From assembly GCA_024195265.1 (NCBI GenBank), contig JAJLRJ010000011.1:21431402-21495401 (forward strand): 64,000 bases of DNA, read 5' to 3'. Position numbers and translations under genes: made by a program. The stretch comes from Dendrophyllia cribrosa (taxonomy: Eukaryota; Cnidaria; Anthozoa; Scleractinia; Dendrophylliidae). Shown piece after piece: positions 1 through 64,000 of this stretch. Each line of letters begins with the position of its first letter. The stretch's first letter is position 1. A model generated the notes under the pieces. It saw only the letters and a program-made list of their open reading frames with translations, ran no database searches and had not been told where the DNA came from.

Positions 1-135
1 AGACACGTGTTTTGATGCGTATCTACCTTTAAATAACAAAATTTAGTCTTATGGAGCATGGGTTCCTTGATGGCCTCATGGGCTAAGGCGCCGGATTTGC
101 ACTTAGGAGGCACGGGTTCAATTCAATATTATGGA
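1..135 (+). repeat. tRNA-like SINE fragment, copy 1
   Basis: The first 135 bases match the start of the SINE at 16680-17066 nearly base for base: a TTTTGATGCGTATCTACC lead, then GCATGGGTTCCTTGATGGCC, then a tRNA-like box B (GGTTCAATTC). This copy stops soon after box B and lacks the usual 3' tail. It is a dispersed repeat, not a working tRNA gene: the stems do not form a full cloverleaf. Confidence 0.6.
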
Positions 136-1446
136 TTGGCAAAAGTGAATAATAACATCGAAAATTATCAAAGGTTTTGGACTCTCGTACGAATAGCAAA
201 TCGAAGTTGGCCGTACGGAAGTTAATTCTTTGATGCGAAAAATTTCTAAGTGTCACGAAATGACGGAGTCGCTCGCGTAGTATACAGAGACTCAGCAAAT
301 TAGTCTAAGCCAAATCAACATCGCTTACCATAAGCGCTTCGTAAAACTAAACGAACTGCTGCTCGTATCTGTCAAATTATTGCATGTTAAATTGTAGTTT
401 TGCTGTAATCTTAGTGTGGAAAAACAGTTTTCAAAAGACTAAAGCTTAAAATGCCTGCATCTGAGTTCATAATTTTAACGGATCAAGAATCATCTTTTTA
501 AAGACTTTAATACACAAAGCCAAAGCTTTAAAATCGGTTGAGTAAGCTGACTGTGTTGCAATAAAACTTCACCAACGATTCATTCTTTCACTTACCAAAA
601 TTTAAAAAGAAAGTTATCCATATTTGTGTTCTAAAAGGTTCTTTAGCCGTCACAGTTTTCCCCAGCATTTGAATTTCTTGAAAAACGAACTGAGTGCCAT
701 GAGTGCCTGCTCAAAAGGCTAAAACTGCTGACCGCGGGCTCGCTTTCCCCAGGTTCACTCGGCCAGCTTCTCACGTTTCAAAAGCAAGATGGTGGAATTG
801 TTGAGGCTATTCTCCATGATTTTCTACAAAATCTGGTTTAAAAAAGTAACTAGGAATTGCTCAAACAAGTCCAAGAGAAATTGAGGAAATATTCTCCCTG
901 TAAAGGTTTGGTTTAAATGGATTTTCACTGTGAATTTGAAGTACACTGGACGATTGTAACAGGATCTGGACGAATACAAGATTGCTTACTCTAGCTTGCT
1001 TACTCGGTTTCTTCTTCTGTTTTGTGTTTGAGCTTAACAAAAGGTAAATTGTATGTCTGAGATTTAGGTTTGATTTAATATTGAATAAAAAGGTAATTTA
1101 TCCTATATGAAAATTCAGTGAATGGAACATAAGTAAAACATGACTCCAGCGTAAAGTTGCATTATAAAGAAACTATTAAATGTCATATCTGTCAGAATTC
1201 AGAATGACTGTCAAAAGTTCAAGTATTATCTGAATACATATTTAATTTCAGCTTTCATTAGAGATATAATTGTTACTTATAGATTCTATGAGACTTTAGA
1301 ACTGACTTAAAAATTTAATCAAATATCACATGTGTGATCACACTTTTATTTTTGCATGGGTTACAACGTAAGTATATTTTTGATTGTATCTTCCTATTAA
1401 TTGACCCAGTGACTTTTAAGTTTAAGCCTTAATAATATCACTTTTT
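136..1446. other. No recognised gene
   Basis: AT-rich sequence with only short open frames on either strand. I see no conserved protein motif, splice-bounded exon or strong repeat here. Confidence 0.4.
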
Positions 1447-1690
1447 CTTAAAAAGCAAAGTGAGTGGACCAAATTTGTATTCCAAGAAATTCCCAATATT
1501 TCTCGCTTGTGTTTTGGCCATTCCCAAACAATCCCAGAGATTCCAAACACATTTTATTTTCAATCTTGGAATTATTTGGAATTCCTAGGAATTCCCACAA
1601 ATTCCCAGTCGTGTTTTGAACCATTCCCAGAGTTCTGAGAATGAATTTCGCAAGGGTAATGACCCTGACTACAAAAAATATACACAAATA
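1447..1690. repeat. TTCCCA-rich repeat
   Basis: About 200 bases hold many copies of AATTCCCA/GGAATT-like words in both orientations (for example around 1485-1500, 1523-1533, 1570-1600 and 1612-1630). A 79-codon open frame here is a by-product of the repeat. It is probably a MITE-like or satellite-like element; the ends are not clear. Confidence 0.4.
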
Positions 1691-1721
1691 ACCTCATGAT
1701 ATTTACATGTGCATTAATGAG

Positions 1722-1850
1722 CAATCAAAGGCTCCTGTGAGCCAACCTGTGAATAAGAAATGCTCCACAGCTACACATCGCTGGCTCATATTTGAGCGAC
1801 CCTTCCTTACAATCAAAGGCTCCTCAGTGAGCTAACTTGTCAATATGAAA
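1722..1850 (-). repeat. Two inverted SINE 3' tails
   Basis: CAATCAAAGGCTCCT followed by a 'gagccaac..gtgaataagaaat' block occurs at 1724-1762 and again, diverged, at 1811-1850. It is the reverse complement of the 3' tail (GGGTTGGCTCTTAGGAGCCT) that ends the SINE copies at 9800, 17040 and 20770. These look like two truncated copies on the minus strand. Confidence 0.5.
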
Positions 1851-2969
1851 GATTCTACACCACATGTGCAGAGGCTATAATAGTGGGGGGTCGACCCGAG
1901 TATAGTACTTCCGTATTTATTTTGTGAATAAAAAATAATTTCCGTAAAGGTGTATCAAAGGATTGTTGCGTTTACCCAAACGCGAATGCAAGTTGAATAT
2001 TTCATTGAGTCAAGTCTCACGAGACTGCAATGGGAAAAGAATCCTTACTTTGCTGGAACCATAATTTATGCTATAGATGGAATGATGTTACAAATTAAGT
2101 GTACATCATCTTTTACAATGTCCAGTTCTGATAAAGAAAATTGGCTGTGCCAGGATTCAAACCGGGGTTTCATTTGACTTGAAAAACATCAATTAGCTGC
2201 TCTTCATGGTCAAATTTTATTATTTTAACGAAGATAAGCGTTAAAACATGTGTATCTGTTGAAAAATCCATTTGAATTCTGCAGATTTTTTTTAATATTC
2301 CATCAAAGAACTCCAAATGCAAAACAATGGAGCAGCACTTTCAAAATTTCCCCTTTTAGATATATTCCTTTGCATTTGCCACGAAAGCCTTGTGCACTGG
2401 TCAGCGAAATTACCAAGAAAAGTTTACGCTGATGGAAAGAGCGATTGAGCGAGTGAATTTGCCACAGTTACCGATAACCCGTTCATTATGCTTCGCGTTT
2501 TCACAGGTTAAAAATGCATTTATGCTGGCCATAGAAATTGCTTACACTTAAATAAACTTTACATTTGCCCGGCCTGCAATCAACTAAAAATTGTTATAAT
2601 TAATTACCTTAGAACAGCTGTAATGATTTTACTGTCAATATGTCACATTTCTAAGTTGTGGAATTAGTCTAGTCAAAGCCAAAACTCCAAAGTTGACATG
2701 TAAAAGCCAAAAAACACAAGCAACAATGAAAGAGCAACTTAGTCTAGCTCCCCGGCCCAGGAATTAATTCACTGTGTGGTACGTGACCACTTTTAATTAT
2801 TTCAAATTCTTTTGTGCAGATTATCCAATCAGAAGTCATAAATAGCATCCAGTTGACTTCTGATTGGTTGATATGCATGATATAATGTGAATTCATTAAA
2901 AGTGGTCATACTTTTGGGCTCCTTGATGTAATAAAGCTGACTGATTTAGAAATAAAATAACTTCGATAC
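1851..2969. other. No recognised gene
   Basis: Short open frames only (for example 1950-2177 and 2250-2432), with no family resemblance I can name and no splice signals that make them convincing. Confidence 0.35.
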
Positions 2970-3193
2970 CTCTTTTCTGGAGGCAACTCATTTATGACAA
3001 AGTACACTGGCCATAAGCCAAAGTTGGATGAACGGAAGATAGAAACGCCATCTGTGTTCACCATCAAGGATAGGTGGATTTCCTTTCTTCTAGCAGCAGT
3101 TGATGTCCCATGGAAATATCCTTTAGAATCAAAGTGGTTCTTGTACAGTGCACCATCAAATATGTCCTCAATGTTGTTTTGCACTTCTTCTTC
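2970..3193 (-). pseudogene. Exon of a Tnp2/CACTA-like transposase
   Basis: A minus-strand exon bounded by an acceptor (CATCCAG before GAAGAAGAAG, 3193) and a donor (GTATCG, 2969-2964). It encodes an acidic start, then HGTSTAARRKEIHLSL, NTDGVSIFRSSNFGLWPV and INELPPEKR. The 'NTDG(V)..F.SS...WP....I.ELPP' pattern is typical of the tnp2-type (EnSpm/CACTA) transposase core. The exon at 3975-4461 lies upstream on the same strand and looks like an N-terminal part of the same gene. No intact long frame joins them, so I call it decayed. Superfamily is from recalled motif pattern only. Confidence 0.5.
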
Positions 3194-3974
3194 CTGGATG
3201 TACGATAATGGAGCATTTCATATGCTGCATCCTCCATACCTTTGAATGAAAGTGAGACTGCTGAATACTGTGAAACAATATCAGTATCTTGTCCTTGCAA
3301 GTTACTTGATTAGTAAAGTTTTGTATGGAGGGTCTTTGCGCAGAGCTATGGTCTCAACCCTTACCCTTACATACTGTATACAGTAATTTAAAATCTTTAT
3401 CAAAATGATAGAAACATATCCCTTTAATACACCTACATGTAGAAAAAAAATTGCACCCCTTTCTTACCACAAAGATGAGGAAATTAAAATAATCACACAT
3501 TGCCATAAGTAATTTCAATCTATTTCCCATGAGTGGAAAGCCTACATGTAGTTTCATCAATTTTTGCATCTGTATGTAGTTGCTAACCTTTGTACTTTAC
3601 AATGTATTTTAACAACTATTTGAAATAATTAAATACATCTAGATTTGCATACTGCGATTTAAGAAAGTACCACTGAATTTTGGGTGAAGAATCTCCTCCC
3701 CCATTATTTCATGTAATCTGTACACACGACTTCAAGCCACCTAAGAACCTGGCAAGAAATTTTTTTTTTATTTCAAGTCAAAGCATGATTGATTGAGATC
3801 TATCCGCAAATATAAAACAGCAGGAGAGGTACATGTGTATTTAATCATGGCTTTCAGAATGGTCAACTGTGAATTAATATCGTTTTTATCTGGTTCTCGT
3901 ACTTATTGATTTATCTTTTTCCAAACCCATATTTACCATTATTTACACATGAAATGAGACTGAACTACACTTAC

Positions 3975-4461
3975 CTCGAATTATTGATTGCAGTTGGTTT
4001 GTGAAGGGTATAACAATAAAATACTGTAGTTCTGATCTTTTCTTTTCGAAGTCGCACAGGCAGGCTGAATTTGAACAGCACCTTGGTTTCTGTGTTCCAA
4101 AGTATTCTTGGCAGAACGAACAGTAATAATGAAGTTCTAGAGGACTCTTCAGTTTACCAAAAAAGTCACGGAGTAACTTTGTTGATTTCGCGCAGTGGTT
4201 AGGTAAAAGGCAATGCAGCTCAATCAAAGTGAGCAAATCAGCAAGAGCCACTCCGGAGAGAGCATGCCTAACACAAAACGTAACTACGAGCAGCATGCTT
4301 ATCCCAAGTGACAGACAACATCCAGGATAGAGAGGTTGGTTAGAATTCTCGTCAGGTGATTCTTTGCAGTTGTCGTTCTCTTTATTGGCATTCTTCCCAT
4401 CAATCTCCTCTTGCTCACCGGCCCTTGGACCGGCATTGTGGCCCCTGGTCCGGCACTCGTA
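3975..4461 (-). pseudogene. Upstream exon of the Tnp2-like transposase gene
   Basis: Open on the minus strand from an acceptor (CCCTTAG before TACGAG, 4461) to a donor (CGAG before GTAAGTG, 3974). It starts with a charged linker containing repeated G-P-R and K-E-N words, continues with a hydrophobic FCVRHALSGVALADLLTLI segment, and ends with a cysteine cluster (YYCSFCQEYF.. CCSNSACLC) that could bind zinc. This layout resembles the N-terminal region found ahead of Tnp2-type cores in other cnidarian transposons (recalled, not checked). It lies 780 bp upstream of the core exon in the same direction. Confidence 0.45.
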
Positions 4462-5529
4462 CTAAGGGACACGAAAAGTAAACCTTAATGCCGATAATTT
4501 TGCAAGAGAAAGTGTTTTTTAATAGTATTTTACTGATTTGTATTATTCCTGATATATTTAAGCTGAATTTTCTTGGGAAGGCATTCTGATAATTTTGCGG
4601 GCGCTCAAGACATATCAGCCAAAACAGTCCTTTCCCGAGTAAAGCCGTTTTATCCCGCTCTTTTCTTGTAGTAACCTGTTCAGCAATATATTAGGCGTTA
4701 CTAAAATATCATTTTCGACTAAATAAAAAAAATATTCATTGTAGTTAATAATTATATTTAACCTCCAGGTCAACTTTAGGCGAAAAATTGTCAATATTAA
4801 AGCACTTTTAAGCGGTTTCTACATGTAATTCTAGATGAGAACAATTAAGTTATTTCCCAAGCGACATTAGTGCAAGAGTTGTTGACATTTTTCAAAAGAC
4901 GGTAAAACGAAACATTCAAACGCTACAGCGAATTCATTTCCATCAATAGAAAACTTATTCTTTTGGACTTTATTCGGCAAAAAAACGTAGGTTTACTATT
5001 GCGTTTTAACTATTTACTAGCATAATAAATATAGCTATGCTGTTTACGGACCCTTGAAATGGAAAGCATGAAAAAAGACAAACAGACTGACCTGTCAACA
5101 AACTTGAATTTCGTGCCTTAGGCAACAGCAGGAAAGCCAAAAATAGCTCATGTTAAAAAAGACTAATCAACAAATAATCGGACACTTCTATTTTTCGTCG
5201 TATTTTATTTACCGAAGAAAAATTACATCATGTTCGTGCAAGTGCCGGTCCAGGGTCCACATACATTGTACTGTACATGTTGAGGTTCAAATTTTTCTTT
5301 GGTTTGAAATTTTTATATCCCTTTGTCTCAAAACCATTATCATAATCTCAGACAAAGGAAAACAAAAATCAAACTGGTTTGAAAACCAGACAAATTTGAA
5401 CCATACACACCTAACGTACACGCACATGCCAAAATTAGGGCATTATTCTTTTACGACTTGGAACAGAATCTTTTAAGAATAAAACTTTCTGTTAATTAAC
5501 ATATACATGTTTCTTTCCTGCATGCACAG
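4462..5529. other. No recognised gene
   Basis: AT-rich, with a 108-codon plus-strand frame at 5150-5476 whose translation is low-complexity and unlike any family I know. I see nothing else supported. Confidence 0.35.
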
Positions 5530-6180
5530 TGTTCTACTTGGTTCAGTTTGTAGATGATGGCATTCTTGACATCAAAACTGACAACGACTTGAGAACAAGA
5601 GAAGATGGGCTGAAAGAGGCATAGTATGGGGATGCCTACTACTTGTGCACGATCATCTTTGAAAGTGGTGAGTCTTTGTGTACATATTATATCCTCTTGT
5701 GCCCTGTTCACATGGAACTGAGGTGTTTGACCTTGGTTTACTGTGCAAATCAAAATACTGTGAACACTAGAATTATTTCTGGAATGATATTGTGCTGTGA
5801 TAGGTTGCCCTTATTGAAGTAGTTTGACTGTAAATGGATATATTTTTGGCTCATCCTCGGTGTAAGAACCTGTCAAATTCACGAGTGACGTAAAACAAAG
5901 AAAACAAAAGGCATAAAACTATAGAGTCACAGGTTCTTACACCGAGGTAAACCCATATTTTTGATAGCCTTAAATGTTATAACTTGCAGATAATAAAGAG
6001 GAAGTGATGAAAAGAAAAGTTGCCATGCAGAAATTAAAAAACCCGAAACCAACAAAACAAAGTAAAATAAAAAAAGCGGGAAAGAAGACAAAGAATTAGG
6101 AAGAGAATGATAAGAAAGAAAATAAAGAGGATAAGGAGGATGAAGAAGCCACTAAAAAGAAAATGGTGGACATTGAATAA
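5530..6180 (+). pseudogene. Two decayed exons of a BEN-gene-like protein
   Basis: Exon 1 (5530-5667) follows an acceptor (TGCACAG) and ends at GTGAGT. It encodes FYLVQFVDDGILDIKT and then hits an in-frame TAG before continuing open to the donor. Exon 2 starts at 5990 after AACTTGCAG, in the matching phase, and encodes a lysine-rich linker (EEVMKRKVAMQKLKN) with further stops. 'YLV.FVDDG.LD' followed by a lysine-rich linker is the front half of many invertebrate BEN-domain proteins (recalled). The intron 5668-5989 contains the hairpin MITE at 5855-5947. The stops make it a pseudogene. Confidence 0.45.
5855..5947. repeat. 93-bp hairpin MITE-like element
   Basis: Perfect 19-bp inverted arms, CCTCGGTGTAAGAACCTGT (5855-5873) and its complement (5929-5947), enclose a 55-bp core. 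It lies wholly in the intron of the decayed gene around it. No target duplication is obvious. Confidence 0.6.
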
Positions 6181-6779
6181 AACCTTTGACCCGAAGGATT
6201 TATTCCACGCTCTGGTGTCTTTCATGGCGCACATGGGTATGTACTAATCATCCATTCAATCAGCTCACTGACCGCAATATTTTCACGGGCAAATTTCCCG
6301 CCAGAGTTATCTACTCGCTTCCGATTGGTCTAAACAATGAAATTGAATCGGTTACGTCATAGCTTGCACATGCGCAGAACCGTGAAACCCTCCGTTTAAG
6401 TTATCAAGGCCATTTTTTACATTTTAGGACAATGAAGAATTTTTTATAGAGTATCCCAACATTGTAAGAGACATTGCTGATTTGTATGAAATTCAGTTAC
6501 TGTTGTAGGTTATCAAATGATGAAGTCCATTTTTATAGATTTTTTACATTTTAGGACAATGAATAATTTTTTATAGTATATATAATTTATATCCCAACAT
6601 TGCAAGAGACATTGCTGATTTGCATGAATACAACAGTCCATTTTTACAGATTTTTTACGTTAAAAGACAATAAAGAAGCAGTCTTTCATTATACAAATTC
6701 ATGGTCAATTGCACTGATAAATTAATTGTCTGCATGCTATTCTGACTGTGCCACTATATATACATGTAGCTGCTGCATC
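6181..6779. other. No recognised gene; short direct repeat
   Basis: A block with 'attttttacattttaggacaatgaa..aattttttatag' and 'cccaacattg.aagagacattgctgatttg' occurs twice (about 6410-6495 and 6538-6625). It is a diverged tandem duplication of roughly 130 bp. No coding signal. Confidence 0.4.
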
Positions 6780-7105
6780 ATGCATGCATCCTTGAGCTAG
6801 TGGTTGCATGCTTGTGGTATGTATACTGCAAGTATACTTAAAGTATACTGTACCTATCACTAAGCTACTGGTGGTTGTACTTTTTAAGTATACTTTAAGT
6901 ATACTGCAAAATTTTTCAGTACCTCTTAAGTGTACTTGAAGTATACTTTTGGGTGTTCCAATTTCAGGTGGGAACAAGTATGCTACAAGTATACTTTAAG
7001 TAGCTATTCAAACTATACTTAAAGTCTACTTAAAGTATACTTTGTGTATCTTATTTGCAGTATACTTTGATTACAAAAATAATATACTTAAAGTGTACTT
7101 AATTT
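6780..7105. repeat. AAGTATACTT palindrome array
   Basis: At least ten copies of AGTATACTT or AAGTATACTT (a near-perfect 10-bp palindrome) are scattered from about 6828 to 7100, some back to back as CTTAAAGTATACTT. The array can fold on itself in many registers. Probably an internal part of a MITE or satellite. Confidence 0.65.
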
Positions 7106-7107
7106 TG

Positions 7108-7330
7108 GTAAGGGCTAAGATGCAAGAACCCGCAAGAAGTTTTACCTGGTCTTGCTCATGTCGATGATCGGACAATAATACAGCCTCCAGCCGCATGAAG
7201 TTTATAGCGTTCGTGTCGTTGATCGGAGAAGAAGTTACCGGGTCCGGCAGCAAGAAGTTTATTGCGTTCGTGTCAATGACCGGAATAGAAGTTTCCAGCA
7301 GCAAAAAGTTTATACATGTCGCGCTCGATC
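7108..7330. repeat. Imperfect tandem repeat, about 60-70 bp unit
   Basis: The words GCAAGAAGTTTAT, GCGTTCGTGTC and TGATCGGA recur in the same order three to four times. In one frame this gives a repeated KFIAFVS peptide, which I take as a by-product. The unit shares the GCAAGAAGTT word with the array at 9095-9315. Confidence 0.5.
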
Positions 7331-7392
7331 GTGTCGATGATCGGAGTTACACTATCGGGACATTGTATGATTGTTCGAACAGCTGGCTGTGA

Positions 7393-9094
7393 ACGGATGA
7401 ACGGCTAAAAAAATTTAATATTTCAAACGGCTTGCTGTGAACGGCTAAATGATTATTTGGAACCGCTTGCGGCCGAGCGGCTGAAGAAAAATTTAGAACG
7501 GCTGACTGTGATTGATTGTTTGATTGTATTTGAGTGAATCTGCCAAGACGCCTAATGTAAATTAACAGTCACGAATTTTGTTTTCCAAATTCGTTTCCTC
7601 GAGACAGCGAATGACTCGCCTCTTGTAAAGTTTATATTAACAATAAATCAGATTCTTTTGAATTTGTCTGTTGCATTCTGCAACATATTCAAAGGCAGCA
7701 AAAGGCCAACAATAACAACCGAGATGCTCTGAAATCCCCAGCATAGCGATCATATGGAAACCGGGCTTTATGAAACAAAATTAATTCTTTTTTCGCTGCT
7801 TTCTCGCGGAATGTAAACAAGAGGCCCGGTGTCCCAAGTGCAGTAGTCACGCAAACTTCATGTGTAAAATTATTTCTGCACTTCATGTTTACTTATTATT
7901 AAAATAAATCTTGAATGGAACTAAAAATTATAATCGACATTAAAGACGGTAGGGAAAGTTTGGTAGCAGAAAATAAAAATTAAACCCTTTGAAGTTTGTT
8001 GAAGTGCTTGGCGGTCCCTTGGGAAAAGTGGTAAAAGTGCACCAAATTTGCATATGTCAAAACGGTAATTTGAAACCTGAAAACACGCTGGCACAAGCGA
8101 AAGTCACAAGTATTTATATATTATAAACTTCTACAAATTCTGTTTTCTTTCTTCATTTCCAAGTATTCCACCGCGCTAAAACATCACAGAAAGTTTGGAG
8201 TGTCTTCGGGCTGGGAATAAACATAAGCCGCGTTTGGTTTCACGAGCGTTCCATCGATCCATCCGCGTGATCTCCATCTAAGTGAGAAAAACATTCGTCG
8301 CTTGATTCTTGCTCGTTTGAGCGGGACTGTTGTCTGGCTTGAATCTCGCTTGTGTCTGGCCAAACAGATGCTCGATGACATTTCTGGGAGAGAAAAAGTA
8401 GCTGTTTTATTTTGGAAGATCATCCAGCGCAATTATTTCCTGAGTCGGCAAAATGTTTCCAAAACTCTAGCGCTCTGAATATTGACTGTCGGTACAGTCG
8501 ATAAATAATTATTCTCGGAAGCTGTTCCTTTTCGAAACTATCAAGCTATCTGTTACACTAACGCTTATCCGTTTAATTTAACGGATAAGCGTTAGTGTAT
8601 GTTTTCCCGTGTTAAAGTGAATAGTTTTCCGTTTGTTATGAATATGTGAATTATTTTTTTTATTTTTCTAGTGGATTTATTTAACGATTCGGAGAACAGT
8701 AAAGATAATCAACTCCAAGCTGACGTTTGTCGTTTGCTGTAGAATGCGGTGCTTAATCTCTCTGATATATAATAGTGTTTTTTAATTGGTAATCACCAAC
8801 AAACAGCTGATAAACGGCAAGATAAACAGCTGATAAACGGCAAGCAAGCGGCGAACGGCCTTGACATACATGTACATGAAGCAAACTTAAGTTGGCAAAC
8901 TCGCGTTGAGTTGAAACTCTTCGTCGAAAGAAAAGCAATGTTCATCTTGCAAAAACATGTTATCCCAAAATTTCTTATTAATGTAGATTACCAAGTTAAC
9001 GTCCGCAGCTAAATTTCTAATCGCCACTTGACCTTTCGCAAGAAGGAAAACATCAAAACTGTGCCGTCCGACTAAAAGCGGTGTATTGCGTCTT
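7393..9094. other. No recognised gene
   Basis: Apart from the palindrome at 8554-8599 I see no supported feature. Short minus-strand frames (7689-7886, 8184-8432, 8753-8938) have no recognisable motif. Confidence 0.35.
8554..8599. repeat. Perfect 20-bp-arm palindrome
   Basis: TACACTAACGCTTATCCGTT, a 6-base spacer (TAATTT) and the exact reverse complement. It can form a strong hairpin or cruciform. No coding or tRNA context explains it; it may be the fused ends of a small inverted-repeat element. Confidence 0.75.
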
Positions 9095-9315
9095 GTTAAT
9101 GTTGCTACCGCATAGAAGTTCTTGCAGTCCAGGTATCGAAGCACAAAGAAGTTCTTGCGGTCCAGACGTCTAAGCGCAAAGAAGTTCTTGCAGTTTCAAG
9201 CTTCAAACCGCAAAGAAGTTCTTGCGGCTTGGAGGACTCTAGCACAAGCGTCCCGCAAGTAGCTGCAAGAAGTTGCGGTTTTGCGGACGCAAAAAGAAGT
9301 TCTTGCGCGTGCATT
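9095..9315. repeat. GAAGTTCTTGCGG tandem array
   Basis: Six or so copies of 'cgcaaagaagttcttgcggt' separated by 15-25 bases. The core GAAGTTCTTG is near-palindromic. Related words appear at 7108-7330, so the two arrays probably share an origin. Confidence 0.55.
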
Positions 9316-9332
9316 ATTTTTGGGCTGTACTG

Positions 9333-9991
9333 TAATACGTTTCGTAACAAGGACAAAGTGTATCCAGCGATAACAATTAATTTGATGTAAACGAATATAG
9401 ACAATAATAAGCTTACAGATGTTTCGCATTTGGAGTTTTTAGTGCAACATTAAAATCGATCTAAAAACATTTTGCAACCGCAACACACGTTTTGATGCGT
9501 TTGTACCTTAAAATACTAAAATTTAGTCCCTATCGAGCATGTGTTCTTCGATAGCGTAGTGGTTGACATTGTGGTTTATCCCCGCAAGGCCAGAGTCTCC
9601 CGTAAGGTCCTTCCTTTTTTTCCTTTTTATTCTTTCTTCAAACTAGAGATTATGAAAGTGATGTACTGTTTTTTTTTGTTTGTCAAAAATCCTTACGTTT
9701 AAAATTTAAAAAAAAACATTGAACCATGTCAGTGTGAAAACGTAAGCTTACGGCAATATTGTGTTACTTGCTAGCATTTCTTCTTCATGGGTTGGCTCTT
9801 AGGAGCCTTTGATTAGACAATTTAAAGCTTATGTTTCTCCGTAAAAACACTCAAAACACTCAGGAAACAAAGCTGCAATGAGTTAAAGGCGCCACAAGTT
9901 CACGCTGTGCACAGTTTCTTGTTTACTAAAAAATTACAAGTTTTTTGTTATACTGACGTAACTTAAGGGGCACAATATTAGTTTATCTAGA
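9333..9991 (+). repeat. Dispersed composite SINE repeat, copy A
   Basis: This 660-bp block is repeated almost exactly at 20296-20969. It has a leader (CGTTTCGTAACAAGGACAAA), then at 9537-9600 a tRNA-like head (box A-like TAGCGTAGTGGTTGACATTG; box B degenerated here but GAGTTCGAGCCTCC in copy B), then a T-rich tract, a CTTACG block and the GGTTGGCTCTTAGGAGCC tail. Shared edges stop at TTTATCTAGACG in both copies. It is consistent with a tRNA-derived SINE family carrying a long 5' and 3' extension. Confidence 0.65.
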
Positions 9992-10288
9992 CGTGCCCCT
10001 CTCCTCTCCTTCCTATATACGTGACTTAATTTAAGTGATGTAATTTTGTACTGTACGTTTTCTTTCCTTGAATATTTCATACTTTTTTTACTTCTTTCAC
10101 CTTACAAAATTCATTAATAATTCATGAGCAAGTAAGCCAATCCAAACATGTAATTTAAGTCACATGGATACCACTGTAAACCCAATACAAATTCCAACTG
10201 TCTGAAAGCTCGGGGGAGGGTTTGAAAAGATAGCAGGGAAAAACTGGGATTTATGAATTAGCAATGAATTGTTGCCCTCAAATAGGTA

Positions 10289-10402
10289 CTCCGTATCAAA
10301 TTGACACAGAATACTAATTAACCTATTAGTATTCTGTATAAAATTGATACAGAATACTAATAGTCACTCAGTATTCTGTCACCAATTTCATACAGAATAC
10401 CA
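10289..10402. repeat. AGTATTCTGT inverted/direct repeats
   Basis: ACAGAATACTAAT and its complement alternate four to five times; 10304-10338 forms an imperfect hairpin. It looks like the remains of a palindromic MITE. Confidence 0.5.
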
Positions 10403-11928
10403 AAACCCCCGCATTAAACCAAAACAGGGACGCAATAAGGATAAACATACAAATGCTTTATTACCAGAGCACTGTTAACCTTGCCACAGTTTTCTAATTA
10501 CTACTTAGAGTTCAAAATAAAGTTAATACTACAATTGTTAAAGGTAGCATTTGTGGCTACATTGTTAATAACATTGGGTGCACCAGATGACAAACTTTAA
10601 CTTCCCTGAGTTTTATCAGACCTATCTGGGAGAAAACAACTCGTAGTGGATGGCAAATCACTACTGGCTAGAATTTCATCAGGAACATCCACATCAACTG
10701 ATTTTGAAACAGATGGTCAACTAATACTTGCTAGAATATCATCACAAGTATCTGATTTAAAATCCCAAAAATCTGAGCATCCTTTTTCTTTCTCTTCTCG
10801 CAAGTTCGATGCAACTTTTGAATGACAATCAACAGAAGAAACTACGCTTGGGCCAAGAATTCAGGGTGGTAACTAGTTACCAGTTTTAGCATGACTTTGT
10901 AAAGCTGCAAAACATTTGTTTTAAAGGAAATCAAAAAATAATTCTATACATGCTGAACGTTCTAGAATAATTTTACTGTTTTATTATTTGCACGTCTTGC
11001 TGTAGATGTCATTCTAAAGAGTAAAATGAGTTGTTTGTACCTGCAATGTCGGGTCTTTTTTGAAGTTTTAGTTTTTCTTTTAGGTTTTGGTGTTCATGCA
11101 ACAATGCGTGGCATTCTGCATTATCACAGCTGGTCATAATAGTTATCACATCTCCTCCTTTGTCACTAATCACCGTTGGTGTAATAAGCTGCTTTCTCAC
11201 ACGTGTTCAGGACACAGAGACCTTGGGAGTTCACCTGTCAACGATGTAAGTGGTCTTTCTAGGCTTTTGCTTTGCTTCAATATGCGGTGTTTCTTTTGGG
11301 TTTTGAGCTGGCCTTTCTACAGGTGGACAGGAAGGATGACCAGTGCTTGCCTGCCTCAGTATTGTGGTTAGTCGTGATTGCTCTTCAGCTAGAGTTGATG
11401 TTTGTTGAGGGGGAGAAATACTGCAATTGCTTTGGAAATAATCTGACTGTGGACCATGTTGTTGGGCACAAATCCTCTTAGATGCTTGTGCAATCCGTGC
11501 TTCTCTTTCCGCTTTTCTCTTTTTCTTGGCTTCAGCTCTTGCAGCCACCCTTGCCTTTTTGGCCTCTTCGTTTTTTCCTTTTTCGTTGTCTGTTACTTTG
11601 GCTTTCTTTGCTGCTGATTTTTCTGGGAAGCCGGTTTGGGTCTCTTGTTTGATTGACCCTCTTCCCCCAGTAAAAATAAGGGCGTGATCATGGGTAAAAA
11701 CGTTTTATGCGTGATCACAGTGTGATCACGGTAAAACAAGTTATCACAGGTCATCAGGTTATCAGCTTATGTTTTATCAATTAATTAATGATGAATACAA
11801 TAATATCGTTAATAAGCTTGTTTGGATGGGCTATATAACTGTTTTTTACAGTACTGATCGAAATCTGATTGCAGACCTGTTCAGTCCTTTTAACCAGATA
11901 TGCAAATAAGTCGCTCACTCACTCCTTC
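10403..11928. other. Mostly no recognised gene; possible minus-strand Lys/Ala-rich exon near 11231-11670
   Basis: Minus-strand sequence from about 11670 to 11231 is open and encodes a lysine/alanine/arginine-rich stretch (AARAEAKKKRKAEREARIAQ) followed by a Pro/Ser-rich part. The composition is protein-like, but similar stretches also arise by chance and I recognise no family. The rest (10403-11000) has no coding signal I can support. Confidence 0.25.
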
Positions 11929-12030
11929 GCTCACTCCTTCGCTCACTCCTTCGCTCACTCCTTCGCTCACTCCTTCGCTCACTCCTTCGCTCACTCCTTC
12001 CATCACTCCTTTCATCACTCCTTCCATCAG
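11929..12030. repeat. 12-bp tandem repeat (CTCACTCCTTCG)n
   Basis: Seven to eight perfect copies of the 12-mer, decaying at the right end into 'catcactccttc' variants. A simple minisatellite. Confidence 0.9.
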
Positions 12031-12047
12031 CTGTAAACTTAGTGACG

Positions 12048-12235
12048 TAATGCGTTTCGTAACAAGAACAACATGAATCCAGTGATAACATTAACTAATT
12101 TGTTGTAAACAAATATAAAAAACAAGCTTGAAGATGTTTTGCATTTGGAGTCTAATGCAACATAAAATTGATCTAAAAGGATTTTCTAATCGAGACACGC
12201 GTTTTGATGCGTATCTACCTTAAAATAACAATTTT
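12048..12235 (+). repeat. Diverged 5' part of the composite SINE repeat
   Basis: GCGTTTCGTAACAAGAACAA through TTTTGATGCGTATCTACC matches the leader of copies A (9333) and B (20296) with many substitutions, and stops before the tRNA-like head. Confidence 0.55.
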
Positions 12236-12629
12236 TTTTTAATATTGCTTTTATTGTACAGTACAGTACATTACACTGCTTTACATACAATACAAGATAA
12301 AATAATTCTACACATAACACCTACAAACAATATCTACGTTAAATTATAAAGACGTACTAACACAATTAACCTTAAAAATTACGTAACCCTATATACTCAT
12401 TAAACATAATAATAGTAGCCAACGTAGCAGCAGTCTAACATAGTTATTAGGGACCTTAAGCATAGACGACGAAGAAGAAGACGACGACGAATAGAAACGC
12501 GTGAGGACTGGGACGGAACGGTCCGTTCACGGCTTGAAAACGGCGGGAAAATCGAAACTTAAGCTTCGCTCGACGAGAACGTGAACGTAAACAAAAAACC
12601 ACAGCACAGTAAACCGATTTTTCGTTGAG

Positions 12630-13341
12630 ATGGTTTCTTTTCACCAGCTTCAAGAACTTTTTCTCTTTAGTCACGCTCATGGTATTTTGGATGATGAAGA
12701 ACTGTTGTTGTTGTATGAAGAATACGCGCCAAAAAATCCTGACTTTTGTTATGAGAATTTTGAAAGATTTTCTCTGGACGATATAAACGATGCAGAGTGC
12801 TTGGCAGAGTTCAGGTTCAGGAAGCAAGACCTTCCACTTCTCGCCGAGGTCCTTCAAATACCAGACTACTTTACATGTTACCAAAGAACCATATCAAGTG
12901 GAATGGAAGCGCTTTGTATACTTCTGAGAAGATTGTCTTACCCCTGCAGATTCAGTGATATCATTCCACGATTTGGTAGGCCGGTTCCAGTGTTAAGCAT
13001 GATTAGCAACCAAGTGCTTGACTACATATACGACACACACTGCCACTGAATCACTCAGTGGAATCACCAAATTCTCTCTCAGCCCTTGCTGCAACTGTAT
13101 AGTGACACTATTGCTGCCCAGGGTTCTGCCTTGGACAATTGTTTTGGATTTGTTGACGGGACGGTTCGTCCAATTTGCAGACCTGCAGAACATCAGAGAG
13201 CGGTCTATAACGGCCACAAAAGAGTACATGCTTTAAAGTTCCAGTGTGTTGCCCTTCCCAATGGTCTGATAGGTCATCTATATGGCCCAGTAGGTAAGAA
13301 ATGTGAAAAAATGTAAGAAATGCGCATGTGTATGCGTGTGG

Positions 13342-13373
<32 letters not shown>

Positions 13374-13952
13374 TGGATGTGTGTATTTTGCTGAGAAGGA
13401 CTGTTGTTAATAACTCATTGTTGTCTGTATAAAACAAAACAAAACAAAAAAAAAAGAAATGGCTATAATAATTATTTGTTTTCTCAATAATTTTCATGTC
13501 ATTCATGAAAAAAGTTTTGAATATTTTTCTTATTTTCAGAAGGAAGGAGGCATGATGCAGGTATGCTGGCAGACTCAAGACTCCTTAATGACCTTCAAGC
13601 TTTTGCAAACTCTCCTTTAGGGAATCCATACTGCATTTATGGTGATCCAGCATACCCTCTAAGGGTACACATTCAAGCCCCTTTTAGGAATAGAGCCTTG
13701 ACCCCTCAAATGATGGATTTCAACCAGTCAATGAGCAGTGTTAGAGAATCGGTAGAGTGGCTATTCAATGATGTCACTAACTACTTTAAGTTTTTGGACT
13801 TTAAGAAGAACTTAAAAATTGGTCTTAGTAGTGTGGGTAAAATGTATGTGGTCAGTGCCCTACTTAGAAATGCCCTCACATGCCTCTATGGAAATCAGAC
13901 ATCCAGTTTTTTTCAACTGGAACCTCCTTCCTTAGAAGACTACTTTTCTTAA
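12630..13952 (+). pseudogene. PIF/Harbinger transposase (HARBI1-like) with one stop codon
   Basis: Two exons: 12630-13293 and 13540-13952, with a GTAAGA donor and TATTTTCAG acceptor whose phases join exactly (GPV-EGRRHDAGML). The N-terminal helix-turn-helix region is followed by the DDE_4 nuclease core: first Asp in FGFVDGTVRP, second in YGDPAYPL, Glu in VRESVEWLF. An in-frame TGA at 13047-13049 interrupts exon 1 just before ITQWNH. Arginine (CGA) is usual at this place in the family, so a CpG transition is the likely cause. Otherwise the frame is open to 13952. The intron carries a GTGC microsatellite. The family moves with a Myb-like partner; one lies 780 bp downstream on the other strand (14730-15425), so this was an autonomous Harbinger. 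Terminal repeats were not found. Confidence 0.85.
13327..13380. repeat. GTGC microsatellite in intron
   Basis: About eight GTGC/GTGCG units inside the transposase intron. Confidence 0.85.
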
Positions 13953-14154
13953 TAACTTTGTAACATATGATATCTTAACATTGATTTTCCAAATTGTGGA
14001 CATGGCTGGGGCGGATCCAGGTTTTTAGCAGAATTTCAAGTCCTCGGAAACGCGATTTCCGTCATTCTGAGGCCAAGTCAGCGCGTTTTAATATCTCATT
14101 TTTTAAAGTTAAAATGCCATTCTGTATTTATTTTATATTTTTACAAGTTTTTGA

Positions 14155-14240
14155 CATTAGCTGTTTTAATTTAGGGGGTTCGATCGAACCCCCCGAACCC
14201 CCGAACCCCCCGAACCCCCCCCCCCCCCCCCCTAGATTCG
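14155..14240. repeat. C-rich low-complexity tract
   Basis: Repeated CCCCCGAAC words followed by a run of 14 or more C. A short plus-strand frame over it (PPEPPNPPNPPPPPP) is an artefact of the tract. Confidence 0.8.
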
Positions 14241-14729
14241 CCCCAGCATGGGAGCTGGGCATTGTGTACATTGAGTAAAATCACAGCAATCAGTTGAGAA
14301 TTCAACATGTTTAATTTTACCTGCTTGTTTTTAACACACTAATACTGGGTTAAACTAATGCCATGTTCACACTATCTAGAACAAAGTACCAACACAACAA
14401 CATGGACATAAGGCAAAAATGATCTTCTTTTCAAGTCATTATATCAGTACGTGGCAAGTGTGAATCAGGCTTAAGGCTGTATATTTGAGGAGAAAAAAAT
14501 ACTTTCCAGAAGTAAAAAAGTGACATATTTTTTTTTGTACTGCATAAAGAAGCAAGTTTCCTGGATCACAAAATCATGTGGAGAAACATAGCCTAAAACA
14601 TTTGTTAACTAAACTTCAACATAGCTCAACATAGCTTAAGTAAATTAATGCTTAACAAAGTTGGGGTTTCCCCTAAAATGCAACATATTAAACAATGGCA
14701 AGTTTCCAAAATCTTGAGATTAGTGAAAG

Positions 14730-15425
14730 TCACTTTGTGAATGTAACCTTTTCCAATAAAGCCATTAATGACTGATTCTGTTGTTGTACCATCTTCATCA
14801 TTTCTAATTGCTGTTTCTGCATTTGACTCTGCTGATCCATCAACATCTGCTGTTCATTTTTCTTGAACTCCATCTCCTCCATCCTCAGTTTACTTTCTAA
14901 CTCAAATTTCTCCTTGAGGTATTCAACAGCATCTGAACTACTTCTCTTCCCCCTTTTACTGGGTTTTCCTTCCTCTGAATCTGCATTTCTTTTCTGGGTT
15001 TTGCCTAGACGTTCCATAGCTCGGCGCCTAACCTCCTCAGCACTTGCCTTCTCACTCTCGTTTTTTTTGGTGAGAGTGACAGCTTGCTCATTCCTTTCCA
15101 CATCAGCTGCCTTTTCTTTGTCAAGAATCTCTTCAACTGCTGCATCTAGCTGGGTTTCCTCACAGTGTATGCCTGATGCTCCTTCTTCTTCTCTTATTTT
15201 CTCCTTGTACTTAGTCTGCAATAGGGTTAGTCTGTCTCTCACTGATCTTTTAGACACTTTGAATTTGGGACTTGCAAGACTGTTAAGATTAAGAGCTATC
15301 TGCCCCCATATTTCACCCCTTTCTTTGCTGTTTTTGGGATGCTTGAAAGGCTCCTGGAGTAGAACTTCTCCACAGAGGGTTAGATCATGTTCCTCTGTCC
15401 ATTTCATAGAGTTGTTTCTAGACAA
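14730..15425 (-). CDS. Harbinger-associated Myb/SANT-like protein
   Basis: A 231-residue protein. Residues 8-80 form a trihelical Myb/SANT-like domain (KWTEEHDLTLCGEVL..., IWGQIALNLNSL, SVRDRLTLLQTKYKEKIREEE) of the type that binds transposon ends and carries Harbinger transposase into the nucleus. The rest is charged, with a KPSKRGKR nuclear-localisation-like patch near 155-160 and a long glutamine/methionine-rich coiled coil at the C-terminus. It is convergent with the transposase at 12630-13952, the usual two-gene Harbinger layout. The frame is intact, unlike its partner. Confidence 0.8.
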   Translation of the reverse strand: MSRNNSMKWTEEHDLTLCGEVLLQEPFKHPKNSKERGEIWGQIALNLNSLASPKFKVSKRSVRDRLTLLQTKYKEKIREEEGASGIHCEETQLDAAVEEILDKEKAADVERNEQAVTLTKKNESEKASAEEVRRRAMERLGKTQKRNADSEEGKPSKRGKRSSSDAVEYLKEKFELESKLRMEEMEFKKNEQQMLMDQQSQMQKQQLEMMKMVQQQNQSLMALLEKVTFTK

Positions 15426-15769
15426 TAAAAGTGCGACTGTGTTAAAATTCTGAGCAGGTCTGCTGGATTCAAGTAAGACTAATTCTGGATTAACTGCTTA
15501 TCATATCTTTAATAATAGCATACCATTGTCCATGACAGTTTAATTTAAATTAGTGTTAATCAGGCTTGAAACAACTCTGCTCTGTATTGCAGTTTAGCTA
15601 TATTCCTGGACATAATTATTTAATGAGATCGACAATCGATGAATCCCTGTGTTTATACAAGCAATCCCTAAATTTAAAATTATGGACCTATGTTGCAAGT
15701 CTGCGATCTACAGGTCTCTTGGAATTCCAGCTTGCTTTTACGACGTGACTTTTATGTTTCTGGCATTAA

Positions 15770-16720
15770 TCTCTGTATATTATAAACAGCCTTATCAGTA
15801 TCATGACTCGGAAATATAAGGTTAAGTTAGCATGGTAAAGTTGATCATTGTATGACTTTATTTCAGTTTTTACGTATTGGACTGTCATTAAAGGTCGCCA
15901 GATAGCATATTCGTCGTGGTTTGATGGTTCCGATTCAGTCTGAAACCTATCGCCGGCACACCTGCCATATTTGGAAGTATTTGAGTCCTTCTGCAATACC
16001 ATAAATAGACTTTGGCAATTAATAACAAATAATTCAGTAAAGGGCATTTTGAAACTATAATACCTATCATTATATCTTGCAAGGTAAGGTGTACGTATAA
16101 ATTATAATAAAAGATTTCAAATTCTTTCCAAAAATTTAAAGAGTGTGTACAGTGGAAGAACAGATGATATAAGGTTTCTGTTTGTAATTTACAGAAAGAG
16201 CATCTATAGTCCATAACATAAACCTATCTTACATAGTTTATAATCTGTATATAATATAGAGTTAAGGACTTTGTATTGGAAAGCTTTGACGTATGCTTCA
16301 AAAGCTATGGCATGAGGCAGAATAAAAACTTTTTTCAGTTGATCATCAGTCAAATTAAAGTCACGTTTTAGAACGTCTGAAATATATGGGCACTGCGCTT
16401 TAACACCTTTAATTAACATATAGTAATCTTTGGATTTCTTTTTCAGTACATCAAAAAACATTTTTATCAATCATCAATGAAAGAGAAGGCAAGGAATTAC
16501 CTTTATTGTATCTTAAGTGAGATGGTACAGAATGTCTAAGTCCTGTCCATATCAGAAAATTTATTTTGTTAATTCTACTTGAAAGAGTCTGTATTATTAA
16601 GTTGGAATTGAAGGTCCTCAACATACAAAATGCCAGACTCGAACATTTCTTTATAAAAAACGGGCAGTTCGTCAATGCGTATCTCTTTATTATTCCATAT
16701 TTTAAATAACAAAATTTAGT
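15770..16720 (-). mobile_element. 5'-truncated LINE: C-terminal part of ORF2
   Basis: Three overlapping minus-strand frames give a broken protein with LINE ORF2 C-terminal features: SRINKINFLIWTGLRHSVPS at the upstream end, then AFQYKVLNSILYTDYKLCKIG, then a zinc-finger-like CSFCKLQTETLYHLFFHC followed by FWKEFE. This is the zf-RVT segment behind the reverse transcriptase domain. Frame changes near 16455 and 16208 show decay. The reverse transcriptase itself is absent, as expected for 5' truncation. Confidence 0.7.
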
Positions 16721-17066
16721 CTTATTGAGCATGGGTTCCTTGATGGCCTCATGGGCTAAGGCGCCGGATTTGCACTTAGGAGGCCCGGGTTCAATTCACG
16801 CCCATGACTTATCTTTTTTTCCTCGAACTGGACATTATGAAAGTGATTTCCTTTTTTTGCGTTCACCCGTGACTCTTCTTTTATTTTCCCCTGGAACTGG
16901 ACATTATGAAAGTGAATTCCATTTTTTTTTGCGTCTGTCAAAAATCCTTACGGTTAATTTTAAAAAATATATATATATCCATCCGTGTCAGTGTGAAAAC
17001 ATAAGCTTACCGAAATATTGCGTTGCATTTCTTATTCATGGGTTGGCTCTTAGGAGCCTTTGATTC
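16690..17066 (+). repeat. tRNA-like SINE, full tail copy
   Basis: It starts with TTTAAATAACAAAATTTAGTC, continues through a tRNA-Leu-like head (TGGCCTCATGGGCTAAGGCG; box B GGGTTCAATTC at 16786-16798), a duplicated 'gaactggacattatgaaagtga' module, a CTTACG block, and ends in GGGTTGGCTCTTAGGAGCCT TTGATT. It abuts and truncates the BEN fragment at 17067. Confidence 0.7.
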
Positions 17067-17650
17067 GTATTTACTCCTACCCAAACAAAACACCTGTTAT
17101 TGCGCACCATCCTGCACTTTTTATCGATTGCCTTCTTTATATCGGCCCATTTGAAGTTGTCATCTGCAGGAAATTGCCTTTCTGTTTGCTCCCTCATTGC
17201 ACCCATCCGGTTGGGGTCCAGCTGGGAGAGTTGCCTTCCTTTTCCCTCTATGCTACCTGCCGTGGCCTCTTCCCCGTTAAAAACGAGGGCAAATAGTTTT
17301 GGGGTTGTTTTCGACCTTTTTTTAGATACATAAACCCCCCTGCTTGGCGATCCAATCAGGATAGTACATGTGTCGTCAGCTGCTGACTCATCAGTCTTGT
17401 TTTAATTGGACTGGTGATTTAACTTTCCAATCTGATTGCCTGGCATCTGGTACTGCAAATGATACGATCATAGGGTTGGGGATCAGGCTGAGCTTGGAGC
17501 TGGGGCCGGAGTTGTGTTGCCACCTGATTGTTTGTCATCTGCATTGGCTAAAGAATGGTAGTGTTTTTTTACACAGGCTTTGCAATCTGAAAACTTTCCC
17601 ATGGCAGCACTCAGATGTTGAATTTGTTGTGTCATCATAGACCAGACAAG
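17067..17650 (-). pseudogene. BEN-domain protein fragment
   Basis: On the minus strand the frame from about 17401 to 17067 encodes TILIGSPSRGVYVSKKR, then KLFALVFNGEEATAGSIEG, LDPNRMGAMREQTERQFP and WADIKKAIDKKCRMVRNN. The LDP..., FP..., W..I..AI..KCR..RN pattern is a BEN domain (DNA-binding). A TAA lies upstream of the open part, and a further coding-like stretch (QQIQHLSAAMGKFSDC) lies in another frame near 17630-17500. The 3' end is cut by the SINE. A decayed copy or exon remnant. Confidence 0.55.
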
Positions 17651-18966
17651 TTGGCTAAGGCCAATAAATGCCTGTATGTTATACTAGAAAAAAGAATTCC
17701 CCATGACTTTTACAAAAAAGAAACAGAAATAACTTCAAAATGAAACAGGAACTTTATTGTTGAAAATGCATGTCTTTAGGTATTTAACCGTGATGATCAA
17801 ACGAAAAAAGCAAGGCAACTTACAATTCGCGGTCAAAATAATTGCAGTGTTCGCATCATTCGTTGAATTATGATTTCCGATAGAAATAAAGAGCAGCTTG
17901 CTGTTTTGGAAAGCATTTTTTTTGTTTGACATGGAAAGTTTTTCATTGAAAGAGATTTGCACCATGTAACTTTATTCAGGATCTCCAGCCCACCCAACAA
18001 CTGCAGTTGACCGCTACACCAAACACGCACAAATGATTTTTCAGTCTCCGACCGGAGAAATAGGAAAAACTTTTCAAGACTATCATTTTTTAATAAAAAT
18101 GTCAGGAATAGACCAAGCTCATTTCATTCAGCCCTGCGGGAATACAGCGTGAACAAACTTCCCTCCATTCGCGGACTAATCATTATCGCCAAAGTTGTAT
18201 TTTCGCGGGAAAAAAGCTGGTGTCAAAATCAAAATTTAGAAGCATTTAAAAGCAGATTTCGATTCCCAATTGAAAGAGACACTTTAGCATTCGTAAGCAA
18301 AACGTCATTAAAACCTGAAACGTTTTGTGACGAATTGTAACACTGGTATGTACATTCCAGGTTAGAGACAGCTTTGTCGAATGTGTAAAATCTATTCTTT
18401 TGAATTTTTATGGCACCATGTGCAAACAAAGAAACAAAGAAACAAAGACACAAAGAATAAGGGCAGTTACCATGTCTCAGAACTGGCCGGTCGCGGAGGT
18501 CAGGTTGTAGCTGGAACTGTAGCTTGAGTACCTTCTTGCTATTTATTATGCGCATCCCTACTGGCACGCATATTATTGAGTTGCTCTTAGCCTCCTTTTG
18601 CCCCATAAACCAACTCAGATAAATTTTAGCAAAGAAATTTCAATTCTAGAATATTTTTAGGCTAACAGACATTGGGGCCATATTGATTTATGGAAGACCT
18701 ATTTTTCAAAATTTTGGGTGGTCTTACAGTTGTCTGACCTCCATAACATAGTCAGTGATTCCCCATTTTATTTTTTGACATTTCTGGTACAGTAACTCAT
18801 ATACCTAACTATATTGTAAGTTAGAAGAGTTTTGTGCAAACGACTTTAAGCCATCAAAAGAGTGTATAATATTTCCAAATTAACCAGTCTGTCCAACCAC
18901 GTCTGACAAATAATGGCATTACATTTGTGAATTTAGCAGGGCCAGCTCTGACAAATGGTAAGCAAC
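17651..18966. other. No recognised gene
   Basis: Frames at 17735-17965, 18149-18340 and 18229-18606 overlap each other on both strands and have no recognisable motif. A short AAGAAACAAAGA tandem tract is present at 18425-18455. Confidence 0.35.
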
Positions 18967-19257
18967 CTATGCACCCATAAACGAACTACAGTACTTTGTA
19001 TATTCTTCTCTGATTTTGTCCCCATCTAGGAGAAAATCTCCATCAAGGACAATGTTGGTGTAGAATATGTAGTTGAATTCTTCACCAATATTGTCCTGAT
19101 CCTTTCTCCTTGGCCAGATATAGCGGCCATCTTTTCTGGTTAGGAAGTTAATCTTGATGTTATTTTGGTCGATTTTAATAACTTCCCCTACATAAAAAGT
19201 GTCGTCGTAGGCCACTGCCACCAAATCTTTAGTTTTGATGATGTCACCTTTGTAGTT
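18967..19257 (-). CDS. Terminal exon with a Tudor-like domain
   Basis: The exon starts after an acceptor (TTTTGCAG, 19258) and runs 96 codons to a stop. It encodes DLVAVAYDDTFYVGEVIKID, INFLTRKDGRYIWPRRKDQD and a short acidic tail. The pattern 'D.VAV.Y...FY.G.V..I......V.F....G...WP...D' is the same small barrel domain seen at the C-terminus of the 808-residue transposase-like protein at 57710-60136. It is probably the last exon of a related transposon gene; no other exon of it was found nearby. Confidence 0.5.
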   Translation of the reverse strand, partial: NYKGDIIKTKDLVAVAYDDTFYVGEVIKIDQNNIKINFLTRKDGRYIWPRRKDQDNIGEEFNYIFYTNIVLDGDFLLDGDKIREEYTKYCSSFMGA

Positions 19258-20295
19258 CTGCAAAATAAAATTTTAAAAAACTTTGCACAGTTATAACCAT
19301 GCCCTTTTTATTGTGTAATGCTGAGTGTATGTATTGGTTAGTTTGCCAGCTTGTGCTAGCAATATTGAAAATCGTAGCCTTGATTGGGAGGCAAATATAA
19401 TTTCAGTTACATAAATTAGCAACAGAATATCATTATTATTGTTATGATAGCAAAACAATGTCATCTGCAAAAGCCTAAAAGTTTATTAAAAAAATAAATC
19501 AAATAATTAATTCAGTATTTGAAACTCCAATTAGTGTAACATAAAAACCAAAGTGTAAAATATTGTTGGTATTTCAAAATCTGCCAATAAAAAATCATTT
19601 AACTTTGCTAATAGTGAGTGTACATCAAGAAGATGGGTCACCATGCTTGTTTAGGAAAAACAAACACTTATTTACCAAGGGAACTGAATAGTCAAAGAAA
19701 ATCCTATTGCCATATTATGCACAGTACTTCTGATGTGCAATGCAATATTAGGGAATCAAAATCTGAGAAATAGTAGCATTTTTACACACTTAATGGAACG
19801 TGTGTGCATATGGTACACAAATGTAATAACGAACAAGTTAATATAATGTTATGTATCATTCTGAGAAGGAGTGAGATAAATTTCAAGAGAAAAAACACCT
19901 GGTACATGACGGCAGAAACCACGTACTGCTTGAATCACCATGCCTTTCTAGAAATATCAGATCACCCCTGATCCTCGGAGCAACTTTTAAGTTCTTTATT
20001 ATCATTTTAAGGGCACTCATTAGTAATTCATATTCTGATTTTCATAAACGAGTGGCGAGGGCTGGTTTTGTAAGAAACCTTACTGAATCTCTAGTAGACG
20101 AGGTATTTATTTTATCTTGGATGAGCCAGCCATACACTATAAGCATTTAGTATTCTTAGCTGCATATTAATAATTATTATAGCGGAGCTCTGCGGAGCAC
20201 CATACTCATAGAACCCATGGCCGTAAATTATTCATAGTCGTGGCTAGCGGAATGTTTCGCGGGTGCGTTGTGTGCCCGCTGTCGCTTAGGGCTAA
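19258..20295. other. No recognised gene
   Basis: AT-rich, no open frame of note on either strand, no clear repeat. Confidence 0.4.
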
Positions 20296-20969
20296 TACGT
20301 TTCGTAACAAGGACAAAGTGTATCCAGCGATAACAATAATTAATTTGATGTAAACGAATATAGACAATAATAAGCTTACAGGTGTTTCGCATTTGGAGTT
20401 TTTAGTGCAACATTAAAATCGATCTAAAAGCAATTTGCAACCGAAACACACGTTTTGATGCGTTTGTACCTTACAATACTAAAATTTAGTCCCTTTCGAG
20501 CATGTGTTCTTTGATAGGGTAGCGGTTGACATTGTGGTTTAGCCCCGGAAGGCCCGAGTTCGAGCCTCCCATAAGGTCTTTTCTTTTTTTCCTTTTTTCC
20601 TTTTTATTCTTTCTTCGAACTAGAGATTATGAAAGTGATGTATTGTTTTTTTTTTTTGTCAAAAATCCTTACGTTTAAAATTTAAAAAAAAACATTGAAC
20701 CGTGTCAGTGTGAAAACGTAAGCTTACGGCAATATTGTGTTACTTGTTAGCATTTCTTCTTCACGGGTTGGCTCTTAGGAGCCTTTGATTAGACAATTTA
20801 AAGCTTATGTTTCTCCGTAAAAGCACTCAAAACACTCGGGAAACAAAGCTGCAATGAGTTAAAGGCGCCACAAGTTCAAGCTGTGCACAGTTTCTTGTTT
20901 ACTAAAAAATTACAAGTTTTTTGTTAGACTGACGTAACTTAAGGGGCACAATATTAGTTTATCTAGACG
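20296..20969 (+). repeat. Dispersed composite SINE repeat, copy B
   Basis: Second copy of the 9333-9991 repeat. The tRNA-like head at 20500-20575 is better kept here (TAGCGGTTGACATTGTGG; box B GAGTTCGAGCCTCC). Same order of T tract, CTTACG block and GGTTGGCTCTTAGGAGCC tail, ending at TTTATCTAGACG. Confidence 0.65.
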
Positions 20970-21278
20970 AAATGAAATAGGAAAGTCAAACAGAAAATAA
21001 GAGAAGCTTTCGACAACAGGGAAAGTGACTGTGTTGCAGTTGGAAACAAGGTGTTGGTCCTGTGGACAGAAAAAGAGCTTGAGGGAACGAGGTTTAAGCC
21101 AGGATGGTACGAAGGAGAGATTCAGTGGCGCAATGACAACAACAACACAGTAGGAGTGCTTTACTCTGACAATGTGAAAAGAGGAAAAGCAGCCGTATAT
21201 GAATTGTCTTACACTAGCATTTGCAGACGGCATTTTGAAAGTGAAGAGCTAATGTCAGTGGGGCGTTCCTTGCCATAA
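20970..21278 (+). pseudogene. Possible Tudor-like protein fragment
   Basis: The plus strand is open and encodes KIREAFDNRESDCVAVGNKV, then GWYEGEIQWRNDNNNTVGVL and an ending with CRRHFESEE. 'DCVAVG..V.V.W......F..GWYEGEI....' resembles a Tudor/SH3-like barrel. It begins exactly where the SINE repeat ends and has no ATG at its start, so it is a fragment at best. Confidence 0.3.
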
Positions 21279-24200
21279 GTGCTCGATAAAGCCCGTCACA
21301 CACCTTTGCGACAAAGCCTGACCCGATTTGTCGTACGCAACAAAAAATCGAACTAAATTTAGACTTAATGGGAAGGTTTGCGGTTCCTTACAACACGATT
21401 TTCATCCATTGTTGGCGACAAAAATTGGCCCAAAAAAATATCAAACATGCTTACTATTTTTCACATGAAATTTTTGTCGTAAGTGCGCAGCTTCCATACG
21501 ACAAAGTTCGCGATTTTTTCTCATGCACAGAAATCAAGCTTTGTCGCAGAGCTTCGCGGCAGGCTTAAGGCAAAAACTGTCTGAATATGAGATATGGTAT
21601 CTGTCGGTCTTGGTATACACCCGCAAATGGCAAATTTAAACTGCTAACCCAAATCACCAATCAGTTGTTGACTGAACGGAGATTTTAATCTAAAAAACAC
21701 TACAAGAACTTAAATGGAGAAAAATTCCCCTGTCGACTGAAGTGGCGTAAGAATTCTTCATAATAAATAACACGCCAAATTATTTCGCCTTTTGCCATTT
21801 GTGCATGTATTCAAACAACTGTTTTAAAGTACAATAAAATATTGTTCAATTTAGATTCCTCGGTTCAAATTGCAAGGTTATAAGAAAAACTCACCAGAGT
21901 TGAATAATACGCTGTCAAATCAAGAGAAATGATAGAAAGCAAACGGATCACAAGTTTATTCATGTAAAATCAATTATCAGACGAGAATATGAGTCGGATC
22001 TTTAGGGCCGCTATCTGTCATCACGCAATGCTAAGAACCATCGCACGTAAATGGCGTGCTCGCTTAGACTTCTGGGATACAAAATGGTGGTCAAAGCTTA
22101 CGTAGAAGAAGTTCGAATGGTGAGTGTGGCTACCATTTCGGAACTTCCGGAAGCTATGCAAATCAATTAGGTTATGTACTTCCGTTTTGGACTTTTCGGT
22201 CAATTCACCTTTGGGAATTGCACGTGTAGCGGTGTGTTCAGTTTAATTTTGTATGCGCTTGTAGGGAAACGGTTTTTTTAACGTACATGTACATTTACAT
22301 TTGTCTATGTTGCGGGATTTATAGGAAATTTGTTATTTGGAACTCACACTGAGCTTGTTTTTCAGGTTTTTTGGTGTTTTTCAAGAATTTTCTCTCTTCT
22401 ATAAAAAAATTTGCCTACTACTTTCATGCTTCATGGAGTTTTGCAGGTAAAAATAGTTTTAGTTTTGTTTTCCTTTTCAAGGAAGTCAAAGAGCTTAATT
22501 CGATCAGGTCTTTCCATTGATTGTTCGCTGGGCTGAAAATTATAAATAAAGGTGTTTGGAAGTTAGAGAGGACTTCTCAAATCAGTTTGAAGAAAAAGCA
22601 GAAATTCCTGAGGGGGGTTTGAATGATTACAGAATTCCGAAGGCATGGGGTGGGTGGGGTGTAAAACGTTTTGTAATTTCCTAAGGCAAGGGGAGGGGGG
22701 GTCTTGATGAAGATGCCGCCCGTGGTAGGGTATGGATGTTTTCTGGAATCACCTGTTATTGGGCAAAATTGGGCAATTTTGCTTAAAATATCAATGATTG
22801 ATATATTTTTAACACTACTGAGAAAACAGATGCAATTTTAGGTTCATGGCACACCTGGACAACCATAGAACACATTCTATAAAAGTTTGAGCACCTCATT
22901 ATTAGAAAATAAAAAGCTAGAGCTGTTGGCGTGAAGGCCTTAAAACATAGTAAAGTACGCGTGGCCACATTTCAATGGGAACCACTGACTGCAACACACT
23001 ATCAAAAAAATTTATCTAGTGTATTAAAGCATTGGCAATAAAAATAGATCCTTTAGACACGTTCAAAATTTGGTACTTTCGTGGTACCATACCACCTATA
23101 ATTGTCTCTACTCTATCAATACAACTTAAAATAAATGGGATTAGACAAATTGAAATATTAAAATGTAAACCTGAAAATGACAGAGCTGGTCCTAGTGGGT
23201 CTGGTTCATTTATCGCTTTTGGTGCTGGTGAGTCGTTTCATACACTGGTTGCAGGCCTCCATGTCTGACCTTTACTCAAGGCCAAGACTATGAACGTACT
23301 GTTTGCTTCATGAGAGAGAAAGACTTAGTTTTCTTCTACATCTGTTCCGTCTTCTTCGCAGCAAACACTGACAACTGGTCTAGACAGGTCTAGTTTTTGT
23401 TTCACTGCATTTATAAATGAAGCCATTCACAAGAGATTTGCAACAAACCACAACTCCCATACCTTTGTTGATAAATTCTTCTAAAGAATTTGCCACAACA
23501 GCTTTCTTCTTATTTCTATCTGAGCTCCAAGTGTTGTAAACAGGCATGTCGACAAAACTTGGTTAATTCAAGCCCTTAATCTTGTGCGAGAAGGGCGCAA
23601 AGTGAACACCTCGAACAACATTCGGGAATCGTCGATAGGGTATACCGCTGAACAGCAAATTTCCAGAGTCTGCTCCCTGGGGTGCAATCTCTATAAACAA
23701 AAGTGATATTTTTTCCTCACACCCTCGGCAACAAATATCTGACAATCTTGACAAATGCCCCTGGGTTCCTATAGGTGCCTCGGGGGTGGGCCCCAGGGGA
23801 AGCCGCTGATTGATGCATAAACCTCGTGGAATGAAGGCTATTTATGATGGAACTAGATGAGGATGAGACAAATATTAAATAACCTTACCAGAGAAATCCT
23901 GTTCGCTCATAGTGAAGACAAATTGGAAGAAAAAGATCACAATATTGGATATACAGATGCTCACGAGCTGAAAAAATTCTCACCGTGCCATTGCTTTCAT
24001 ATAATTTGAGTCTTTGTTCCACTTTGTGATGGACAGCGGTATTTAAGTAGCCTGAATTAATGATATCCATAATTTCAGGTTGTTCTTTGCAAGTAATGCT
24101 ATTCATTATTGTTATGGGGATATCATGTTGGATCCCCAGAGTTCACCCAGGTGTTGGTTGTCTATGTACTGGGAAAATGGCAATCCGAGTTCTCGCATCA

Positions 24201-25236
24201 CATTTGTAGCCACCGATCCCAAGGTTTGGAAGATATAAGGGCTTTCATTCCATCCCTGTGGAAGTGTTCTCCACACGAAACACTAACCTCCCCTCTCCGC
24301 ACCCATCGGTGGTTGGCTATCCAATATGAGAAAATGGTCGAAACCAGATTTATCGTCTATCTTTGTTTGGAATGAGTCGAGCGATAAATATCGCGGCAAG
24401 TTGACCACTTGGTCAAGATAAAATGGACACTGTCACATGAAACAGTTAAGGTACTGCTGGTCATGGACCAACTGAGGTTTTGATGGCTCAATGTTAAAGG
24501 GCATGACAATTGCTGGTGGTGGTGTATCCTCTACCTTTCCCCACACTTTAATAGCTCCCATTGCTATTTTGGTTTTGATTTCTCGCAATATGATATTCTT
24601 ATAGAACTTGCATTTTTTAGTATTTGGAAAATATTCGTTTGGCGGGAAAATGATGGAAATTCTCCCGTCAACATTGGCCCTTAAAGGGGTAAATAAAACA
24701 CTTTACAGAGATTCCGTTTAAATCCCTCTGCAGGGGAAGGTGGGTTAACCTGTTCCATTCGTCAATGTGATGATGATGTTCTCCTGCTACAAAACTAACA
24801 GGGTCGCATACCCATACATCAGCAGCGGCTGCAGAAGCCGTACCTTGGGCAACTGCATCTACTGAAGCTGCCGCGGATGAGTAATCCGGTTACCCCGTCC
24901 TGAGGGACCACTTGATAAGACACATTCTGCGCTTGTAAAATTCCTGTTCTGCCTCTAAAAGGTGAAACTCGCTTTCCAATTCCCATCTAGGAATGTTTGG
25001 GGCCTAAAGGGAATCCAGAAAGTGCGTTATAAAAGGCAACCTGGCGACGGGAGGACTAACTCATCCCGCAACTTGGATACAAACAGCTCAAGGTCTAATC
25101 ACCGGGCAGTAAATCGGACCCCGGATGAATCAGCCCCTAGAGGTAATCCTGTGGTATAAGGGGATCGCAAAAAACAAGGGTATAAGAAACTGACCAGTGT
25201 TTGATTCAATGAAATTTATTTAAACCTTGAATTTTT
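21279..25236. other. No recognised gene
   Basis: Many short frames on both strands, none with a motif I can name. GC content rises between 23760 and 25240, and minus-strand sequence around 24960-25060 has a coding-like patch (WELESEFHLLEAEQEFYKRR) that may belong to the same decayed retroelement as the zinc-knuckle frame at 25237-25700. G-rich patches lie at 22612-22705. Confidence 0.3.
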
Positions 25237-25700
25237 TTAAAAGAGGCAGTTCCAGCTCTCATTGCTTGTTGCAATCTCGAGGAAAATGACCACTCTCTCC
25301 ACATACGTTGCATCTTGCATTGGGCTGGCCATAGCTACGCCTCTTGCCTCCTTGGCCAGGGACCCATCGAGGACATTCGACGTGGCAGGCAGTTGGTTGT
25401 TGGTTGTTGTTGCCGGTTTTCTGTTCGTAGCAACAAACTCGTTTATCTGCCGCCAACTCTGCATCCGTGGCAAGGCAGCCAATCTACCTGGCGCCCAGCT
25501 TGTTTGCTGAACGTCAGTCTGTCCCACAGCGCTGCTATTTTTCGGTCTCTTCCATCTTAGATTGGCGAGCTTCCTCCAGTACCGTGGAGTTTATTGAGGG
25601 CCACTGTGTCATTGAAGTCGATAGCGTGACAGTACGCTTTAAGTTTCTCGCACAGATTTTGAAATCTGCGCGTGTGGTTGGTGCCCTTCATCTCATTGAG
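25237..25700 (-). pseudogene. Decayed Gag-like frame with a CCHC zinc knuckle
   Basis: The minus-strand frame ending near 25259 encodes GKRRSYGQPNARCNVCGESG followed by HFPRDCNKQ: a C-x2-C-x4-H-x4-C zinc knuckle as in retroelement Gag proteins. Upstream, in a shifted frame, RRFQNLCEKLKAYCHAIDFN also looks coding. At least one frame change separates them. Probably a remnant LTR or DIRS-like element; no reverse transcriptase found. Confidence 0.4.
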
Positions 25701-26259
25701 TTCACCTTTTAGGTCTGACAATAGTCACTAATTCCTGTGTAGTAAAAAGCAGGAGAGAATTAGAGGAATCCAATGTCACTCTGGTCGTGTAATGCAAAGG
25801 GGTTATGTCCTTGGTATAGTAATACATGTATGCTCACAGGTTGTTTTGTTTGTTGTATGGCTCATCCAATAAAGCCAAGCTTTTGATTGTAATCCTTGAT
25901 TTATTATATCATCCGAAAACTCGGTCGCATTGCCATACAATCCAACCCGTGAACTTGTCACGTGTCTACATACAGAATCTATAAAACAACCTCTCGAATT
26001 ACAGTAAATCAACACATATCGTGACACAGGTATTCCCTTTAAAACACATCTATAAAACTGGATGCAATTTTGCCACCATACCACATAACTCAAAGCACGA
26101 GAAAATGGTTGAATAGCATGCTGTCGTGAAGTCTAGTACCTTGATATCTATTAATGCAAACATAAAAAATCCTCGAAGGTATAGATCATGGCAGATTGTC
26201 ATGTGCACACATGCCACACATACCACAAAAACAGCAAACATTTTAAGGTACTGTACACC
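25701..26259. other. No recognised gene
   Basis: Minus-strand frames at 25803-26093 and 26050-26241 could hold exons of the gene at 27067-27429, but I found no consistent splice phases. Confidence 0.3.
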
Positions 26260-27066
26260 TCCACTTCCTCCGAGGCTTTTCCTTTTTTGCTTTTGGCCAT
26301 TTCAATTATAGCGTCTGACACTTGATCAACGTTGGCCTTAAAACTGGTCAAAATACTGGTTTCCAAGCCCAGCGATCTTTCAAATTCTGCCAAAGTAACA
26401 ATGCAAAGTACATGCACCAGTTAGAGAGGAATCCTGATCACAGAATAGCAGCAAAGGGTAAATATGGTGAACATATTAGATATATTTATTACATTCAAGA
26501 CAGAAGAGTATATATGTAATAAACAATAACAAAAATGTTTCTGATCATGGAATAAAGCAGCAACATATTGATTTCAATGCATAAATCAGGGAGCAATGTC
26601 ATAATGGTCCATGGTTAAACGATCTAACAATATTTTATATCCTGGTGGTTGCAAACCTTACAGGTCAGCAGAAATGGGGTGACTAGTTAAAGTACTAATT
26701 CTCGGCCAACAAATCTGTTCAACCTGTGACAGTGAAATAAAAAAAAAACAATAAAAAATCAGTCGCTGCAACTAGTCTTTTGCTGTAAACAAATTATTGA
26801 GTTCGTTTCTGAAAAAACTATGGTGCTGTGTTGGTAGAGGAGTGCAACATGAACATTTAGTTTTATCAACAGACTAGTTGATAAGGTAAATTGGCCACTA
26901 TAAAGGAGAGAGATACTTTTATTTACACTGGGTAACTCTTTCAGTAATTACAAAGGTAAAAAACTGTTATTAATAGAGGCCCTATTAAGCAGCTGATGTT
27001 TTGAGTGCTTACCTTACATGTATAAAACACACACAAACGAAAAAAAACCAGACATGTACACTTTAC

Positions 27067-27429
27067 CTGAGATAAATCAAATAGCGCAGGATATTCCACT
27101 TTCAGCTCTGCTATTGGAGTTTGCTTGTTCATGAGCCGTCTTTTATCTGGAAACGTCAACAGCATGCGATTTTGGATTTTTAACTTGTCGGGATTTCTTC
27201 TACGCCATTCAGCCTCAAGAGCATCTTTATGTTTTTTCATAGAGGCTCCATCTTCCCCTTCTGGGTAGGGTAGCTCCCAGTTTAAGGCGCCACGCCTTAA
27301 TTTTGATGAAACAGGTTTGGAATTTCCCTTCCATGTTTTCATTTTCTTCCTTAAAATAACTTCTGGATCTGAAGTTAAATGCTTTCGTTCATTCCCGAAC
27401 TTTTCATACAACTGGACAAACCAAGAATC
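27067..27429 (-). CDS. Internal exon of an unrecognised spliced gene
   Basis: Bounded by an acceptor (TCTATTCAG before GATTCTTGG, 27429) and a donor (TCTCAG before GTAAAG, 27066). It encodes 121 residues: DSWFVQLYEKFGNERKHL, then a basic part, YPEGEDGASMKKHKDALEAE, NRMLLTFPDKRRLMNKQTPI and ELKVEYPALFDLSQ. The 'R..(M)..P.I.ELK..YPALF' ending occurs in a family of animal proteins sometimes labelled SAMD3-like (recalled). A possible next exon lies at about 26721-26669 (IC.PRISTLTSHPISADL) and a further coding patch at about 26390-26260 (EFERSLGLETSILTSFKANV), but phases did not all agree. Function unknown. Confidence 0.5.
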
Positions 27430-27724
27430 CTGAATAGAAAAAAAATGAACAGAATGATATACATTGAGTTATAAGAATGGAAACTAAATATAAATAATGT
27501 AGAGTTGGATAAGCCACATTCATGCTCTTAAATATGTATATGAACAGGGTAAACCACTGGGTAACAGAAGTTCTCTTGCAGCCTACTTTCACGAGAAATC
27601 AAGGCAGGCCAATAAAGGTACAAGTTTTAGTCAATCGCCGCTTTACGGACACCCACTGATATTATATTTTATTGACAGCCCGGATCATGTGTACTTACGG
27701 CACCCGTCGGTCGAGTATCGGTCG

Positions 27725-28430
27725 ACATATCGGCCGATCCCTGGTGAGAATCTTTGAAGGATCTTTAAGGACCCTTAAAGATCTGCATGAGGATCTGCGA
27801 GGATCTTGATAAAGATCTTTTAAATTCCTGCAAGATCCTTAATAATCTTGCCATAGATCTTCAAGGATCTTGCAAAATCTTGCCAAGATCTTCAAGGATC
27901 TTTTAAGATCTTCAAAGATCTTGGCAAGGATCTTTGTACAATCCTTAAAAGATCTTTGCAAGATCCTTGAAGATCTTTGCCAAGAATTTAAAGGATCCTT
28001 TAAGATCTTGGCAAGAATTTAAAGGATCCTTTAAGATCTTGGCAAGAATTTAAAAGATCCTTAAATCAAAGATCTTAAATCAAAAGTTCTTAAGGATCTT
28101 CAAGGATCCTTAAAAGTCTAGCCAAGATCTTCAAGGATCTTTTAAATTCTTGCTAAGATCTTCAAGGATCTTTAAAGATCTTCAAAGATCTTGGCAAGGA
28201 TCTTTGTACAATCCTTAAAAGATCTTTGCAAGATCCTTGAAGATCTTTGCCAAGAATTTAAAGGATCCTTTAAGATCTTGGCAAGAATTTAAAGGATCCT
28301 TTAAGATCTTGGCAAGAATTTAAAAGATCCTTAAATCAAAGATGTTAAATCAAAAGATCTTTAAGGATGTTCAAGGATCCTAAAAAGTCTAGCCAAGATC
28401 TTCAAGGATCTTTGAAATTCTTACACAGAT
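27725..28430. repeat. GATC-rich tandem array with a 271-bp higher-order copy
   Basis: About 700 bp built almost only from AAGATCTT, AAGGATCTT and CAAGATCCTT words. A longer unit starting CTTCAAAGATCTTGGCAAGG occurs at about 27911 and again at about 28182, nearly identical over about 200 bp, so a 271-bp block has duplicated in tandem. The array contains dozens of GATC sites, and the words are near-palindromic. Confidence 0.8.
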
Positions 28431-28439
28431 TTTAGATTC

Positions 28440-29621
28440 TGAGGAACTTTAAAACTCTTGATATGGTCTTCATGGGTCTAATTGACAAGAATCTTTGAAC
28501 AATACCTGTGAAGCATTATAATTATTACAAATTTGGATGAAGATCCTCAAGGGTTTGAAACTGACAATACATTAACTGCTCCGAAAATAGTGGAGCATCA
28601 CCCTTACAACTGCAATAATATTTCTTTTGTTGGGTGACATGAATGCAAGGGGGTTCATCGTGTCTTAAACTCTAATAATTTGCTCCAGAAAGAAAAATAA
28701 TTATTGTATGTAAAATATATTTTATTACCATTAATGCCATGTAAGTTTCAAAATGCACGCTTTTAAATTTACAAACCTTGACTATAATTCCTACTGTTAA
28801 TTGTTTTGTTACTCTTAAAATAAAGATTTTTCATACAAAGGCCATTTGTCTAACTACTTTTACTTTTTTCACAACAATGTAGTAAAAATTGACTAATTTT
28901 CAGTGCCTCATTCACTTTCAATCAAAATTACAAATTATCAAATCATCATTGCAATGTATTGTTAATCCAAAATATGCACAGAAAACACGTGTGCTTTTAA
29001 ATTTACTAACCCTTACTCTGTAATTCATTTTTGAGGCCATTAATATTTTGTCTAACATCTTTCTTTTACAACAACATAGTAAAAGTTGACTAATTTTCAG
29101 TGCCTTGTTTAATTTCAATCGTAATTACAGATACCAAATAATCATTAATTTTCAGTGCTGCAAACCATACAGTTGCTATTTTGCATAGCAAGCATTTCCA
29201 TACTTGTTTTGCAGGACAGAAATTTAAGTAGAAAAACATGGAAATGCTTGCTACAAGAATGTAAGTTTTGTTGTCTGACTCAATTCTCTACACCTTCAAT
29301 GTTGTTCCTAAATTTGTCTTGGACCAAATTTTGACTTTTTAACTACTTTCTAACTACTTTCTAACTGTGACTAAAAGCAGTCGACAAAAATTAATGTTTA
29401 ATCCACTTCAATTTGCCACTCAAAATACAAACATCTAATGGTAGCAGTTGAAGCAAACTAGCTTTCAGAAAGCTTGCAAACTTACAAAAAGCATTGAAAT
29501 GTAGCAATTTAATTATGGTATGATGCACTGCTCAAATTTAATACTGTTTGCATGCAATACATATAATATTGATTTTTTATTACATGTAAGTAAAAACATC
29601 AAGAAAGGAACATTAACCAAA
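28440..29621. other. No recognised gene; short duplicated segment
   Basis: A roughly 110-bp segment ('tttaaattta..aacccttgact..taattc..tgttttgttac') at about 28760-28930 recurs in diverged form at 28985-29120. No coding signal. This is the left flank of the nested transposon. Confidence 0.35.
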
Positions 29622-29623
29622 TA

Positions 29624-29835
29624 CTACCGTTTGCGTTCATCCGTGAAGCGTGACCGTTTTTTCGCGTATGTTTACTTTTCAAACGTGACAGTTTCCCAGA
29701 CAACTGTGACGGCTAAGCCAATGAAAATGTTTCGTTTGGAGCATGAAACTATGCGTGTTTGTCAAACAAACGTTGCACGTTTTGATCACGTAGTGTAAAG
29801 GTTTCTAAGAATTGAAGACACTAATTTCAGGTTTG
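29624..29835 (+). repeat. Left terminal inverted repeat of the DD37E transposon
   Basis: 212 bp, starting CTACCGTTTGCGTTC right after TA. It ends in CACTAATTTCAG GTTTG, which reads as a splice acceptor just ahead of the transposase ATG. Identical to the right repeat but for one base. Confidence 0.95.
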
Positions 29836-29855
29836 TGTTTTCGCTCGGGCAAGTA

Positions 29856-30932
29856 ATGGATGCTCTTAAAGTAAACAAATTCGGACGAACTTATCGAACT
29901 GGAGTTGCGCTGGATAAAGACATGCGAACGTTTATAATAGATAGAATTCTCCAGGAAGGTGGAGATCGATTGACTGGATATATTCCAAGATCATTTAAAT
30001 ATTTTTCCGAAGAACTGCTGCTTTCCTGTAACACTATTTCAAAGATTTGGCGACAATTTTGCGAAGAATTGACCATTAATCCGCGACCTAAAGGCGGAGC
30101 AACATGGAGCAAGTTATCACAAGACGATTTGGAACTTATTGAACTAATGAAAATTGAAAAACCGTCTGTCTCGCTTGCGGAAATAATAAGTTGTCTTGAA
30201 GAAATGGACGGTGTTGACGTGTCAATGGCTGCTGTTTCCAGAGCAATCAAGCAGAGATTACCGTCAGGTCCTTACTCCAGAAAGAAAATCACGAAGATCG
30301 CCCGTGAACGATTTACACCGACAAACATGTTTTATACACAACTGTTCATCAATTATTTAGCAACAAAAGATCCTAGACGGATTAAATTCTTCGATGAAGC
30401 AGGCGTAAAGTTACCGGATGTAGGAACTAGGTTGTACGGGCATAGTTCTGCAGGAACTCGTTGTGTGGAAGTTGTGAGAAAAGCAGAATCGCCTAATACA
30501 ACACTTAACATGCTGGTATCATTGGATGGGCCAGAATATTATAACCTGATAGACGGTGCGACTAATATTATGCAATTTCTAAGTTTTTTTGAAGAGGCAG
30601 GAAATTGCGTGAACTTGCAATCTGGACGTCCTTGTTTACAAGTTGGCGACATTGTTGTCATGGACAATTTGTCTGCACATCATTTTGAAGGCGGAGAAAT
30701 TCTAGAAGAATGGTTTGAAGAAATGGGGATAGAACTACTCTATTTGCCAACCTATTCACCCGACTTAAATCCAATAGAACTTTGTTTTAACAAGGTGAAA
30801 ACTCTCCTTAATGGTGAATTCCAAAGCCTTGTGCATGCAAATACGAAACTTGCCGTAATGGAGGCAGTTGAAAGGATAACAAGCCAAGACATGGTCGGCT
30901 TCTATGAGGCCACTTCTTATTTGTTTGTATGA
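29856..30932 (+). CDS. DD37E transposase, IS630-Tc1-mariner group
   Basis: 358 residues from the ATG at 29856; the frame opens upstream at a GTG (29835), but the ATG is preferred. Residues about 10-80 resemble a paired-type helix-turn-helix (GRTYRTGVALDKDMRTFIID ... ISKIWRQFCEEL), and a second helical region follows (LSQDDLELIELMKIEKPSVS). The DDE_3 core has Asp180 (FFDEAG), Asp270 (VVMDNLSAHH) and Glu308 (YSPDLNPIELCF), with 37 residues between the last two. The frame is intact and of usual length, so the protein may still be active. It would cut at the 212-bp terminal repeats and join at TA. Confidence 0.9.
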   Translation: MDALKVNKFGRTYRTGVALDKDMRTFIIDRILQEGGDRLTGYIPRSFKYFSEELLLSCNTISKIWRQFCEELTINPRPKGGATWSKLSQDDLELIELMKIEKPSVSLAEIISCLEEMDGVDVSMAAVSRAIKQRLPSGPYSRKKITKIARERFTPTNMFYTQLFINYLATKDPRRIKFFDEAGVKLPDVGTRLYGHSSAGTRCVEVVRKAESPNTTLNMLVSLDGPEYYNLIDGATNIMQFLSFFEEAGNCVNLQSGRPCLQVGDIVVMDNLSAHHFEGGEILEEWFEEMGIELLYLPTYSPDLNPIELCFNKVKTLLNGEFQSLVHANTKLAVMEAVERITSQDMVGFYEATSYLFV

Positions 30933-31660
30933 ATGTTGCTTCTAAGCATCAGACTCTAGCTTTTCACGGCAAAAAGCGGGATGAACATGGACTAAACTGA
31001 ACAGAGCGTAAATTCTATTTTTAGCTTGTCGTGTGGGAAATCTGTGAAATTCCCGCAAACAGCTTCCATGAAAATATGTATTTTTGTCTATAAGTTAGAG
31101 ATCCAGTATTATGTTTGTTTTCTTTACAGGAAATTTGAATTGTATATATTCAGTCTGACTCAGCAACAAAGTTTTCCTGTGAAATTCGGCTGAGAATTTT
31201 TTTAATTCTCTGTGTTTGTTAAAATACGTATGGCACGAAGCTTGCAAAAACACCCTAATTAAATCAACGCATAAAATGCTTTGTTTATAAATTCAACCCA
31301 GAGACCGGAATAATTAGGTTGTTTTTACTTTTGCAACAACTACCAGAGCAAGAACTGCGTCCATCGTTAGAGACTGTTAGAATATGTTGAACTCAACGTA
31401 TTTATTTTTCAAAAATAAACTGAAATTTCAGGTGCAATTTAGACCAATTTACATTGTAACCCAACAGATACTTGCAACAGTGCTGTTTCAAAACAATTTC
31501 ATTTCAGAACTCAACATGTAAAAGTCGATAAAAGTAAAGCAACTGTAAATTCACAACTGTACTCAAATGCGCTGTGTTTTATGTGATATATAGATTTATA
31601 TAACTTATTAATAAGTCATGTTTCCATTCAGCAGTGTTCAGCCTAAGGAGTTTCCATTAA
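30933..31660. other. Intergenic region between the two convergent transposon genes
   Basis: AT-rich with no open frame. It lies between the 3' ends of the transposase and of the interrupted second gene, so it probably holds both 3' untranslated regions. Confidence 0.5.
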
Positions 31661-32494
31661 TTAAGTGTTTTCCGTGTGTTGGTTTCCTTGGCTTAAACTT
31701 AACAGGAGATTGGCGGTTTCTGTTGTAGAAGGTTCCATCTGTGATTCCGCCAAAGAGATGCGATCAGTAATGGATGGATTTGTGTTTGTAGTTGTTGTTA
31801 GCGTGCTAGTTGAAGGCAAACCTGTAAAGCCAGCAAGAGTTCCCGTAGGCCTTAGTGGCTCCTCATAGCGGAAACTCGGCATGAAAGAGTTCATTCTAGG
31901 CATTCCGTAATTAAAATATGGAATGCCTGTCGAGGGATATCCAAAGACAGGGGGAGGAACACTGCTGTATTGATCATTTGCAAAGAATGGAGAAGCCCGA
32001 CCACGAGAATAATCAGTTGCTTCGTCGCTTTGGTGCAGACTTTCTCGCATGACAATCGCAAGCTGCTCCGCCTCTTCTCTTTCATTTTTCGGTGGTGTAT
32101 AAAATTGGAGAAGGCTCGTGAACGTTTTCCGTTTCAGAACAACAATCTTGGGGGCGGAATGGAGGAAACGTGATTCCTTGTCTTTCCAATGTAGATTTTG
32201 CTGGATTATCTTCGCACTTTCTTTTTTGCTTAGGCCTTGAAATGCTCGTATTGCCAAATTCGTCACTTGAGTTTAGCGCTTTCTCTAGAACTGCAGTAAT
32301 ATCCTTCTGAGCTGGTATCTTGCCTCTAAAATGTTTTTTCGAGTATTGCTCTACAAGGTACACGTGCTTACGCAGTAGAGACCAATTTTTGTTGCCATTG
32401 ACTAAATAGTTCTCTCGATTAGCTTCAAACAGTCCTGATTATATTTTATCTGTTACTTTCTCGTTCATTGTTTCTAAAGCCATTGTTTTAGTAC
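31661..32494 (-). pseudogene. 3' part of the interrupted second gene of the DD37E transposon
   Basis: Downstream (left) of the Polinton, the frame of the 52480-53304 gene continues in phase for about 18 codons (TMALETMNEKVTDK), meets a TAA near 32440, and stays open beyond it (HVYLVEQYSKKHFRGKIPAQ). It then passes by a frame change near an A run (about 32085-32095) into a frame ending at 31661. That last frame includes REEAEQLAIVMRESLHQSDE and a Pro/Tyr/Met-rich tail. Either an intron or decay explains the stop and the shift. Function unknown. Confidence 0.6.
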
Positions 32495-32500
32495 CTAACT
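32495..32500. other. Left target site duplication of the Polinton
   Basis: CTAACT directly before the AGTAGT terminus; the same six bases follow the right terminus at 52485-52490. Six bases is the known Polinton duplication length. Confidence 0.95.
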
Positions 32501-32586
32501 AGTAGTTATAGACTTGGGGATACCAGCTCAGTTTTGTCAAACTGATCTGTTATCGACCCAAGTCTAAACTACTTTCCATATAATGG
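32501..32586 (+). repeat. Left terminal repeat of the Polinton, palindromic
   Basis: The outer 73 bp (32501-32573) is a near-perfect palindrome: AGTAGTTATAGACTTGGG pairs with CCCAAGTCTAAACTACT with one bulge, and the inside (CAGCTCAGTTTT / AAACTGATCTG) pairs too. It is followed by TTTCCATATAATGG, which the right end shares in inverted orientation (19 bp ACTACTTTCCATATAATGG in common). The middle of the palindrome differs between the two ends. Confidence 0.9.
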
Positions 32587-33370
32587 TAACCAGCTTTTTG
32601 AAATCTATATGTTTTCAGTTTTTGAAATCTATATATTTATTTAAATGAATAATGCGTTCATTCCATTTTGCGTTTTCACCTCATTAAAAAGCAATTTTTG
32701 AGTCGGTATTACGCCATGATTTCTAAAAACATGGTTACATTGCGTGACACAATTCTCGGAAACACAGGAAGTCTTTGATTCTTAGAAAAATAGGAAGTTG
32801 ATGACAATATGCGCGCGTCTCTGGGTACTTCTTTACAATTTCTTCAAAATAACCATAAACATCTTTCAGTAAATCGTTGACAGACATCCTTCAGTCGCTG
32901 GTCGCTTCGTTCCACTTATGTGAATAAACGGCTAACGCGTTAGCGATAAAAGCTTGAGAAAAATTTCGTGTGAAGATCTGATTGGTTGTTGAAATATGCC
33001 AATTACGTCTGGATTTACATATCAAGTGATTTTAGATAAAACAATGGGAAATATCGCTAACGCGTTAGCCGATTTTTACATGTTCGCTATTTTTGTTTTC
33101 TGGGAATTTAGACACGTGCTGACACAATTCTCGGAAACACAGGAAGTCTTTGATTCTTAGAAAAATAGGAAGTTGATGATGTCATGGGACTTTCCTGCTG
33201 ACTATTTTTGTTCTATTGTATTCAAGGTCATATTAGATAAAACAATGGGAAATATCGCTAACGCGTTAGCCGATTTTTACATGTTCGCTATTTTTGTTTT
33301 CTGGGAATTTAGACACGCACCGCTTATAGCTATTGTTTTAAAAAAATATAATCTCATATAATAGTATAGA
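32587..33370. other. Left non-coding arm with direct repeats and a repeated 14-bp palindrome
   Basis: No gene. A 60-bp block (32745-32804) recurs at 33120-33179, and an 85-bp block (33032-33116) recurs at 33233-33317. The perfect palindrome GCTAACGCGTTAGC occurs at 32931, 33056 and 33257. A partial fourth copy of the first block ('agaaaaataggaagt') lies at 33950. It looks like a control or replication region next to the terminus. Confidence 0.75.
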
Positions 33371-33937
33371 ATGAATTATTGTAATTTGGATATTCACGAT
33401 TATATGATGAGTATTGGTGAGTTGACCTGTCCCTTTTGTGATGAGCAATTGGCAGAAGTTGACAGAAGTGTGATAGTGGTCAAGTCATGCTGTAGTGAAC
33501 AAGATATAAATAGTATAGATGGTATGAGCGTCTGTCTAAATTGCGGTTCCGTCCATGGTTATGAATTAGTTAATTCATATGTTGACTTTCATGAAAATTT
33601 ATATAGAATAAGAAAAAAGAGTGTATATGTAAGAAAATATCATATCGAAAATACAATCAATAAATATATAAAAGAGATTCATTTAAGTTTTAATGACCGT
33701 AACAAAATATATAAGATTTTTGGATTAATAAACAACGTGTTACCAGAAGTCAATAAGAACCGGAAACGGATGATTAGTGTAACCTATGTTTTGAGAAGAT
33801 TATTAAAAATTTTAGGATTACCTTATGATAAAATAAAAATAACTTCTTCTAAAAAGACATTAAAATTTTATGAACAATGGTGGGATGATGTTTATAAATT
33901 AATAAAGAATGATGTCAACAAAATTATTAAAAGGTGA
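33371..33937 (+). CDS. VLTF3-like late transcription factor
   Basis: 188 residues. An N-terminal zinc ribbon (C20-x2-C23 ... C55-x2-C58, with a CC pair at 40-41) is followed by RKYHIENTINKYIKEIHLSF, NRKRMISVTYVLRRLLKILG and SKKTLKFYEQWWDDVYKLIK. This layout matches the poxvirus late transcription factor VLTF3 family found in large DNA viruses and some Polintons, which is expected to switch on late promoters. It is the only rightward gene in the left third. The AT box CATATAATAGTATA sits right before the ATG, as for the capsid genes. Assignment is by motif recall; a general TFIIB-like zinc protein is the alternative. Confidence 0.6.
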   Translation: MNYCNLDIHDYMMSIGELTCPFCDEQLAEVDRSVIVVKSCCSEQDINSIDGMSVCLNCGSVHGYELVNSYVDFHENLYRIRKKSVYVRKYHIENTINKYIKEIHLSFNDRNKIYKIFGLINNVLPEVNKNRKRMISVTYVLRRLLKILGLPYDKIKITSSKKTLKFYEQWWDDVYKLIKNDVNKIIKR

Positions 33938-34032
33938 CCTGTTGCATGATTCTCAGAAAAATAGGAAGTCATACGTCATGTGAAGGGTTTTTCCCTTTGA
34001 ATGAATTATAAAATAAAATTTACTTTTAAGGT

Positions 34033-34515
34033 TTATTCAAATTTTTTATCATATTTTTTCTCAAATTTATCGGCAAGAGGACAAATATCGATGATTATTT
34101 CGTCTAACTGTCTCATTTCATTGATGAATATATTGTGGTTGAAATGATTTCCTCTAAGACAAGACCGTAAAAAAACTAATACTTTTTTATATGTCGTATA
34201 AGCAAATTCAGACATTTCGATTTTCTTTTTATAATTCTTGATTTCACTTACTGTTTTTAGCACTAAACCAGCTCCAGAAATAGAAGCTAGTATAGCAGGA
34301 TTTAATGTGATACTACCAGCTACAGTACCAATAACTATTAAGCCTGTTGAAGTTACATTAATAGCTAAATTCAATCTCTTAAAATATTTGAAAGCCTTCA
34401 TATAACACCAAAATCTTTTGTGGTAGAATCGGTATAATGCTTTGATTTCAGATAATTTTTCTTGGCTGATATATCTGTCAATATGATTAAAATTGAATAT
34501 TTCTGTTTTCGTCAT
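34033..34515 (-). CDS. Two-transmembrane-segment Polinton protein
   Basis: 160 residues. A basic helix (FYHKRFWCYMKAFKYFKR) precedes two adjacent hydrophobic segments (about 50-68 LAINVTSTGLIVIGTVAG and 72-88 LNPAILASISGAGLVLK). Then come a lysine-rich loop and a helical C-terminal half ending CPLADKFEKKYDKKFE. The same arrangement recurs in cnidarian Polintons (recalled), so it is a conserved accessory membrane protein, perhaps virion-associated or acting on the host membrane. It lies at the left end of the leftward gene block with an AT-rich box (TATATAATATAAA) right before the ATG. Confidence 0.6.
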   Translation of the reverse strand: MTKTEIFNFNHIDRYISQEKLSEIKALYRFYHKRFWCYMKAFKYFKRLNLAINVTSTGLIVIGTVAGSITLNPAILASISGAGLVLKTVSEIKNYKKKIEMSEFAYTTYKKVLVFLRSCLRGNHFNHNIFINEMRQLDEIIIDICPLADKFEKKYDKKFE

Positions 34516-34540
34516 TTTATATTATATATTTGGATAATAA

Positions 34541-34942
34541 TTATATTTTAGGATTTGAAAGAAGACAATAAATTACACCACTTATTTGACCCATTATTGG
34601 TGATCTTTTTAATTTCTTCGGCATTGAAAGGAAGCAATATGTGTATCCAGGCCCCATTTCATAGTCATTATAAAATCTTCCAAATGCATCATGAAAAATA
34701 GCATGTTTAATTAAAAATTGGTAATTGGTATTTAGAGTACAAGAACCTGGTCCTATTAATCCAATGTCAGGGTGTTTTTCTAATATTTGGTTAAATGATA
34801 TTGGCTTATTCAAATAGTTAATGTACAAATATTGATAAATTAAAGAAGATTTCAAGATTTCATCTTTAGTATTAGGATGCAGGTTTTTTTGAGTTGTAAA
34901 AAATTTATTGCAAAAATTAATTGCGTTATCCAAATTCAGCAT
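34541..34942 (-). CDS. Unknown 133-residue protein
   Basis: I do not recognise this protein. It has a helical N-terminal half (NAINFCNKFF, DEILKSSLIYQYLYINYLNK) and a glycine/aromatic C-terminal half with YEMGPGYTYCFLSMPKK. No signal peptide; five cysteines. It is flanked closely by the membrane protein (25 bp downstream) and the fibre gene, all leftward, and has the same AT box (AATTATATTATAT) abutting the ATG, so it is probably a late gene. Confidence 0.6.
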   Translation of the reverse strand: MLNLDNAINFCNKFFTTQKNLHPNTKDEILKSSLIYQYLYINYLNKPISFNQILEKHPDIGLIGPGSCTLNTNYQFLIKHAIFHDAFGRFYNDYEMGPGYTYCFLSMPKKLKRSPIMGQISGVIYCLLSNPKI

Positions 34943-35125
34943 ATATAATATAATTATATTAATTTATGGTGCTGTGTATTCGATTAATAATGAAATGTCT
35001 TGATTTTTAACCGTTTCAACCATCTCCACAGCCATATGACCGTATGGTAAATCTAAGTTTATATCTATCGTTTGTCTTTGACCTCCAGATAAAGTATAGG
35101 TTATTGTTTGAATTAAAGAGAATCC

Positions 35126-37018
35126 TTAGAGTATTTTTAAGGATATTGTTTGGTAGGAAACATCTAAGAGATTATAGTGGCCTGTTATTTTTTTTAATTT
35201 GCTACCGTTTGGAATCATGATTTTGTCACAACCATTTAATAAAAATGTTTTTCCACCACTTTCATTTGTTTTTAATTGCCCAAATAAGTGATGGGTTGCA
35301 TTCATGATTTTGTGTGAATTCATATCAATATCGGTCTCCATCACCATTTTGTTATTTTCATAAACAAAGGGAGAATCATAAACAGAACTTTCAACATCTG
35401 ATTGAGAACCTTTAACGCCATAAATAATCAGCTTTGCTGGGCCTTGAACAACATCGTCAGCTGTCCCTTTCCATTTCAGATCCAGATAAATGAATTCAGG
35501 TGGAGAAATCTGCCATTTATGCATGTGAATAATTGACCTTGAATACTTCATAAATTTTTTTGTTGATTGTTGATTGATATTCAGGCTTGTGCTCACAACG
35601 TCAACGCTCACACCCGTCATGGAAGCGGGAAAGAATTCAATACAAATCGTATATTCTCCTTCTGGAAGTTTTAACATGTTGAAACCAAGTCTCCCAGAGT
35701 ATTCATTGAAAACATCTTTTGTTATTTTCAAATTATACGCCTTCTTATTGAAATGATGTGGAGAACTTGAAAAATCAGTTATTCCAGTCACTGTTATATT
35801 ATGTTCAGAGCTGGATTCATCCACATCCTCCATCAAATACCGGAATTCATCCTTCAAGTGGGAGGTTGACGATATATGCGATTCATTGACATATTTTTTG
35901 AGTTCAGCTTCTGTTTTGATCAGTTCCTCTGCCAGAGCTACTGTCTTCTCATTTAGCTGTGTATCAACATATTGTTTTGATGTTGCTTCATTGGATGTTT
36001 TTGGATCGGGAAGACCGATGATTTTCTCCGATCCCATATCAAGAGTACCAGTCATTGTTCCACCAGATAAAGAAAGCCTTTTGTCTGCTTCATCATCTAC
36101 ATACCCTTTATTCACAGCATGATCAACTGCTGTTGGATCTTTTATATTGAAAATTGTATTATTATTCATATCCAAACCAGTCTCCATTGACAACATCTCT
36201 TTACGACTGACAAAAATGTTTTTGACGTCATTATAAGATACAAGATTGTTATAACTTGCTGCTAAATCTATGTAAGTCTGTTGTTTTGACTTGACGATAT
36301 TGTAAAGTTCTTTCAAATCAATATTTGATGTAATATTTTGAGTATGTGGAATAGTATTTATTTTTGTATCAACATATTCTTTAGTGGTTGAATCTTTATT
36401 ATTCGTGGGGGGTTGTAAATTTATGATCTTCTTATTTTTAGCATCATAATGTTGACCATCATAGTTCATGAAATGTACCTTTCCATGATAAAAAGGAAAA
36501 GCATCGTTATCACCAGCTGCTTGTATATTTAATATAGTATGATAATTAGCATCCATGTGATCAGTTAATACTATTCTTTCATTTTTCATATATGCATCGG
36601 TAATGTGAGCTTTCTCATCAACCTTATTCTTGAGAGTTATCATGTTAACAGCTGATAAATCGTCATTTTCATCAGTGTCCATGTTCGTGATTAATTTTCT
36701 ATCCATATTTATCTCACCGGGTAAAATTAGTTTATGTCCCCTCAAATCAAGATCTCCAGTCATATGAGATGATCCGTCAACCTGAAGAGAATCAGCCCTC
36801 AGTTGAATCAGTTTGTTTTCCAAACTTGTTCCAAGCGTGTCAACCTGATGCTTTGTAATCACGTCGTTATTGTTAATAGCTTCTGCAACATTTGTTAATC
36901 TTTTATTTTGAATATCATAATTTCCGTCAACTGTTAATACAAATCCGACACCAGGTAATCCACGTTGAGGATTATTATTAAATGTTGATTCAGGTAAACG
37001 TCCGTTTGAGTAACTCAT
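35126..37018 (-). CDS. Fibre-like protein with tail-fibre-type repeats (contig copy 1)
   Basis: 630 residues. From about 35 to 345 it has repeats of the kind seen in phage tail fibres: (a) ...NKRLTNV...TKHQVD, (b) KKIINLQPP...TTKEYVDTKI, (c) NTIFNIKDP...VNKGYVDD, (d) EKIIGLPDP...TSKQYVDTQL, plus 'MTGDLDLRGHKL' and 'MTGTLDMGSEKI' words. A coiled-coil stretch follows (LAEELIKTEAELKKYVNESH), then a beta-rich C-terminal head (GEYTICIEFFPASMTG, PEFIYLDLKWKG). It probably forms a trimeric attachment spike at the penton vertex. An in-frame TAA (35126-35128) ends it, but 53 more sense codons follow in the same frame to a stop at 34964. A candidate protease site LPGVG is at residues 21-25. Confidence 0.75.
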   Translation of the reverse strand: MSYSNGRLPESTFNNNPQRGLPGVGFVLTVDGNYDIQNKRLTNVAEAINNNDVITKHQVDTLGTSLENKLIQLRADSLQVDGSSHMTGDLDLRGHKLILPGEINMDRKLITNMDTDENDDLSAVNMITLKNKVDEKAHITDAYMKNERIVLTDHMDANYHTILNIQAAGDNDAFPFYHGKVHFMNYDGQHYDAKNKKIINLQPPTNNKDSTTKEYVDTKINTIPHTQNITSNIDLKELYNIVKSKQQTYIDLAASYNNLVSYNDVKNIFVSRKEMLSMETGLDMNNNTIFNIKDPTAVDHAVNKGYVDDEADKRLSLSGGTMTGTLDMGSEKIIGLPDPKTSNEATSKQYVDTQLNEKTVALAEELIKTEAELKKYVNESHISSTSHLKDEFRYLMEDVDESSSEHNITVTGITDFSSSPHHFNKKAYNLKITKDVFNEYSGRLGFNMLKLPEGEYTICIEFFPASMTGVSVDVVSTSLNINQQSTKKFMKYSRSIIHMHKWQISPPEFIYLDLKWKGTADDVVQGPAKLIIYGVKGSQSDVESSVYDSPFVYENNKMVMETDIDMNSHKIMNATHHLFGQLKTNESGGKTFLLNGCDKIMIPNGSKLKKITGHYNLLDVSYQTISLKIL

Positions 37019-37151
37019 ATATATATATAACTAAATTTATTATATTTCTTCATTGAAATTCTTAGTTGTGAATTTCCTTGGTTTGTCTATATATAAAAAT
37101 GAAAATGGTTCATCAGTTGCTTTATCATATAATTCTTTTGGAATACTATTT

Positions 37152-37625
37152 TCACGGCAAATTAGACTCCTCATTAGCACTTGGGAATTCGTAAATAGAG
37201 AAATGTGAACAGTTCAATCTTATGTCTTTTGGTGTCTTATAGTAGCTTTGACTCAGATAAATCACACTGCAATTTTTATGTCTCCCACGTATAAAATAGT
37301 CGACTAATGGTTTTTGATTTTTTTCACATACAAAATCGTCAAAAATAACCAATTTCTGACTTTCACTATCAAGATCATTTACAGGAATAATCTCGTTATT
37401 ACTTGCTTCAATAACATCATAACCAGCTTCATCACTTATTGGCTGGAACATATCTATAAGATTCTGGTACTTGGACTGCTCTAAGTTTTTCGCATACAGG
37501 TATATTTTATCAAAGTACAATAAATGTAAATCATATGCATAAGTGTATTTGTTTTTCCCGAACCACTTGGGCCGCAGACCAACATCCGGAAGCATCGGTC
37601 AGGCATGAAAGGATATAACTGTTTA
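37152..37625 (-). pseudogene. Packaging ATPase, contig-end copy with a 1-base deletion
   Basis: Nearly identical to the gene at 39945-40466 but runs into the N gap. Relative to that copy it lacks one base near 37525 (TAAATGTAAATC versus TAAATCGTAAATC), which breaks the frame between the Walker A region and YLYAKNLEQ, and has one substitution nearby. The difference lies about 100 bp from the contig end, where sequence errors are common. I read it as an assembly or allelic copy, not a second gene. Confidence 0.75.
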
Positions 37626-38125
37626 NNNNNNNNNNNNNNNNNNNNNNNNNNNNNNNNNNNNNNNNNNNNNNNNNNNNNNNNNNNNNNNNNNNNNNNNNNN
37701 NNNNNNNNNNNNNNNNNNNNNNNNNNNNNNNNNNNNNNNNNNNNNNNNNNNNNNNNNNNNNNNNNNNNNNNNNNNNNNNNNNNNNNNNNNNNNNNNNNNN
37801 NNNNNNNNNNNNNNNNNNNNNNNNNNNNNNNNNNNNNNNNNNNNNNNNNNNNNNNNNNNNNNNNNNNNNNNNNNNNNNNNNNNNNNNNNNNNNNNNNNNN
37901 NNNNNNNNNNNNNNNNNNNNNNNNNNNNNNNNNNNNNNNNNNNNNNNNNNNNNNNNNNNNNNNNNNNNNNNNNNNNNNNNNNNNNNNNNNNNNNNNNNNN
38001 NNNNNNNNNNNNNNNNNNNNNNNNNNNNNNNNNNNNNNNNNNNNNNNNNNNNNNNNNNNNNNNNNNNNNNNNNNNNNNNNNNNNNNNNNNNNNNNNNNNN
38101 NNNNNNNNNNNNNNNNNNNNNNNNN
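37626..38125. other. Assembly gap of exactly 500 N
   Basis: The left contig ends inside the ATPase gene and the right contig starts inside the fibre gene at a place already present on the left (35334). The round number suggests a placeholder of unknown true size. Confidence 0.98.
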
Positions 38126-39810
38126 GTCTCCATCACCATTTTGTTATTTTCATAAACAAAGGGAGAATCATAAACAGAACTTTCAACATCTGATTGAGAA
38201 CCTTTAACGCCATAAATAATCAGCTTTGCTGGGCCTTGAACAACATCGTCAGCTGTCCCTTTCCATTTCAGATCCAGATAAATGAATTCAGGTGGAGAAA
38301 TCTGCCATTTATGCATGTGAATAATTGACCTTGAATACTTCATAAATTTTTTTGTTGATTGTTGATTGATATTCAGGCTTGTGCTCACAACGTCAACGCT
38401 CACACCCGTCATGGAAGCGGGAAAGAATTCAATACAAATCGTATATTCTCCTTCTGGAAGTTTTAACATGTTGAAACCAAGTCTCCCAGAGTATTCATTG
38501 AAAACATCTTTTGTTATTTTCAAATTATACGCCTTCTTATTGAAATGATGTGGAGAACTTGAAAAATCAGTTATTCCAGTCACTGTTATATTATGTTCAG
38601 AGCTGGATTCATCCACATCCTCCATCAAATACCGGAATTCATCCTTCAAGTGGGAGGTTGACGATATATGCGATTCATTGACATATTTTTTGAGTTCAGC
38701 TTCTGTTTTGATCAGTTCCTCTGCCAGAGCTACTGTCTTCTCATTTAGCTGTGTATCAACATATTGTTTTGATGTTGCTTCATTGGATGTTTTTGGATCG
38801 GGAAGACCGATGATTTTCTCCGATCCCATATCAAGAGTACCAGTCATTGTTCCACCAGATAAAGAAAGCCTTTTGTCTGCTTCATCATCTACATACCCTT
38901 TATTCACAGCATGATCAACTGCTGTTGGATCTTTTATATTGAAAATTGTATTATTATTCATATCCAAACCAGTCTCCATTGACAACATCTCTTTACGACT
39001 GACAAAAATGTTTTTGACGTCATTATAAGATACAAGATTGTTATAACTTGCTGCTAAATCTATGTAAGTCTGTTGTTTTGACTTGACGATATTGTAAAGT
39101 TCTTTCAAATCAATATTTGATGTAATATTTTGAGTATGTGGAATAGTATTTATTTTTGTATCAACATATTCTTTAGTGGTTGAATCTTTATTATTCGTGG
39201 GGGGTTGTAAATTTATGATCTTCTTATTTTTAGCATCATAATGTTGACCATCATAGTTCATGAAATGTACCTTTCCATGATAAAAAGGAAAAGCATCGTT
39301 ATCACCAGCTGCTTGTATATTTAATATAGTATGATAATTAGCATCCATGTGATCAGTTAATACTATTCTTTCATTTTTCATATATGCATCGGTAATGTGA
39401 GCTTTCTCATCAACCTTATTCTTGAGAGTTATCATGTTAACAGCTGATAAATCGTCATTTTCATCAGTGTCCATGTTCGTGATTAATTTTCTATCCATAT
39501 TTATCTCACCGGGTAAAATTAGTTTATGTCCCCTCAAATCAAGATCTCCAGTCATATGAGATGATCCGTCAACCTGAAGAGAATCAGCCCTCAGTTGAAT
39601 CAGTTTGTTTTCCAAACTTGTTCCAAGCGTGTCAACCTGATGCTTTGTAATCACGTCGTTATTGTTAATAGCTTCTGCAACATTTGTTAATCTTTTATTT
39701 TGAATATCATAATTTCCGTCAACTGTTAATACAAATCCGACACCAGGTAATCCACGTTGAGGATTATTATTAAATGTTGATTCAGGTAAACGTCCGTTTG
39801 AGTAACTCAT
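38126..39810 (-). CDS. Fibre-like protein, partial (contig copy 2)
   Basis: Same sequence as 35334-37018 at a fixed offset of 2792 bases; I see no difference within the gene. It lacks the last part of the C-terminal head because of the gap. The frame continuing through the gap to 37531 is meaningless. It probably represents the other haplotype or an unmerged overlap. For the description of the protein see the complete copy at 35126-37018. Confidence 0.75.
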
Positions 39811-39944
39811 ATATATATATAACTAAATTATATTATATTTCTTCATTGAAATTCTTAGTTGTGAATTTCCTTGGTTTGTCTATATATAAAAATGAAAATG
39901 GTTCATCAGTTGCTTTATCATATAATTCTTTTGGAATACTATTT

Positions 39945-40466
39945 TCACGGCAAATTAGACTCCTCATTAGCACTTGGGAATTCGTAAATAGAGAAATGTG
40001 AACAGTTCAATCTTATGTCTTTTGGTGTCTTATAGTAGCTTTGACTCAGATAAATCACACTGCAATTTTTATGTCTCCCACGTATAAAATAGTCGACTAA
40101 TGGTTTTTGATTTTTTTCACATACAAAATCGTCAAAAATAACCAATTTCTGACTTTCACTATCAAGATCATTTACAGGAATAATCTCGTTATTACTTGCT
40201 TCAATAACATCATAACCAGCTTCATCACTTATTGGCTGGAACATATCTATAAGATTCTGGTACTTGGACTGCTCTAAGTTTTTCGCATACAGGTATATTT
40301 TATGAAAGTACAATAAATCGTAAATCATATGCATAAGTGTATTTGTTTTTCCCGAACCACTTGGGCCGCAGACCAACATCCGGAAGCATCGGTCAGGCAT
40401 GAAAGGATATAACTGTTTATAATTTGAGGTTACATCATCATCGGCATCGTAATTTGGTATTATCAT
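39945..40466 (-). CDS. FtsK/HerA-type (A32-like) genome packaging ATPase, C-terminus frameshifted
   Basis: 173 residues. Walker A is GPSGSGKTNT near residues 34-43; Walker B is KLVIFDDFV near 107-115; GRHKNCSVIYLSQSYYKTP carries the sensor-like strand with Ser/Gln. This is the usual N-terminal and core part of the Polinton packaging ATPase that drives DNA into capsids. The frame stops early, after NEESNLP. The next frame on the same strand is open from there for about 40 codons to a stop at 39833-39835 and looks coding (acidic/aromatic, then lysine-rich), so a +1 shift near 39960 is likely. Both contig copies share it. It is divergent from the 40602 gene across a 135-bp spacer. Confidence 0.8.
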   Translation of the reverse strand: MIIPNYDADDDVTSNYKQLYPFMPDRCFRMLVCGPSGSGKTNTLMHMIYDLLYFHKIYLYAKNLEQSKYQNLIDMFQPISDEAGYDVIEASNNEIIPVNDLDSESQKLVIFDDFVCEKNQKPLVDYFIRGRHKNCSVIYLSQSYYKTPKDIRLNCSHFSIYEFPSANEESNLP

Positions 40467-40601
40467 TTATATTATATGGGTATATTATTTCAATATAACA
40501 TGGTGTATAACACGGTGTACAACACAGTGTACAACACGGTGTAAAATGCTCTTTTTTATATATGATTTCCAAATTTTATGTAACCTAATAATATAATAAA
40601 A
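40467..40601. promoter_or_regulatory. Divergent intergenic region with four 12-bp repeats
   Basis: 135 bp between the leftward ATPase and the rightward structural block. At 40497-40544 four head-to-tail 12-mers occur: AACATGGTGTAT, AACACGGTGTAC, AACACAGTGTAC, AACACGGTGTAA. Each contains a near-palindromic ACACNGTGT. AT boxes flank both start codons. It is a candidate bidirectional promoter with binding sites for a dimeric factor. Confidence 0.65.
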
Positions 40602-41615
40602 ATGAGTTTACTTAAATGGAAAGAACTTGCAAAAAGAAAATCTGAATTAGGAAATAAAATTAATTATGTTCATGATGCAATCACAAAACATAATCTTGGT
40701 CAGCAGATAAGTCAGGAATCGTTGACGAAGGTATTCAAACCAGTAACTAGTAAATTAGATGATGTTATCGACAGTAATTTAGATTTAAGGGTACCTATAA
40801 GAAAGAAACGAGCACCTAAAAAAGGTGACCAAGGTATTGACTACATGCCTGAAGTTGACCCTTTTGAAGACATGCAAGTTGATGATTTATTTGGTGATTA
40901 TGTCCCACCAAATCAAGAAAAACAACTGGTGCCAAAACCACCAACATATGAAGAATCTTTACAAGATCTTCTGGAAGGAAATAAGGATATTTATGTTGAT
41001 CCTCAGTACTTTGGTGATGAACCAGATGAATTACCACCAGAATATGAAGAAGAAGAGATGGACTATGGATTAGATGATGAAGATACAAGTAATTCGATTC
41101 TGGATGATCTTGGTATTACGGATTATGAAAATGTGGAAATGAGGTTAAATCAACCAGAAATGACACATAAAAAGACTAGGGCCTATCTTAATAAGATTAT
41201 AAATGATGCAAAATCAAAAAGGAGTCAATTAAGTGGTTATAAGTCACATGTTACAAAACAGTTCAAAAGTGGGGCTATATCAGAAGCTGAGAGACAAATG
41301 CGAAACAAAAGAATAGACAATGCAAGAGTTACTTTAAATGAATACATAAAACATTATAATACTAAATTGGAAACAATAAAAGGTTCTGGAATCCAGAGTC
41401 GGGGAAAAAAACAGAGAGGTGGAAATATTATGTTTTTTAATGATGTAAAGCAGCTTTTAAAAAAATTGGAGTTGGTAATTGGTGAAAGATTAGCAGGGAA
41501 TACCAGCATTGAGATGAGGAATATGGGAGTAACTATACTAGACACATTATTGAAAATGTCGAAAATCAATAGGTCACAATATAGTAAATTGTATAGTCAA
41601 TATTTCAAAATATAA
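40602..41615 (+). CDS. PPxY-containing structural protein, candidate protease substrate
   Basis: 337 residues. A basic N-terminus is followed by an acidic, disordered middle with two late-domain-type motifs, PPTY (113-116) and PPEY (145-148). Then come a helical basic region (185-255), a predicted protease site IKGS|G at 259-263, a glycine/lysine-rich spacer (SRGKKQRGG) and a helical C-terminal part (EMRNMGVTILDTLLKM). PPxY motifs recruit Nedd4-type ubiquitin ligases in retroviruses and in the adenovirus membrane-lytic protein. The position at the head of the capsid operon, and the cleavage site, suggest an internal capsid protein processed at maturation. Exact role is inference. Confidence 0.6.
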   Translation: MSLLKWKELAKRKSELGNKINYVHDAITKHNLGQQISQESLTKVFKPVTSKLDDVIDSNLDLRVPIRKKRAPKKGDQGIDYMPEVDPFEDMQVDDLFGDYVPPNQEKQLVPKPPTYEESLQDLLEGNKDIYVDPQYFGDEPDELPPEYEEEEMDYGLDDEDTSNSILDDLGITDYENVEMRLNQPEMTHKKTRAYLNKIINDAKSKRSQLSGYKSHVTKQFKSGAISEAERQMRNKRIDNARVTLNEYIKHYNTKLETIKGSGIQSRGKKQRGGNIMFFNDVKQLLKKLELVIGERLAGNTSIEMRNMGVTILDTLLKMSKINRSQYSKLYSQYFKI

Positions 41616-41637
41616 TTTATGTAACTTTATTATATAA

Positions 41638-42384
41638 ATGGAACGAGAGATAGTTTTATCATCTTATAGTGTAAAAAATCAAGGGAATAATAAACCTGAA
41701 GATTTCACAACAAAATTTACTAGACCAATGATATTGGATAGTAATTCTCAATATGTGATCGGCCTTAACCGAATTATCAATATGAGTTTTACATGGTTTA
41801 ATGTTAATGCTGGATACAATAATCAATTAATTAAATTTAGCTCTGATAGTGGTTCAACATTTAACAACATCACCTTTCCAGCCGGAGTATGGAATTATAC
41901 AGACTTCAATACATATATCAAGGATATAACGAAGACTGGTGATACGTATCCTATCACTCTTGAATTCGATAATACAACATTTAGGGTTACGATTACATTG
42001 ACTCAGAATTATCAGCTTGATTTGACGCATTCCAATTTTAATGATCTAATCGGGTTTGATAAGACAGTATTATCTAATGAAACAAATATAGGGCCGAAAG
42101 TGCCCAATCTCAGTCAAGACACAGATATCCTGAATATCCATTGTAACCTAATAAACGACAGTCTTGTCGACGGTCAAGATACAGACATCATTTATTCCTT
42201 CTCGACCAGTGTACTCCAACCTAGTTACTCCTTTACCCTCGAACCACGAAGAGTCACATTCAATCCAGTCAATAAGAATAATATTAGTAGTATCAGGGTA
42301 TACATTACAGATGGAAAAAGAAGATTAGTTGACCTGAATGGAGCAGATACATCTTTCTCACTAATTCTGAAAAGTATAGAATAA
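41638..42384 (+). CDS. Penton-like minor capsid protein (single jelly roll)
   Basis: 248 residues, mostly beta strand. It begins EREIVLSSYSVKNQGNNKPE followed by DFTTKFTRPMILDSNSQYVI, the usual start of Polinton penton homologues, and continues with FTWFNVNAGYNNQLIKFSSD, a TFPAGVWNYTDFNTYIKDI segment and repeated strand-turn units to the end. It would occupy the five-fold vertices and hold the fibre. 22 bp downstream of the PPxY gene and 17 bp upstream of the basic protein gene. AT box TTATATAA abuts the ATG. Confidence 0.75.
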   Translation: MEREIVLSSYSVKNQGNNKPEDFTTKFTRPMILDSNSQYVIGLNRIINMSFTWFNVNAGYNNQLIKFSSDSGSTFNNITFPAGVWNYTDFNTYIKDITKTGDTYPITLEFDNTTFRVTITLTQNYQLDLTHSNFNDLIGFDKTVLSNETNIGPKVPNLSQDTDILNIHCNLINDSLVDGQDTDIIYSFSTSVLQPSYSFTLEPRRVTFNPVNKNNISSIRVYITDGKRRLVDLNGADTSFSLILKSIE

Positions 42385-42401
42385 TATAACATAATAGTAT
42401 A

Positions 42402-42821
42402 ATGAAACCGTATGAATTCAAAAGATTTTACCATCCAAAACTTGGTAAATTTGTATATCAACACAAAGGGTCTGGGCTTATCGTTGATAATATTTTCAAA
42501 CCATTAAAGAGTGTGGCATCATCTGTTTTCAAGAAATTTGCTAAGCCAATAGCAAAGAAGGCGTTAGAATCAGGGATATCCCATGCAGGTGAGCGACTGG
42601 GTAAGGCGGTATCAGAGAAGTCAGGAGACCTAATAATGAAAAGATTGGCAAATTTGAGAAAAGGAGCTACAAGACAAACAGCAATTGTTCCATCCTCACC
42701 CATTAAACAGCTGCAGCAACATTATCAGCCAAAACTAGATCAAGAAAGTACTGATATGATACTGAATAGACTCATTTCTGGAGATGGTTTGAGGAGAAGA
42801 CGTAGAGTTAGATTTGTATAG
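42402..42821 (+). CDS. Basic minor virion protein, candidate protease substrate
   Basis: 139 residues, strongly basic. YEFKRFYHPKLGKFVYQHKG is followed by an amphipathic helix region (30-70: IFKPLKSVASSVFKKFAKPI...), then a lysine/arginine-rich linker and a terminal RRRRRVRFV. A predicted adenain-type site ISGD|G is at 125-129, which would release the arginine-rich tail. Small basic proteins of this sort act as core or membrane-active cofactors in adenovirus-like virions; a C-terminal peptide activating the protease is one possibility (inference). It lies between penton-like and major capsid genes. Confidence 0.6.
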   Translation: MKPYEFKRFYHPKLGKFVYQHKGSGLIVDNIFKPLKSVASSVFKKFAKPIAKKALESGISHAGERLGKAVSEKSGDLIMKRLANLRKGATRQTAIVPSSPIKQLQQHYQPKLDQESTDMILNRLISGDGLRRRRRVRFV

Positions 42822-42871
42822 AATCAATGAATATATTTTTTAATTGTTAAAATTATATAACATAATAATAT

Positions 42872-44158
42872 ATGTCTTTCAGAACAGATAATTTTCTACA
42901 AAGAAATGAGTTGGTGCGATTCCAACTCGATGATGTAATCAGGTCTCCAGCTAACGGTCAACACCAAACGAAAAATGGTTATAAATTTACAATTAATGAT
43001 CGATCGAGTTTCTACGATTGGTACAATGCCTATATTGAAGTCCAATTCCAACTACAGAAATTAGCAGACGGAGCAGGATATGCTGCTGCTGATCGAATAA
43101 CGGTAATTAATGGAGGGCATTCCTTAATTGACCACATAATGATTAAATCTGCAGGAAAAATAGTTTATGACACTGACAATCTCCATAAAGTCACTTTTGT
43201 TAAAAACCTGCTAGAGTATTCTGATGATTACAGTAGATCAGTTGCTAAAAACAGTTTCTGGTATTTGGACACGAATGCTACAACAGCTGCGAATAACACA
43301 GGATTTGAAGCTCGCAGGTTGCAAACTCAAGCTCTGCGCGATAATGGTACAGGTGGTCCTAAAAACATTAATGTGATCATACCATTGAACAGGTTCTCAT
43401 TTTTTGAAGAACTTGAAGATAAGATGCTTGTACCAATGCAAATACAATTTAACATTGAGCTACAAAACGATGGTGAACTCATTCACATGGCTAATGGAAC
43501 TGATGCTGGAAGAATTGTTGTTAATAGGTTTTTGCTATGGGTGCCAAAACTAACCCCAAAGGATTCATTGTATGACAATTTCGTTAGTTCATTTCTTAAA
43601 GAAACTCAGTGGAAATATTTAAGGGAAATGTACGAAGCATCAGCTCCTACACAATCATCAGGATTTTTCCAGATTTCAAGCAGTATTGACAATGTCAAAC
43701 ACATTTTTGTTTACTTGAAAAGAACAAACCCGCCTAATGATACAGTTGAAGAAGACAGTCCTTATCTAATGAACACTTTTAAACTTAATGCTGCTGATAA
43801 TAACTCTTCCCTTTTAAACTGTAGACTAGAATATGGAAATGGAGTCTTTTATCCAGAAACAGAGTATGATACAGAATCAAAAGTGAGAATCTTTAACGAT
43901 TTGATGTCATATACTATGCGGAAAAATGACTATAACAGCGGAACTCAGCTGAACTTAGCAAACTATAGTTCTCTGTATGGGTTGATTTACTTTAATCTTA
44001 CGTATCAAACTGAAAAAATAACAAGAGATCCGAAACAGCTAATCTTTAGGTATAGACTAAGCCAGAATGCAGTTGCAAACTTCAATGTTCATGCTGTAGT
44101 TCTATATGAAGAATCTGTTGTCATTGACAAGGTGGGTAATGAATTGGTTATAGTGTAA
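42872..44158 (+). CDS. Major capsid protein (double jelly roll)
   Basis: 428 residues. The first jelly roll covers about 1-210: FYDWYNAYIEVQFQLQK, INGGHSLIDHIMIKSAGKIV, and the conserved end VIIPLNRFSFFEELEDKMLV followed by PMQIQFNIEL. The second covers about 215-428, with SFLKETQWKYLREMYEASAP and RDPKQLIFRYRLSQNAVANF near the end. The '(I)PL..F..F...DK..PM.I...I.L' signature is that of Polinton and adintovirus hexon-like proteins forming pseudo-hexameric capsomers. Length is normal. No adenain-type cleavage motif is seen, as expected for the shell protein. AT box ATATAACATAATAATAT abuts the ATG. Confidence 0.85.
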   Translation: MSFRTDNFLQRNELVRFQLDDVIRSPANGQHQTKNGYKFTINDRSSFYDWYNAYIEVQFQLQKLADGAGYAAADRITVINGGHSLIDHIMIKSAGKIVYDTDNLHKVTFVKNLLEYSDDYSRSVAKNSFWYLDTNATTAANNTGFEARRLQTQALRDNGTGGPKNINVIIPLNRFSFFEELEDKMLVPMQIQFNIELQNDGELIHMANGTDAGRIVVNRFLLWVPKLTPKDSLYDNFVSSFLKETQWKYLREMYEASAPTQSSGFFQISSSIDNVKHIFVYLKRTNPPNDTVEEDSPYLMNTFKLNAADNNSSLLNCRLEYGNGVFYPETEYDTESKVRIFNDLMSYTMRKNDYNSGTQLNLANYSSLYGLIYFNLTYQTEKITRDPKQLIFRYRLSQNAVANFNVHAVVLYEESVVIDKVGNELVIV

Positions 44159-44222
44159 AATAAATATCCTTATTTCATATATATTATGTGAAATTTTATA
44201 TAATATATATTATATATAAGAA

Positions 44223-45494
44223 ATGACTCAGCTTTTTGAAATCAAAGTAAATTTGTCTGACAATCAAAAGAAGAATCTTAGCAATGCTTTCAAAAAAAGG
44301 GAAACTATTGTTCTCAGACTATCAAATGAATCTCTGAACGGAAATGACGTTTTATATGTATCATCGATGGTGAAGAAGAGATTGGAGAAGAATCGTATGA
44401 TGAATAAGGGTATGGATATCAAACTTGTTAAAAGTAATATCAGAAAACAGGTTGGAGGTAGTCTACTAACTTCTATCTTAAGTATTGGAAAGACGCTAGC
44501 ACCAACTATAGGCAAAACCCTTGGGCTATCAGCTCTTGCTGGATTGGCTTCAGAAGGTGCTTCTCAGATTGTGAAATCAATATCTGGCAAAGGCGTACAG
44601 TCGGGTGGTTTTCTCGTACCACAAGACAAAATTAATAAGCTGATAGAATATAAGCATCTTTTATCTGCGAAACAAAAACAGGATATATTGAAAGCCCTTC
44701 AATCAGGTTCAGGTGTTCATGTGAAACCAACAAAAACACAATCAGGTGGATTTTTAGGCACTCTGTTGGCAAGCATTGGTGTTCCACTCCTTCTAAATGC
44801 TTTGACTGGTAAAACTGGTAGTGGGGCTCCACGAATGGGAACTAGTAAGAAAAAAGGGGGTAAGGGAGCTCCGAGAATTGGAATTTATAGACCACCTCCA
44901 TTTATAGGTTCATGGGATAATCCAATTGGTATGGGTATTAAAAAAAACTACCAAAAAAAACAAGTCGGGAGAAGGCATACTATTAGGGAAAAACAGCCCA
45001 TTCAATGGCATCCCACTACTAGGGGCAATACTGTAAAACCAAAATTCCATAAAGATATCCCGTTAAGTAATCATGATCTAATAAAATGGTGTAGATATTT
45101 GAACATCCCAATCAAAGATGTTCTGTCAAGGGATGAAAGAGTTTCACATAACCATAGACAGGCGTTATTTATCTACAATCTTGAACCCTCATATATGAGT
45201 GGAAGCCATTGGGTGGCCACATATGTCAAAGACAACGTAATAAATTATTTTGACAGTTTTGGTATGCCCCCATTTCAGGAGATTGTAAATCATGCTAAAA
45301 GAAAGAATATGACTCTGTTACATCAAAACAACCAAATCCAGAACATAAAAACGACTACATGTGGTTACTTCTGTTTATACTTTCTGAATGAAATGAATAA
45401 AGGGAATTCATATTACAATCTATTGGAAGTGTTCGACATATATGACACAATGAAGAATGAGGGATTTCTCGAACATTATTTTAGAAATATCTAA
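44223..45494 (+). CDS. Fusion of a pVI-like N-terminal part and adenain-type cysteine protease
   Basis: 423 residues. Residues 1-80 form a conserved Polinton module (LSDNQKKNLSNAFKKRETIV...). Residues 80-200 are glycine-rich with hydrophobic helices (TLGLSALAGLASEGASQIVK; GGFLGTLLASIGVPLLLNAL), which look membrane-active. About 275-423 is an adenovirus-type (C5/Ulp1-like) protease: His329 (GSHW), Asp344 (YFDSF), Gln373 and Cys380 (TTCGYFC), with Gln seven residues before Cys as in the family. A predicted self-cleavage site ISGK|G at 120-124, and further SGG words near 127 and 174, could free the protease. The usual layout in Polintons has protease as a separate gene, though fusions of this kind occur. 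Confidence 0.8.
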   Translation: MTQLFEIKVNLSDNQKKNLSNAFKKRETIVLRLSNESLNGNDVLYVSSMVKKRLEKNRMMNKGMDIKLVKSNIRKQVGGSLLTSILSIGKTLAPTIGKTLGLSALAGLASEGASQIVKSISGKGVQSGGFLVPQDKINKLIEYKHLLSAKQKQDILKALQSGSGVHVKPTKTQSGGFLGTLLASIGVPLLLNALTGKTGSGAPRMGTSKKKGGKGAPRIGIYRPPPFIGSWDNPIGMGIKKNYQKKQVGRRHTIREKQPIQWHPTTRGNTVKPKFHKDIPLSNHDLIKWCRYLNIPIKDVLSRDERVSHNHRQALFIYNLEPSYMSGSHWVATYVKDNVINYFDSFGMPPFQEIVNHAKRKNMTLLHQNNQIQNIKTTTCGYFCLYFLNEMNKGNSYYNLLEVFDIYDTMKNEGFLEHYFRNI

Positions 45495-45505
45495 CTTATA
45501 TATAT

Positions 45506-45664
45506 ATGACGAAAAGTTATTGTGTAAAGCAGAAGAAAGTCACTGAATGTGTACCAGGAAGCGAACGATATGTGAAAACTAAAAATGGTCGAACTATGTT
45601 GAAATGCACTTGCGCTGAATGTGGAATTACTAAATCTCGTTTTGTTAAGAACCAGGGAAACTAA
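45506..45664 (+). CDS. DUF5679-like small zinc protein
   Basis: 52 residues, too short for most gene finders. YCVKQKKVTE ... VKTKNGRTMLKCTCAECG followed by ITKSRF matches the small DUF5679-type ribbon found in many DNA viruses and Polintons (recalled): C-x2-C, a KNGR turn, C-x2-C and a terminal R/F. Here the second ligand of the first pair is Gln9 instead of Cys, so zinc binding may be weakened or use Cys15 or Cys34. Starts 11 bp after the protease gene and its TAA overlaps the ATG of the next gene by one base. Confidence 0.65.
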   Translation: MTKSYCVKQKKVTECVPGSERYVKTKNGRTMLKCTCAECGITKSRFVKNQGN

Positions 45665-46290
45665 TGGAGCCTTCACAAGCGGGGGGCTTTCTTGATATAA
45701 CAAATTCCCACACGCTTGGTGAAATTGCAGCTAAAAGTGCTTTAAAAGGTTTGTATAATTTAGGCAGAATCGGAGCATCAAAAGCAATTAAATCTGATTT
45801 TGCAAAACGAAAGATTAAGGGTACTGTAAACAAATACCTCGATCAAGCGCTTGACAGTTTCACATCGGATTTATCGAAAAAACTAGACCCTATTCATGGT
45901 AGAGGCGTAGACGTTCATGCATTTATTGGGAAGCTTCCGAAACCAAAAGGAGGGTGGACATTACCTGGTCATAAATATACTGGCCCATATAATGATTTAA
46001 ATAGTCAAGTGAAATATGACCCAACGACTGGCCAAATATTAGAAATATACGACAAACCAACGGGTAAAACTGATGCAATAGCAATGCAACACGATGTTGA
46101 TTATTCAGTCTGCAAGGATGATAGGAAATGTAAAAATAAGGCAGACAGAAAAATGGTCAAAGCTTCAGATGAAGTACCATATGATGAGAGACAATGGGGT
46201 CATTGGTTGGCTAGAAACACGATTGATATGAAACAGAAATTAGGTCTTGGTGTTAAAAAAAGGAAGCCAAAAAACGGAAAGCGGCGTTGA
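45664..46290 (+). CDS. Virion phospholipase A2 protein (parvovirus-VP1-type domain)
   Basis: 208 residues. The N-terminal 75 residues are helical and basic; a predicted adenain site IHGR|G lies at 77-81. The PLA2 domain follows: calcium loop YTGPYNDLN (105-113), the catalytic pair in AIAMQHDVDYSVC (His143, Asp144; Tyr147), a cysteine/lysine loop and WGHWLARNTIDM. This is the group found in parvovirus VP1 and some Polintons, which opens endosomal membranes during entry. Key residues are all present. Cleavage at 77-81 would release the enzyme domain, but that is inference. Its end overlaps the integrase frame, and the tail contains a run of seven A. Confidence 0.8.
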   Translation: MEPSQAGGFLDITNSHTLGEIAAKSALKGLYNLGRIGASKAIKSDFAKRKIKGTVNKYLDQALDSFTSDLSKKLDPIHGRGVDVHAFIGKLPKPKGGWTLPGHKYTGPYNDLNSQVKYDPTTGQILEIYDKPTGKTDAIAMQHDVDYSVCKDDRKCKNKADRKMVKASDEVPYDERQWGHWLARNTIDMKQKLGLGVKKRKPKNGKRR

Positions 46291-47234
46291 GTAAAAATGA
46301 TTGGACTCAACAATTAGCCGATGAATTACATAAACCAATCAAACGAAAATTTAAAACAATAAGAGTTATTGTTAATGGAATAGATGATATTTGGAGCGCT
46401 GACCTTGTAGAAATGCAGAAGTTTTCAAAATGGAATAAAGGATATAGATATTTGTTAAACATCATTGATGTGTTTTCAAAATTTGCTTGGAGCATTCCCA
46501 TTAAAAATAAAACAGGTAATACAATTACTGAATCATTTGATGATGTTATTAAAAAGTATAAAAGAAAACCGAAATATTTATGGGTAGATCAAGGATCTGA
46601 ATTCTATAATAAAACTTTCAAAGACTGGCTAAAGAAAAATAATATTGAGATGTATTCTACTTTCAATGAAGGTAAAGCTGTTGTTATTGAGAGATTTAAC
46701 AGAACATTAAAATCTAAAATGTGGAAACAATTTACAGCTCAAAATACAACACAATATTTAGACATGTTACCAAAACTATTAAATGAATACAACAGTACAA
46801 AGCATTCAAGCATCAAAATGAAACCGGCAGAAGTAAATAAAAAGAACGAGGGAAGTGTATATCTCACTTTATATGGTGATATGGAACCATCATCATCAAA
46901 AGTAAAATTCAAAGTTGGTGATAAGGTTAGAATTTCAAAGTATAAAAGAAAGGTATTTGATAAAGGATATACAAGTAATTGGACTGAAGAGGTATTCACA
47001 GTTGATAAAATCCAATACACAAACCCTATTACATATAAGTTAAAGGATCTTAATAATGAATCAATAGAAGGGTCATTTTATGAACCTGAATTACAATTAG
47101 CAAAACAGGATGTATTCAGAATTGGCAAAGTCATTAGGAGGGATTACAAGAAAAAACAAGCTTTGGTATCATGGTCTGGTTATCCAAAAGAATTTAATTC
47201 ATGGATACCGTTAAAAGATGTCAAAAATATCTAA
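46287..47234 (+). CDS. Retroviral-type integrase with C-terminal chromodomain
   Basis: 315 residues if read from the TTG at 46287. The DDE core has Asp39 (WSADLVEM), Asp101 (LWVDQGSEF) and Glu135 (VVIERFNRTLK), 33 residues apart for the last two. An SH3-like segment (KFKVGDKVRISKYKR) and a chromodomain (FRIGKVIRRDYKKKQALVSW ... FNSWIPLKDV) follow. The first ATG in frame (46413) lies after the first catalytic Asp, and an in-frame TAA at 46254 blocks further extension. The usual N-terminal HHCC domain is absent. So either a non-ATG start is used, a -1 shift from the PLA2 frame at the A7 run (46255-46261) feeds it, or the 5' end is lost. Confidence 0.8.
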   Translation: MSKNDWTQQLADELHKPIKRKFKTIRVIVNGIDDIWSADLVEMQKFSKWNKGYRYLLNIIDVFSKFAWSIPIKNKTGNTITESFDDVIKKYKRKPKYLWVDQGSEFYNKTFKDWLKKNNIEMYSTFNEGKAVVIERFNRTLKSKMWKQFTAQNTTQYLDMLPKLLNEYNSTKHSSIKMKPAEVNKKNEGSVYLTLYGDMEPSSSKVKFKVGDKVRISKYKRKVFDKGYTSNWTEEVFTVDKIQYTNPITYKLKDLNNESIEGSFYEPELQLAKQDVFRIGKVIRRDYKKKQALVSWSGYPKEFNSWIPLKDVKNI

Positions 47235-47246
47235 CATATATGTATC

Positions 47247-47555
47247 ATGAGTGGCATTGAGAAATATATCAAAAAAATAAATTTTCAAATTCAGGAATGT
47301 GAAGATGAAATAGACAATCTTCATGATAAAATATATGATAATGAGCGTAGATTGGATCTGTTACAATATAAAAAGAAATTATGGAAACTTTATCATAAAA
47401 AAATACATGAAATGGATGAAGATATAACATTGAAACAGTTATTGAATATTATCTGCAATGAGTTAGAAAACAATAAATACGATGAGGAATGTAATGTGTT
47501 GAAACAAACAAAAGTTGATAATATAGCTGAATTGAAAACTGAAATGAATATCTGA
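47247..47555 (+). CDS. Coiled-coil protein of unknown function
   Basis: 102 residues, almost all helical: IEKYIKKINFQIQECEDEID with heptad leucine/isoleucine spacing to about residue 55, then a second acidic helix (DEDITLKQLLNIICNELENN). No family recognised. Starts 12 bp after the integrase; the junction AATATCTAACATATATG resembles the one between protease and DUF5679 genes, so it is likely read with the late block. Confidence 0.6.
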   Translation: MSGIEKYIKKINFQIQECEDEIDNLHDKIYDNERRLDLLQYKKKLWKLYHKKIHEMDEDITLKQLLNIICNELENNKYDEECNVLKQTKVDNIAELKTEMNI

Positions 47556-47579
47556 ATATAGTTTAAAAGATTCATAACT

Positions 47580-47646
47580 GGATCATTTGAATTCTCAACC
47601 ATATTTAAACGCATATAAAGATAAAATAATATATAGTAATAATATA
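47580..47646 (+). promoter_or_regulatory. Early-type promoter 1 (GGATCA..AAACGCA..TATAAAG)
   Basis: GGATCATTTGAATTCT (47580) and AAACGCATATAAAG (47607-47620) lie 27 bp apart, 40 nt before the ATG of the first AT-hook protein, followed by AATATATAGTAAT. The same pair with the same 27-bp spacing precedes the second AT-hook gene. Confidence 0.65.
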
Positions 47647-47895
47647 ATGGAAAAAGAAGTAATAATAAAAAGAGGTAGGGGGCGACCGCCTATATACCAA
47701 ACCCAAGAAGCCAAAAAAGAAGCTATTAAAAGATCCAAAACTCGTTATATGTTAAATAAAGAGTGGTATTGCCGTGCATGTAATAACAATATCAACTACT
47801 CACTTGCTGGAAAATTCTGTCATTTGAAAACTAATAAACATATGGATAATATTAATAGGCAGATCCGTGAATTCGTTCATTTAAACACACAATAA
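47647..47895 (+). CDS. AT-hook plus C2H2-like zinc-finger protein 1
   Basis: 82 residues from the ATG at 47647 (an upstream TTG-led extension is rejected because the promoter motif lies within it). KRGRGRPPIY is an AT-hook; a basic helix follows; then WYCRACNNNINYSLAGKFCH and LKTNKH give a C-x2-C...H...H finger. It is a paralogue of the next gene. Related RGRP-K-Y plus single-finger proteins occur in large DNA viruses and Polintons (recalled). A DNA-binding early regulator is likely. Confidence 0.65.
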   Translation: MEKEVIIKRGRGRPPIYQTQEAKKEAIKRSKTRYMLNKEWYCRACNNNINYSLAGKFCHLKTNKHMDNINRQIREFVHLNTQ

Positions 47896-47931
47896 AAACT
47901 AAGAAATATATAGTTTAATGGATCCATTATT

Positions 47932-48002
47932 GGATCACTTAAATTCTTGATAAAGGTTAAACGCACTAAAAGGACTTAAAAAAATAATCATAATATATAG
48001 TA
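47932..48002 (+). promoter_or_regulatory. Early-type promoter 2
   Basis: GGATCACTTAAATTCT (47932) and AAACGCACTAAAAG (47959-47972), 44 nt before the ATG, then CATAATATATAGTA. Same order and spacing as promoter 1, although the intervening bases differ. Confidence 0.65.
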
Positions 48003-48215
48003 ATGGTGAAACAATCAAGGGGAAGACCTAAAAAATATATGACCGATGAAGAAAAACGTATTATGGGACGTCTTTATTGTAAGAAGTTTAATGACAACCC
48101 AGATAATAAATATCATTGCATTGAATGTAATAAATATTTTCATCCTGCAAGTAAATATAAACACAATAAAACTATGGTGCATAAATCGAATGCACAAAAA
48201 TACAACAACGAATAA
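48003..48215 (+). CDS. AT-hook plus C2H2-like zinc-finger protein 2
   Basis: 70 residues. QSRGRPKKYMTDEEKR is an AT-hook followed by a basic helix; YHCIECNKYFHPASKYKHNK followed by TMVH is a classical C-x2-C ... H-x5-H finger. It shares layout and promoter with the 47647-47895 gene but only modest sequence, indicating an old tandem duplication. Confidence 0.65.
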   Translation: MVKQSRGRPKKYMTDEEKRIMGRLYCKKFNDNPDNKYHCIECNKYFHPASKYKHNKTMVHKSNAQKYNNE

Positions 48216-48289
48216 CGCAAGGCGATCATAAAAAGATAATCATATATGACAAATCATATATAACTATCTCAAATTATTTCCAAAATGAT

Positions 48290-48354
48290 GCCAAAAATAA
48301 ACGCACTCTAAAAGGTACTTAAAGAAATATTATATAATTATATATATATAGATA
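48290..48354 (+). promoter_or_regulatory. Early-type promoter 3, polymerase gene
   Basis: AAACGCACTCTAAAAGGTAC at 48299-48318 matches promoter 2 (AAACGCAC-TAAAAGG-ACTT) with a 2-base insertion, 56 nt before the polymerase ATG, then a long TATATATATA stretch. The GGATCA element is not recognisable here. Confidence 0.6.
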
Positions 48355-51300
48355 ATGGAAACATCAGACTTAACAAAATTGAGTAAGTCTCAACTAATCC
48401 AAATGATATTAAAACTACAGAATGCTAAACCAGCTCCTAAAATTACAATAGTGGATAACAAAAAACAACGTAGGAGACCAATTCCTACACCAAGAAAAAG
48501 TGTTAAACAGATGGTGAATGAGTATGAAGACCATATTATTTTACCGCCGATTGAGTTCAGAGACGACTATAAACCAGTTCCAGCACCTAGAACTAAAAAG
48601 TCAGTTGCAGAAAAACCAGTTCCTACTCCAAGAACTAAAATAGAGCAAACAGACAAAGCTCTAAAAGGTTATACTAAATCCTACGAAATAAGTATTAAAA
48701 ATAACAAAGACCCGCTGGTGCAACTGCAAAACACAAGAAAGGCTATTGAATATCATATTATAAGTACACTAAAATCCATGAAAGGACTGAAATTTGTTGA
48801 AACACTCAAGGTAATATTTACCAAAATATCAAATGGAGAAACAGTGTATAAAACTGCCTATTTCAACAGTCTAGTTCAAACAATCATAAACAACCTAGAG
48901 ATCGCTGAATCACTACAAGTGTCAAAGCAAAACATATTAAACAAGATTGCAGTTTGGATTTCAGAGGGATCTGGTTGGACTGTTCAATCAGTGGAAAATC
49001 ATTATCTTAATGTTGTAAAATATCAACCAATGAGAGGCTCTTCATATATTAGACTACCCCAAGAACTCAGAAACAGTGCGAAAGGATTGATCAACATAAA
49101 AAATGAGGATAATGAATGCTTTAGGTGGTGTCACATCAGACATCTAAATCCTCAAGACAAAGACCCACAGAGAATTAAAAAAGTTGACAAACCATTCATT
49201 GAAAATTCAAATTATTCGGGGATTGAATTCCCAGTCACCATCAAACAGTACAACAAGATTGAAAAACAAAATAAGATCAACATCAATGTTTTCGGTTATG
49301 AAGACAAACAACCATACCCAATTTATGTATCAAAAGAAAAATATGAAGACCGCATGAATCTTCTTCTGATAACAGAAAATGAAAACAAGCACTATGTCTT
49401 GATTAAAGATTTCAACAAGTTAATGTACAATCAGACCAAACACAAAGAAAGAAAACATTTCTGCATGTATTGTCTTCAATGCTTCAGCTCTGAAAGAGTA
49501 TTAACTAATCATAAAGAAAACTGCATGCAAGTGAATGGCGTACAAGCAATAAAAATGCCTGACAAAGATAATAATATACTAAAATTCAACAATGTCCATA
49601 AACAACTACCAGTACCATTTGTTATTTATGCAGATTTTGAGGCTATTACTGAGAAAATACATGGTTGTCAACCCGATAATGATAAATCATACACAGAGGC
49701 TTATCAGAAGCATACAGACTGTAGTTATGGTTATAAGGTAGTTTGTTGCTATGATGATAAATACACTAAACCAGAGCAAATATATAGGGGCGAAAAAGCC
49801 GTTTACAAATTTATGGAAGCTATGCTGGGGGAAGTTAAATATTGTAAGAAGGTAATGAAAAAAGAATTCAATAAACCATTAAGAATGACAAAAGATGATG
49901 AAGAAGAATTTCAAAAAGCTAAAGAATGCCATATATGTGATATAAAATATACTGACAAAGACATTCGAGTTAGAGATCATTGTCATATAACTGGTAAATA
50001 CAGAGGCTCTGCTCACCAAGAATGTAATCTGAAACTAAGAGTAAATCCAGCAGAGATAAAAATTCCTGTTATATTCCATAATCTAAGAGGTTATGACAGC
50101 CATTTTATAATGCAAGAAATTGGTGAAATAGTCAAGAAGTATACATACAAAAATAAGAAAGGAGAAGAGAAACAGATGAATATAAATGCTATACCAAACA
50201 ACATGGAAAAGTATATGGCTTTCATGCTTGGTAATCATCTTACCTTCATTGATAGTTTCCAGTTTATGAGCTCTAGTTTAGAAAAACTGGTAAGCAATCT
50301 ACCAAAAGAATCATTAAAATATACCTCTCAACAATTCAAAGGTGAAAAGCTTAATTTAATGTCACAAAAAGGAGTCTATCCATACGACTTCATGGACAGT
50401 TTTGATAAATTCAATAAAAAACTACCACTAAAAGAAGAATTTTACAGCATATTAAATGATAAATATATATCAGATGAAGACTATAAGCATGCTCAAACTG
50501 TTTGGGAAACATTCATGCTTAAAAATATGGGTGAGTACCATGATTTATATCTTAAATCTGACATCCTTCTGTTAGCTGATGTGTTTGAAAACTTTAGAAA
50601 GACCTGTCTGCAATACTACAAATTAGACCCATGCCATTATTTTACATCTCCAGGCTTATCTTGGGATGCTATGCTAAAAATGACTAATATTAAATTAGAA
50701 CTAATGACTGATATTGACATGTTTCAATTCATTGAAAAGGGGATGAGAGGTGGTATTTCTTATATAGCTAATAGATATGGAAAAGCAAATAATAAATACA
50801 TGAAATCATACAATGAGAAGGCGCCCTCAAAGTATATTATGTATCTTGATGCTAACAATCTCTATGGTTGGGCTATGTCACAATACCTACCAACCGGCGG
50901 TTTCAAATGGATGACAGAAAATCAGATTAATAAGTTAGACTTAGCTAAATATAAAGAAGATAGCAATAAAGGTTTAATACTAGAAGTTGACTTGGAATAT
51001 CCTGAAGAATTGCACAACCTTCATAATGACTACCCATTAGGACCAGAGAAGGTTAAAGTGACTAGCAATATGTTGTCTGGGTATTGCCAAAAAATAGCTA
51101 CCAAATATAATATATCAACAGGCCTTGTACAAAAACTGATTCCAACTTTAAGAAACAAAGAAAAGTATGTTCTTCATTACAGAAATCTACAATTATACAC
51201 TGATCTCGGTTTGAAAATAACGAAAGTTTATAGAGTACTGGAGTTCAATCAGTCCGCATGGTTGAAGCAATATATTGATTTCAACACTCAGAAAAGAACT

Positions 51301-52086
51301 AATGCCAAAAATGCTTTTGAGAAAGATTTCTTCAAACTTATGAATAATTCAGTATTTGGAAAAACAATGGAAAATATCAGAAAGAGAATAGATGTTAGAT
51401 TAGTAACTAATGAGAAGAAACTATTAAAAATGACTGCTAAACCTACATATGTAAGTAGTAAAATCTTCAATGAAAACCTTGTAGCCGTTCATAAGATCAA
51501 AGAAACACTAACCCTTAACAGGCCGGCATATGTGGGTATGTGTATCCTAGATCTTAGTAAGACATTAATGTATGATTTTCATTATAACTACATCAAAAAG
51601 AAGTATAATAAGGCTAGACTTCTATTTACTGATACAGATAGTTTAACTTATGAAATCAAAGCCGAAGATGTCTACTCAGACTTCTGGAATGATAAACATT
51701 TGTTTGATAACAGCGACTACCCTGAAAGCTCATTATATTTCGATAAAACCAATAAAAAAGTAATTGGTAAATTCAAAGATGAGGCTGCAGGAATTCCTAT
51801 TTGCGAATTTGTTGGCCTACGATCAAAAATGTATAGCTATATAAAAGACAACCAATCAGGAGGTAAGACTGCTAAAGGGATTAAAAAGAATATTATCAAA
51901 AATAATATCAAACATGAAAACTATAAAAATACGCTATTTGAAAAAAAACAGATGCATCATAGAATGAAAACAATCAGAAGTTATGAAATCAATAAAGTAT
52001 CACTCAGTTGTTTTGATGACAAAAGATATCTACAAGAAGACGGAATCAACAGTTATGCATATGGCCATTATGCGATCATTAATTAA
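48355..52086 (+). CDS. polB: Protein-primed family B DNA polymerase
   Basis: 1243 residues, intact. The N-terminus has three PxPxPR motifs (P42-R47, P74-R79, P88-R93) of SH3-ligand type. A C2HC finger is at C370, C373, H386, C390. The 3'-5' exonuclease has ExoI YADFEA (D427, E429), ExoII HNLRGYDSHF (D581) and ExoIII YLKSD (D736). Between ExoI and ExoII sits an HNH/endonuclease-VII-like zinc insert (CHIC 525-528, RDHCHITGKYRG, AHQEC). Polymerase motifs: A YLDANNLYGWAM (D832), B KLMNNSVFGKTMEN (994-1007), C FTDTDSL (D1093, D1095). This is the Polinton polymerase that copies the linear genome from a protein primer. The terminal protein is expected in the long N-terminal part. Confidence 0.95.
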   Translation: METSDLTKLSKSQLIQMILKLQNAKPAPKITIVDNKKQRRRPIPTPRKSVKQMVNEYEDHIILPPIEFRDDYKPVPAPRTKKSVAEKPVPTPRTKIEQTDKALKGYTKSYEISIKNNKDPLVQLQNTRKAIEYHIISTLKSMKGLKFVETLKVIFTKISNGETVYKTAYFNSLVQTIINNLEIAESLQVSKQNILNKIAVWISEGSGWTVQSVENHYLNVVKYQPMRGSSYIRLPQELRNSAKGLINIKNEDNECFRWCHIRHLNPQDKDPQRIKKVDKPFIENSNYSGIEFPVTIKQYNKIEKQNKININVFGYEDKQPYPIYVSKEKYEDRMNLLLITENENKHYVLIKDFNKLMYNQTKHKERKHFCMYCLQCFSSERVLTNHKENCMQVNGVQAIKMPDKDNNILKFNNVHKQLPVPFVIYADFEAITEKIHGCQPDNDKSYTEAYQKHTDCSYGYKVVCCYDDKYTKPEQIYRGEKAVYKFMEAMLGEVKYCKKVMKKEFNKPLRMTKDDEEEFQKAKECHICDIKYTDKDIRVRDHCHITGKYRGSAHQECNLKLRVNPAEIKIPVIFHNLRGYDSHFIMQEIGEIVKKYTYKNKKGEEKQMNINAIPNNMEKYMAFMLGNHLTFIDSFQFMSSSLEKLVSNLPKESLKYTSQQFKGEKLNLMSQKGVYPYDFMDSFDKFNKKLPLKEEFYSILNDKYISDEDYKHAQTVWETFMLKNMGEYHDLYLKSDILLLADVFENFRKTCLQYYKLDPCHYFTSPGLSWDAMLKMTNIKLELMTDIDMFQFIEKGMRGGISYIANRYGKANNKYMKSYNEKAPSKYIMYLDANNLYGWAMSQYLPTGGFKWMTENQINKLDLAKYKEDSNKGLILEVDLEYPEELHNLHNDYPLGPEKVKVTSNMLSGYCQKIATKYNISTGLVQKLIPTLRNKEKYVLHYRNLQLYTDLGLKITKVYRVLEFNQSAWLKQYIDFNTQKRTNAKNAFEKDFFKLMNNSVFGKTMENIRKRIDVRLVTNEKKLLKMTAKPTYVSSKIFNENLVAVHKIKETLTLNRPAYVGMCILDLSKTLMYDFHYNYIKKKYNKARLLFTDTDSLTYEIKAEDVYSDFWNDKHLFDNSDYPESSLYFDKTNKKVIGKFKDEAAGIPICEFVGLRSKMYSYIKDNQSGGKTAKGIKKNIIKNNIKHENYKNTLFEKKQMHHRMKTIRSYEINKVSLSCFDDKRYLQEDGINSYAYGHYAIIN

Positions 52087-52395
52087 ATCCAATGAGACTA
52101 TGTTAAGGTATTACCAGAAGAAAACATATAGTAGTTCAAAATATATAAATTCCATAAGTTAGAAACCATTATCTATATTCCAGAAATACGAGCTCAAATT
52201 CCATGGAAACCATTATATGGAAACCATTATGTATATTCCAGAAATACGAGATCAAAAATACGAGCTCAAAAATACGAACTCAAATTATATAGAAACCATT
52301 ATATGGAAACCATAACCTATATTCCAGAAATGCGAGATCAAAAATACGAGCTCAAATTATGTAGAAACCATTATATGGAAACCATTATATGGCAA
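52087..52395. repeat. Right non-coding arm with interspersed repeats
   Basis: Two words alternate across 300 bp: TATATTCCAGAAATACGAG-(C/A)-TC (three copies) with AAAATACGAGCTCAAA variants, and AAACCATTATATGG (about six copies). CCATTATATGG is the complement of the CCATATAATGG at the inner edge of both terminal repeats, so the terminal motif has been multiplied here. No gene. Confidence 0.75.
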
Positions 52396-52484
52396 CCATT
52401 ATATGGAAAGTAGTATTTGAGTTGGGTTTGGTAACAGTGCATTTTTGCAAAAAATGCTCTGGTACCCCCAACTCCTATACTACT
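52396..52484 (-). repeat. Right terminal repeat of the Polinton, palindromic
   Basis: The outer 76 bp (52409-52484) folds on itself: AGTAGTATTTGAGTTGGG pairs with CCCAACTCCTATACTACT (two mismatches), with GCATTTTTGCAAAAAATGC at the centre (52439-52457). The inner edge CCATTATATGGAAAGTAGT is the exact inverse of the left end's 19 bp. The 6-bp CTAACT duplication follows. Confidence 0.9.
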
Positions 52485-53304
52485 CTAACTCACTCTTTAA
52501 TTTGGTTAGTTCGGATTGATGTTTTTTTATTTGGGTGCGAAGTTCTTTTAAGTTTAACTCGCCACTGTGAAATTTTTCTTCTCCGCACTTGAAAACTGTT
52601 GTGCAACGCCCGAACTCACATGTTCGCGCGCTATGTCCCAGACGCAAATGGCAGTTTCTACAAATGTTACCATCACTAGGGTCGGACTTTACCCTGTCTA
52701 ATTTCGCTACTATTTCTCTTTCCTTGTTTTGAAGGCGCCCAATAAGTTCTTGTTTCTTGGCTATTTGATCTTGTGTTTTTAAGATATAGCGCTCAAGTGG
52801 TGTTTCTTGTTTATTGTTTTCTTGTGATTTCATCGGTGTGCTCCGTGCAGGGACTTCAAGGAATTCGTCGTCAGTCTCGCATGATTCTTCTCGGCATAGA
52901 TCTAGGGATCTTCTCGCGCGCGGGGGTGCCTCTGGCAATGTTGGCAGTTTGGCCGGCCGTTTTGTTTCTCCCTCAGACTGATCAGCGCACACTTCCTGAA
53001 CTGATGGCGACTGGAATGTAAATGCTTGTAAGGTGATGTTTTTTCCTTTAGATAGTGTTTCTTTCAGTTGAAACAAAAAATAGCGTGCGGATAGGTCAAC
53101 CTCGTTTCCTTCTTCGTCAATTGTTATGCGAAGAGGTGAAGTAGACAAGCTTGTTACTTTGGCCAGGTGAGAAACCTCTTTTAGGAGACGTTTCTTGAAC
53201 GCTTCAAAATCAAACTCCAAAAGCTCATCTTCGGTTAAGAAAAATGGTGTTGTACGCTTGGAGGAATAATAGTCGTATATGACCTTAATTTGAACTAAAG
53301 ACAT
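52480..53304 (-). pseudogene. 5' part of the second gene of the DD37E transposon, cut by the Polinton
   Basis: 274 residues from ATG 53304. N-terminal globular part (IKVIYDYYSSKRTTPFFLTE ... LRITIDEEGNEVDLSARYF), a Pro/Ser-rich acidic linker, then a coiled coil (KTQDQIAKKQELIGRLQNKE). A Cys/His cluster follows (ICRNCHLRLGHSARTCEFGR ... FKCGEEKFH) that looks like a zinc knuckle pair, and another coiled coil (LRTQIKKHQSELTKLKSELE). The TAG that ends the frame is made by the AGTAGT terminus of the Polinton itself; before insertion the frame ran on into 32494. The gene may encode an accessory DNA- or RNA-binding partner of the transposase. Family unknown to me. Confidence 0.7.
52485..52490. other. 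Right target site duplication of the Polinton
   Basis: CTAACT directly after the ACTACT terminus; identical to 32495-32500. Confidence 0.95.
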
Positions 53305-53361
53305 TTGTAAGACTGACTATATGAAAATACGGCGGATGAATGATCGCTCCTTCAACGCATG

Positions 53362-53573
53362 CAAACCTGAAATTAGTGTCTTCAATTCTTAGAAACCTTT
53401 ACACTACGTGATCAAAACGTGCAACGTTTGTTTGACAAACACGCATAGTTTCATGCTCCAAATGAAACATTTTCATTGGCTTAGCCGTCACAGTTGTCTG
53501 GGAAACTGTCACGTTTGAAAAGTAAACATACGCGAAAAAACGGTCACGCTTCACGGATGAACGCAAACGGTAG
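53362..53573 (-). repeat. Right terminal inverted repeat of the DD37E transposon
   Basis: 212 bp, complementary to 29624-29835 except T at 53463. Ends at GGTAG followed by TA. Contains, on the minus strand, the same CTAATTTCAG acceptor-like end just upstream of the second gene. Confidence 0.95.
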
Positions 53574-53575
53574 TA

Positions 53576-53976
53576 AAGTGACTGTTGAACTGGAACTTCA
53601 TTTCATTAAAATTACAAAAGAAAGAATTGAGTAACTTAAATACCTTTGTACTGAATTCTTTGTTTCTTGGCATTTTTATACAGCAACTTCATTGCTATAT
53701 AAAGTGAAAATGCCAACTGTCATAGAACTATTCCAATTTAAAATGAAACCACATAAAAGAAATGGGTTGTTATGTTATGACTGACAATTTTATTTCATTT
53801 TAATGTTGCCTTCTTCTTTCAGCTCAGAAAGCTATAAAAAGAAACAAAAAAAAAACAATCGTGTATGTGGCAGAAAGAACATAATACTTTGCAGTTTGAC
53901 AAGGTGGCTTTGCCCAACCATGCAACAATTTTGAATATAATATAATAGTTTGTCATTTTTTGTGGTTTCATTTTGA
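53576..53976. other. No recognised gene
   Basis: AT-rich sequence with no open frame or repeat of note. Confidence 0.4.
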
Positions 53977-54208
53977 GTCGTACACAGCTATTTCAATTAA
54001 CGTTGTCGGGTGAAAGCTCAAAGCCTACATATCAGACCGAACGAGTAAACCGAGCGCCTGTTCCAGACATGCAGATAGTTGGTAGCGGCAAAACGAAAAG
54101 AAACGGCGCGGATGAGCGGGAAAAACGTTTATTTTGCCCCGCTCCCAACTATCTTTGTTTGTAGTTTTGAGCTTTCATCCGACAATGTTAATTGAAATGG
54201 CTGTATCT
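53977..54208. repeat. MITE-like element with 40-bp inverted arms
   Basis: Left arm 53981-54022 (TATTTCAATTAACGTTGTCG inside it) pairs with right arm 54165-54205 (CGACAATGTTAATTGAAATG shifted) with few mismatches. The inner segments (CAGATAGTTGG and CCAACTATCTT) also pair, so most of the 230 bp folds into one hairpin. A plus-strand 63-codon frame inside is a by-product. Confidence 0.65.
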
Positions 54209-54251
54209 AATAATTAATACATGCAATGACCTAAGGAAAGGGCATGTTGAT

Positions 54252-54367
54252 CTAACTTTCTTCCTTATTCTTTTTTCTAAGGTCATTGCACTTTTGGTTG
54301 ATGGCCCTTCGCATGTCCTCCCAGTGCTTCGTTGAAATTTTATCAGAATACTTTTTGGCAATACATC
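54252..54367 (-). CDS. Last exon of a BEN-domain gene
   Basis: Acceptor TTTTTTTAG before GATGTATTGCC (54367), stop TAG at 54252. It encodes CIAKKYSDKISTKHWEDMRR followed by AINQKCNDLRKKNKEES, the 'W..M..AI..KC..LRKK' end of a BEN domain. Its phase fits the donor of the exon at 55175-55355 exactly. BEN domains bind DNA or chromatin. Confidence 0.65.
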
Positions 54368-55174
54368 CTAAAAAAAATGAAACAAAATGTAACTAAAAAG
54401 GCAAATTAAAATATGCTACAGCATGTATATGACAATTTGTTATGGGCAATTGGTTACAGCTGTATGAAGAGCTTGAATAAAATGAAAGATAATCGTAACA
54501 CATGCATTTTCAATACTGATATGCAAACGAATGAAAAGCAGGCAATTGTTTGAGTGAACACTATTTTGATCTTCACAGTACCATCATCAGGCTTAATGCT
54601 TGAATTGTAGGTGACGATACCAGCATTAAGCTTACAGGTGTGCATTTTTCTGCGTCACTGAGCACAAACTTGCCTCTTATCCAACTTAAGATTAAATTAG
54701 ATAAAATGTACGAAAATCTTTCAAGATTACCTTTGATTAAGAGAAAGGTTTGAAAGTAAGGTTACTTAGATCTTTCTGTGGCCCTTGTTCATTACGTTTT
54801 CTTGAATTAAGTGAGTTTTAATTGGAATCGTAACAGGCAGTTCCTGCATACACATTTTAATTTAAGCTTTATGAAATACCAACTTAACCATCGCTTGAAA
54901 GGGAAGAACTGTACTGGACTTGTATGGGAATCAACAAACCTTTTGATCCAAGACAAGCCACACCCCAATTTGGGAGATGTTTGGATGAAATGGCACTTAT
55001 TTATTCACAGGCAACTATAATTTTTTTAAACAATATTTAAGAGAATAATGAATATAGTCAATACAGATGAAGGAAATTGTATGTTTGCCAAAAAAAAAAA
55101 CATTTTAAACTAATACATTAAAAAGCTTTTGAACTGGAACTTTTACCTCAACTTCATGAACATCAGATACTTAC

Positions 55175-55355
55175 TTTTTATCAGTGACAACTTTTCAGGA
55201 TTCAGTGCTGTTCTCGCAAATTTCTCATTCAGAGGTGGCACCATCCCCATAAGCAATTCTTCTTTGGAGAATAGCACCCCTGCTAACTTGGTGGCATACC
55301 TAGTTGGCTCCTTTGGGGGCGGTTTTAGGCCCAGAAGATCAATTCCATTGTAGAC
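55175..55355 (-). CDS. BEN-domain gene, penultimate exon
   Basis: Acceptor CAATCAAG before GTCTACAATGG (55355); donor AAAAA before GTAAGTATC (55174). It encodes VYNGIDLLGLKPPPKEPTRY, ATKLAGVLFSKEELLMGMVP and ARTALNPEKLSLIK, the front half of a BEN domain ('A..L...LF..EEL......L.PEKL..IK'). It joins in phase to 54252-54367 and to the exon at 55988-56050. No stops, so the gene may be functional; introns and unrelated neighbours suggest a host gene rather than a transposon. Confidence 0.65.
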
Positions 55356-55987
55356 CTTGATTGAAGGATAATAAAACAAAACACAACAATTTTCTTAAAT
55401 GAGATTTACAAATGGAAGTTGCTGTGTGGCATCGTAAATTAATATGAAAAATATATAGCACTGAAAGTTCCTTATGATAATTGGAATAGTCGAAAACAAT
55501 CCTGGACAAGGAAATCCTGAATGAATGTATTATTTATCCTCTCTTTTTATAGACTGGGTAAATCAATAGGCAAAATGTCCATCTTCCCCTCCTGTGGGTT
55601 GTTCCCCACTAAGTTGTGCTTGGATCGGTGAGAATATTTTAAGTGTTGCATGACCTATTTTGAAGTTATTTCCATGCTGTTCATGCAGTGGAGAATAATA
55701 TGTCTTCTAATCAAATCACTTAACATGTAATGAAACTTATTATTTGTTTATCTGTTTCTGGTAAAATAAAACATAATGCGAACTTCAAGGGGCATTGCTA
55801 ACTGAAAGGTTATTAAGCTTTTCTAAACACAAATCATTTTAAATTAATGAATGGTTCAATGCAGCAAAAAGCAGTATATTGATAGTAAAGCCTCTTTCCA
55901 ATTTGATCTGTACTTTAAATTCCACTTCTGTCAAATTTACCTAAAGGCAACGTTATTGACATGTTATTACCAAGCAGTTTTCCTTAC

Positions 55988-56050
55988 CCAATCTGATTCT
56001 TGCTCATCAGCAGCCTCATCTCCACTTTCATCAACACTAATCATGCTGTT
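55988..56050 (-). CDS. BEN-domain gene, acidic exon
   Basis: 21 codons between an acceptor (TTCACACAG, 56051) and a donor (GTAAGG, 55987). It encodes MISVDESGDEAADEQESDW, an acidic linker that continues in phase 0 into the BEN exon at 55355. Earlier exons were not identified. Confidence 0.5.
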
Positions 56051-57309
56051 CTGTGTGAATAGAATAAAGGTAAATTAAGCTTCATAAATTCAATAGTCGA
56101 GCAGTCCTCATTTATCAAAAGTCAAATTACATCTGTTTTTTGTGTGTTCATTGAAAAGATGCAGAAACTTAAAGATCTGGCAAACTGCCATAACTTGCAA
56201 ACTGCACCAAACAATAACACCTCACATGATTAAGAAAAGCCTAGAAAACTGAATCCTATTTTCAATCATAAAAATTTAGAAAACCAAAATAAATCATTAA
56301 ATCTGATATTTTAATGTGGCCACTCACAATGGTACAGAAACTCAAAGATCTGGCAAAAAGCTGTCACTCGCAAACTGCAACAAGTTAAGATCTCACATTG
56401 TGCGGTTCCAGAAAATATCCATACCCCCACAATGGAGGGAATTGAAAATTCCAGGGGGGGAGGGGGTGGGGGGGTAGTTGGAGTTTTGGTTGGTCAAAGG
56501 CCCAGGAAATTCCAGAGGGGATGGGGGTGAGTGGCTAAATTATTTTTGATCTATTTGTTACCAAACTAGTTGTACAATAATTGCAACTTACCTGTTTGAA
56601 GGACTTTTATTGCAGACAATTAAAATTATCTTAACTATTTTACTAACAGTCATATCACATCAAGCTCACAACTGTATTATGAAGGACTCCTTTAGTTGTT
56701 GTGCAGATGTGTCCCTCATTACTTGTTACAAGTTTCTAGGAGACATGAATGCATAACAGGCGTGGTTCACTCATTCTCAGCTAACTGGGACCATTGGCAG
56801 TTTGAAAAGTGGAAAAAAAAGTTTTCGCGTTCCAATTTATGCTAGCAGTTTTCAATATATTAATACTTAGTCTTTCTTTTCCTGAATTTGGGCAGGAAAA
56901 TTCCAAGTGGTTTGCGAGTTGCAGAAAAAAGTGTTTAACCCCTCCTCTAATAAAATAAACAGGTTATTTTTAGGACTACTGAGACAAAACGCAACAGAAA
57001 TAATGATAAATGCTTAAGCAAATAACGTTTTGGTCGTTTTTAGATAACATAGATATAAGAGAAATAAAGTTTATTCGTTATTTGTACTGAAGTGAAACGT
57101 AGCCAATACAATTTCTTTACAATTTTATAAGTATATTCCAATTTCTATCTATATGAAATCAAACTATTTATTTTCTCTCTAGCTTACTTCTTTCATTCGG
57201 GAGTTAAAAATTCACAACCCTATAAATATAAATGTCATAAAGAAGATATTTTCATAACAGACATTTTTTATTGGTATCCTATGACCGAACATTACCAATA
57301 AGAGCCTGA
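56051..57309. other. No recognised gene; duplicated segment and G-rich tract
   Basis: 'agaaacttaaagatctggcaaa' near 56162 and 'agaaactcaaagatctggcaaa' near 56336 mark a diverged direct repeat of about 175 bp. A G-rich tract with long G runs lies at 56452-56478. Earlier exons of the BEN gene may be here but I could not define them. Confidence 0.35.
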
Positions 57310-57316
57310 AAACATG

Positions 57317-57670
57317 GTAACGTAATTTACAATAACAGTAACGTAATTTACATGGTCACAATATTACACGATTTCACTTTCTTTAGTACATCTAACCATC
57401 TATTATGGTACGGGATCACCGGTTTAGCTCTAGCTATCATTTTCATGAAAAATGCAAATTACACACTACTGATCATTTTCATATACTATAATCTTGAACA
57501 CTGAAACCTTTGAAAGGTGAAGATAACTATACACTTACTATGCAAAGTATAATAATGTTTGCAAGACAAATGCTTTCTTTTGTAACTGTTTTCAACATAT
57601 ACTAATGCAATTTGCTAGAGATTAACTGAAATGCTCTGCAAACATATAAACTCTTGGTAACGTAATTTAC
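57317..57670. repeat. Subterminal GTAACGTAATTTAC repeats, 3' side
   Basis: Exact 14-mers at 57317-57330, 57338-57351 and 57657-57670, all plus-oriented, downstream of the 808-residue transposase-like gene. Confidence 0.85.
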
Positions 57671-57709
57671 ATCCATAATACCCGTGCTCTGTTTTCATGC
57701 AAGTTTCAG

Positions 57710-60136
57710 TTAATGTTGAACATGTTGAAAGCATCCATGACGTTGAACAATCAGCTCCATCGTTGCCTCTGTTAATTTGAAGGCGCGTCCTGTTTTGCCG
57801 ACAGGGACCGGAGGCTCAATTACAAAAAGAATGCTTTGTCTTTGTATCCACAGGACGTCTTTTTGAGTAGGCCACTTGAAACTATTTTCTGCGGCTTTTC
57901 CCTTGCCTTTTGTCATGAAGGAAACCTCGATCTCTCCATCTTCTTCATCAATGCTTTGGACTTGGCCAATGTACCAGTTGCCCTCATAGTCAGCAGCTAC
58001 CCAGTCGTTGACACTCAAGGCAAGTTGGCTGCCAAGGGGACCACTTACTTCATTAAAGATGGTGACAGCTTTCCACTCGCAGGTTGGACTTGTTTGGAAT
58101 CCTTCGTCATTCAGGCATTTGTTGCAGTAGCAAGAGGTTTCTCTTACCATTATCTTTTGCGCTGAAATACCAACAACCGAATGGAGTTTCATCGTATTTG
58201 GAACCGCTTTGACTTCCTTATATTTCCTTTCGAGGGATGTTACTGTTGCAGCATACTCTGCTTTACTGTAAAACTTGTAAGTTACCGAGGAGCTATTTTC
58301 ACTCTTTGTGGCCCACTCGAAGAAGTCATTGGCATCTTGTATCTTCACTTTGCCAGTCTTCACTGCCTCGTCCGCCATCCTTTTTGCAGTACCACCAACA
58401 CCATCGCATGGTCCTTTTCCGTGCCCTGCCTCAAAATAGTTCCACACGGCTGGGAACCCAAATTCACTATTGTGATTGGCAATCACACCAAAGATGGTCT
58501 TGTTCCGGTACTGAGAGGTGGGGCTATCTGTCCAGTAGTGGATGCGATTCAGTGGAGTGACCAAACTCGTTAACTCGGACAGGAACTTTGTGAGTATCAG
58601 AAATACTGATGATGCATTGTGTGAGAGCTCATCAGAAACGAAAACGAAGCTCTTGTGCTTTAACTCACCATCATTCCCTTTGAAGTAGGCCACGGCAGGA
58701 TGGAGGCTGACCATTACGCTATTCCAATAGGCGCTCTGTACTTCATTACAGGACTGACATAGGTAGTTTTCTGCGAAGTGCATTTGCGCTATCACTTCAC
58801 CATTGGGGATGTTTTGTTTCAATCTTTTCAACTCCGCATACTGCATGCTCACTCGATTCGCGTGTTCTCGGAACTCTGAAACTTGCTTTTCTACAATGTT
58901 GTTAAATTCCTCCTTTTCAACCTCCGTTTTCACAATTTTCATGCGCTTTTTTCCATCTTGATCTTCCACTCGTTTCCACTGCTCGTATTCTACAGATGCG
59001 CACTGGAGACCACCAAGGAGCACTTTAACTTCATCGTCATCATTTTCGACAATAAACTTGTCAGGGTTGACAGTGTTTGTTGCTTCTTTGGATTTCAGAG
59101 CGCGCAGTATCAGGGCAAGGTTTTGATGACGCTGACAGAGACAGGTGTTGCGTGAAGTAAAAGCTGCCAACATTACGTGACCAGGCCGAAGTCTGCAAAA
59201 TGTTGCATGGGACATCTTTTCGTCTGAATTTTCTGCCTTGAACTTGTTAAACAAGTTATAGAGGTAATCACACAATATGCGCTTCTGCACTTTGACGCCC
59301 GCCTCACTTCTCTTTGCGTCGTTCTTTCCTGGCATCATACGGCTGTTGTCATCCCTCTCCAAGAAAACTTGAACCTGTTTTTTCTTAGCTTCATAGAGCG
59401 CAAGTAGGCGTCTTCTCTTCTGCATGACACAGGACTTACTGTTGGACTTCATTAAACTGTTCCTTGCAATTCTGGTCTCTTTGCTCATCCTTCTCATTAG
59501 CCTATATCTTTTAACAATTCTTCCCGAGATGATATTGCGAATTACCCACTTGCTTTGGGTGCTTTTATTTAATCGTGCTGACTCGCGTATTTCATCCACC
59601 AGGACATTGCCAAACAGAAGCCTCTTTCTCAACTCCGAGTGAACTTGTGCGGGGCGCAGACCTGCTTCTTTCAGCTGTTGATTGGTTCTGCTTCTTGGCG
59701 TACTTTGACTACTCCCATGACTTTTTTCTGTGCGATTGGCACTCGCTTGCCTTGCACTGAGCCTTTGGTTTCTTTTTCTGATTCTTTGATTTGCCTTATC
59801 AAGATCTCTGACGCGCTTCTCTAGTGATGATATTTTCTTCCTTGCATTTTTTAATGCGGGCCCCCTTTTTCTTGCTTTGTCGAAATCCAGACTAATAACT
59901 AATCTGCCCTTTGAGGACGTAGGCTTGTTATTGGAGATGCTGCGCTTTTCTCTGTGTTTGGCAACGCTCTTCCTAATCCTTTCTCTTCTCTTTGGCAAGT
60001 CGGTATTCGAAAGCTCATCTGTGCAGCGGTAGTATTTTTGTACTCGTTGGACTTCTCTTCCCAGGTAAGTGCTACCTTCTTTAACCTTTTTTCGCTCTCT
60101 GTAAGCTTTCTGGATTTCTGCTCTTGTTTGTGCCAT
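57710..60136 (-). CDS. Intronless 808-residue transposase-like protein with C-terminal Tudor-like domain
   Basis: Starts with a basic region (RAEIQKAYRERKKVKEGSTY), then a coiled coil (ISSLEKRVRDLDKANQRIRK) and a helix-turn-helix-like part. The central region has a zinc-like cluster (TSRNTCLCQRHQNLAL) and the core FVFVSDELSHNASSVF, HYWTDSPTSQYRNKTIFGVI, WNYFEAGHGKGPCDGVGGTA. The pattern 'SD/TD...QY.NK ... HGKGPCDG.GG..KR' marks a widespread DDE-type transposase family of animal transposons whose name I cannot fix. CNKCLN (about 665-680) is followed by a Tudor-like domain (DWVAADYEGNWYIGQVQSID...SFKWPTQKDVLWI). Frame intact. At least eight GTAACGTAATTTAC copies surround it on both sides. Confidence 0.7.
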   Translation of the reverse strand: MAQTRAEIQKAYRERKKVKEGSTYLGREVQRVQKYYRCTDELSNTDLPKRRERIRKSVAKHREKRSISNNKPTSSKGRLVISLDFDKARKRGPALKNARKKISSLEKRVRDLDKANQRIRKRNQRLSARQASANRTEKSHGSSQSTPRSRTNQQLKEAGLRPAQVHSELRKRLLFGNVLVDEIRESARLNKSTQSKWVIRNIISGRIVKRYRLMRRMSKETRIARNSLMKSNSKSCVMQKRRRLLALYEAKKKQVQVFLERDDNSRMMPGKNDAKRSEAGVKVQKRILCDYLYNLFNKFKAENSDEKMSHATFCRLRPGHVMLAAFTSRNTCLCQRHQNLALILRALKSKEATNTVNPDKFIVENDDDEVKVLLGGLQCASVEYEQWKRVEDQDGKKRMKIVKTEVEKEEFNNIVEKQVSEFREHANRVSMQYAELKRLKQNIPNGEVIAQMHFAENYLCQSCNEVQSAYWNSVMVSLHPAVAYFKGNDGELKHKSFVFVSDELSHNASSVFLILTKFLSELTSLVTPLNRIHYWTDSPTSQYRNKTIFGVIANHNSEFGFPAVWNYFEAGHGKGPCDGVGGTAKRMADEAVKTGKVKIQDANDFFEWATKSENSSSVTYKFYSKAEYAATVTSLERKYKEVKAVPNTMKLHSVVGISAQKIMVRETSCYCNKCLNDEGFQTSPTCEWKAVTIFNEVSGPLGSQLALSVNDWVAADYEGNWYIGQVQSIDEEDGEIEVSFMTKGKGKAAENSFKWPTQKDVLWIQRQSILFVIEPPVPVGKTGRAFKLTEATMELIVQRHGCFQHVQH

Positions 60137-60330
60137 GGCTGTAGATAAACATTTTACTCATAATAAACAAAGTTATCTGTATTTGATATAAAAGATAAAA
60201 ATCGTGATCGAAAAGCCGTATAAAAGGCAAAGTAAATTAAAAATATGTTGAACTTTGATAACTTGAAAATCAGTCAGCCGGAAAGGCTTTTGTTCTCTCC
60301 TCGCGATCTAATTAAAAATTCAATTCTTAT

Positions 60331-61032
60331 GTAAATTACGTTACCCACGGGATCGAGTCTCGATCATCGCCAAACAAGGCAATCAGGCATTCAGCCGCTG
60401 TTTCTCGCTTTAATTCCACAACTATAGCTCAGATAAAAAAGAAAAACATATATTTCATCTGTGAATTACCTCAAAACAGCTACCGTCTCGAATTGAAGGG
60501 ATTCCCAATGCAGTGTTTCGCACGTGGTCGAAAGAGCTTTGGTTGCATTCTCTTATGTAAATTTACTTTGAACTTTGATCGCACGCTCGTTTTGTCACGC
60601 AGTATCATGCGTAACGCTGTCACAAACTCGGCTTACTGAATTCCCAGTAAATTACGTTACCGTAACGTAATTTACATTCTCCTTTTTTATGCTTTCTGAA
60701 GATTATAGATTAACAGTAATAGTATAAACTGCTATATAATTTCTGAGTCCCTAATAGGCACATATCGTTAAAACATAGATAACGCCTTGCTGCATTTTGT
60801 ACTTAAAATATTGCTATAAAACATGGTAACGTAATTTACGGTCCAAACATCAAAACACCCAATCACTGGACAATTTTTGTTTTTTTTTAACACAACGTGT
60901 TAGGTGAAACCATTTGGATACTCTGCTGTATTAAAGTAAAATTCAAAAGAAGTGTAAAATGCAAAAAGCATGCAAGGATTAGCAAATACGCCAGGGAATA
61001 TCTTGGACTGCGGAAATAGTAACGTAATTTAC
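60331..61032. repeat. Subterminal GTAACGTAATTTAC repeats, 5' side
   Basis: Copies at 60331-60344 (minus), 60647-60660 (minus), 60662-60675 (plus), 60826-60839 (plus) and 61019-61032 (plus). The pair at 60647-60675 forms a 29-bp palindrome. Together with three copies past the 3' end they bracket the transposase-like gene. Confidence 0.85.
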
Positions 61033-61478
61033 TTGAAACCATGGGACAGCAGTTCTTCATAAAATTTACAGAAGACAAAAATGGTGTTATGCTTAAAGTC
61101 GTTATATTTATAAAAGTATGTGTAGGATGAAAAAATGGGCATGATCTTCAGTGGAATCACCAAAGCCTTCATTGATATAAAAATCAAGTTGAAATTTTTG
61201 GCAAGCGCCCACGAGCGCCGTGTGGAAGCGATTTCAGCTTTGAATCCTCCTAAATCTTACAGAAAAATACCGATTTTGCGGCGAAAACTAAATGTTCAAA
61301 ATATACGATTCTGCAAGGAAAGAACTTCAAGATGAGGAGTTCATTTAAGCTGAAAATGAACGTCACTGTCCTTGATCTCTCTTGAAAGTGATGTGAACTT
61401 GCCCGATTTGGCAGCCCGAGAACATGGTTGAGAAGTTGAACCGCTCATCGTGCCTTGTGAAGTTTTGCTGGTTTGGAA

Positions 61479-62063
61479 TCACAGCACAAGCAGCGGAACC
61501 AGATTGGTGAAGTTGTTGCTGGTTACCTTGGAAGACTTGCATTTGCTGACGGGTTGTGTGGCTTGTGGATTTAGGGCAGATGAGAGAACATCGCTGCACA
61601 CCTGGAGCTGCTGCGACGATGGACGAGCGTTGTAGCTCTTGAGAGAATTTTCATTGTGGCCAGACAGCGTCATGATGTGGCGATTTGACAAACCAGCATC
61701 CGACCACAGTGTTATAGCTGTTGCCCTGATGCAGTGATTGGTATAAACTTGAGAAAGATTAGCCGCTTTGCTGAGCTCTTTCATCATGCTCCCGAGCTTG
61801 TTTACGCCTAGACATCGATTTTCGAACCACACTGATTCTTCTGGTCCCTTCCAGAATCGCTTCGGGAACTGGAAAAAAGCGTTGCAGTTAGGGTTGAGTT
61901 TACTGCAGTAAAGTCGGAGGGCATTAAATCCATCATTCTGGTGATCTGTCTGGTACATTCTTCCAAGTTTCTCGTAGTTTGTGGCGGTGTCATCTATCCC
62001 CCCTTGGCGTGTTTTGCTTGACTCGTCATGGGCCATGGTTGCGTACCATTTCTTGTTTTCATC
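61479..62063 (-). CDS. Crypton-like tyrosine recombinase exon (DUF3504 type)
   Basis: Exon from an acceptor (CTATTCCTCCAG, 62064) to a stop at 61479. It encodes DENKKWYATMAHDESSKTRQ, a middle region with FWKGPEESVWFENRCLGVNK, and the catalytic end YTNHCIRATAITLWSDAGLS, HIMTLSGHNENSLKSYNARP. HxxR (NHCIR), SGH and the Tyr of KSYN are the tyrosine recombinase residues, in the arrangement of Crypton-derived proteins. The first catalytic Arg should lie in a missing upstream exon; at the 5' side the sequence runs into a LINE remnant, so the gene is probably truncated. Confidence 0.6.
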   Translation of the reverse strand, partial: DENKKWYATMAHDESSKTRQGGIDDTATNYEKLGRMYQTDHQNDGFNALRLYCSKLNPNCNAFFQFPKRFWKGPEESVWFENRCLGVNKLGSMMKELSKAANLSQVYTNHCIRATAITLWSDAGLSNRHIMTLSGHNENSLKSYNARPSSQQLQVCSDVLSSALNPQATQPVSKCKSSKVTSNNFTNLVPLLVL

Positions 62064-62099
62064 CTGGAGGAATAGGAAACTGGACTTCGTCAAGTTTCT

Positions 62100-62520
62100 C
62101 TGCCCTTCCCGTCCACGTCGACAGAAGTACAGGTGACATGAAACCAGACATTGAATAGGAGGCCTTGAGGAGTTTTCAGACTGATACTAAGTTTACAGAA
62201 GTGAAGGAGATATTTGCTTTCCAAGATAATATAGTTAATTAAATTGCTATTATTTTCTAGATTATCAATTCCAAAAATAACATCTCTAATTTCTAAATGC
62301 TTGGTAAGCTTTAATTTATCTTTACATATCATTTCCACTTCATTCCAAAATAGTCTAACTCTTGGGCATTGGAAAAGAAAGTGTTCAAGAGTTTCGATAT
62401 CTGTTTTGCACAAAATCGCACAAAGGAGATTCGACTTTTTTAAACTTGTAAAGCATATCATTTGTATACATGATCCTATTTAATATTTTGTATTGAAATT
62501 CGCGCAGTTTAGTACTCAAG
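62100..62520 (-). mobile_element. LINE ORF2 C-terminal remnant
   Basis: The minus strand encodes TKLREFQYKILNRIMYTNDM and, in a shifted frame, CKTDIETLEHFLFQCPRVRL followed by FWNEVE: the same zf-RVT-type segment as the LINE tail at 15770-16720. The frame change near 62420 shows decay. Confidence 0.6.
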
Positions 62521-62634
62521 GTTATTTGAATAGGTAAAAGTACGGTGGCCCACTAAGGCCACGGCTACACACTGTAAAACAAAGCCGTCTTTGTATAAAA
62601 ACTCGCCTCCTCTGTGCAATGGTACTTGTTTTCC

Positions 62635-62840
62635 ATACAAGTATAAGCCTGTTGCATAGAAATGAGCCTCCTCCGTAGAAATTAGCCTCCTCCGTAGAAA
62701 TCATCCTCCTCCGTAGAAATAAGCCTCCTCCGTAGAAATAAGCCTCCTCCGTAGAAATGAGCCTTCTCCGTAGAAATAAGTCTCCTCCGTAGAAATGGGC
62801 CTCCTCCGTAGAAATAAGCCTCCTCCGTAGAAATGATCCT
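62635..62840. repeat. 19-bp tandem repeat (CCTCCTCCGTAGAAATAAG)n
   Basis: About ten copies with small changes (AAG, GAG, CAT, GGG at the unit end), just upstream of the zinc-ribbon exon at 62935. Because 19 is not a multiple of three, the open frames it creates are artefacts. Confidence 0.9.
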
Positions 62841-62934
62841 CCTAAGAGACATCAAGGTCCTGGAATCTAATACCCAGGCCTCTCGCTGAACGCCGCAACT
62901 TCTCCCCGCCATTTTGATGCAAGCGTGCAAAATT

Positions 62935-63031
62935 ATGGCGCATTTTTGCAGCTCATGTGGCGAAAATCTGGGCCAATATTCTACATCCAAGCCGAATTAC
63001 TGCCCGAAATGTGGCACAAAATTGCAAACAG
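62935..63031 (+). CDS. First coding exon of a zinc-ribbon gene
   Basis: ATG at 62935, 32 codons, donor CAAACAG before GTTAGT at 63032. It encodes MAHFCSSCGENLGQYSTSKP followed by NYCPKCGTKLQT: two C-x2-C pairs 17 residues apart, a zinc ribbon. No further exon is recognised before the window ends, so the protein's main domain is unknown. The spacing and exon signals make chance unlikely. Confidence 0.6.
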
Positions 63032-63279
63032 GTTAGTGAACTATTCTTTGTTGTCATGTGTCTGCGTATTTTAAGCGAATATCTAGCAGCTGTTTTGAGC
63101 ACATGTTTATACAGCTCGAAGGCACATATAAGCTTAAGCTTACTTCTGGTTCGATTTCCATCTTTTAAAGTAAATATTAGTTACGCTGTGAATAGGCAAC
63201 TTCCGAGTTGTCTTTAGCCTCTTTATTGAGACTTACATAACGGAGTAAATGGTTCAGTTTTTGGCAGTTTATATGGTTA

Positions 63280-63622
63280 ATTCCCGGGGTGGGGTGGGGT
63301 GGGGTGGGGGTAGGGTACTCGGGTATATTTCGGGTGGGTATGTGCCGCCCTGGTCTCCAAATTTGGACCCTGTTTTAGAAAGAATTTGCACTCAAAATGA
63401 TACCCCGTTCTAGAAGTAGGTCAATGTTTAATACCCCGTTTTAGAAAAAAATGGCTGCTGATAATCTAAAGCTTTCGTGCGTTCGAAATATTACACCCCA
63501 TTCTAGGAAACGTCTCTGAAATGGATACCCCGTTCTAGATCAGGAGTCCCAAAATCACGAGCCCGTTCGGCGGCACATACCCGTACAGGTATTTTGGGAG
63601 GGTACCCCCCCCCCCCCAGGTT
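63280..63622. repeat. MITE-like repeat with GGGTATGTGCCGCC inverted ends
   Basis: The left end (CCGGGGTGGGG tandem, GGGTATGTGCCGCC at 63337) is mirrored by GGCGGCACATACCC at 63571-63584 and a TACCCCCCCC run. The inside has four 'ataccccgttctaga' words. This fits a small inverted-repeat element common in anthozoan DNA (recalled). Confidence 0.65.
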
Positions 63623-64000
63623 AATTTTAGGCCTAAACAATCCGAGAAGCTAGATGGTACTCTGGTACGATAACGCTATGTAAGCCTAAGCCTAGCTGAG
63701 GTCACAGTTTCGATCCTAAGTGGGGATTTTACATTTTCTTTTTTACAGTTAAAAATTTGTTGAAAATATAATTCTAAGTGTCGATATTGCGTTATATAAT
63801 TCTCAATAAGTGTCCGAGGGGGTTTAGGTGGATGGGATCTAATGCTGACCCTTCCGAGTTGTCTTTACTGCCTCTCTATCAGAGCGAGGTCAAGTGCAAA
63901 ATGAGTTCACATGCAAATAAGACTAATTTTCATATGAATGGTTTCGCACTTTGCCTCGCTTTGAAAAAGAGGCTCTATATTTGAGGTTGCTTCAGCTCTA
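63623..64000. other. No recognised gene
   Basis: Presumably intron of the gene starting at 62935. CCGAGTTGTCTTTA at 63203 recurs at 63856, a short direct repeat. Confidence 0.35.

What the first reader, a model, noticed from the sequence alone, without database searches (positions are those of the whole stretch)
32495..52490. Near-complete Polinton/adintovirus-like element with exact 6-bp target duplication
Both boundaries are defined to the base by CTAACT duplications and AGTAGT/ACTACT termini, and nearly all expected replication and virion genes are present with long open frames. Few elements can be bounded this cleanly by eye. It may be recently active.
Basis: partly seen in the sequence, partly recalled or inferred. 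Interest (0 to 1): 0.9.

Follow-up and report, generated by a model that had tools for sequence, protein, structure and literature searches.

The report
Abundant Polinton virus with hairpin ends
This is one copy of an integrated animal DNA virus (a Polinton/adintovirus) that has spread in hundreds of similar copies through its host genome; its DNA ends fold into conserved hairpins and its cell-attachment fibre carries exchangeable tips.

Summary
The boundaries hold to the base: CTAACT flanks the element at 32495 and 52485, and three uninterrupted copies of the host transposon it landed in carry a single CTAACT. Capsid, integrase, polymerase and ATPase evidence make it a Polinton/adintovirus-type provirus. 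Three corrections. (1) A 500-N gap is flanked by a duplicated 2.29-kb contig overlap, so fibre and ATPase are counted twice; real length is about 17.2 kb. (2) This copy is damaged: stop in the fibre head, ATPase frame break, short PolB deletion. (3) It is not solitary: two terminal patterns occur 415 and 396 times in this 627-Mb genome, reversed controls 0. Unexpected: each end is a ~76-nt hairpin whose arms stay complementary through paired changes (17 distinct termini), although the two ends of one element can be only 79% alike. Near-identical capsid cores sit with unrelated fibre tips, one with a cast-off tip behind it. Best reading: a recently mobile, protein-primed virus with self-folding ends as local replication origins (inferred) and fibre tips exchanged by recombination. 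New variant of a known kind.

The parts
32495..32500 (+). left target-site duplication CTAACT
32501..32576 (+). left terminal hairpin (Lt class)
   Evidence: DNA fold of the first 90 nt -23.7 kcal/mol against mean -5.7, sd 2.0 of 200 mononucleotide shuffles; conserved in other copies
33371..33937 (+). 188-aa zinc-ribbon protein, weak VLTF3-like match
   Evidence: PF04947 E 0.0024, below gathering score
34033..34515 (-). 160-aa protein with a hydrophobic stretch, function unknown
   Evidence: no significant Pfam match
34541..34942 (-). 133-aa protein, function unknown; related ORFs in other copies
35126..37018 (-). fibre ORF (630 aa), phage-type fibre repeats plus head; ends early by a stop inside the head
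   Evidence: PF03906 E 2.7e-8; profile matches phage hyaluronidases E 4.8e-5 and a tail fibre E 0.0032
35334..37625 (.). left copy of the duplicated contig overlap (assembly artefact)
37626..38125 (.). assembly gap, 500 N
38126..40419 (.). right copy of the same overlap (assembly artefact)
39945..40466 (-). packaging ATPase (Pox_A32/FtsK type); its C-terminal part continues in another frame
   Evidence: PF04665 E 3.9e-13
40602..41615 (+). 337-aa protein, function unknown
   Evidence: no significant Pfam match
41638..42384 (+). 248-aa candidate minor capsid (penton) protein, label from position and recall
   Evidence: no usable match
42402..42821 (+). 139-aa candidate membrane-active protein, weak label
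   Evidence: PF08023 E 0.0074, below gathering score
42872..44158 (+). major capsid protein, double jelly roll
44223..45494 (+). 423-aa candidate maturation protease (label mostly recalled)
   Evidence: ASFV S273R protease E 0.68 only
45664..46290 (+). phospholipase A2-domain protein
   Evidence: PF08398 E 7.1e-10
46287..47234 (+). integrase (rve) with C-terminal chromodomain match
   Evidence: PF00665 E 3.7e-14, PF00385 E 1.6e-4 below cut-off; PFV integrase E 3.1e-9
48355..52086 (+). type B DNA polymerase with terminal-protein-like fold at residues about 104-225, OTU-like Cys/His motif, endonuclease VII domain; short in-frame deletion near the C-terminus
52184..52402 (+). 86-bp tandem repeats inside the right end
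52408..52484 (-). right terminal hairpin (Rt class)
   Evidence: DNA fold of 90 nt -25.0 kcal/mol
52485..52490 (+). right target-site duplication CTAACT
29622..53575 (.). host DDE_3 DNA transposon (214-bp inverted repeats, TA at both outer edges) interrupted by the element

Best explanation
An integrated animal DNA virus of the Polinton/adintovirus kind, about 17.2 kb, inserted by its own integrase into a DDE_3 transposon. The family replicates a linear genome by protein priming: the terminal-protein domain of PolB starts synthesis at each end. It packages DNA in a double-jelly-roll capsid and spreads; its fibre tips are exchanged by recombination. Shown here: boundaries, empty site, gene content, family size, hairpin ends with paired changes, mosaic copies. 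Inferred: protein priming, particle formation, and the role of the hairpins. My preferred role for them is that each displaced single strand folds its own end back into a duplex origin, so the two ends need not match one another.
For: Empty site; exact 6-bp duplications in 14 of 15 two-ended copies; terminal patterns 415 and 396 times, reversed controls 0; capsid fold; the 50 PDB rows shown for the PolB N-terminal model are, by title or recall, Y-family polymerases aligned at about residues 104-225, as PMC11071308 describes for the terminal-protein domain of Polinton PolB (section 5, part 1 of 3 read); integrase. Hairpin: stem 2 fully paired (8/8) and stem 3 fully paired (4/4) in 17 of 17 distinct termini, with paired changes at three positions. 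The bulge between these stems lies on the 3' arm in 17 of 17. Ends of one element can be 79% alike, yet such elements moved: the window and L009/L010 have different duplications. Fibre heads: three types without useful similarity in six sampled copies.
Confidence: 0.7

Rival explanations
1. The terminal hairpin is mainly an integrase recognition device: two oppositely oriented binding sites at each end, with no part in replication.
For: Integrase present; the outer AGTAGT and inner ACTACT are mirror sites; changed outermost bases are tolerated in two copies (L011, L042); a 731-bp derivative that keeps only the terminal 82 bp of each end still has a 6-bp duplication.
Against: The apical stem, far from the cleavage site, also stays largely paired while its sequence changes (94); double-stranded integrase sites do not need a foldable loop (general knowledge).
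Confidence: 0.3
2. Parvovirus-like hairpin-transfer replication: the 3' end of the hairpin primes synthesis and is then resolved by nicking.
For: Terminal palindromes at both ends (14, 87); a PLA2-domain protein (7), a domain also known from parvovirus capsids (recalled).
Against: Orientation is fixed: the bulge is on the 3' arm in 17 of 17 distinct termini, whereas hairpin transfer inverts it (recalled). No nickase-type family among the Pfam matches listed. A terminal-protein-like fold is present.
Confidence: 0.04
3. A genome-bound transposon without infection; the fibre and capsid persist only because all copies are young.
For: Hundreds of copies inside one genome; this copy has a broken fibre.
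Against: Capsid pN/pS about 0.14 among 8 copies, window included, though these were the best protein matches and so biased; 150 of 150 scored E-type heads, of 375 candidates, have no stop; unrelated heads on near-identical capsid cores (76, 100) suggest selection at the receptor.
Confidence: 0.25
4. The duplicated fibre-ATPase block is a real tandem duplication in this copy rather than an assembly artefact.
For: Both blocks are in the scaffold (8, 14).
Against: Both blocks end exactly at a 500-N gap and share 2291 identities with 1 mismatch and two 1-base gaps (10, 14); a sister copy lacks the extra length to within 4 bp (127); paired ends in the genome have median spacings of 17.4 and 17.6 kb (108).
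Confidence: 0.03

Closest known systems
Polinton/Maverick elements
   Same: Type B DNA polymerase of the protein-primed kind, rve integrase, A32-type ATPase, capsid, 6-bp duplication, 15-20 kb size
   Different: End repeats are short (window 91 columns at 79%; 82-327 bp in 14 of 15 others) and each end is a hairpin; PMC12747079 (passage) gives several hundred bp as typical
Adintoviruses (as defined in PMC11071296, passages)
   Same: Integrase with C-terminal chromodomain match; PolB with OTU-like motif; capsid model matches an entry named 'Penton capsid protein [Adintovirus sp.]' (rank 4)
   Different: Alpha/Beta placement not tested, no reference sequences were at hand; a phage-type fibre with exchangeable heads is not in the passages I saw
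Polinton-like viruses of protists with phage-like fibres (PMC12220804, passages)
   Same: Bacteriophage-like fibres of varied domain make-up; mass expansion in host genomes
   Different: Inverted repeats there are given as several hundred bp; here the tip exchange is seen between near-identical capsid cores within one genome
Casposons (PMC4046053, section 7 read)
   Same: Self-synthesising elements in which some terminal repeats contain internal palindromes
   Different: Cas1 integration, prokaryotic hosts, no capsid
Bidnaviruses (PMC4061559, passages)
   Same: Polinton-derived PolB and terminal repeats; parvovirus link
   Different: Their terminal repeats are stated not to form hairpins

Membership tests
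[quoted passage not shown]
   PolB relatives carry PF03175 in 14 of 120 listed (the window's own PolB had no PF03175 match at E <= 1); terminal-protein-like fold at about residues 104-225. Priming itself is inferred
Polinton/Maverick | retroviral-type (rve) integrase | tested here: met
   PF00665 E 3.7e-14; PFV integrase E 3.1e-9
Polinton/Maverick | 6-bp target-site duplication | tested here: met
   window plus 14 of 15 two-ended copies; empty site
Polinton/Maverick | terminal inverted repeats (several hundred bp typical) | tested here: met
   present but short: 91 columns at 79% in the window, 82-327 bp in 14 of 15 others, none reported by blastn in 1
Polinton/Maverick | double-jelly-roll major capsid protein | tested here: met
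Polinton/Maverick | packaging ATPase | tested here: met
   PF04665 E 3.9e-13; frame broken near its end in this copy
Polinton/Maverick | maturation protease | tested here: inconclusive
   44223-45494: only E 0.68 to an ASFV protease
Adintovirus | integrase with C-terminal chromodomain | tested here: met
   PF00385 E 1.6e-4, 22.0 bits against cut-off 25.1; Rhino chain E 0.0025 over residues 288-314
Adintovirus | PolB with N-terminal OTU-like domain | tested here: inconclusive
   D252, C255 and H346 invariant in 25 of 25 rows (the OTU reading of this motif is recalled); model too weak there
Adintovirus | hexon reciprocally recognisable by BLASTp with the reference adintoviruses | not testable with these tools
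   no reference sequences held; only a fold match to an Adintovirus entry
Parvovirus-type hairpin replication | both orientations of the terminal palindrome | tested here: not met
   one orientation only in 17 of 17 distinct termini

The most novel reading that the evidence does not exclude
A Polinton lineage has replaced end-to-end panhandle origins by self-folding hairpin origins, which frees the two ends to recombine independently; together with wholesale exchange of fibre tips on a constant capsid (including a cast-off tip kept open behind the new one) this would be an endogenous virus of an animal that is still infecting and shuffling its receptor range, with the record held inside one host genome.
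Probability: 0.35. Interest if true: 0.8.

Novelty: new variant of a known kind. Interest (0 to 1): 0.6.

Why it matters
Whether Polintons of animals still behave as viruses is open. A genome with hundreds of bounded, near-identical copies makes it testable: insertion polymorphism, free linear DNA and the protein at its ends can be looked for directly. The hairpin termini give a defined structure to ask how protein-primed elements start replication, and the fibre-tip exchange on a constant capsid is a natural record of receptor change.

Tried and rejected
Related loci in IMG/VR by capsid (protein and alignment) and PolB: none confirmed. PDB by sequence for capsid and PolB: nothing useful; fibre as single sequence: best E 0.064. 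A DNA alignment of termini put the 3' stem out of register, so I counted pairs by parsing arms in a script; a first pair count on a two-sequence alignment was spoiled the same way. Rejected: chance duplication; parvovirus-type hairpin transfer; real tandem duplication of the fibre block. Host species not identified: the only named capsid relative among the 120 listed is Montipora capricornis at 78%, so a cnidarian host is inferred. Terminal hairpins in Polintons: none seen in my searches, which cover open-licence papers only; of the 20 papers listed I saw passages of four (PMC6431247, PMC4061559, PMC12747079, PMC6723459), and of the 8 the stem-loop passage of one (PMC12220804, an RNA matter). 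The others were not opened for this, so this is no proof of absence. A DOI recalled for the adintovirus founding paper was not held. The count for head B did not complete.

Full report
Boundaries. The element runs from 32501 to 52484 between CTAACT repeats. CTAACT is frequent by chance (29 in the window), so I looked for the unoccupied site. The flanks belong to a DDE_3 DNA transposon with 214-bp inverted repeats at 29622-29835 and 53362-53575 (99.5% alike), TA at both outer edges and a DDE_3 ORF at 29835-30932. Searching the host genome with the joined flanks gave five matches: the two halves in the window and three places with one CTAACT, two at 100% over 119 bases and one at 99%. In the roughly 3.1 kb held around each of those three, matching stretches are 99.0-99.7% identical to the transposon; the right-hand match is 1,092 bp in one (L068) but only 159 and 319 bp in the others. 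The insertion is therefore real and exact. In the joined site a host ORF of 275 codons on the right stays open for 19 more on the left, which alone is weak evidence.

Assembly correction. Positions 37626-38125 are 500 N. The 2,292 bases before the gap and the 2,294 after it are the same sequence (2291 identities, 1 mismatch, two one-base gaps), both ending at the gap. This is what two contigs with an unmerged overlap give. A sister copy on C16 has 7,581 bp between left end and capsid start; the window has 10,371, or 7,577-7,579 after taking off the overlap; that sister is 17,824 bp in all. Element length here is thus about 17.2 kb. Among the first 100 sites listed for each terminal pattern (99 and 100 typed), 39 and 39 plus/minus pairs lie within 30 kb, with median spacings of 17,359 and 17,621 bp; the range is wide, 731 to 29,368 bp.

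State of this copy. The fibre ORF stops inside its head. Three of six sampled copies share this head and are open there (L059, L060, L062). The genome-wide search with that head scored all 87 candidates and reports 76 matches, 64 without a stop; this copy is one of the 12 with a stop. The ATPase continues in another frame near its end, and both halves of the overlap end at the same residue; whether other copies are open there was not checked. PolB lacks about seven residues near its C-terminus that 24 of 24 aligned relatives have; right-end loci of other copies that align over the whole stretch are 21-24 bases longer there. So this copy is probably not autonomous.

Family. The capsid search gave 1,210 first-look candidates and scored 98, the window included: all full length, 98-100% identical, 96 without a stop. 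These are the best-ranked ones, so divergence is understated. Two terminal patterns occur 415 and 396 times with up to two mismatches, none for the reversed controls. They differ at three fixed positions, so a site one or two mismatches off could in principle be counted by both; the first 100 listed of each are exact. My estimate of about 400 elements, 1% of the genome, is an inference. In public proteins the capsid has 1,250 relatives, one 90% cluster holding 2,037 members. A 731-bp derivative matches the window only in its terminal 82 bp and has its own duplication AATGTA.

Hairpin ends. I fetched end regions of 20 other copies, all chosen from the capsid list. Both ends were found in 15 and one end in 5; 14 of the 15 have exact 6-bp duplications, and the fifteenth (L041/L042) fits one if its right end is 3 nt shorter. 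The 37 ends, window included, give 17 distinct terminal sequences, and each folds into a terminal hairpin of about 75 nt (-18.5 to -26.7 kcal/mol for the fetched ends); two (L011, L042) have lost the outermost pairs. For the window the folds are -23.7 and -25.0 against shuffle means of -5.7, minima -11.1 and -13.0 (200 mononucleotide shuffles each). Stem 2 (8 pairs) and stem 3 (4 pairs) are fully paired in 17 of 17, with pair changes at three positions (G-C to C-G twice, G-C to A-T once); the apical stem varies more and carries mismatches in most termini. The bulge between the two stems is on the 3' arm in 17 of 17; the same script flagged 2 of 17 with an unpaired base in the 5' arm stretch, which by the printed folds is at the outer edge of stem 2 in the T3 class. 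The two ends of one element are only 79% alike in the window and in L009/L010, and in one copy no repeat was reported; in 14 of 15 others it is 82-327 bp at 78-99.5%. Hence within-end pairing is kept more strictly than end-to-end likeness in this lineage. I read this as a self-folding origin; the integrase-site reading remains open.

Mosaic copies and fibre heads. One copy (C22:31671538) is 99.4% identical to the window over 4.28 kb around the capsid, but its left-arm tiles are 83-95% identical or unmatched (one 59-nt piece at 100%), its right-end tiles 79-97%, and its fibre shaft is 50% identical at protein level with another head. Among six copies sampled for the fibre end, three have the window's head W, two have head E, one has head B. 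W, E and B do not match one another usefully (best E 0.042). In the B copy (L064) the DNA tiles of the shaft are 95-100% identical to the window up to the head boundary; 28 nt behind its stop lies an open 128-codon E head without shaft, 69% identical to the E head of L061. Genome-wide, head E has 375 candidates, 150 scored, none of the 150 with a stop; 14 of 150 lie in open frames of at most 215 aa, that is orphaned or cut off, and most others in frames of fibre length. Public fibre relatives (36 aligned of 120 listed of 2,431) are 46-83% identical to the window in the blocks at 61-120 and 241-570 but about 20% in the last 60 residues; the first 60 residues (36-49%) and a stretch around 121-240 that most lack also vary. 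The capsid is 71-83% identical to its 46 aligned relatives.

Limits. The service answering genome searches was often busy, so head B was not counted.

Noticed in passing
29622-29835 and 53362-53575: DDE_3 DNA transposon with 214-bp inverted repeats, TA at its edges and a second ORF on the other strand, into which the element inserted; other copies of it exist in the genome.
   Followed up: yes
L065 (G000:C5:26911500-26912450): 731-bp derivative that keeps only the terminal 82 bp on each side and has its own 6-bp duplication: a MITE-like passenger.
   Followed up: partly
L064:394-780: Open 128-codon fibre head without shaft directly behind a fibre that ends in an unrelated head.
   Followed up: partly
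32931-32944, 33056-33069, 33257-33270: Three copies of the perfect palindrome GCTAACGCGTTAGC in the left arm, plus a 91-nt direct repeat at spacing 201; role unknown.
   Followed up: no
40497-40543: 12-bp tandem repeat (3.9 copies) between the two divergent gene blocks, possibly a promoter region.
   Followed up: no
52184-52402: 86-bp tandem repeats just inside the right end; their inner motif CCATATAATGG also follows the left hairpin.
   Followed up: no
9333-9993 and 20293-20969: Two 93.8% identical repeats of about 670 bp in the left flank, with a weaker third at 12048.
   Followed up: no
57710-60136: 808-aa ORF on the minus strand without a significant Pfam match.
   Followed up: no
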